The position numbers and the translations under genes were made by a program. Source: a virus. From it: a stretch of 26,543 nt of DNA. Positions 1-26,543 of the stretch are shown piece by piece. Under the pieces are notes generated by a model. That model worked only from the letters and a program-made list of their open reading frames with translations. It had not been told where the DNA came from and searched no databases. Numbering within the stretch: position 1 is the stretch's first letter; each line of letters starts with the position of its first letter. The stretch covers positions 1-26,543 of the IMG/VR virus record IMGVR_UViG_3300042563_002276, one strand, 5' to 3'.

Positions 1-1775
1 GTATTTGGAATTGCAGGTTCGTCAAAATAAACTGACAACGCTGCCATTTCTCCAGCTCTAGCATCATCTAAAACTGATTGATTATCTCTATCAACCCAAC
101 CTCCTCTGAATAATGCAACTTCCTCTTTATCGAGAATAATATCTCCAAATGAATCTAAGTTAATTACGGCTTCTGGAAGAGGAGCACCAGGATTAAAATT
201 AACAATGGTCTCATTTACAGTTCTTTTAAAGAACACGTATTTTTGTTTTCCATTACCAATTGTTTCAAGTGTTGGCGTAGAAGGTGTAACTGTAACTGTT
301 TCAGAAACATAGTAACCATTTCTTCTAGCTCTTTCTTCTGCTTCTGATACGAATCTAATATTTACTGAATCAACTCCTTCAACTCCTTCAATTATCGCAA
401 TCAAATCTGATTTTGGTAAACGGTCTCTTCTAGTAATATTCATTAAATAATCAGAAACTGCAGATCTAATTTTAGTAAACAAATCTGATTTTGAATATCC
501 TTCAAAGTATCTGATCTTAATATCCATTCTAAAATATTGAGGTTTTGGCTGTACAATCTGAACTTCAGTTGTTACCATTTGCTGACCTGAATTTTCTAAT
601 AATCCAAGTATTCCATTTTGTTCGTCTTGTGAAAAGAAAAACTCATTAATATCTAATGTGAAATAATCTTGATTCTTTTGAAGTTTCTTTTTAATATTCG
701 GAAGCATGAATAAGTAGATAATATTGTCATCATCAATATATCCATCATCCGTTGTATTGTAAGCATCAAGGTATGAAAATAATCCGTATCTTGATAGGAA
801 ATATTCATAATTGTCAGGGTGAGCTAACACAAAAGATTTACTAGCCAGTGGAGCAATTAATTTAGTTAAATTAATATCTTCAGCGGTTGCACCAACTTTA
901 GGAGCTAGAGTACATTCAAAATCTAACAATTTATTTAAATCATACGTGGTTCCAAGCGAATCGGAACCTTCTGTTACAAATTTAAATGTTAAGTCTTTAG
1001 AATCTACTAAATTACCAACATCACCAGCATGTATAATATATTCTACTAAGATCGAGGCTCCTAATTCAGGAATTGCTCCAAAATTACCATTACCAAAATA
1101 AAGATCTAGTCCTCCGTTAATTCCAGTTTTTATAAGATAACCTTTTGTGGTAGGTAACATATCATATAAACCTTCATGTCTAGTCCATAATTGACCATTT
1201 ACTGAAACTCGAACATTATAATGATCAGTATATCCTTTAGTGTTAAGATTAAATGATTGCAAATCTTCTCCACTAGAAGTTACGGTCTGAGATTCATGAG
1301 AACCTTGTATAATTGGAATAGTTATCCAATCGAAGTTTGATTTTTGAATTCTAAACTGATCAACATTTGATCTTAATAAGTATTGTAAACCGTTTCCGTT
1401 AGATTTAATAATTGCGTTAGCTGGAATACTAATACCATCGCCAGCGATTTCACCAATCGAAGACATATTCAATCTAACTCTAATTTCACCAATCGAAGCA
1501 GAACCTCTAAAAGCGTCATGTCCTGTTAGTCTAGCCAATCCATAAATAGATTCAGGCTGCTGAGCAGTCATTATGTTTTGTTCAACTGTCGCATCTTCAA
1601 TATAAAAGAATATTAATTCGGTAAGTTCAGTTAAAACCGTAATGATTTGAAAGAATGGAGATGCAGGAGTGAACACTTCACCTAATCTAGAATATAATCT
1701 AGACATATATGTTTTCGTATCAGACAATAGCTGATTCGCCTGTACTCTTGTTTTCTGTAAAAAGGTTAATGCCAT
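1..1775 (-). CDS. gp6: Baseplate wedge protein, T4 gp6-like (Baseplate_J type), 3' end outside window
   Basis: The reading frame is open from an ATG at 1775 to the left edge (591 codons seen), so the C-terminus is missing. The start reads MALTFLQKTRVQANQLLSDT, followed by a segment about forming a helical N-terminus with tail-fibre-like beta regions, and later a stretch (QYFRMDIKIRYFEGYSKSD, then a region with LMNITRRDRLPKSDLIAIIE) typical of Baseplate_J/gp6 proteins. In T4, gp6 forms the ring of baseplate wedges that holds the hub and changes shape on sheath contraction. It begins 10 bp after the stop of the gp25-like gene, and gp25 and gp6 contact each other in the wedge core, which supports the call. 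No Shine-Dalgarno sequence precedes the start. The length seen is close to that of T4 gp6 (660 residues), so probably only a short piece is cut off. Confidence 0.8.
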   Translation of the reverse strand, partial: MALTFLQKTRVQANQLLSDTKTYMSRLYSRLGEVFTPASPFFQIITVLTELTELIFFYIEDATVEQNIMTAQQPESIYGLARLTGHDAFRGSASIGEIRVRLNMSSIGEIAGDGISIPANAIIKSNGNGLQYLLRSNVDQFRIQKSNFDWITIPIIQGSHESQTVTSSGEDLQSFNLNTKGYTDHYNVRVSVNGQLWTRHEGLYDMLPTTKGYLIKTGINGGLDLYFGNGNFGAIPELGASILVEYIIHAGDVGNLVDSKDLTFKFVTEGSDSLGTTYDLNKLLDFECTLAPKVGATAEDINLTKLIAPLASKSFVLAHPDNYEYFLSRYGLFSYLDAYNTTDDGYIDDDNIIYLFMLPNIKKKLQKNQDYFTLDINEFFFSQDEQNGILGLLENSGQQMVTTEVQIVQPKPQYFRMDIKIRYFEGYSKSDLFTKIRSAVSDYLMNITRRDRLPKSDLIAIIEGVEGVDSVNIRFVSEAEERARRNGYYVSETVTVTPSTPTLETIGNGKQKYVFFKRTVNETIVNFNPGAPLPEAVINLDSFGDIILDKEEVALFRGGWVDRDNQSVLDDARAGEMAALSVYFDEPAIPN

Positions 1776-1785
1776 CGTATCTTAT

Positions 1786-2145
1786 TTATATTGCGACTTG
1801 AACCATTTCTTTACCGCCATCGATATTGATATTGATAAAAATAGCATCCCTATCGGGGCTAGAAGTATCAAAGTCAACATCAACTGTAACTCCCATTTGA
1901 CCTGCAAGTGGAACGTATTTAGCTAGTTGTAGTTCAATTTCATTTTTTATTTGTGAGTCATTGTAATTAAAAGAATAGACTAGATCCTCTAGATTACAAC
2001 CAAGTCCCGGTTCTCCAAGAACTTCTCCTCTTCTAGTAAACAAAATCACATCAAGTTGCGCTAACAACGTTGCGATTCTGCTATCAGATTGGAGTTTGGT
2101 TGGATCGTAATTAGGATCCCCATTCGTTTTTATATACAATTCCAT
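1786..2145 (-). CDS. gp25: Baseplate wedge protein, T4 gp25-like
   Basis: The 119-residue product has the gp25 family core: a hydrophobic helix followed by ILFTRRGEVLGEPGLGCNL (residues about 34-52), which matches the family's T-x-x-GE...P-x-x-G signature, then a mixed alpha/beta C-terminus. Family members are 100-135 residues long, so this is full length. gp25 is a conserved wedge-core protein that in contractile systems (phage, type VI secretion TssE) anchors the first sheath ring. The gene sits between an unknown structural gene and the gp6-like gene, the usual gp25-gp6 order. The start lies after an A/T-rich stretch without a Shine-Dalgarno sequence. Confidence 0.88.
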   Translation of the reverse strand: MELYIKTNGDPNYDPTKLQSDSRIATLLAQLDVILFTRRGEVLGEPGLGCNLEDLVYSFNYNDSQIKNEIELQLAKYVPLAGQMGVTVDVDFDTSSPDRDAIFININIDGGKEMVQVAI

Positions 2146-2164
2146 TTAGTATCTATCAATATTT

Positions 2165-2998
2165 TTATGAGTGCATCATCCAGTCAACTCCTTCGTCGCC
2201 TTTAATCTCTTCTAAAACCTTGTCAAGTTCTTCTTGTCCTAGAGATTGAATAGCATCTGCATTAATTTGAATATTACCTGGAAGATTAAATCCAAAAATA
2301 CCCAACTTGCTACCTAAAGCAATTTTTATCTTAGCAGCGCAGTATCTAAAGAATATTTCATCTTCGAATAGTGCACACTGCGGTATTGTTTCGTAAACTT
2401 CTAAAATAACATCCTTTCTTGGAAGTTCTCCAGTGAAACGAATTTCATGTGTTAATTGGCTATAATGAAAACTTAGCGGATTGTCTACGATTTGTCTAAC
2501 CATATCGAAATAACTTTCGTTAATTACATAATATTGTAAGTTCTCAGCTCCGGCAACAGTTCCTGATCCTCCATATAGTCCACCATATAACATTCTCTCG
2601 ATTGCAAAATCTCCAGTTGTAAAGGTTACAGAAGTTCCAGATCCGAATCTAGATCCAGTTTGAGTAACTCCAAAGACTGAGAATATTTCTCCACCACCAG
2701 TAATTGGATCTTCTTTTGGAAGAGTAAGTGATCTAGTTCTTCTAAAATATTCTGTCTTAAACATTTCAATAGGAATTCCAATAAAACTTTCTCTAACAGA
2801 ATATTCATAGTTTTTATAAAACCATTTCTTAGCTCGTTGAACTATGTTCTGAACTTCAGCTCTTGGCAAATTCATAGGAATCATGCAAGACCCTGTAATT
2901 TCAGCAGCAAGTTGATTTACAAACTCAGTATAGCAAGTACTACTCCATGATGGTGGTGTAGTTAACGGTCCTTGTAGGTGTTGACGAATATCGCTCAT
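2165..2998 (-). CDS. Unknown protein in baseplate cluster, probable virion structural protein
   Basis: I do not recognise this 277-residue product by family. It starts MSDIRQHLQGPLTTPPSWSS, has a helical N-terminal part containing AKKWFYKNYEYSVRESF (about residues 56-72), a Gly/Ser/Thr-rich middle (about 100-150) likely to be beta-rich or flexible, and a helical C-terminus with KIKIALGSKLGIFGFNLPG. No signal peptide, membrane segment or enzyme motif is visible. It lies 6 bp downstream of the amidoligase-like gene and 19 bp upstream of the gp25-like gene, so a baseplate, neck or tail-completion role is the simplest reading, by context only. Two closely spaced acidic helices at the end (QEELDKVLEEIKGDEG) could mediate assembly contacts. 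Confidence 0.6.
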   Translation of the reverse strand: MSDIRQHLQGPLTTPPSWSSTCYTEFVNQLAAEITGSCMIPMNLPRAEVQNIVQRAKKWFYKNYEYSVRESFIGIPIEMFKTEYFRRTRSLTLPKEDPITGGGEIFSVFGVTQTGSRFGSGTSVTFTTGDFAIERMLYGGLYGGSGTVAGAENLQYYVINESYFDMVRQIVDNPLSFHYSQLTHEIRFTGELPRKDVILEVYETIPQCALFEDEIFFRYCAAKIKIALGSKLGIFGFNLPGNIQINADAIQSLGQEELDKVLEEIKGDEGVDWMMHS

Positions 2999-3004
2999 TT
3001 TAAA

Positions 3005-4297
3005 TTATATTTTTGTTGAATTAATTATTTCAGTATCTATAAATTTGGCATCTTTAGTATATTTACCTTCTCTAAAAATACCATTTGTTAGTTTACCAGA
3101 GAAAACTCCATCAATTCCATACACATAGCAATTATATGAAGAGCAACTAGCATTTACATAAGAGGATCCAATTTTAGACCCATTGATCTGTGAAGCCTGG
3201 TAAAAGTTACAGTTTTTAATATCAGAAGCCTTAACATCGCATTGGAATAAATCACAATAAGTTATTTCTCCCATAAGATCACATTTTACGAATTCATAAT
3301 TCATAATTCCGAAACAATATGGTAATACACCGTCTTTAACCTGAACTCTTCCATTATCGGAATCATAGTTAATATGTCCTTTTTCTAATTGGCCATTGGT
3401 GAAAAGATTTATAACCTGGTCTTTGATCTGAGGCCAATATATGTCGATAACACTAGGATCTTCAGACATATCAACTGTAAGCTTAACATCTTTCCATCCT
3501 TTAGCAATAGCTCTCCAGTCTACTCTAGAATTAATAATGTGCTTATTCTTAGTTAGAATTTTCTTTAACTCTAGTTTATTATTACTGGTAAAACCTGTAT
3601 CTGTAGAAGATTTCCATAATTGACCTAAGAAAGAATCTAATAAATTTAAGATTTTTGACTGCTTTTTGTGCCAGTCTTCTCCACCTAAATATCTAAATTC
3701 TAAATAATTCTTTTGTAATTTTTCAAAGTTTACACCGTAGTATTTAGATTGTGGGAATATAAAGTTATTTTGGCCAATGTGGTTTCCGTCATAGATATAT
3801 GTTTCAGTTCTTGGTAAAACAAATTTAATTGATTTAGCATACGCTGAATCTCTACGTTTCGGAAACTCTTTCCAAACCTGATCTTCATTAAAATCAAGAA
3901 TAAATTTCAATGGACTCATTCTTGAGATTTGGTATCGGTTACCTGTTAATTTAGAATCGAAACTTAAATTCAAGTGAATTGAAGAACGATCACTAGTATA
4001 ACCATTTTCAGTAATCCAATTGCAGACTTTAATTATAATCATCCTACCCTCGGAATATGGCAAAGCGCCGGTTACTAATTCCATTAGTCCGGCGCCACCA
4101 CTCATATCTGGTTCTATTTTAAACTCCTTTTGAGTCGGAGCAAATTCACTCTTGTGCTTAGTCTCGATTCTAATCTTTTTGCCTAAAAGCTCTCCTAATT
4201 TCTTAGCAGTATCTTCTAAGCTAATGTTTGAATAGAATTCAAATTCGACACCAACGAGCCCTTTTTGAAGAATTTCTGAATCTGTTAGATTAATCAT
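3005..4297 (-). CDS. Amidoligase-like protein with pentapeptide-like C-terminal repeats
   Basis: The N-terminal 210 residues match the putative amidoligase family (glutamine-synthetase-like fold): GVEFEF at 16-21, the acidic/Gly segment K60-x-EPDMSGG (62-68), ELVTG at 73-77, SSIHLNLSF around H108, and LEFRYLGG at 199-206. These cover the usual metal/ATP-binding Glu, Asp and His residues of the family, which is thought to form amide or peptide-like bonds. Residues about 335-430 are a run of short beta-strand units (CDLFQCDVKASDIKNCNFYQ and on), resembling pentapeptide repeats and rich in Cys, Asn, Ser and Tyr. The gene sits inside the baseplate cluster between the S1-domain gene and an unknown structural gene. 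Substrate is unknown; virion protein modification or cell-wall chemistry are possibilities, not shown. A 33-bp inverted repeat lies just before the start. Confidence 0.62.
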   Translation of the reverse strand: MINLTDSEILQKGLVGVEFEFYSNISLEDTAKKLGELLGKKIRIETKHKSEFAPTQKEFKIEPDMSGGAGLMELVTGALPYSEGRMIIIKVCNWITENGYTSDRSSIHLNLSFDSKLTGNRYQISRMSPLKFILDFNEDQVWKEFPKRRDSAYAKSIKFVLPRTETYIYDGNHIGQNNFIFPQSKYYGVNFEKLQKNYLEFRYLGGEDWHKKQSKILNLLDSFLGQLWKSSTDTGFTSNNKLELKKILTKNKHIINSRVDWRAIAKGWKDVKLTVDMSEDPSVIDIYWPQIKDQVINLFTNGQLEKGHINYDSDNGRVQVKDGVLPYCFGIMNYEFVKCDLMGEITYCDLFQCDVKASDIKNCNFYQASQINGSKIGSSYVNASCSSYNCYVYGIDGVFSGKLTNGIFREGKYTKDAKFIDTEIINSTKI

Positions 4298-4300
4298 TTA

Positions 4301-4333
4301 TTGATATGTATAGTTGTTCACTATATATATCAA
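4301..4333 (-). promoter_or_regulatory. 14-bp inverted repeat between the S1-domain and amidoligase genes
   Basis: Left arm 4301-4314 and right arm 4320-4333 are complementary at 13 of 14 positions around a 5-nt loop (arm TTGATATGTATAGT on the plus strand). It begins 3 bp upstream of the amidoligase-like ATG and ends 8 bp after the S1-gene stop. There is no T-run after it on the minus strand, so it is not an ordinary terminator. It could be an RNA processing or attenuation hairpin that separates expression of the two genes, or a DNA-binding dyad. Confidence 0.55.
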
Positions 4334-4341
4334 GTTCAAAA

Positions 4342-5556
4342 TTAAAGTAACTTCAAGAAAACCTTTCTAGTTTCCTCTTCGATTCTATTAATTGTAACTC
4401 TGATAGGATCTCCTTTCTTAATATCCTGAAGATTGATTCCATTTAATTCACTAGAATGTAGTAAACCTGTAATACCTTCTTCGATTTCAACAAAGATACC
4501 GTAATCTTTAATAGATCTAACAACTCCAGTAACTTCTGTTGCTGCAGGATATTTAGCTGCTGCTCCGTTCCATGGATTAACTTTAGAATCTATTTTCTGA
4601 GTTAATGTAATTTTAGTGTCTGTTATAATGTCCTTAACAAAGAACGTAATTGGAGTACCTGGTGTCAATTGATTTTTAGAATACAATTCTGAGAATTCTA
4701 AAGATAAATCATTAATATGAATCATTCCAGTTAAACATCCATTAAATTCTACGAATACTCCGTATTTAGTAGAACCAGTAACATGTCCATTATGTTCTTT
4801 CTCCATCTCTCCTCTAAGAGTATCAATATGCTGAGGAATCATTGCTTGTAAATATTTACGATGAGAAACTACAATTGTACCTTTTTCAGGTGAGAACGAA
4901 ACAGGAACAACATACATTTCTTGTCCGATTATCGATTCAAAATCAACTAATTTGTTAATTCCAGCAAGAGAACCTGGCATGAAACATTCAACTCCTTGTA
5001 CTGTTACCATATAACCTCCACCTGGAATCATCTCTTCAACTTTTCCAACATAAGCCATATTTTCTTCTTTAGAAGATTCTAGCAATTCATTGAAGATAAC
5101 TTGTTTAGTTCCTTCAGTAACTGAACCAACAAAGAAACCACGTTCTCTTGAAGTTGCAGTAACTTTAACTGAAAGTTCTCTATCCTTTTCGATTAATTTT
5201 CTAAATGATGGAGCTTCTTTTTCTAAGTCAATGTAAATTAATTCTCTGTAACCAGCATCGATAGTTGCCCATCTAGAGTCAACACCCCAAATTTTACCAG
5301 TTAATCTGTCTCCTAATTCAATATTAGGAACCATGTTTTCAAATGAACCCAAATACATGTCATACATCTTTTGAGCATCTTTTGCTCTTGAAAAGACTTT
5401 GTCACCATTTCGAGTTTTGACGTGAGGATTTCCCTTTCTTAAAAGACTAGGGCAGTCTGCTTCGTGGGTTTCCCAATCAAAATCGGGGTTTCCTTCGGTT
5501 TTAAAGATTTTGTTATTGTTAACAATCTCTTCGGGTTTTACTAATTCTTGTAGCAT
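4342..5556 (-). CDS. Multi-domain S1 RNA-binding protein, ribosomal protein S1-like
   Basis: The 404-residue product contains four consecutive OB-type S1 domains at about 80-150, 165-235, 250-320 and 338-404. The third and fourth are the clearest: GHVTGSTKYGVFVEFNGCLT followed by GMIHINDLS, and TGVVRSIKDYGIFVEIEEGI followed by TGLLHSSEL, both standard S1 signatures. The first two are more divergent (KIWGVDSRWATIDAGYRELI; GGGYMVTVQGVECFMPGSLA), as in the ribosome-binding domains 1-2 of bacterial S1. Residues 1-75 are charged and lack a recognised domain. Host S1 usually has six domains (about 590-600 residues in Bacteroidota), so this is a shortened form. S1 binds mRNA leaders on the 30S subunit and helps start translation; it is also a host subunit of the Q-beta replicase. 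The gene lies within the baseplate cluster, which suggests late expression. It has no Shine-Dalgarno sequence. Confidence 0.85.
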   Translation of the reverse strand: MLQELVKPEEIVNNNKIFKTEGNPDFDWETHEADCPSLLRKGNPHVKTRNGDKVFSRAKDAQKMYDMYLGSFENMVPNIELGDRLTGKIWGVDSRWATIDAGYRELIYIDLEKEAPSFRKLIEKDRELSVKVTATSRERGFFVGSVTEGTKQVIFNELLESSKEENMAYVGKVEEMIPGGGYMVTVQGVECFMPGSLAGINKLVDFESIIGQEMYVVPVSFSPEKGTIVVSHRKYLQAMIPQHIDTLRGEMEKEHNGHVTGSTKYGVFVEFNGCLTGMIHINDLSLEFSELYSKNQLTPGTPITFFVKDIITDTKITLTQKIDSKVNPWNGAAAKYPAATEVTGVVRSIKDYGIFVEIEEGITGLLHSSELNGINLQDIKKGDPIRVTINRIEEETRKVFLKLL

Positions 5557-5606
5557 TTATTTTATTTGTTAAAGGGTGAATGTATATTATAGTAGTATAT
5601 ATCAAT

Positions 5607-7397
5607 TTAAAATGAGGTTGGTACAAATCCAATCATCGGTACTGTAGCGCTTCCAACCGTTAATTTTCCAACATATATAAATTTCAATTCCATTAAATGT
5701 TTTGCGCAACATGTTGCAACTGCAGAAGCTACTGCCTTTGTAGCAGGTTGAGTGAGTGGTTCTAATTTAGCTAGCTTTCCAGTATTCCATGCTCTTCTAA
5801 GATTTTTTGCTAGAGATTTTTGACTTCCATAATATAATGGAATATATGAACCTGGGCTAGGAACATTACAAGGAGGTACTGGTGGAGAATTCTTAAATGG
5901 TTGAGCAGCTGCAGATTTCCAATACGATATAATTGTTTTTGCCATAGTATCGTATGGGTCGTTCTCTGTATCTGGATCCTCTTCCTTTTTTTCAGAAACT
6001 GCAAGTTCGTCAATCCATTGTTTTTTCAATAGGTTGTATTTGTCTCTATCAATTTTATAAAGATTTCTTTTTGCTTTAATCCTATCATCTTCATTTTCAT
6101 GGTTAGCTTTTTCATGCGATTTTAGCGTAATATCATCTATTCCATTAACATAGCAGAATTTACAAATAAATGTATCTGTTAACCAAGACGGCCAGATCTC
6201 TTTATCATCGAGATGTTCTAATTGAATAATCTTTTTATTTAATGGATTTGTTAAATCGGTTTTAAGATTCGAATTAACTTTGTTATATGTTTCATCAGCT
6301 TCGGTCTGTATCTTGTCATCAACTTTCTTTAAAAACTGAGTTTGAGTTGTACTAGAATCATAAGTTTTACCATCGATTGTAAACGTATACTTTCTATTCG
6401 AGGGCAGATCATATTGGGTCTGTGGAGTTACTACTAATTTTCTATTTTTATATAGATCAGTGTACCTATCTGTAATTTTTTTGACAATAGTTGGTCTTTC
6501 AGTAATTCCAAGTATTTTAACACATGATTCATATACCTTTTTACCGTACACTCTTTCATAACTTAATACAAATCTAGTTAAAAATCTTATGAATCGTATA
6601 TCGCCATCATTTTCGTATAATACTCTTTTTACGACTAATTCAAATTTCTGTTCCTCTGTCAGTTCTAGCTTTACTCGTTCGACACCATTCATAACTTCAG
6701 ACGGCTTAGTGCTGTCCTTTGGAATATCAAATTCTACAGTTTGATTTAATTTGTGTTGAATATCGGGAAATACAGAATCAACTACATTAATTAAAGTATA
6801 TTTGATTTTACCAGGTACATCAAATGGCACATATACATTTGCGATTCCAGATTCATCTGATATAATATTAATCTCTTCACCATCATTTATAGAATACGTA
6901 AACGTATATGGTGCTACACCGTTTTGACCCGTGAAAGTTAACACTGGTTGTTCAGCGTCGACTGCTACTCCAAATACCTCAGCACTCGTTAATTCAGGAG
7001 TTTCTGGCTCCGGCTTAGGTGGAAAGAATTCGTAAAACTTAGTATTCGGAAGAGAATCTCCTTTGCTAACAACCCACTTTCTAAATTCTTTTTCTGCATT
7101 ATACTTTTTTGGAATTGGTAAGCCTTCTAGTAGGTCAGCATAATTACCGTCCTTGATTTTATCTTCTAATGTAGGTGCTAAAGATTTAAATAAGTCATTA
7201 AATGCTTTTTTAAAGCCTTGTTCTAATACTGATTTTTGTCCAGCACTGTGTAGATTTCCGAATGGAGTTTGTGAAGTTTTGACTGCATTGAAATATTCAT
7301 TCGCAAAAAACATACCGAAGTCATCGGGTCCTTTAGAAGACCGACTAGCGAGTTTTGAGGATACGTTATTTATAAATATTGGCCACTGTGCAGGCAT
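5607..7397 (-). CDS. Large baseplate-cluster protein with Ig-like insert and C2H2 zinc-finger motif
   Basis: I do not recognise the 596-residue protein as a whole. Visible parts: an N-terminal helical region (1-125); a short Pro/Glu linker (126-136); an Ig-like beta domain at about 140-208 with PVLTFTGQNGVAPYTFTYSI, similar in style to repeats of flavobacterial surface adhesins (SprB-like); a charged helical middle; a classic C2H2 pattern C412-x2-C415-x12-H428-x4-H433; and a C-terminal region with AVASAVATCCAKHLMELKFI. The gene sits 31 bp downstream of the gp5-like spike gene and 50 bp upstream of the S1 gene. A peripheral baseplate or wedge role is likely from context. The zinc finger is probably structural, as in other virion proteins that bind metal, but DNA binding cannot be excluded. 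Confidence 0.6.
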   Translation of the reverse strand: MPAQWPIFINNVSSKLASRSSKGPDDFGMFFANEYFNAVKTSQTPFGNLHSAGQKSVLEQGFKKAFNDLFKSLAPTLEDKIKDGNYADLLEGLPIPKKYNAEKEFRKWVVSKGDSLPNTKFYEFFPPKPEPETPELTSAEVFGVAVDAEQPVLTFTGQNGVAPYTFTYSINDGEEINIISDESGIANVYVPFDVPGKIKYTLINVVDSVFPDIQHKLNQTVEFDIPKDSTKPSEVMNGVERVKLELTEEQKFELVVKRVLYENDGDIRFIRFLTRFVLSYERVYGKKVYESCVKILGITERPTIVKKITDRYTDLYKNRKLVVTPQTQYDLPSNRKYTFTIDGKTYDSSTTQTQFLKKVDDKIQTEADETYNKVNSNLKTDLTNPLNKKIIQLEHLDDKEIWPSWLTDTFICKFCYVNGIDDITLKSHEKANHENEDDRIKAKRNLYKIDRDKYNLLKKQWIDELAVSEKKEEDPDTENDPYDTMAKTIISYWKSAAAQPFKNSPPVPPCNVPSPGSYIPLYYGSQKSLAKNLRRAWNTGKLAKLEPLTQPATKAVASAVATCCAKHLMELKFIYVGKLTVGSATVPMIGFVPTSF

Positions 7398-7428
7398 AAT
7401 GTTATATTTTATAAGATATTTATCCTAA

Positions 7429-8139
7429 TTATTTACCTTCTTGCTGGTATGGCTTATGTACTGGAGCCCATGGTTTAACAGGAGGACCACTTGGACCGGT
7501 AGGAGTAGGATGTGTATGTGAATTATATTCAGATTTAAATGATTCCAAGAATTTTTCTAATGATTTACCTCTAACTGCAGGTTCTTTAGTATCTTCTGAT
7601 GCCTCTCCAGTATTTGACAAATAAACATTACCAGCATCTAAAAAGATTTTAGTATCTGTTGTAATTTTAATATTGTTATTTTCATCGATTTGTATTAGGG
7701 GTCTCTCCTTGGCACCCTTACCCTTTGTGATAATTATACCATCTTTAGGAGAATGATAGATCCTGATACCACGAATCTCATCGTAGACTAACGAGATAGT
7801 TTGTTGTGCTTCATCTTCTGATAGAGCATCTAATACTTCAGACTTAAGAATCTTTCGTTGATTGATTTGATAAAAATATTCAGGATGGTATAAGTTACCA
7901 TTGTCGAAACGAATTGAAACAATATCATCTATATTAGGAATGGCATGAGCTCCAACTGTATTTCTATTTCCACAAGCTGCCCATGGAATATCTTCAGGAG
8001 GAACATTATCAAATTTACCGTAAACTAAGACTTTGCATCTTCCATTTTTCAACGGATCTTTATTATCAACAACCTTTCCAAGCCATTGAGTTTCTCTGAT
8101 ATTATCTCCGCCACCTATTTCGTCAACTGTTGCTGCCAT
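7429..8139 (-). CDS. gp5: Baseplate central spike, gp5/gpV-type OB-fold protein without lysozyme domain
   Basis: The 236-residue product has the gp5/Vgr OB domain at about 17-95: LGKVVDNKDPLKNGRCKVLV followed by PPEDIPWAAC, the conserved DP...GR...V...PWA pattern. A beta-rich stem follows (DGIIITKGKGA; IQIDENNNIKITTDTKIFLD), expected to build the trimeric spike, then SHTHPTPTGPSGPP near 207-220, a His/Pro-rich ending common in phage spike proteins. T4 gp5 is 575 residues and carries a lysozyme domain between OB and spike; that domain is absent here. The gene is 5 bp from the unknown tube/hub gene at 8145 and in the same run as the gp27-like gene, its expected hub partner. Confidence 0.85.
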   Translation of the reverse strand: MAATVDEIGGGDNIRETQWLGKVVDNKDPLKNGRCKVLVYGKFDNVPPEDIPWAACGNRNTVGAHAIPNIDDIVSIRFDNGNLYHPEYFYQINQRKILKSEVLDALSEDEAQQTISLVYDEIRGIRIYHSPKDGIIITKGKGAKERPLIQIDENNNIKITTDTKIFLDAGNVYLSNTGEASEDTKEPAVRGKSLEKFLESFKSEYNSHTHPTPTGPSGPPVKPWAPVHKPYQQEGK

Positions 8140-8144
8140 TTGAA

Positions 8145-9440
8145 TTATTTATATACGTTACCTAATGCAATTAAAGCATCTCTATTTGCCTTGTTTAAAA
8201 CATCAACTAATGGAGTTCCATTTAAAAAGTGTACATTTTTACCAACAACGCTCTCAATCGCACCTGCAATACTTTTAACATCAGTTGCAGCGTCTGCCGC
8301 TCTTTGTACTTTACCATATATGTTTTCTAGGCTAGGTACTCTACGGTTTACATATCTTGCAGCTTCGATTTTTGCCTCTTCAACTTTAGATTTTGCCATT
8401 CTTTTTAAATCACCTTCTGCTCTTTTACCGTAACCGTTAAGTTTTTCTTTAGCAGTATTCTTTAAGTTTTTAAGTTTACTACCAGCTTTCTGAGCTAATG
8501 GTATTTTTGAAGCCTGTTTAGGATCTGCCGGATTAATAGAATCTAATTTTTCTTGAGCTCCTGATACATCAGCTATAGAATCCTCATCCATTAATCTTCT
8601 ATCAATTTTTTGATATTCGTTTTCAGTATCACTAGTTGGAACCATGGTTCCAGACTTTTCTGAAACTGGATTATCTTTAATATCTTTTCTTGAAATAGCA
8701 GGTGATTGAAAAACAACACCATTTAAAGCTCGAGCATCTATTTTAAAAACTCTATTGTAATTAATAATAATCTCATTTGTCGCCATTTCCGGAGCTGCTG
8801 CACTTAAATCACTTAAAAACTTGTTTCCACTTGTCATATCAAATTCGCATAATCTTAAATCAAACATGAAAAATGGTTTAAGAGTTTCTCCAGCTATAAC
8901 GCCATCAGCAGAATTGTCATAAATACTTCTAACATCAGAGATGAAAACGTACATATTAAATTTTCTTAAATTAGGCGGTAAAACATAAGTCCATCTGCCT
9001 TCATCCCATACTGCCTTTCTATATAGTTGCATTAAACCTGCAATATTTAAGTTAATTGTTTCTAAACATCCAATTATTAATTTAGCATCTGCTCCACCGA
9101 AGAACGGGTTTTCTGGAGTAAATTGTAATAAACGATCAACACCACCTAGAGTTTGCCAATGCCAAGAAAGTTCCGAATTAATTTTATACAAAGCTTCTTT
9201 AAAAGCTATAAGAGAATCTAATTTATGTTGATATTTAGCAGGATCTGCTGGAAGTAAATGTTTCTTAATAAATCCTTCAGCTTCACCATTAAATAAAGGT
9301 GAATACAAATTCATATCAAATAATAAAGTAAACGACAAATATGTCGGATCCTGGTAAGAAGACATGTCTATTTTCGGAGTATCTCCCTTTTTAAGGAGTC
9401 CCGATTTTCTAAATGATTGTAATTCTAAGAATGCTGACAT
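8145..9440 (-). CDS. Putative baseplate hub / tail-tube cap protein
   Basis: The 431-residue product has a globular N-terminal part (1-225) with WTYVLPPNLRKFNMYVFISD near 150-170 and FFMFDLRLCEFDMTSG near 190-205. That LP-x-NLR...V...R then C-E-F pattern is reminiscent of tail-tube-fold initiator/cap proteins of T4-like phages (gp48/gp54), but I cannot establish homology by eye. Residues about 300-385 are Lys/Ala/Glu-rich and strongly helical (KLKNLKNTAKEKLNGYGKRA), probably a coiled coil. No enzyme motif or membrane segment is visible. It lies between the gp5-like and gp27-like hub genes, which makes a central baseplate position likely. Confidence 0.5.
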   Translation of the reverse strand: MSAFLELQSFRKSGLLKKGDTPKIDMSSYQDPTYLSFTLLFDMNLYSPLFNGEAEGFIKKHLLPADPAKYQHKLDSLIAFKEALYKINSELSWHWQTLGGVDRLLQFTPENPFFGGADAKLIIGCLETINLNIAGLMQLYRKAVWDEGRWTYVLPPNLRKFNMYVFISDVRSIYDNSADGVIAGETLKPFFMFDLRLCEFDMTSGNKFLSDLSAAAPEMATNEIIINYNRVFKIDARALNGVVFQSPAISRKDIKDNPVSEKSGTMVPTSDTENEYQKIDRRLMDEDSIADVSGAQEKLDSINPADPKQASKIPLAQKAGSKLKNLKNTAKEKLNGYGKRAEGDLKRMAKSKVEEAKIEAARYVNRRVPSLENIYGKVQRAADAATDVKSIAGAIESVVGKNVHFLNGTPLVDVLNKANRDALIALGNVYK

Positions 9441-9471
9441 GTTTTATATATTTGTTTTATTAAAGAAGCGA

Positions 9472-11676
9472 CTAATACATTTGCAATTCTGATGCTTCTT
9501 CAGTTTCTTCTAAAACGGTTTTATAATCGGTACCTTGTTTTCTACCTGTTACAGGACTATTATATTCAAGTGCTTCACTCTTCTTGGTAAATCTACCCTC
9601 GAATATTCCACTTTCAGTGGAGTTAACCACTTCCCATCTATATTGTTTTTTGTTAGATTCAGTAGCACCTTGTTTTAATATTTTACCAGGTAACCATTTA
9701 GCAAATGATAACTTAGTATTTTTAGTAAAAGTCTGATCTTTATATGTCAAAGTTACTTCGAGAGTATAGTTACCCTCTTTATCTTTAAAGGTATCTTTAG
9801 GAAGATCTAATGTCGTATTGTACTTCCATCCATAATTACCTGAAGCTACAGTATCTTCCATAGAAACCGAAGCATTAATTTCAGAAGTACTAGGTCCTAC
9901 AAATTTAACTTTGATTTTAGGAGTTTCTTTTACTAATGTTTTATCATTGGCTGTCCATTGGAATTTCAAACTATAATCTTTCCAAGATCCTAAACTGTTT
10001 GTAATAGCTTCTAGCATTTCAAAATTTAGATCAAATACAGGTTCTCCTAGTTTTTCTTCTGGAGTTGGTTCTGCTGGTTCCTCAGGAGCTGGTTCCGGGG
10101 CTGGATTTGGATCTGGTTCCGGAGCTGGCGCAGCAGGAGGAGATTGGTCGTCCATAACCTCTTCTTCAACTTGATTAAGCTTAGTTGGCCATTCTCTTCT
10201 AAGAAGAGTTACCTTCTGTTGAATACCTTTACCATTTTCATAATCATACATGTATTCAATATCTTCAATTATATAGAATCCACTATGAAATTCGTCCATT
10301 GCAATTTTATCACCACCATCAGATTCGATATCTTCGCCATAGTCTTCTCCCATCGTTGGAAATCCTTTTTCTTCTTTCTTTTCTTTAAGAGCGTTAAGAC
10401 GATCAACTTCAGATTTATTATGAGCTGTGATAAACACAGGAATCTTCATATATGGATATAAAGCAGGATTCATATTTTCTACCAAAACTTCTAATTTCAT
10501 TTTGCCACATTCAGCTAAATTCATTTTATTTTGTATAGCACCGAAGTAGTGATTTGGATTCATGTTACCATGAGTTTTATCAACATCCATTCTGCCAACA
10601 AATTTCTGTTTAACTTCCTCTTTGTATCTTGTTTTGTCAGATCTTCGACCCTTCATAGGTTCTTCAATATCTGACATTTTCTTGCTTGCTCTAGGTTCAA
10701 TATCAAAACTAAGCAATCCTTCTTCACTGTCGTTTTCAAAGTATTGTAGTTTCATTTTATAACCCATCTTAGCGGTCTTCTCTCCTGATTCATTTATAAT
10801 TTTAAAGTTACTAATAAATTGAGAAGACGATTGATACGATGGATGGTTAGTTAACATCAGAGTACCTTCAATTTCATTATTTTCGTCTCCATCTTCTGGA
10901 TTCTTATTAATGTTTTCTTGAAGCTTACTTAGATAACTAGCCTCTAAGTCATTGTTCGAATTAATGACTTTATTTAAGTCAACGTAGTTTAAATAATAAT
11001 ATGGATCAATTTTACCAACAACAAAGCTCTCATCGTCGATATAACCATGTTTAATAATATCAGTAATGAAAGTTATTTTTGGCATATATGCACAGAATCT
11101 AGCCATTTCATCGTCAGTTGAATCTATGTTTGTTGCAAAACCTAATTCTAATTCAGTTGCAATTTGTTCTAAGTGATCTAATGATGTTTTACGACCATAT
11201 CCCTTTGATTCTTCTGCTAATATCTTAGGTACCTTCATTCTACCAAAAATAGAATATTCTCCAGGGTATTGAGCTTGTGGATCAGCATCTTCACCTTCTG
11301 CCTGGTTACCACTACATCTAATAATATCAAAATCAATTCTAATATCTTTAAAAACTTTTTCTTGTCTAGCGGCTATTCTAAGACTGACAACATCACCATC
11401 TCTAGGAAGTGAATCTCCTCGAAAATGGCCTTGGCTGTCCATGAATTTTACATTGATTTCTGGTAAAAACTTTGAAATTGAAATATTACAAAAATGTAAA
11501 TCACTTTGATCCACATCTATATTATTAATTCTGATAGCAGGTGTAAGAGATCCGTTTTCTTTAGATATTTTCTTGCCTTCAGGATCTTCCTCTTTTCCAG
11601 AATCAAATACCATTGGATCCAACTTGATAGTTGGTTCTGTTATTACTAGTATATGTCTATCTAAATCGCTTGCCAT
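9472..11676 (-). CDS. gp27: Baseplate hub protein, T4 gp27-like, with extra C-terminal domain
   Basis: The 734-residue product is much longer than T4 gp27 (391 residues). The N-terminal 500 residues look like a gp27/VgrG hub: ISISKFLPEINVKFMDSQGH near 66-85, LRIAARQEKVFKDIRIDFDI near 98-117, and DHLEQIATELELGFATNIDS near 166-186, typical of this family. Residues about 510-542 are a Pro/Glu/Ala-rich linker (PAPEPDPNPAPEPAPEEPAE), encoded near 10054-10140. The remaining 190 residues form a probable Ig-like beta domain (KFQWTANDKTLVKETPKIKV; GNYTLEVTLTYKDQTFTK) and a short tail. The hub trimer normally links the tail tube to the spike. The linker and extra domain suggest an exposed appendage, perhaps for peptidoglycan or surface contact; that is inference. 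Confidence 0.72.
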   Translation of the reverse strand: MASDLDRHILVITEPTIKLDPMVFDSGKEEDPEGKKISKENGSLTPAIRINNIDVDQSDLHFCNISISKFLPEINVKFMDSQGHFRGDSLPRDGDVVSLRIAARQEKVFKDIRIDFDIIRCSGNQAEGEDADPQAQYPGEYSIFGRMKVPKILAEESKGYGRKTSLDHLEQIATELELGFATNIDSTDDEMARFCAYMPKITFITDIIKHGYIDDESFVVGKIDPYYYLNYVDLNKVINSNNDLEASYLSKLQENINKNPEDGDENNEIEGTLMLTNHPSYQSSSQFISNFKIINESGEKTAKMGYKMKLQYFENDSEEGLLSFDIEPRASKKMSDIEEPMKGRRSDKTRYKEEVKQKFVGRMDVDKTHGNMNPNHYFGAIQNKMNLAECGKMKLEVLVENMNPALYPYMKIPVFITAHNKSEVDRLNALKEKKEEKGFPTMGEDYGEDIESDGGDKIAMDEFHSGFYIIEDIEYMYDYENGKGIQQKVTLLRREWPTKLNQVEEEVMDDQSPPAAPAPEPDPNPAPEPAPEEPAEPTPEEKLGEPVFDLNFEMLEAITNSLGSWKDYSLKFQWTANDKTLVKETPKIKVKFVGPSTSEINASVSMEDTVASGNYGWKYNTTLDLPKDTFKDKEGNYTLEVTLTYKDQTFTKNTKLSFAKWLPGKILKQGATESNKKQYRWEVVNSTESGIFEGRFTKKSEALEYNSPVTGRKQGTDYKTVLEETEEASELQMY

Positions 11677-11684
11677 GTTTTAAA

Positions 11685-12314
11685 TTATTTCGTGTTATTT
11701 CCGCTAGCAATATCGCTTTTTCTATTAATCACATCTAATTTTTGTAATTCTCCAGGAAATGCGGTGTTAGAAGATAATCTTGCAGTTATTTTATCAGCAG
11801 TTGTCGGTAATACCGCACCTACTTTCGTGGTACCGTTTTCTATAATAACATTAGCTTCATCAGATTTAAGAACATTAGGTGGAAGTATTTCCTTTGCACC
11901 ATTAGATTTAGCCGAAGCCTTTCTTTGAAGATACTCTAATCTCTTTTGATCTTGGATCGGTAATCTTTTCGTATTTATAAATTTATCTCTAACGGCATTT
12001 GCTCCGGTTACGCTTATTCCTGGTTTTTTCCAACTTTTTAATAGAACGTCAGCAGGTGGAATGTATAACACATCACCTTCAGCAATCGCAAATGGATTTG
12101 ACATTCCATTAAATTTTAAAAGTTGATCTGAAAAAGCTCCGTCACCGTATACATTTAATGCTACTAGATCAATTCGACCTGCATAGTATTCATCTACGTA
12201 AAATGTTTCACGTATCGAAATGTTATCCTTAAATAACATTGTAGGTTCAGTCATGATGAGTCTTTCGTCACCAAACTCTTCCTGTGTTGTTTTTTTCTTT
12301 TCTAAAGTTTTCAT
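11685..12314 (-). CDS. gp53: LysM-like baseplate protein, probably T4 gp53-like
   Basis: The 209-residue product contains RIDLVALNVYGDGAFSDQLL then NPFAIAEGDVLYIP (residues 48-86). This D-x-[IV]A-x-x-x-YGD...N...I..GD.L.IP pattern is shared by the LysM-like fold of phage baseplate gp53 and related tail proteins that hold tube or wedge parts together. The N-terminus is charged, the C-terminus (100-209) is Lys/Ser/Ala-rich without clear domain. The start overlaps the stop of the upstream tube-like gene as TAATG, so translation of the two is likely coupled. T4 gp53 is 196 residues, close in size. It could alternatively be another small LysM tail protein. Confidence 0.62.
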   Translation of the reverse strand: MKTLEKKKTTQEEFGDERLIMTEPTMLFKDNISIRETFYVDEYYAGRIDLVALNVYGDGAFSDQLLKFNGMSNPFAIAEGDVLYIPPADVLLKSWKKPGISVTGANAVRDKFINTKRLPIQDQKRLEYLQRKASAKSNGAKEILPPNVLKSDEANVIIENGTTKVGAVLPTTADKITARLSSNTAFPGELQKLDVINRKSDIASGNNTK

Positions 12315-14248
12315 TAGTCGTTAGCAAATTTTCTAAATGCAATATCAAAAGGAGAACCAGGATTACCTTTACCTTCTACTGATTGTTTACTAGTACCGGT
12401 ACTATCGCCATATCCTGAAACCTCATGTAATTTATTAATATCTGCACCATCTTTCGGTTTCAAGTAGAATCTACCTCTACCTGCATTAAACATTGATTCA
12501 ATTTCAGATTTATCTCTAGGTCTACCTGGTTTTAATTTAATTTCAACTTCCATAGTTTCTGGGAAATCTTGAAGTCCTACACCATCTTTAAATGTGATTT
12601 TAGTATCTTGGAGACATAAATTACCCATAACAATCATAGGATTAAGAGGATTACCAACAGTAATATGCCATTGCCCAGTAGCTTCACCAGTTAATAATGC
12701 ATTTGCAACTTCACCACCTTGTGGAGAGTTAAATAAATCCATCAATGCACCACCTAATAAGTTACTTGTTAATTTAGATCCACCTAATCCATTTGCCTTA
12801 ATATCATCTACGATATTAGTAGCCATGCTAGAAAGTTGACCTAATACTGAAGTTAAGAATCCTTTATAATCTCCACTTCTTAATTTTGCAATATCTCCAA
12901 ATGGACGTCCAATTGAACCGCTTCCTAAATATCTAGTTTCTCCTCCCCAAAACGGTGCAGTAGAATAAGTCAATGCTAAAATATTAGCAAATTGATCCAT
13001 GAACATTACCTTTGGATTAGCACCCATTAAACCTTTCATTTCATATTGAAATTTAAGAGTAAATTCTTTGTCAAATGATAAACCTTTATCATCTCTAACA
13101 AGCATTGAAGCAATTTTATTAACAGGTCCAAATATGTGATTTGGGTATGTTCCTTTTAATGGATCAAATCCAGCACCATGAGCTTCCGCAGTTTTAACAT
13201 CGACACCATTCATACCTTGACCAGCTCCCATGAAAGCCTTACCAATTTTGTTACCCATTAAAGCCTTACCTAACTTACCTCCCGAATTCTCATTATTAGT
13301 AGACGTGATAGTCTGTACTTGAGCTTCTACTTCTTTCCATGTATATCCATAAGTTAAACTAAGAATTTCACTTAAGCTATTTCCAGTTTCTTCAGAAATC
13401 CAGGTTACTGCTCTAGCAATATCTGGACTTTTCGCATCTTGTTTCTTACCATCTTCACCAATAATAAAGGGTGTAATAATATCGTCTTCGACTGGAAAAG
13501 GAAATCTTCTAAGAGTTATTAAATAATTGTTTGGGATTTTACCACCATATTTACATAACGCAAAATCAGAATAATGATAACGATAACCTAAAGCTCCTTT
13601 TTCAGTTGTTTGTTGAATTATATTGCTTATCGTAGGTTCAATTAAAGTAGCAGGATCGATTAAATTATAATCAGCATGGGTTACTGCAGTACCTCTAACC
13701 TTACCATTAAGTGGAGTACCTCTATATTTAAATAAAGAGTATCTGTTAAATCCAGAATATGGAGCAGCGCCATCACTAACACCAGGTCCAGTTGGCGCCG
13801 GTTCCTGTTTAGCAGCAGCTGGTTTTTTAGTTTTACTAGTACTTTTTGATTTACCAGAACCTTTTGGTTTTGCAGGTGGTTTACCACCCTCTGCAGGTAA
13901 TTGAAATTCAAAACTAGGTTGAAACTGCGAATATGGTCGTCCATTTCCTGCAATTTCTGGAATTTCTTCTTTAAATTCTTGACCGATAAAACTAGAAGTT
14001 TTACCAAAATTTGTGATAGGTTCTAACGGACCAGTTTTATTATTTGACGATAATACATTATCCGGTTTATTATTTGAAGTAACTTCAGTTTTGGTTGGAT
14101 CAGATTTTTTAATAGAAGAATACTTTTTGCCCTTACCTTTACCGGAAGGCACTGATTTATTCTTAGGATCCTTCCCAAGATTATATGCAGAGTCGTACGC
14201 TGAATTTGCGCTATCTTTGATTGATGTTAAAAATGAACCTTCTGACAT
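12314..14248 (-). CDS. Tail-tube-fold baseplate protein, possibly gp48/gp54-like tube cap
   Basis: The 644-residue product starts with a low-complexity region (1-165) rich in Lys, Ser, Gly and Pro (GKGKGKKYSSIKKSDPTK; KPPAKPKGSGKSKSTSKTKK). The rest appears globular: NNYLITLRRFPFPVEDDI near 243-260, FTLKFQYEMKGLMG near 392-405, then near 530-600 WHITVGNPLNPMIVMGNLCL and DFPETMEVEIKLKPGRPRDK followed by SMFNAGRGRFYL. The W-x-[IV]-x-x-G-x-P...MGN...P..[LM].V.[LI]..GRPRD sequence is a pattern I associate with tube-cap and tube-initiator proteins of contractile tails. It is the first gene of the baseplate run, after a 74-bp AT-rich gap that may hold its promoter. Exact T4 counterpart uncertain. 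Confidence 0.5.
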   Translation of the reverse strand: MSEGSFLTSIKDSANSAYDSAYNLGKDPKNKSVPSGKGKGKKYSSIKKSDPTKTEVTSNNKPDNVLSSNNKTGPLEPITNFGKTSSFIGQEFKEEIPEIAGNGRPYSQFQPSFEFQLPAEGGKPPAKPKGSGKSKSTSKTKKPAAAKQEPAPTGPGVSDGAAPYSGFNRYSLFKYRGTPLNGKVRGTAVTHADYNLIDPATLIEPTISNIIQQTTEKGALGYRYHYSDFALCKYGGKIPNNYLITLRRFPFPVEDDIITPFIIGEDGKKQDAKSPDIARAVTWISEETGNSLSEILSLTYGYTWKEVEAQVQTITSTNNENSGGKLGKALMGNKIGKAFMGAGQGMNGVDVKTAEAHGAGFDPLKGTYPNHIFGPVNKIASMLVRDDKGLSFDKEFTLKFQYEMKGLMGANPKVMFMDQFANILALTYSTAPFWGGETRYLGSGSIGRPFGDIAKLRSGDYKGFLTSVLGQLSSMATNIVDDIKANGLGGSKLTSNLLGGALMDLFNSPQGGEVANALLTGEATGQWHITVGNPLNPMIVMGNLCLQDTKITFKDGVGLQDFPETMEVEIKLKPGRPRDKSEIESMFNAGRGRFYLKPKDGADINKLHEVSGYGDSTGTSKQSVEGKGNPGSPFDIAFRKFAND

Positions 14249-14322
14249 TTACACTTTATCTTTTTTTAGGCAGTAATTACCTATCTTATATATTCAATAT
14301 AAAAAATAAAGTATGGAAAAGC

Positions 14323-15060
14323 TTAGTAGTCCCAGAGCTCGGAATAATGGCATCTAATATAAGATGGTATATTTATTTGAATTCCAACCTTGTACTTTTT
14401 TCTGAATCTAGTATTGAAATCAACGTCTTCGCTGGTTTCTGTGGTATCTCTCCATTGAATGTCATCAACCTTTTTATGAATGAATAACCATGGAGCCATA
14501 GTCAACATTCCAGGTTTCATTGCACTGATAACCCATTCGCTATCAAGACCTTTTATGTTATAAGATTCTTGGTGATTTGTTGCATACATTGAAGGAGTAT
14601 CAGGCCAACGCGCAACTATATTATCATACCAAGATCCGTTTGTATAAAAATCTAGGTTTGGAGTTTTATTAAATTCCGTTACAATTAATTCGCAATGATT
14701 TGAAAGTAGGAAATCGTCAGAGTCCATGTATGTTATTAAGTCCCCATCTGCTAAAGTAACTCCAACCTGTCTAGGAACTCCACGATAGTATTTTCTACCA
14801 TCTACAAGTTCATACATATTTGGAATTCCTTTTTTATCTACGAATGCATATTTGATTTTAGGATCTGATTTGAATAGTTCAGCATAAGTCGCATGAACTA
14901 TCTCGCATCCGTCGCTGACAATAATCAATTCTATATTTTGATAGGTTTGATTCTTGAAACTAGAAACTGCTCTTATGAATTTATCAATTGAATTTGTTCG
15001 TGATCCAGGATAGTCTCCTAGATATGCTTGCATAATAATAGAAATCTTTGGCTGTAACAT
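14323..15060 (-). CDS. Glycosyltransferase family 2 (GT-A fold)
   Basis: The 245-residue product has the GT-A pattern: ISIIMQAYLG at 6-15 as the first strand, NIELIIVSDGC at 42-52, GDLITYMDSDDFLLSNH at 106-122 with the metal-binding DSD (113-115), and SEDVDFNTRFRKKYKVGI near 211-228, the acidic ED catalytic-base motif. No membrane segment is seen, so it should be cytoplasmic. It would transfer a sugar from a nucleotide sugar; the acceptor may be virion protein, modified phage DNA or host envelope glycan. Translation is likely coupled to the upstream gene by a TAATG overlap. It is followed by a 74-bp gap before the baseplate operon in coordinate order, that is, it is the last gene of the 17.98-14.32 kb unit. 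Confidence 0.85.
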   Translation of the reverse strand: MLQPKISIIMQAYLGDYPGSRTNSIDKFIRAVSSFKNQTYQNIELIIVSDGCEIVHATYAELFKSDPKIKYAFVDKKGIPNMYELVDGRKYYRGVPRQVGVTLADGDLITYMDSDDFLLSNHCELIVTEFNKTPNLDFYTNGSWYDNIVARWPDTPSMYATNHQESYNIKGLDSEWVISAMKPGMLTMAPWLFIHKKVDDIQWRDTTETSEDVDFNTRFRKKYKVGIQINIPSYIRCHYSELWDY

Positions 15061-15653
15061 TATCCCTTGTCTATTTTGTCTAATTCAACCGAATCAGGTC
15101 TATAGATTAATTTATCTAAATAATCTTTTTTATCTGGTGTGCGTTCGCCTAAGAACTTCTTAAGTGCTATCGTGAACTCGTCCTTCGTGTGATAGTAATA
15201 TTGTCCCTTCGAATAGGATGAACGGTTTGTGAGCTCGTACATCTCCTTGATATGTTTCTCAACAAAGAAGTCATGTAAATTAATAAACAACTCATTTAAT
15301 TCAACTCGGGTCTTAACACAGAAAATTGAATCAACTACAAACATGTAGCTTTCCCATTTTTCAGAAAGTAATCTTTCAAGATCGACAACAGTTCGGTACT
15401 CCTGTCTTTTTAAATTAATTTTAGTTTGTTTCCCGTCAAAGCCACCATCAAAGGTTAGCCCGAAGAAGTATCGTTTTAAGAAGTCAATATCATCTATGAG
15501 TTGATCGATTTTAAGCATATATCTTGGCATGCTCTCATCAAATTTAACATCATAAATAACTGCTCTTACTGGGAAAAGAATATTTGGAAATCTTTTGTTA
15601 GATAGTAGTGCGTAAATCTTTTCACCTTTAGTAAATAGTTTATGCTTTATCAT
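15060..15653 (-). CDS. Unknown 197-residue protein
   Basis: No family recognised. The product is charged and mixed alpha/beta, with a basic start (MIKHKLFTKGEKIYALLSNK), several aromatic-rich strands (RYFFGLTFDGGFDGKQTKIN) and a helical C-terminal half containing LFINLHDFFVEKHIKEMYEL. No signal peptide, membrane helix or catalytic motif is visible. It overlaps the unknown gene upstream by 14 nt and its stop overlaps the glycosyltransferase start, so the three genes form a tight translational unit. A role linked to the glycosyltransferase is possible but rests on position only. Confidence 0.65.
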   Translation of the reverse strand: MIKHKLFTKGEKIYALLSNKRFPNILFPVRAVIYDVKFDESMPRYMLKIDQLIDDIDFLKRYFFGLTFDGGFDGKQTKINLKRQEYRTVVDLERLLSEKWESYMFVVDSIFCVKTRVELNELFINLHDFFVEKHIKEMYELTNRSSYSKGQYYYHTKDEFTIALKKFLGERTPDKKDYLDKLIYRPDSVELDKIDKG

Positions 15654-16041
15654 TTTTTATGTACTTTACATTATCGAAATACTGCGTGATTTCAGGTCCG
15701 ACTTGATTTTCTGAAATAACCAGTAGGTTAAATTCAAATTCTCGGTAATATAAATCATCGATCGTTCCTTTTAAATTAGAAACGATCAATGATTCTAGGT
15801 TTTTGAATAAATAGAGGATATTCTGATCAGTGTGGAATATTAAAGAAGATTCAAGAGTTTTAAAAATATGAAGCCCTATCACAGACGAATTAGGCTCTTC
15901 TCCATAAGGACAAGATTTCGCTAATTTATTACCAATAGAATGATAGTCAATTATATTGGTATAATTTACTTCTAAATTATTAACATATCTAACGTAGTCT
16001 CTTCTATTTTCTGACCAAATACAATCTATTATCAAACTCAT
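15640..16041 (-). CDS. Unknown 133-residue protein
   Basis: No family recognised. The sequence begins MSLIIDCIWSENRRDYVRYV and shows alternating hydrophobic strands and helices (IIDYHSIGNKL; ESSLIFHTDQNILYLFKNLE; NLLVISENQVGPEITQYFDN), a pattern suggestive of a Rossmann-like alpha/beta fold, but no nucleotide-binding loop is present. Its start overlaps the upstream stop as ATGA (16038-16041), and its end overlaps the next gene by 14 nt. It is therefore part of the same coupled unit that ends with the glycosyltransferase. Confidence 0.62.
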   Translation of the reverse strand: MSLIIDCIWSENRRDYVRYVNNLEVNYTNIIDYHSIGNKLAKSCPYGEEPNSSVIGLHIFKTLESSLIFHTDQNILYLFKNLESLIVSNLKGTIDDLYYREFEFNLLVISENQVGPEITQYFDNVKYIKNDKA

Positions 16042-16364
16042 TTTTTATTCAATAAAGACTCGAGAAAAGAGATCTGCTTAGACAAATCTTTTATTCTTTT
16101 TTGAACATCATCTCTTGTAGGTTGATAATGTTCTCCCCAGTCTTTAATTATTTTTATTTGATCTGGTAATTTGGTTGAACCAAATTCCAAACCGCAATCT
16201 TCAGAAACGTCTAATAAGAATTTAATCTTATTATCGCTTGCGTCCTTAGATTCGAAATCATAAACAGTAACAGAGCTATATCCCTCTCCCGCTGCATTTG
16301 CGTTATCGTCTTCAAGAACTTTGATGACTCCGTTGTCTGCCAACTCTATAGTAATAGTCTGCAT
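16038..16364 (-). CDS. Unknown 108-residue acidic protein
   Basis: No family recognised. The first 70 residues are acidic and beta-rich (MQTITIELADNGVIKVLEDD), while residues 85-108 form a likely coiled coil (VQKRIKDLSKQISFLESLLN) that may support dimerisation. There is no signal peptide or membrane segment. The stop codon overlaps the start of the next gene (ATGA). The leader before the ATG is A/T-rich with no Shine-Dalgarno sequence. Confidence 0.65.
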   Translation of the reverse strand: MQTITIELADNGVIKVLEDDNANAAGEGYSSVTVYDFESKDASDNKIKFLLDVSEDCGLEFGSTKLPDQIKIIKDWGEHYQPTRDDVQKRIKDLSKQISFLESLLNKK

Positions 16365-16373
16365 ATTTATAAT

Positions 16374-16748
16374 TTAGTTACGAGCCGATCTTAATTGACT
16401 AGCTCGTTTGCTTAATTCTCTAGATTTTTTCTTGTCTTCTCTGTAAGAATCTTTACTCTTAACAGCCATTAAAACCCATGACTCTTCTAGTAAAGCTATT
16501 TCAGCTTCATTATACCCTAGTTCTGCCCATAATTCTTTTTGACGATCTAATCTAATTTGAAGTGCGTGTTCTGCTGCATCTCGTGCCGCATTTTCATTTT
16601 GTTCGTGGATCTTTTTACCATCCTCTTTAGTTTTCTCATACCATGCGTCGGTCTGCGGCGAACCGTATCCAAACATGTTTTTAGCTTTTAAAAATCCAGC
16701 CTGCTTATACATAGCTCGGCGTTCTCTTCTGTTAGGTGTGTTATTCAT
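16374..16748 (-). CDS. Unknown 124-residue highly charged helical protein
   Basis: No family recognised. The product is basic at both ends (NRRERRAMYKQAGFLKAKNM; REDKKKSRELSKRASQLRSA) and helical throughout, with many Arg, Lys, Glu and Ala residues. Such composition is common in phage small virion or nucleic-acid-associated proteins, but nothing specific can be claimed. It overlaps the upstream gene by 8 nt (16741-16748), consistent with coupled translation. Confidence 0.65.
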   Translation of the reverse strand: MNNTPNRRERRAMYKQAGFLKAKNMFGYGSPQTDAWYEKTKEDGKKIHEQNENAARDAAEHALQIRLDRQKELWAELGYNEAEIALLEESWVLMAVKSKDSYREDKKKSRELSKRASQLRSARN

Positions 16749-17355
16749 AATATTTGTTTAAAAATTCAGTAACTTGTTCAGTAATATAGTTTTGAAGTTT
16801 ATGTATCTCAATCTGAGAAGCGACCACGTTTGAAATAGTTTTAATCATTTCCTCTTTAGTATCGTCTCCATTTTCTAATAACATTTCAAAAACTTCTTGT
16901 TTTGGTAAATTAATACCTACTCCGATATTTATAGTTTCTACATTTTTAGAAGATAACTTTATAATCAATTTTTGTAAAGGAGTACTTTCAGGTTCTACAG
17001 ATTTTTCGATTATAGGTTCTGATTTTTGAACGGGCTTACTCGCTAAGATAGGTTCTCCAGATGGAACGCTATTAAAACTAGGAAAGGGTGGATAGTTAAT
17101 GTCATATACCTCTTCTAAAAAATCAAATTTGATTTCTTTATAAGCTCTAGATCCGTCAGTAAAATAAAAGAATTCATCGTCTTCCGATTTAACCTCTACT
17201 ATTTTACCAAAATCATCTCCTTTTTTCCATTGAAATATCTTCTTTTCAACCGGCTTAACCGCTTCTTGGATCGCTTCTTGTGTTTCTTCTACCATTTTAT
17301 TTTCTTTAAATAAAGATTTAATTTTAGATACTATGGAATTCTTTTTCAGACTCAT
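16741..17355 (-). CDS. Unknown 204-residue protein with Pro/Ser-rich middle
   Basis: No family recognised. The N-terminus is an amphipathic basic helix (SLKKNSIVSKIKSLFKENK), followed by a Glu-rich stretch, a beta-rich SH3-like piece (WKKGDDFGKIVEVKSEDDEF), a Pro/Ser/Glu linker (about 90-125) and a helical C-terminus. The chosen ATG at 17355 overlaps the upstream gene by 32 nt. An internal ATG at 17295 (MVEETQEAI) has a better A-rich leader and would remove the overlap, giving 184 residues; I keep the longer form but the start is uncertain. Confidence 0.6.
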   Translation of the reverse strand: MSLKKNSIVSKIKSLFKENKMVEETQEAIQEAVKPVEKKIFQWKKGDDFGKIVEVKSEDDEFFYFTDGSRAYKEIKFDFLEEVYDINYPPFPSFNSVPSGEPILASKPVQKSEPIIEKSVEPESTPLQKLIIKLSSKNVETINIGVGINLPKQEVFEMLLENGDDTKEEMIKTISNVVASQIEIHKLQNYITEQVTEFLNKYYE

Positions 17356-17530
17356 TATATTTTATCATAAATTTTTCTATAAATCTTTCTGATTTCTTTC
17401 CTTTCTCGGACCCCATCCAACAATCTACTCTCTTAATGTACATATTGTAAAAATAATGAGATCCTTCTTTTTGAAGTCTATCTTCTAATATTTTCACATC
17501 CTCTGGATAATGTCTAATGTTAAATCCCAT
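17324..17530 (-). CDS. Unknown 68-residue protein
   Basis: A short protein starting MGFNIRHYPEDVKILEDRLQ, with a conserved-looking SHYFYNMYIKRVDCWMGSEK middle and a basic helical end. No family recognised. It lies 13 bp downstream of the dCMP deaminase gene, has the same A/T-rich start context as its neighbours, and overlaps the next gene by 32 nt if that gene uses its first ATG. Reality is supported by position in a continuous gene run and by absence of a better frame here. Confidence 0.55.
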   Translation of the reverse strand: MGFNIRHYPEDVKILEDRLQKEGSHYFYNMYIKRVDCWMGSEKGKKSERFIEKFMIKYNESEKEFHSI

Positions 17531-17543
17531 AATATTATATTAT

Positions 17544-17981
17544 TTATTCGTTATTCCAAACTATCTCTCGGTAAACTTCAATTCCTGCTTTTTCAAGTAA
17601 TTCAGGACCCGAAGAATCTCGGTAATCTTCGCAGTAATAAACTCTATTAACTCCAGCTTGGATAATTAATTTAGAGCATTCAAAGCAAGGCATCGTTGTC
17701 GTGTACAAAGAAGTTCCAATAGAACTAATTGTACTTTTAGCTAATTTTGCAATTGCGTTAGACTCAGCATGTAACACTTCTCTTTTAGTAATGCTATCTC
17801 CATTTTCAGAATGGTATTCACAGCAGTTTTCAAAACCATGAGGTGTTCCGTTATAACCAACGCTGATGATTTGCTCATCTTTAACAATTACACAACCGAC
17901 TTTTCTACGCTCAGCATAACTAAGTTTAGCTATCTGATACGCCATCTGCATGTAAATTTTATTTATCGGGATTCTTGGCAT
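17544..17981 (-). CDS. dCMP deaminase (zinc-dependent cytidine/deoxycytidylate deaminase)
   Basis: The 145-residue product has all deaminase landmarks: H71-A-E73 (zinc ligand and proton-shuttling Glu), P98-C99-x-E-C102 (two zinc-binding Cys), and a substrate-binding segment SVGYNGTPHGFENC at 40-53. A second cluster (C53, C54, H57) resembles the extra zinc site of T4-type dCMP deaminases. The enzyme converts dCMP to dUMP, the precursor for dTTP synthesis, which suits an AT-rich phage. Length agrees with the family (about 130-190). It is the first gene after a terminator at 18017-18042, so it probably starts a transcript. Confidence 0.93.
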   Translation of the reverse strand: MPRIPINKIYMQMAYQIAKLSYAERRKVGCVIVKDEQIISVGYNGTPHGFENCCEYHSENGDSITKREVLHAESNAIAKLAKSTISSIGTSLYTTTMPCFECSKLIIQAGVNRVYYCEDYRDSSGPELLEKAGIEVYREIVWNNE

Positions 17982-18016
17982 AGTAATTATATTATAAATT
18001 AAGGATTTGTTTAAAT

Positions 18017-18042
18017 AAAAATGGGTCCTTATAAGGACCCAT
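18017..18042 (-). terminator. Rho-independent terminator after the acidic internal-protein gene
   Basis: A perfect 10-bp stem (ATGGGTCCTT with AAGGACCCAT, 18021-18042) with a 2-nt formal loop is followed on the minus strand by a run of five T (complement of 18017-18021). It sits 26 bp after the stop at 18068 and 36 bp before the dCMP deaminase start. Confidence 0.85.
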
Positions 18043-18067
18043 TGTATTCTAATATGTATTATTAAGA

Positions 18068-18571
18068 TTATTCAGCTTCAGGTTCTCCGTCTTCGTCAGG
18101 TTCTTGTCCAGCTTCTTGTAACTTAATACTGTCAATTTTATTAGAGAAAGCCTCTTTAATAGTATTTAAAGCAGATTCGTATGCTTCCATACCATAAGCT
18201 TCTTTACATTCTTTAAGAGCTTTTCCAGCAAGACCAGCTACAAGTGCAGCATTTTCGGCCATATAACTTTCGGCAGTATGATCGTCATGTGCGTCATTCT
18301 CCCATTCCATTGCTTCTTTTACAACGTCTTGGTAACAAGATTCTAAAATTTCAGAAACTAATTTCTTAACTTCCTCTTCTTTAGTCTCTTCTTCTGCAGT
18401 TTCTCCAGCTTCTGGAGATTCTTCAGCTTCATTAGTTTGTACCTCATCAGCTTCAGCTTCGGTATCTTCAACATCCATAGGTACTGGAGTACCAGCATCT
18501 ACGATGTCTTTTTCGATTTCTTCAGATCGGTCCATTTCAGTAACGAACTGTTCAAATGATTTAAATTTCAT
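18068..18571 (-). CDS. Acidic protein with T4 capsid-targeting-like N-terminus; candidate internal head or scaffold protein
   Basis: The 167-residue product begins MKFKSFEQFVTEMDRSEE. The segment KSFEQFVTE aligns with the T4 internal-protein targeting peptide KTYQEFIAE, matching exactly at Lys, Phe and Glu and conservatively elsewhere; V-T-E also fits the [hydrophobic]-x-E cleavage rule of the T4 prohead protease gp21. Residues 20-75 are extremely acidic (ETAEEETKEEEVKKLVSEIL), residues 75-155 helical, and the end acidic (EAGQEPDEDGEPEAE). Acidic helical composition is typical of prohead core scaffold proteins such as gp67/gp68. I infer packaging into the capsid core; whether it is scaffold or injected internal protein is open. 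The gene is monocistronic-looking, followed by a strong terminator. Confidence 0.6.
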   Translation of the reverse strand: MKFKSFEQFVTEMDRSEEIEKDIVDAGTPVPMDVEDTEAEADEVQTNEAEESPEAGETAEEETKEEEVKKLVSEILESCYQDVVKEAMEWENDAHDDHTAESYMAENAALVAGLAGKALKECKEAYGMEAYESALNTIKEAFSNKIDSIKLQEAGQEPDEDGEPEAE

Positions 18572-18600
18572 GTTAATTATATTTTTTTATAATCTATATA

Positions 18601-18894
18601 TTAGACTTTAGGATTTTTAGGTTTCCTACCTCTTCTTTTTTTACCAGTAGCGGCATCAACAACATCAGCAGCCTGTTTAGTAACTTCTTTTGCGGCTACT
18701 TTAACATCAGCAACCTCTTCTTTAACTCTTTTAGTACGAGCTTTAATTTCTTTTTTGATAGCCTTCATTTTTTCTTCAGCACTATCTGGAATAGCATTCT
18801 TGTTTTCGTCTTTAACTTTACCTGTTTTTGTCAAAATAAAACTTAAACCGGCAATTGCCAATAGTACGACTGTAACGATTAATAATGTTTTCAT
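18601..18894 (-). CDS. Small membrane-anchored protein with very basic C-terminal tail
   Basis: The 97-residue product has one N-terminal transmembrane helix (about 3-22, LLIVTVVLLAIAGLSFILT), a short D/N-rich turn (KDENKNAIPDSAE, 28-40), a long Lys/Val/Ala helix and a tail KKRRGRKPKNPKV. With the short N-terminus and positive tail the basic end should face the cytoplasm. The RGRKP core resembles AT-hook and other nucleic-acid-binding tails, so tethering of DNA or RNA to the membrane is conceivable but unproven. It starts 36 bp after a strong terminator and lies 29 bp upstream of the acidic-protein gene. Confidence 0.65.
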   Translation of the reverse strand: MKTLLIVTVVLLAIAGLSFILTKTGKVKDENKNAIPDSAEEKMKAIKKEIKARTKRVKEEVADVKVAAKEVTKQAADVVDAATGKKRRGRKPKNPKV

Positions 18895-18929
18895 AATATT
18901 GATTTTTAATTTAATTATATATCCATCAC

Positions 18930-18957
18930 AAAAAAGGCCATTCCGAAGAATGGCCTT
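18930..18957 (-). terminator. Rho-independent terminator with UUCG tetraloop
   Basis: A perfect 10-bp stem (arms 18934-18943 and 18948-18957, AAGGCCATTC/GAATGGCCTT) closes on the very stable C(UUCG)G loop as read on the minus strand and is followed by six T (complement of 18930-18935). It lies 21 bp after the stop of the gene at 18979 and ends that transcript. Confidence 0.93.
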
Positions 18958-18978
18958 GTAAATTAGAAGCTGGTTAAC

Positions 18979-19206
18979 TTATACCATTTCTGGTTTAGGT
19001 TCTAGTGGCTTAAACAAAACTTCCAATGTCGCAATTAGGTCATTTGCTTCTCCGACTTTTCTTACTAATTTATCCATTTCATCGATTATTTGAGGATGTT
19101 CTCCAATACCAACCGAGTTTTCGAAATAAACTGCTAAAATAGCCAATGCTTCTTTCTTTTGTGCTTCATATCTAGCATGTAGCGCTTCAACTTTTAATGA
19201 TGACAT
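18979..19206 (-). CDS. Unknown 75-residue helical protein
   Basis: No family recognised. The product is mostly helical (VEALHARYEAQKKEALAILA; IIDEMDKLVRKVGEANDLIA) with a short Gly-containing turn between two helices and a Pro-rich end, suggesting a helical hairpin that could dimerise. It follows the UV-damage endonuclease gene by 33 bp and is the last gene before a strong terminator. No Shine-Dalgarno sequence. Confidence 0.65.
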   Translation of the reverse strand: MSSLKVEALHARYEAQKKEALAILAVYFENSVGIGEHPQIIDEMDKLVRKVGEANDLIATLEVLFKPLEPKPEMV

Positions 19207-19239
19207 ATCTTTTTATGATTTAATTTAAATTTATATGGA

Positions 19240-20163
19240 CTAGACCAAAATTGTTTCATATTTTTGTAAATAATTTTGCAGAGCATGGTCCTTTGCTTTA
19301 GCTTCTAAGTCAACATCGATTGATAATCCATAAGAATTAATCTTTTCGTAGATATGATCAGCATGCGCACGATTAACAACTGACGAATCCTCGTGAATTT
19401 TCTTACATGAGCTATAATGAACTAACTGTCGAATACCTTCTGGCCAAGTAGTAGCTGCAAGATACAATGCATCTTTTTCTGGCATCGGGTCGTCATAACA
19501 CCAATGATGATGGTAATCAAATACGATTGGAATTCCTGTGTGAGCTGATAAACCATGAACTAGATCACCTATAGAATATTGAGCTTTTTTATCGTCATTC
19601 TCTACAGTCATACGTTCTTTGACAGAAAGATCTAGAGTATCGAATGCTTTGATAAAACGCTGAATAGAATCTTCTTTACCGTTTGCAGTAGTATTGATGT
19701 GTATATTGATTGCAGCATCTGGAGTTCTAGGTAGACCCATTAGATCCATGAATTCGCCGTGCTGATTAAGTTCTTTAATAGAACGGACAACAACATCTGG
19801 ATTCATACTTGCAATTACGCAAAAATGACCAGGATGGAAAGTTAACCTTTGACCAGCATCCATTGCAATTTTACCAGCACCTCTTAAAAGATTAGAAATT
19901 TTAGAATAGTCTGGTAAATCTTTAAGCTCATATTCGGACATCCATGGAATCATATCAGAAGACATACGGTACAACTTGACACCGTGTTGATTATTCCATT
20001 TAATAATTTCGATGAGGTCCCTGACATTACTAAGCGCAAGTTCACTAGCATAATTTATACCTTTCTGTTCGAAAGTTTTTTTAATCATACCGCGGCCGAT
20101 TGTAATTCCATTCTTCTGCTGAAGAGTCAAATTTATACAGCAATATCCAAATCTATTCTTCAT
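19240..20163 (-). CDS. uvsE: UV damage endonuclease (UvdE/UvsE family)
   Basis: The 307-residue product has the family's TIM-barrel metal sites: RFGYCCINL at 4-12, YRMSSDMIPW at 65-74, RLTFHPGHF at 106-114, LNQHGEFMDLMG at 132-143, INIHINT near H155, TVENDD at 186-191, VFDYHHHW near 214-221 and HYSS at 249-252. These His, Glu and Asp residues bind the metal cluster. The enzyme nicks DNA 5' of UV photoproducts and starts repair independent of nucleotide excision. I place the start at ATG 20163; a TTG nine bases upstream is also in frame but UvsE proteins usually begin near the RxGY motif. GGAG lies 4-7 bases before this ATG, a rare Shine-Dalgarno-like case here. The start overlaps the end of the upstream 47-residue gene by 11 nt. 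Confidence 0.93.
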   Translation of the reverse strand: MKNRFGYCCINLTLQQKNGITIGRGMIKKTFEQKGINYASELALSNVRDLIEIIKWNNQHGVKLYRMSSDMIPWMSEYELKDLPDYSKISNLLRGAGKIAMDAGQRLTFHPGHFCVIASMNPDVVVRSIKELNQHGEFMDLMGLPRTPDAAINIHINTTANGKEDSIQRFIKAFDTLDLSVKERMTVENDDKKAQYSIGDLVHGLSAHTGIPIVFDYHHHWCYDDPMPEKDALYLAATTWPEGIRQLVHYSSCKKIHEDSSVVNRAHADHIYEKINSYGLSIDVDLEAKAKDHALQNYLQKYETILV

Positions 20164-20296
20164 ATTCTCCAATTACGTTGTTTCTCCACCAGTTTTTAAA
20201 TTTAGAATCGTCAGGCATTTTAGCAATTCTAGTGTCTAAGACAAAAGGACCTATTACTATAATAAGTCCGATTATTATATAAAGAATTAGTCCCAT
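20153..20296 (-). CDS. 47-residue single-span membrane protein
   Basis: An ATG at 20296 opens a 47-codon frame ending in TAG at 20153. The product begins MGLILYIIIGLIIVIGPFVL, a clear transmembrane helix, and continues with a charged cytoplasmic-type tail containing KFKNWWRNNVIGEYEE. It overlaps the stop of the upstream gene by 10 nt and the start of the UV endonuclease gene by 11 nt, filling an otherwise empty 123-bp gap, which is how neighbouring genes are packed. Function unknown; short phage membrane proteins of this kind can act in lysis control, superinfection exclusion or as envelope modulators. Confidence 0.7.
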   Translation of the reverse strand: MGLILYIIIGLIIVIGPFVLDTRIAKMPDDSKFKNWWRNNVIGEYEE

Positions 20297-20703
20297 TGTT
20301 TCTCAAATTTATACCAATGATCTGCGCTAGCACAATCTCTAAAGGCATCTATTATGAGAGCATCCATTTCGCTACCGCTAAGAGATTCAGTAAAGGCTTT
20401 TATAAAACCTTCTAGAACTAATATCTGGTCAGGTTGCATTGAATAATTCTGAAATTCTGGATAAAGTTCTTTAACAGCTTCTCTAGTAATAGCGCTTGCA
20501 AGACGATGGTATACGGTATCATCATTACCACATCTGGTTCCAAAATAATAATCATCAGTTTGGATAGCTTCGATTTTTGACATAATATCTTCTGTCGAAA
20601 ACCTCATGCGGAATAACTTAATAGATGTTAACAATAAGTGTTTGCTTGATTCAACTGGACCAGCAAAGCTGCTTCCATTACATTTGATTTGTTCTACTTT
20701 CAT
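20287..20703 (-). CDS. Unknown 138-residue protein
   Basis: No family recognised. The sequence begins MKVEQIKCNGSSFAGPVESS and is mainly helical (HLLLTSIKLFRMRFSTEDIM; ILVLEGFIKAFTESLSGSEM) with a Trp/Tyr-rich end HWYKFEKQWD. No signal peptide or membrane helix. It begins 2 bp after the stop of the upstream gene and overlaps the 47-residue membrane gene by 10 nt, so it belongs to the operon that starts at the promoter near 21273. Confidence 0.65.
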   Translation of the reverse strand: MKVEQIKCNGSSFAGPVESSKHLLLTSIKLFRMRFSTEDIMSKIEAIQTDDYYFGTRCGNDDTVYHRLASAITREAVKELYPEFQNYSMQPDQILVLEGFIKAFTESLSGSEMDALIIDAFRDCASADHWYKFEKQWD

Positions 20704-20705
20704 TT

Positions 20706-20951
20706 TTAGTTTAGTTTATTTTCAACAATAATCATCTCTTCTGCCCATGGTTTTGATTCGAACCGAAGGCCTTGTTCCTTTAAATAAGATTCATATTTAC
20801 TTGAATTCTTAGCAAGTTCTAAGGCAACTTCAGTATCTTCTCCTGAATCAGATGGATCTATATTAATAAATCCACAATATTCTGGGCTAGAAGGATCTAG
20901 TTGATAATCCTCTCGGATTGATTTGATATAATTTTTGATTTTTGATTCCAT
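20706..20951 (-). CDS. Unknown 81-residue acidic protein
   Basis: No family recognised. The product starts MESKIKNYIKSIREDYQLDP, has an acidic centre (DPSDSGEDTEVALELAKNSS) and ends in a helix-strand (SKPWAEEMIIVENKLN). It is separated from both neighbours by only 2 bp, in a tight run of four genes ending with the UV endonuclease. No motif indicates a function. Confidence 0.62.
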   Translation of the reverse strand: MESKIKNYIKSIREDYQLDPSSPEYCGFINIDPSDSGEDTEVALELAKNSSKYESYLKEQGLRFESKPWAEEMIIVENKLN

Positions 20952-20953
20952 GA

Positions 20954-21250
20954 TTAAATAACTTCGATTAAACTGATAGGTACACTAATAAGTCCGATAC
21001 GACCAGCTTCTTGTAAATAGGCTTTAGATCGGTTGATTTGGTTAACGGTAAATGTTTTACCACCAGCTTTAGGATGGTTAACTTTAACGGTATCTCCAAC
21101 AGATAATAGACGTTTGATTGCTCTAGCATCTGAAACCCTACGGATTTTGATAACGTCGATAACGTCCTGGTTTAGTTGTGATAACTCTACAGTAGAAAGT
21201 GTTTCTAACATTCTAAGGATTTGTGGGTAATTTGAAAGTGGATTTGACAT
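20954..21250 (-). CDS. Unknown 98-residue protein with KOW/SH3-like segment
   Basis: The N-terminal half is helical (PQILRMLETLSTVELSQLNQ). Residues 49-75 read LLSVGDTVKVNHPKAGGKTF followed by TVNQINRSKAYLQ, a short SH3/KOW-like beta barrel pattern (GD-x-V...G...V..I.R..A) common in nucleic-acid or ribosome-associated proteins. I cannot name the family. It is the first gene behind the promoter-like repeat at 21273-21289 and starts 22 bp downstream of it, so it probably leads an early operon. A regulatory RNA- or DNA-binding role is possible. Confidence 0.65.
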   Translation of the reverse strand: MSNPLSNYPQILRMLETLSTVELSQLNQDVIDVIKIRRVSDARAIKRLLSVGDTVKVNHPKAGGKTFTVNQINRSKAYLQEAGRIGLISVPISLIEVI

Positions 21251-21289
21251 AATGTATCTTTGTTAATTTGTTATATGTAAATATAAACA
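21248..21289. repeat. 42-bp direct repeat, copy 1 (promoter and leader of the 20954-21250 gene)
   Basis: These 42 bp, including the start codon, are identical to 21747-21788. They cover the whole upstream region of the gene: motif, A-rich leader and ATG. Identity up to but not beyond the start codon suggests duplication of an expression module rather than of a gene. Confidence 0.9.
21273..21289 (-). promoter_or_regulatory. Probable promoter, copy 1 of a repeated motif
   Basis: On the minus strand this reads TGTTTATATTTACATAT, 22 bp before the ATG at 21250. The same 17-mer occurs at 21772 and 26082 at nearly the same distance from start codons. A start of transcription just after it would leave a leader of about 10-15 nt. 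It matches neither the sigma-70 spacing nor the Bacteroidota TAnnTTTG box clearly. Confidence 0.6.
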
Positions 21290-21344
21290 TAATATTTCAA
21301 ACGGTAAAACTTTTATTGAAGTATTTTCAAAAAAGTTATTAACA

Positions 21345-21749
21345 TTATTCCCAAGCAGCTATAAGACCTTGGTCAGCTGCTTCAGTTTCGCGCATCAACA
21401 TAATTTCGGCACCAGCTTCGGTATAAACTGGATATTCCCAAAACATTTTGATTTGGTCGTTCCAAGTAGTATTACCGATAAAACTACCTTTATCTTCATT
21501 ATAAAGAGAAACGCATTGGTCAGGATTCGCAATACGAATCGGCTCAGCAAAGGCCTGAGCTTGAGTGAACGTAACATTTTCTAATGTCCATTCGGTCTGG
21601 TTCATTTTAACTAACTCGTCAAAAAACTCAGTATTGTCATAGTAATTATCTGAACCTGTAGAAGCTTTAAACTGCGCTCTAATCTGAGTGTACTGTTCCT
21701 TTGAAGGACTTAAAACTACTTTAACTTGTTTTTGGATTGAATTCATCAT
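21345..21749 (-). CDS. Unknown 134-residue protein behind an early-type promoter
   Basis: No family recognised. The product begins MMNSIQKQVKVVLSPSKEQY, is mixed alpha/beta with several aromatic strands (QIKMFWEYPVYTEAGAEIML) and ends acidic (RETEAADQGLIAAWE). It stands alone between two promoter-like repeats and behind a terminator, so it is probably a single-gene transcript, a pattern typical of early host-takeover genes. The 55 bp from 21290 to 21344 after its stop hold an AT-rich stretch with a segment GTTAATAACTTTTTTGAAAA that recurs after the gene ending at 21844. Confidence 0.65.
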   Translation of the reverse strand: MMNSIQKQVKVVLSPSKEQYTQIRAQFKASTGSDNYYDNTEFFDELVKMNQTEWTLENVTFTQAQAFAEPIRIANPDQCVSLYNEDKGSFIGNTTWNDQIKMFWEYPVYTEAGAEIMLMRETEAADQGLIAAWE

Positions 21750-21788
21750 AATGTATCTTTGTTAATTTGTTATATGTAAATATAAACA
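21747..21788. repeat. 42-bp direct repeat, copy 2 (promoter and leader of the 21345-21749 gene)
   Basis: Identical to 21248-21289 over 42 bp, again ending at the start codon. A terminator hairpin abuts its upstream end, so terminator and promoter form one compact boundary between transcripts. Confidence 0.9.
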
Positions 21789-21789
21789 A
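21772..21789 (-). promoter_or_regulatory. Probable promoter, copy 2 of a repeated motif
   Basis: On the minus strand TTGTTTATATTTACATAT, 22 bp before the ATG at 21749, directly downstream of a terminator. Shares 18 of 18 bases with 26082-26099. Confidence 0.62.
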
Positions 21790-21816
21790 AAAACTCGACA
21801 TAAAAAAATGCCGAGT
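21788..21816 (-). terminator. Rho-independent terminator after the rnhB-membrane protein operon
   Basis: On the minus strand ACTCGGCAT pairs with ATGTCGAGT (9 bp with one G-U pair; arms 21793-21801 and 21808-21816) around a T-rich loop and is followed by six T. It lies 27 bp after the stop at 21844 and touches the next promoter. Confidence 0.78.
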
Positions 21817-21843
21817 GAAATATTTTCAAAAAGTTATTAACAA

Positions 21844-22188
21844 TTATTTCCAGAATATCTGGACGCAGATCAATATGAATGCTAAAAATAGCGATACAAC
21901 CGTCTTAGTATTTAACGGCTCATCTAATATCATATATGTTAGAAATGAAAATGCGATCATTCCTGTAGTAAATCCAATAAATCTACCAGGCCATAGTTGA
22001 CCATCATAATATTCAGCAACAAAGGCAGTTGCAATAATGAACATATATGAAATAATAGATCCTCCTATAAATGCAACTATGATTGGATGTTTCTTAAACC
22101 ACGGCCAGACAAATTGACCATTAGTTTGGAACCATATTAGAGATTGTCCTAATAAAAATAATAAGGTTCCATATATTAAATTCCTCAT
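21844..22188 (-). CDS. Four-helix membrane protein, resembling small DMT/SMR-type transporters
   Basis: The 114-residue product has four hydrophobic spans at about 3-20, 35-58, 66-87 and 93-112. The last two, RFIGFTTGMIAFSFLTYMIL then DEPLNTKTVVSLFLAFILIC, show the gE-p-l-s...G..LI..G arrangement seen at the end of EamA/SMR half-transporters. The usual buried Glu in helix 1 of SMR pumps is not evident, so transport function is uncertain. Its start overlaps the rnhB stop as TAATG, indicating coupled translation. Alternatives are a phage membrane modulator without transport activity. Confidence 0.6.
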   Translation of the reverse strand: MRNLIYGTLLFLLGQSLIWFQTNGQFVWPWFKKHPIIVAFIGGSIISYMFIIATAFVAEYYDGQLWPGRFIGFTTGMIAFSFLTYMILDEPLNTKTVVSLFLAFILICVQIFWK

Positions 22189-22817
22189 TAAAATAATTCG
22201 CTTGTCGAGGTTAACAAGTGAGATATGAAACTAGCTCTGTGTTCTGCTGTAGAACCAACTTCTTGAATAGCATTGATGTGTTGCTTAGTACCATACCCTT
22301 TATTAGAAGCCCAGCCATATACCTTATTTTGGTTTACTTCATTCAAAGTTTTCATATAATTGTCTCTAGCTACTTTTGCTAAGATTGAAGCAGCTGCGAT
22401 TGAAGTATATTTGTTATCTCCACCGACTATTGTAGTATAACTTTTGTCTTTATATCCGTGGAACTGATCTCCATCAATTAAAACAAAATCAAAATCAACG
22501 GAAGATTGAACTTCCTCGAGAGATTGATTCATTCCAATTAGAGTAGCTTTTAATATGTTGGTATTTTCGATTGTATCGACGTCAATGTGTACTACTGAAT
22601 ATGCAATAGCATTTGCTAATACGATTTCATGTGCTTGTTTCTTTTGAGATTCTGAAAGAAGTTTTGAATCTTTTACAAGTGGGTGTTGAAAGTCTGCTGG
22701 CATAATACAAGCTGCGACAGTAACTGGACCAGCCAACGCTCCTCTTCCGGCTTCATCTACACCAACTTCAATTAAATCTGTTCCGGTATTGTACTTTGGT
22801 TTTAGTAAAATTTGCAT
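22188..22817 (-). CDS. rnhB: Ribonuclease HII
   Basis: The 209-residue product carries the full RNase HII signature: GVDEAGRGALAGPV at 19-32 with D21 and E22, DSKLLS at 50-55, VLIDGD near D115, GGDNKYTSIAAASILAKVAR at 132-151 with D134 completing the DEDD catalytic set, and WASNKGYGTKQH with HRASF near the end. It cleaves the RNA strand of RNA-DNA hybrids and single ribonucleotides in DNA; in a phage it would remove primers, a job done in T4 by an unrelated RNase H. Length is typical (about 200). Translation is coupled at both ends by TAATG overlaps. Confidence 0.95.
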   Translation of the reverse strand: MQILLKPKYNTGTDLIEVGVDEAGRGALAGPVTVAACIMPADFQHPLVKDSKLLSESQKKQAHEIVLANAIAYSVVHIDVDTIENTNILKATLIGMNQSLEEVQSSVDFDFVLIDGDQFHGYKDKSYTTIVGGDNKYTSIAAASILAKVARDNYMKTLNEVNQNKVYGWASNKGYGTKQHINAIQEVGSTAEHRASFISHLLTSTSELF

Positions 22818-23227
22818 TATGTTGATTGTTTAAGATTATCGTATATGCTATGGTAAAGTGCGTATTGATTTTGAAAAATCTCATCTTCCATTATTTTGCG
22901 AGAATTTTCGATTTGCATTTTAATGTAGTTGATTATTTTATCTCCATCGCTAGGGTTAAGGCTTTTGTATGAAAAGAAGGTATGATTAGTAATTCTAATC
23001 CTGTCATATTCAACAACTATGAAATATCCTAGATCTTTATTCTCTAGATAATAGGTATGGCTAACAGGTGCGGTTAACATCTTTGTTTTTGGATGTTTAG
23101 CCATCGCTCTTACGATCGTGTAAATCATAGCGGTGTCCTTGTCCATTTTACCTTTGCGGCTATCGACTAATCTAGCCCACTTGGTAGCTGTAATTCGTTT
23201 TGCTTTTGTTAAAAATTTAAATGCCAT
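22817..23227 (-). CDS. Unknown 136-residue basic protein with start codon in a hairpin
   Basis: No family recognised. The N-terminus is basic (MAFKFLTKAKRITATKWARL; RKGKMDKDTAMIYTIVRAMA), the middle beta-rich (YYLENKDLGYFIVVEYDRIR) and the end helical. The composition fits a nucleic-acid-binding protein. Its ATG and first codons lie in the 3' arm of a perfect 15-bp inverted repeat (23219-23269), which could hide the start in mRNA and allow autoregulation. It leads a coupled trio with rnhB and the membrane protein. Confidence 0.68.
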   Translation of the reverse strand: MAFKFLTKAKRITATKWARLVDSRKGKMDKDTAMIYTIVRAMAKHPKTKMLTAPVSHTYYLENKDLGYFIVVEYDRIRITNHTFFSYKSLNPSDGDKIINYIKMQIENSRKIMEDEIFQNQYALYHSIYDNLKQST

Positions 23228-23269
23228 ATAATTGTTATAGGTTTAACGTATACAAATTATATGGCATTT
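23219..23269 (-). promoter_or_regulatory. Perfect 15-bp inverted repeat enclosing the start codon of the 22817-23227 gene
   Basis: Arms 23219-23233 and 23255-23269 (AAATGCCATATAATT on the plus strand) are fully complementary, separated by 21 nt. On the mRNA the 3' arm contains ATATGGCATTT, that is the start codon and codons 2 and 3. No T-run follows, so it is not a terminator. The 5' arm contains another ATG opening a 10-codon frame that ends in the loop (TAA). Confidence 0.75.
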
Positions 23270-23293
23270 TATTAAATAGTTTCAATAATATCT

Positions 23294-23989
23294 TTACTTA
23301 TTATTGTCGTACTTCCATTTCTCATATCGGCGCACTATCTCTTTTAAGATTTCTGCACGAACAATATCACTCTCACCAAATTGATGAACACCCACGTCTT
23401 TAACGCCTGTCATCAGGTCAATGAACTGTGGCAGAGAAACTTTGCTCTTTTCAATATCGTATTGACTAACGTCTCCGGCAATTACAACTTTACTATTCTC
23501 TCCCATTCGGGTAATGAATAACATTAGTTGCTTCCAGTCTGCGTTTTGAGCCTCGTCTAGAATCATGATAGCATCGTCAAAGGTGTCTCCTCTCATGTAT
23601 GCTAAAGGTTGAAATTCTACTGCTCCACTGCCTAATAATTTAGCAGCCTCGCTGAATCCGATAATTTTTTCAATATTTGAAGTAAATGACTTGATGTATG
23701 GAGCAATCTTTTCATCGATTGTACCAGGTAAGAAACCTAGTTTTTCTCCAGCCTCTTGAATTGGTTTTGTTAAGATAATTCTTTTTATTTTCTTTTCTCT
23801 GAGTAATTTAATTGCAGCATAACATGCTGAAAAAGTTTTAGAAGTACCAGCAGGACCATAACAGAAGGTGATTTGGTTTTTAAGAATAGTATCAACGTAT
23901 CCTTGCTGAGACTCTTTTAAATAAATTCTGTTTAAAGAATTGTCGGTGTTAGTTGCACTAACTTTCGCGTTACTAGCTTTTCTTGTCAT
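23294..23989 (-). CDS. phoH: PhoH-like P-loop ATPase
   Basis: The 231-residue product has Walker A GPAGTSKT at 45-52 (Ser replaces the usual Gly before Lys), Walker B MILDEAQN at 142-149, GEKLGFLPGTIDEKIAPY at 81-98 and VVIAGDVSQYD further on, all typical of phage PhoH. PhoH proteins couple an ATPase to RNA metabolism (helicase or RNase adaptor roles are proposed) and are widespread in marine T4-like phages. I use ATG 23989; an in-frame TTG at 24019 would overlap the previous gene and add ten basic residues. The transcript continues 66 bp to the next gene through an inverted repeat. Confidence 0.92.
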   Translation of the reverse strand: MTRKASNAKVSATNTDNSLNRIYLKESQQGYVDTILKNQITFCYGPAGTSKTFSACYAAIKLLREKKIKRIILTKPIQEAGEKLGFLPGTIDEKIAPYIKSFTSNIEKIIGFSEAAKLLGSGAVEFQPLAYMRGDTFDDAIMILDEAQNADWKQLMLFITRMGENSKVVIAGDVSQYDIEKSKVSLPQFIDLMTGVKDVGVHQFGESDIVRAEILKEIVRRYEKWKYDNNK

Positions 23990-24005
23990 TCGTTGTTTTT
24001 TGTGT

Positions 24006-24266
24006 TTAATCTCCTGCAATTATTACAAGAGAGTTTAGTTTCATCAAAGTATCACACTTTTCATATTCTTCTAAAGATTCAAAATACTTAATAAGTAATT
24101 TAATAAATTTAGATCTTTGGCCGATGCCATGCGGTATTTCGATCATATCTTTACCTTCTTGAAACACAATGAATCGATTCACTGATTTAGTAAAGTTCCG
24201 GGTCAAAGTATAATAACTTGACCTCATGATTTCGTCTTGTTCTTTCTTTGGTAGATTATCGCTCAT
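24006..24266 (-). CDS. Small EEYEKC-motif protein A
   Basis: The 86-residue product ends FIKLLIKYFESLEEYEKCDT before LMKLNSLVIIAGD. The motif F-[IL]-x-x-[WY]-[YF]-E-x-x-EEYEKC-x-x-[LI] recurs in the products at 24538 and 25759. The helical segment resembles UVR/McsA-type helical hairpins (E-[ED]-YEKA-x-x-[LI]-R) that mediate protein-protein contacts; this is similarity by eye. The N-terminal 55 residues differ from the other two and contain SSYYTLTRNFTKSVNRFIVF. It lies 16 bp upstream of phoH. Confidence 0.7.
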   Translation of the reverse strand: MSDNLPKKEQDEIMRSSYYTLTRNFTKSVNRFIVFQEGKDMIEIPHGIGQRSKFIKLLIKYFESLEEYEKCDTLMKLNSLVIIAGD

Positions 24267-24300
24267 TTAATAAAAGTATCATTCGATTCTATGCTATATA

Positions 24301-24321
24301 TTTACAGATAACTTCTGTAAA
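24301..24321. promoter_or_regulatory. Perfect 8-bp dyad upstream of EEYEKC protein A
   Basis: TTTACAGA (24301-24308) and TCTGTAAA (24314-24321) flank 5 nt. No T-run follows in either direction. It lies 19 bp after the bS21 stop and 34 bp before the ATG at 24266, so it may be an operator or leader hairpin. It overlaps a reversed near-copy of the promoter-like motif (24295-24312). Confidence 0.5.
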
Positions 24322-24340
24322 CACATGGATTGAGAACATA

Positions 24341-24538
24341 TTATGATTCTTTTTCAGATTGCGATTTCAAGGCTTGTACGTATTTTGCCTTCTTGATGGT
24401 GAAACGTTTGTCAACTGATTTTTTAGTAAATTCTTTTTGATCTCTTAATTTTAAAAGTTGTTTCGTTTTAATAACTTTGCTCTTGTATTTCTTAAGAGCC
24501 TGTTCGATATTTCCATTTTTAACTTCGATTATCAGCAT
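24341..24538 (-). CDS. rpsU: Ribosomal protein bS21, phage-encoded
   Basis: The 65-residue product MLIIEVKNGNIEQALKKYKS then KVIKTKQLLKLRDQKEF then TKKSVDKRFTIKKAKYVQAL matches bS21 over its whole length: the V-K-x-G...ALK-[RK]-[YF]-K start, the RLR/KLRD turn, F-x-K-[PS] and the basic helical end. The C-terminal KKAKYVQ with Tyr53 is the flavobacterial form; in that group a bS21 Tyr near this place helps hold the 16S rRNA 3' end. bS21 is a small-subunit protein needed for efficient initiation. Phages of many types carry it and the product can be incorporated in 30S subunits. Unlike many host rpsU genes in Bacteroidota, no strong Shine-Dalgarno sequence precedes it; its ATG overlaps the upstream stop (TAATG). 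Confidence 0.9.
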   Translation of the reverse strand: MLIIEVKNGNIEQALKKYKSKVIKTKQLLKLRDQKEFTKKSVDKRFTIKKAKYVQALKSQSEKES

Positions 24539-24789
24539 TATAGTTCTTTTAAAATATTTTTTAATTCTTTACATTTTTCGTACTCTTCTTTCGATTCATA
24601 CCATGCAATCAAGAAATTGATTGCATTAATTTTCTCATCACGAGATGACTCGCTCTTAAGAGCTGCTTGTCTATTAGTCATGATAGATTCATATACTAAT
24701 TCCATCATTTGCTCTCTAGGTAACTTTTTGATATTCTCAAAAAATTCAGCAGACTCGTCATCCATTAAAAAATCATTTTCTTGGCTCAT
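24538..24789 (-). CDS. Small EEYEKC-motif protein B
   Basis: The 83-residue product has an acidic start (MSQENDFLMDDESAEFFENI), a helical middle and the ending INFLIAWYESKEEYEKCKEL before KNILKEL, the clearest copy of the shared motif. It is coupled to the dnaJ gene upstream by an ATGA overlap and to the bS21 gene downstream by TAATG. The placement between a co-chaperone and a ribosomal protein suggests an adaptor or partner-binding role, by context only. Confidence 0.72.
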   Translation of the reverse strand: MSQENDFLMDDESAEFFENIKKLPREQMMELVYESIMTNRQAALKSESSRDEKINAINFLIAWYESKEEYEKCKELKNILKEL

Positions 24790-25580
24790 TCTAATTTCTT
24801 TATCATGTTTATTAATTCTAATTGCTCTTCAGAACAATTGAAATTGGCATGAACTTTTACCATTAGGTTCCCATAGTTATTAGTTCCCCAAATTGGCATT
24901 CCCTTGCCAGGTATTCTTAAAACTCGTTCTGATGGAGTTTTAGCTGGAATATTTATCTTGTATTTACCAAATGGAGTTTCAACGTCTGTATTTGCTCCTA
25001 AAATTAAATCATAAAATGGAATATAGACGTCTGTCCATATGTCACTACCATTTAAAATAACAGAATCATCTGGATTTATTGATATGTTTATGATGAGGTC
25101 TCCTCTTGGTGCTGAAGTATTAAATCGATTGTATTCTCCTCGACCGTAGACTTTTAAAATCATGCCGTTATGAATACCTCTATTAAAATCTACCTTAACA
25201 TTGTCGTATCCTAATTCAAATGTTTTGCTAGTACCATAGTATGATTCATGTACTGAAAAATTAGCATTTACCCTAACGTCAGGTCCTTTTGCATTTGCAT
25301 TAAAATGGCGATCAAAGTCGCTAGACCAAGAACCTCCCTTAAATAAATCTTCAAAATTAAATTGATTACCCGAGAATTTGCGACTGTTGTCGTATTGATT
25401 TCTCTTTCCTTGGTCTCCTAAAGTCTCATAAGCTTCTTGAACTTTTTGAAAGCTTTCTTTAGCAGATGGGTCGTCTGGATTTTTGTCTGGATGGAATTGT
25501 TTAACTAAAGATCTATAAGAATTCTTAATTTCTTCCTGAGTTGCTGTCTCGCTTACCTTTAATGTCTGATAGTAACTCAT
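24786..25580 (-). CDS. dnaJ: DnaJ-like co-chaperone (CbpA type, no zinc fingers)
   Basis: The 264-residue product begins with a J domain (2-66): YYQTLKVSETATQEEIKNSY, the H30-P-D32 motif that stimulates the ATPase of Hsp70, and KVQEAYETLGDQGKRNQYD. A short Gly/Phe/Asn/Ser region follows (68-98, GNQFNFEDLFKGGSWSSDFD), then C-terminal substrate-binding beta domains (VRVNANFSVHESYYGTSKTF; GDLIINISINPDDSVILNGS; IPAKTPSERVLRIPGKGMPI). The four CxxCxGxG zinc repeats of classical DnaJ are absent, so it is CbpA-like. It probably recruits host DnaK for phage protein folding or assembly. Its first 56 nt overlap the upstream small gene, but the J-domain start is unambiguous. Confidence 0.93.
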   Translation of the reverse strand: MSYYQTLKVSETATQEEIKNSYRSLVKQFHPDKNPDDPSAKESFQKVQEAYETLGDQGKRNQYDNSRKFSGNQFNFEDLFKGGSWSSDFDRHFNANAKGPDVRVNANFSVHESYYGTSKTFELGYDNVKVDFNRGIHNGMILKVYGRGEYNRFNTSAPRGDLIINISINPDDSVILNGSDIWTDVYIPFYDLILGANTDVETPFGKYKINIPAKTPSERVLRIPGKGMPIWGTNNYGNLMVKVHANFNCSEEQLELINMIKKLE

Positions 25581-25710
25581 TCTTTTCTAATTTAAGTTGT
25601 TCTTTTCGTCTTTCGACAATATCTTTTTTCTGGTCACGTTCAACGACATCAGCTATTCTTTTTAGCTGAGCAGTCAGAGCCATCATTGCTTCAAGTAATT
25701 GTTTTTCCAT
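25525..25710 (-). CDS. Unknown 61-residue coiled-coil protein overlapping dnaJ
   Basis: The product MEKQLLEAMMALTAQLKRIA then DVVERDQKKDIVERRKEQLK is a long amphipathic, highly charged helix with heptad-like Leu/Ile/Val spacing, so a coiled coil is likely. The last 18 codons overlap the dnaJ start in another frame, an unusually long overlap for this window. I accept it because the region before dnaJ would otherwise be empty and the sequence looks like a real protein; the C-terminal tail (GKRDSNSGRN) is the part shaped by the overlap. Confidence 0.6.
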   Translation of the reverse strand: MEKQLLEAMMALTAQLKRIADVVERDQKKDIVERRKEQLKLEKNELLSDIKGKRDSNSGRN

Positions 25711-25744
25711 GTCTTAATAGTTATTAATAATATATGTATCTCAT

Positions 25745-25771
25745 AAAAAAAGGAAGCATTAAGCTTCCTTT
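25745..25771 (-). terminator. Rho-independent terminator overlapping the stop of EEYEKC protein C
   Basis: A perfect 9-bp stem (AAAGGAAGC with GCTTCCTTT, arms 25749-25757 and 25763-25771) has the stop codon (25759-25761) in its 5-nt loop and is followed on the minus strand by seven T. The last codons Lys-Glu-Ala form the 5' arm. Confidence 0.88.
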
Positions 25772-26061
25772 AAATTCGTTAAGTAATCTTGTATGACTTT
25801 ACATTTTTCGTATTCCTCAGTTTCTAAGAACCAGTTTAGCATAAAATCTAGGGTACGCTGTAACTCTGAAACATTAAGATTGGCTGATTTCATTTGTTCA
25901 ACATTGATTCCTCGCCCTTCAATATTTTTAAAGTTTGCTCGGACCAGTTGGTCAACTACATCGTAATACGTGCCTTTAATTTCGTTCGATTGCATAATTG
26001 TTGCTATTTCGTCTTGTTCGTTTTCTGGAAACTCGTCGTTATAATCTTCGTCGTTATACAT
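25759..26061 (-). CDS. Small EEYEKC-motif protein C
   Basis: The 100-residue product begins very acidic (MYNDEDYNDEFPENEQDEIA) and ends LQRTLDFMLNWFLETEEYEK then CKVIQDYLTNLKEA, the third copy of the shared motif. It is transcribed alone, between a promoter-like motif 20 bp upstream of the ATG and a terminator that overlaps its stop codon, so its dosage can be set separately from the other two family members. No other domain recognised. Confidence 0.75.
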   Translation of the reverse strand: MYNDEDYNDEFPENEQDEIATIMQSNEIKGTYYDVVDQLVRANFKNIEGRGINVEQMKSANLNVSELQRTLDFMLNWFLETEEYEKCKVIQDYLTNLKEA

Positions 26062-26081
26062 ATTTATTTGTTTTTTAAGTG

Positions 26082-26099
26082 ATATGTAAATATAAACAA
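26082..26099 (-). promoter_or_regulatory. Probable promoter, copy 3 of a repeated motif
   Basis: On the minus strand TTGTTTATATTTACATAT, 20 bp before the ATG at 26061. The 40 bp upstream (26100-26137) also resemble the terminator-promoter boundary at 21788-21825, with CACTCAGAATTTTTTTATGT in place of CACTCGGCATTTTTTTATGT, but the hairpin is weaker here. Confidence 0.6.
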
Positions 26100-26135
26100 A
26101 ATTCTTGACATAAAAAAATTCTGAGTGAATTATTT

Positions 26136-26510
26136 TTAAGAAATTTTAACTTTTTTCTTTTCAGTTGATTTACCAAAGGTTAAAGACAACAATCCATTTT
26201 CCATGGCTGCTACTATATCTTCAGTACTCGTGTTGTCAGACAAAGTCCAAGATTTCTCGAATGTCTTTTTAAATGGATTCTCATCTTCACTAGAAACCTC
26301 AGCTGAGATAGTTAACGTTCTACCATCGATGTTAATTTCCAAATCTTCTTTAGTGTGACCTGGTAGGGCAACGTAAAGAATATTGTTTTTAACTTCCCAA
26401 CCTTTATTAAGGTCTTCTGAGAAAAATGTTGTTTTCCAGATTGGTTCATTGATTCCACCAAAAATAGAATCGATTGCTTTGTCAAAGTTTGTTCCTCTTG
26501 TTGTAAACAT
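26136..26510 (-). CDS. Hsp20 / alpha-crystallin small heat-shock protein
   Basis: The 124-residue product has an alpha-crystallin domain at about 30-118: WEVKNNILYVALPGHTKEDL followed by EINIDGRTLTISAEVSS, then FEKSWTLSDNTSTEDIVAAM and the signature A-x-x-x-NGLLSLTF near 105-113, ending in a basic KKKVKIS where bacterial Hsp20 usually has an I-x-I/V motif (VKIS). It is an ATP-independent holdase; T4-like marine phages often carry one, possibly to assist capsid or tail assembly. Its length is typical of short phage members. Upstream 33 bp to the window edge show no feature. Confidence 0.93.
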   Translation of the reverse strand: MFTTRGTNFDKAIDSIFGGINEPIWKTTFFSEDLNKGWEVKNNILYVALPGHTKEDLEINIDGRTLTISAEVSSEDENPFKKTFEKSWTLSDNTSTEDIVAAMENGLLSLTFGKSTEKKKVKIS

Positions 26511-26543
26511 ATTTAATTTATTTTATTTCTGGCTTATGCCATT

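Follow-up and report, generated by a model that had tools for sequence, protein, structure and literature searches.

The DNA analysed here (the window, 26,543 nucleotides of viral sequence) encodes relatives of two proteins of the 30S ribosomal subunit, a bS21 homologue and a truncated bS1-like protein, and its genes start without Shine-Dalgarno (SD) sites. In all three respects it resembles the huge phages with rpS1 and rpS21 reported by Al-Shayeb et al. (2020; PMC7162821), and it is a further case of these already described phages. We favour, with moderate confidence, a reading in which phage bS21 and S1 join host 30S subunits and there sustain or bias SD-less initiation for phage mRNA. The two genes have a conserved arrangement in related phages, and the lack of SD sites follows the host rather than the protein pair.

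The features on which the argument rests are as follows.

1-14248, minus strand: baseplate/tail module that includes S1, with baseplate J-like, gp25-like, baseplate V OB domain and LysM-like genes (Pfam, several matches weak)
3005-4297, minus strand: Amidoligase_2-type gene that follows S1 immediately downstream in nearly all relatives (Pfam, synteny)
4342-5556, minus strand: bS1-like protein of 404 aa with four OB-fold (S1) domains, OB1-OB4 (Pfam/NCBIfam, phmmer, AlphaFold)
5607-7397, minus strand: gene without a family match, directly upstream of S1 in many relatives (synteny)
21273-21291, 21772-21790 and 26082-26100, minus strand: promoter-like repeat TTTGTTTATATTTACATAT (motif match)
23294-24019, minus strand: PhoH-like ATPase near bS21, listed with a TTG start, internal ATG possible (Pfam, E=3.9e-64)
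24341-24538, minus strand: bS21 homologue of 65 aa with the phage-type stretch KVIKTKQ (Pfam, alignment to 7jil, alignment A2)
24538-24789, minus strand: 83-aa ORF directly upstream of bS21, with a TAATG stop/start overlap (ORF list, leader sequence)
24786-25580, minus strand: DnaJ-like chaperone, part of the bS21 gene string (Pfam)

Identity and surroundings of the two proteins

The 404-aa protein matches the Pfam S1 family (E=2.6e-19), and models of 30S ribosomal protein S1 match its residues 52-401 (best E=5e-45). Its best score against the NCBIfam 30S ribosomal protein S1 equivalog, 154 bits, is far under the cut-off of 524, and we therefore class it as a truncated, divergent bS1-like protein rather than as bS1. 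By phmmer it aligns continuously with E. coli bS1 residues 9-345, which span OB1 to OB4. OB1-OB2 is the ribosome-docking pair of bS1 and OB3-OB4 its first RNA-binding pair. Both the alignment and an AlphaFold model (input of 29 phage sequences; pLDDT 77.6, pTM 0.50) give the domain order of bS1, with a docking OB1-OB2 followed by RNA-binding OB domains. The best PDB match of the model is bS1 in a 30S mRNA-delivery complex (E=2.9e-27), and its OB1-2 compare with the 30S-bound OB1-2 at a target-normalised TM of 0.70. The order and fold of OB1-OB4 are thus alike in phage S1 and in host bS1 of Bacteroidota and E. coli, but OB5-OB6, the two C-terminal domains of bS1, are absent from the phage protein, whose most conserved part is OB2-OB3.

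Cellular S1 proteins are about 25-30% identical to phage S1, which is no closer to Flavobacterium johnsoniae bS1 than to E. coli bS1. A Bacteroidota origin of S1 was considered and rejected: with the A1 profile, E. coli bS1 outscores F. johnsoniae bS1 (192 versus 176 bits), so S1 carries no phylum signal. A search for close S1 relatives in bacterial genomes gave one distant match only, on an alphaproteobacterial MAG contig. The N-terminal stretch of phage S1 contains a DF(D/N)W motif that resembles NFNW in F. johnsoniae bS1 (9zcd; query approximate); this stretch is short and not significant alone, and the likeness is only a lead.

The bS21 homologue matches Pfam Ribosomal_S21 (PF01165) over residues 4-54 (E=3.3e-9, 36.8 bits against a cut-off of 27) and scores 24.9 bits, under the cut-off of 28.95, against the NCBIfam equivalog TIGR00030. 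We assign it to bS21 because of the Pfam match and its alignment to F. johnsoniae bS21, its best solved relative (7jil, E=1.2e-10). Within a plasmid collection it matches only Bacteroides, Parabacteroides and Phocaeicola sequences. Its Tyr53 aligns with F. johnsoniae Tyr54, the Bacteroidia-type aromatic residue that occludes the anti-SD, and position 54 is Y in 39 of 41 phage bS21 sequences (H in 1, K in 1). Both proteins named in the preliminary description are therefore real, bS21 by Pfam and the 7jil alignment and S1 by Pfam, the OB1-OB4 alignment and the model.

S1 lies in a module with the order baseplate V, 5607-like gene, S1, amidoligase, 2165-like gene, gp25-like and baseplate J, all on one strand. 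Practically every S1 relative with about 45% identity or more has this order, and LR756500 shows it more loosely; in part of the clade the 5607-7397-like gene evolves fast or has been replaced. Because S1 sits in the baseplate block of the window, it is probably expressed late, with structural genes. No such baseplate neighbours were seen at the S1 loci of the 735-kb, 634-642-kb and Lak phages; the S1 gene of the 735-kb phage has a different location, with a PhoH gene about 6 kb away. Since the place of S1 thus varies, an obligatory structural role is less likely.

Near bS21 are PhoH, DnaJ, Hsp20 and RNase HII genes, and the 83-aa ORF and bS21 are probably translationally coupled through their TAATG overlap. 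A host-type autoregulatory SD before phage bS21 is generally lacking: 5 of 69 leaders reach -4.4 kcal/mol or below, versus 4.1% of other ORFs. The repeat TTTGTTTATATTTACATAT has three coding-strand matches with up to 3 mismatches (0.11 expected), each shortly before an ATG. Its 15-base core is present in four copies in most near-relative bS21 loci, and the element was not found in the S1 loci checked. It resembles a phage promoter of another class. Two other promoter types gave no signal, with 7 matches to the T4-like late promoter TATAAATA against 5.2 expected and 58 sigma-70-type promoters in the window against 54 in shuffles.

Co-occurrence of S1 and bS21 and known relatives

Among 38 viral contigs >30 kb that encode S1 relatives, bS21 is present in 16. 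Every one of these comes from the set of 19 contigs in which S1 has at least 28 kb of upstream DNA (16/19; the 28-kb limit was picked after the distances were known, and a 20-kb limit gives 16/22), and in all 16 bS21 is on the strand of S1, 16.7-27.1 kb upstream. Near-duplicates are frequent among the contigs, and the counts therefore do not represent independent events. The remaining three of the 19 (G015, G017 and G029) form one closely related sub-lineage with S1 and no detectable bS21; a phage bS21 profile, run without its own positive control, gave no match on them. In the reverse direction, S1 is present in 12 of 35 bS21 contigs, including G040, G043, G044 and G051, and in 3 of 3 contigs of 385-508 kb reached through bS21. 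Many bS21 phages carry no S1, for example one with a 270-kb contig, and LR756500 and Lak-A2 have S1 without detectable bS21. Pairing of S1 and bS21 is accordingly common and ordered in the clade but not obligatory, and the expectation that the two proteins co-occur in relatives is borne out.

The preliminary description knew of no described system that pairs the two proteins in a Bacteroidota phage. S1 and S21 were, in fact, reported in huge phages by Al-Shayeb et al., and four of their genomes (LR756501, LR745206, LR756502 and LR756504) carry relatives of both window proteins. The same study predicted Bacteroidetes hosts for Mahaphages >634 kb, found that S1-bearing huge phages rarely have SD sites, and proposed the substitution of phage ribosomal proteins into ribosomes (PMC7162821). 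Window S1 is at most 36.6% identical to S1 of those phages, and we did not find its arrangement, with S1 in a baseplate module and bS21 about 19 kb upstream, reported in that paper. Chen et al. (2022; PMC9723584) described phages of freshwater Bacteroidetes whose bS21, like that of the window, has an aromatic residue at position 54. Those phages are stated to have no other ribosomal protein genes, unlike the window, and carry bS21 beside terminase and capsid genes, whereas in the window it lies beside DnaJ and PhoH. The jumbo cyanophage PhiMa05 (PMC13157829) also encodes bS1 together with other ribosomal proteins, but its host is cyanobacterial and the companions differ; six proteins are listed for it, with no bS21 among them.

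The window itself is probably a piece of a jumbo or huge phage, akin to the published Mahaphage-type huge phages, with a Bacteroidota-type host. Its main genes are all on the minus strand; within its 26.5 kb no terminase or capsid gene is recognised, ARAGORN finds no tRNA and an Rfam scan gives no match. A Bacteroidota-type host, as first proposed, fits several indirect signs, namely the affinity of bS21 to F. johnsoniae and Bacteroides sequences, the Tyr54 equivalent, the SD-less genes and a tail gene akin to those of Flavobacterium and Tenacibaculum phages, but S1 adds nothing to this assignment.

Translation starts without Shine-Dalgarno sites

None of the 37 ATG-start genes of the window has GGAGG, AGGAG, GGAG, GAGG or AGGA at -20 to -4, and none of their leaders forms an anti-SD duplex at or below -4.4 kcal/mol; the TTG-start genes at 19240-20172 and 23294-24019, whose starts are uncertain, were left out of this count. 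The same duplex measure gives 12.8% over all 624 coding-strand ATGs in the window and 0.5 +/- 0.6 of 37 in shuffled leaders. Since the shuffled leaders nearly equal the real ones, low G+C explains most of the SD absence. An A stands at -3 in 26 of 37 leaders, where A makes up 49% of leaders overall and 34% before any ATG; the enrichment over leader composition has p=0.0125, uncorrected for 24 positions. Starts without SD sites and with A around -3 are thus as originally noted.

A comparison across phages, with one simple ORF caller for all genomes, separates this property from the two proteins. The fraction of genes with SD motifs is 0.03-0.07 in the window and its S1 + bS21 relatives, and three phages in which neither protein has a match give 0.03 (Flavobacterium phage MaF61), 0.00 (Tenacibaculum phage PTm1) and 0.11 (Cellulophaga phage phi38:1). 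It is intermediate in crAss001 (0.26; 0.14 in shuffles), 0.41 in the bS21-bearing pelagiphage HTVC008M and 0.74 in T4. Because MaF61, PTm1 and phi38:1 are about equally SD-less without either protein, the absence of SD sites follows the host and not S1 or bS21, and the suggested tie between it and the protein pair does not hold. That rpS1 and missing SD sites are correlated, as published (PMC7162821), may likewise reflect confounding by host phylum. A at -3 is more frequent in the window (0.68) than in these three phages (0.50), a modest gap in small samples.

Roles on and off the host 30S subunit

Several lines of published work make a joint action on the ribosome plausible. Bacteroidia ribosomes hide the anti-SD with the help of bS21 Tyr54; in F. 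johnsoniae, ribosomes that lack the C-terminus of bS21 are poor at starting translation on SD-less mRNA, and on one such mRNA the addition of bS1 stimulated initiation (all PMC9976891). A phage bS21 is also able to enter E. coli ribosomes (PMC6375957). In the mechanism that we propose, the host ribosome would hide its anti-SD behind bS21, bS18 and bS6, and phage genes, like host genes, would start from SD-less, A-rich leaders. Phage bS21, in which the aromatic residue is retained, would keep the anti-SD out of reach, and the shortened phage bS1, OB1-OB4, would supply the docking pair and the first RNA-binding pair. The two proteins would exchange into host 30S subunits, or compete on them, and sustain SD-less initiation or bias it towards phage mRNA. 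S1 would be made from transcripts of the baseplate block and so probably late. On the simplest reading, bS21 and S1 would work to the same end, maintaining or reinforcing SD-less initiation for phage messages during heavy late synthesis. A more specific form, in which bS21 hides the anti-SD while the four-domain S1 reads a feature of phage leaders, so that a matched pair builds a late, phage-specific and SD-independent initiation complex, appears rather unlikely.

The proposal that the pair remodels initiation sits poorly with bS21 itself, which retains the anti-SD-occluding aromatic and should therefore preserve SD-blind initiation. A two-stage programme, with early bS21 and late S1 together switching the class of translated mRNA over time, would account for the different neighbourhoods of the two genes, and two transcription classes would fit the finding of TTTGTTTATATTTACATAT on the side of bS21 but in none of the S1/baseplate loci checked. 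We nevertheless regard it as very improbable: inspection by eye shows no split of the window's leaders into two classes, leaders are similar in phages that have neither protein, and a terminator-like hairpin (25771-25749) separates the element at 26082-26100 from the bS21 gene string. In addition, metatranscriptomes show that bS21 is transcribed late, with structural genes, in other Bacteroidota phages (PMC9723584), which speaks against early bS21. Of the original early/late placement, S1 in a baseplate/tail module stands; beyond this the window shows only that bS21, with PhoH, DnaJ, Hsp20 and RNase HII, lies in a different neighbourhood.

S1 could also act away from the ribosome. S1/OB domains are found in many RNA-binding proteins, which counts against a ribosomal role, and the place of S1 in the baseplate module throughout the near clade could mean a virion-linked one. 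On this reading S1 would be no ribosome factor but an RNA-binding protein made late and either associated with the baseplate or delivered with the virion, and bS21 would act independently; this would explain why S1 keeps an invariant place between baseplate genes and the amidoligase gene in LR756500 and about 80 relatives. We consider this unlikely, as the loci of the 735-kb, 634-642-kb and Lak phages indicate that the module is not required, and the protein keeps the ribosome-docking OB1-OB2 and is most conserved over OB2-OB3. A part in RNA metabolism, through mRNA protection, unwinding or partnership with a nuclease or polymerase, seems quite improbable given that the neighbours of S1 are structural rather than RNA-processing genes, even though the window also has genes for RNase HII and PhoH and, according to the discussion in PMC13157829, host S1 has such roles with T4 RegB and Q-beta replicase. 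S1 and bS21 are separable, each being found also alone, an observation that bears against a joint ribosomal reading.

Relative to the phages described before, what is new here is the OB1-OB4 make-up of phage S1, the fixed S1/bS21 arrangement, the conserved S1-amidoligase pair in the baseplate module, the TTTGTTTATATTTACATAT element, seen on the bS21 side alone, and the cross-phage comparison, in which SD absence is independent of S1 and bS21. The absence of SD sites comes with the host and cannot serve as evidence that these phages rewire initiation. The fixed order and strand of S1 and bS21 across many Bacteroidota-type jumbo phages make a joint role of the two proteins at the 30S platform testable.

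The bS21 gene and its surroundings

A heptapeptide, KVIKTKQ (residues 21-27 of the window's bS21), is common to the phage bS21 proteins in the A2 alignment, whereas F. johnsoniae bS21 has KFDKTGT at this position. The difference falls in the N-terminal part of the protein, which is divergent between phage and host (Chen et al. 2022, PMC9723584). Three small ORFs around bS21 share a C-terminal EEYEKC-type motif and look like paralogues; a Pfam search of the three gave no significant match. A putative promoter-like repeat, TTTGTTTATATTTACATAT, occurs three times in the window, each copy with an ATG a short way past it. The 30-nt leaders of 20954-21250 and 21345-21749 are identical, each headed by a copy. 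Loci carrying bS21 in near relatives also contain this repeat, and no copy was found in the S1/baseplate loci searched.

24006-24266, 24538-24789, 25759-26061 (-), small ORFs
21273-21291, 21772-21790, 26082-26100 (-), putative promoter-like repeat
17544-24019 (-), accessory genes including dCMP deaminase, UvdE endonuclease, RNase HII and PhoH

The neighbour of S1

S1 is adjoined in essentially all relatives by an Amidoligase_2-type gene, whose product could modify proteins or act on the cell wall.

3005-4297 (-), Amidoligase_2-type gene, inside the baseplate module

A strong Shine-Dalgarno sequence at bS21 in one relative

L091:9221 (contig IMGVR_UViG_3300012663_000707), bS21 gene with very strong Shine-Dalgarno (SD) sequence

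The L091 phage, a relative encoding both S1 and bS21, has GGAGG ahead of its bS21, a very strong SD (leader pairing -11.4 kcal/mol). None of the 585 other ORFs surveyed reached -8 kcal/mol, and among the 31 ORFs of this locus bS21 alone has a strong SD. The arrangement is reminiscent of host rpsU in Flavobacteriales, for which an extended SD has been reported.
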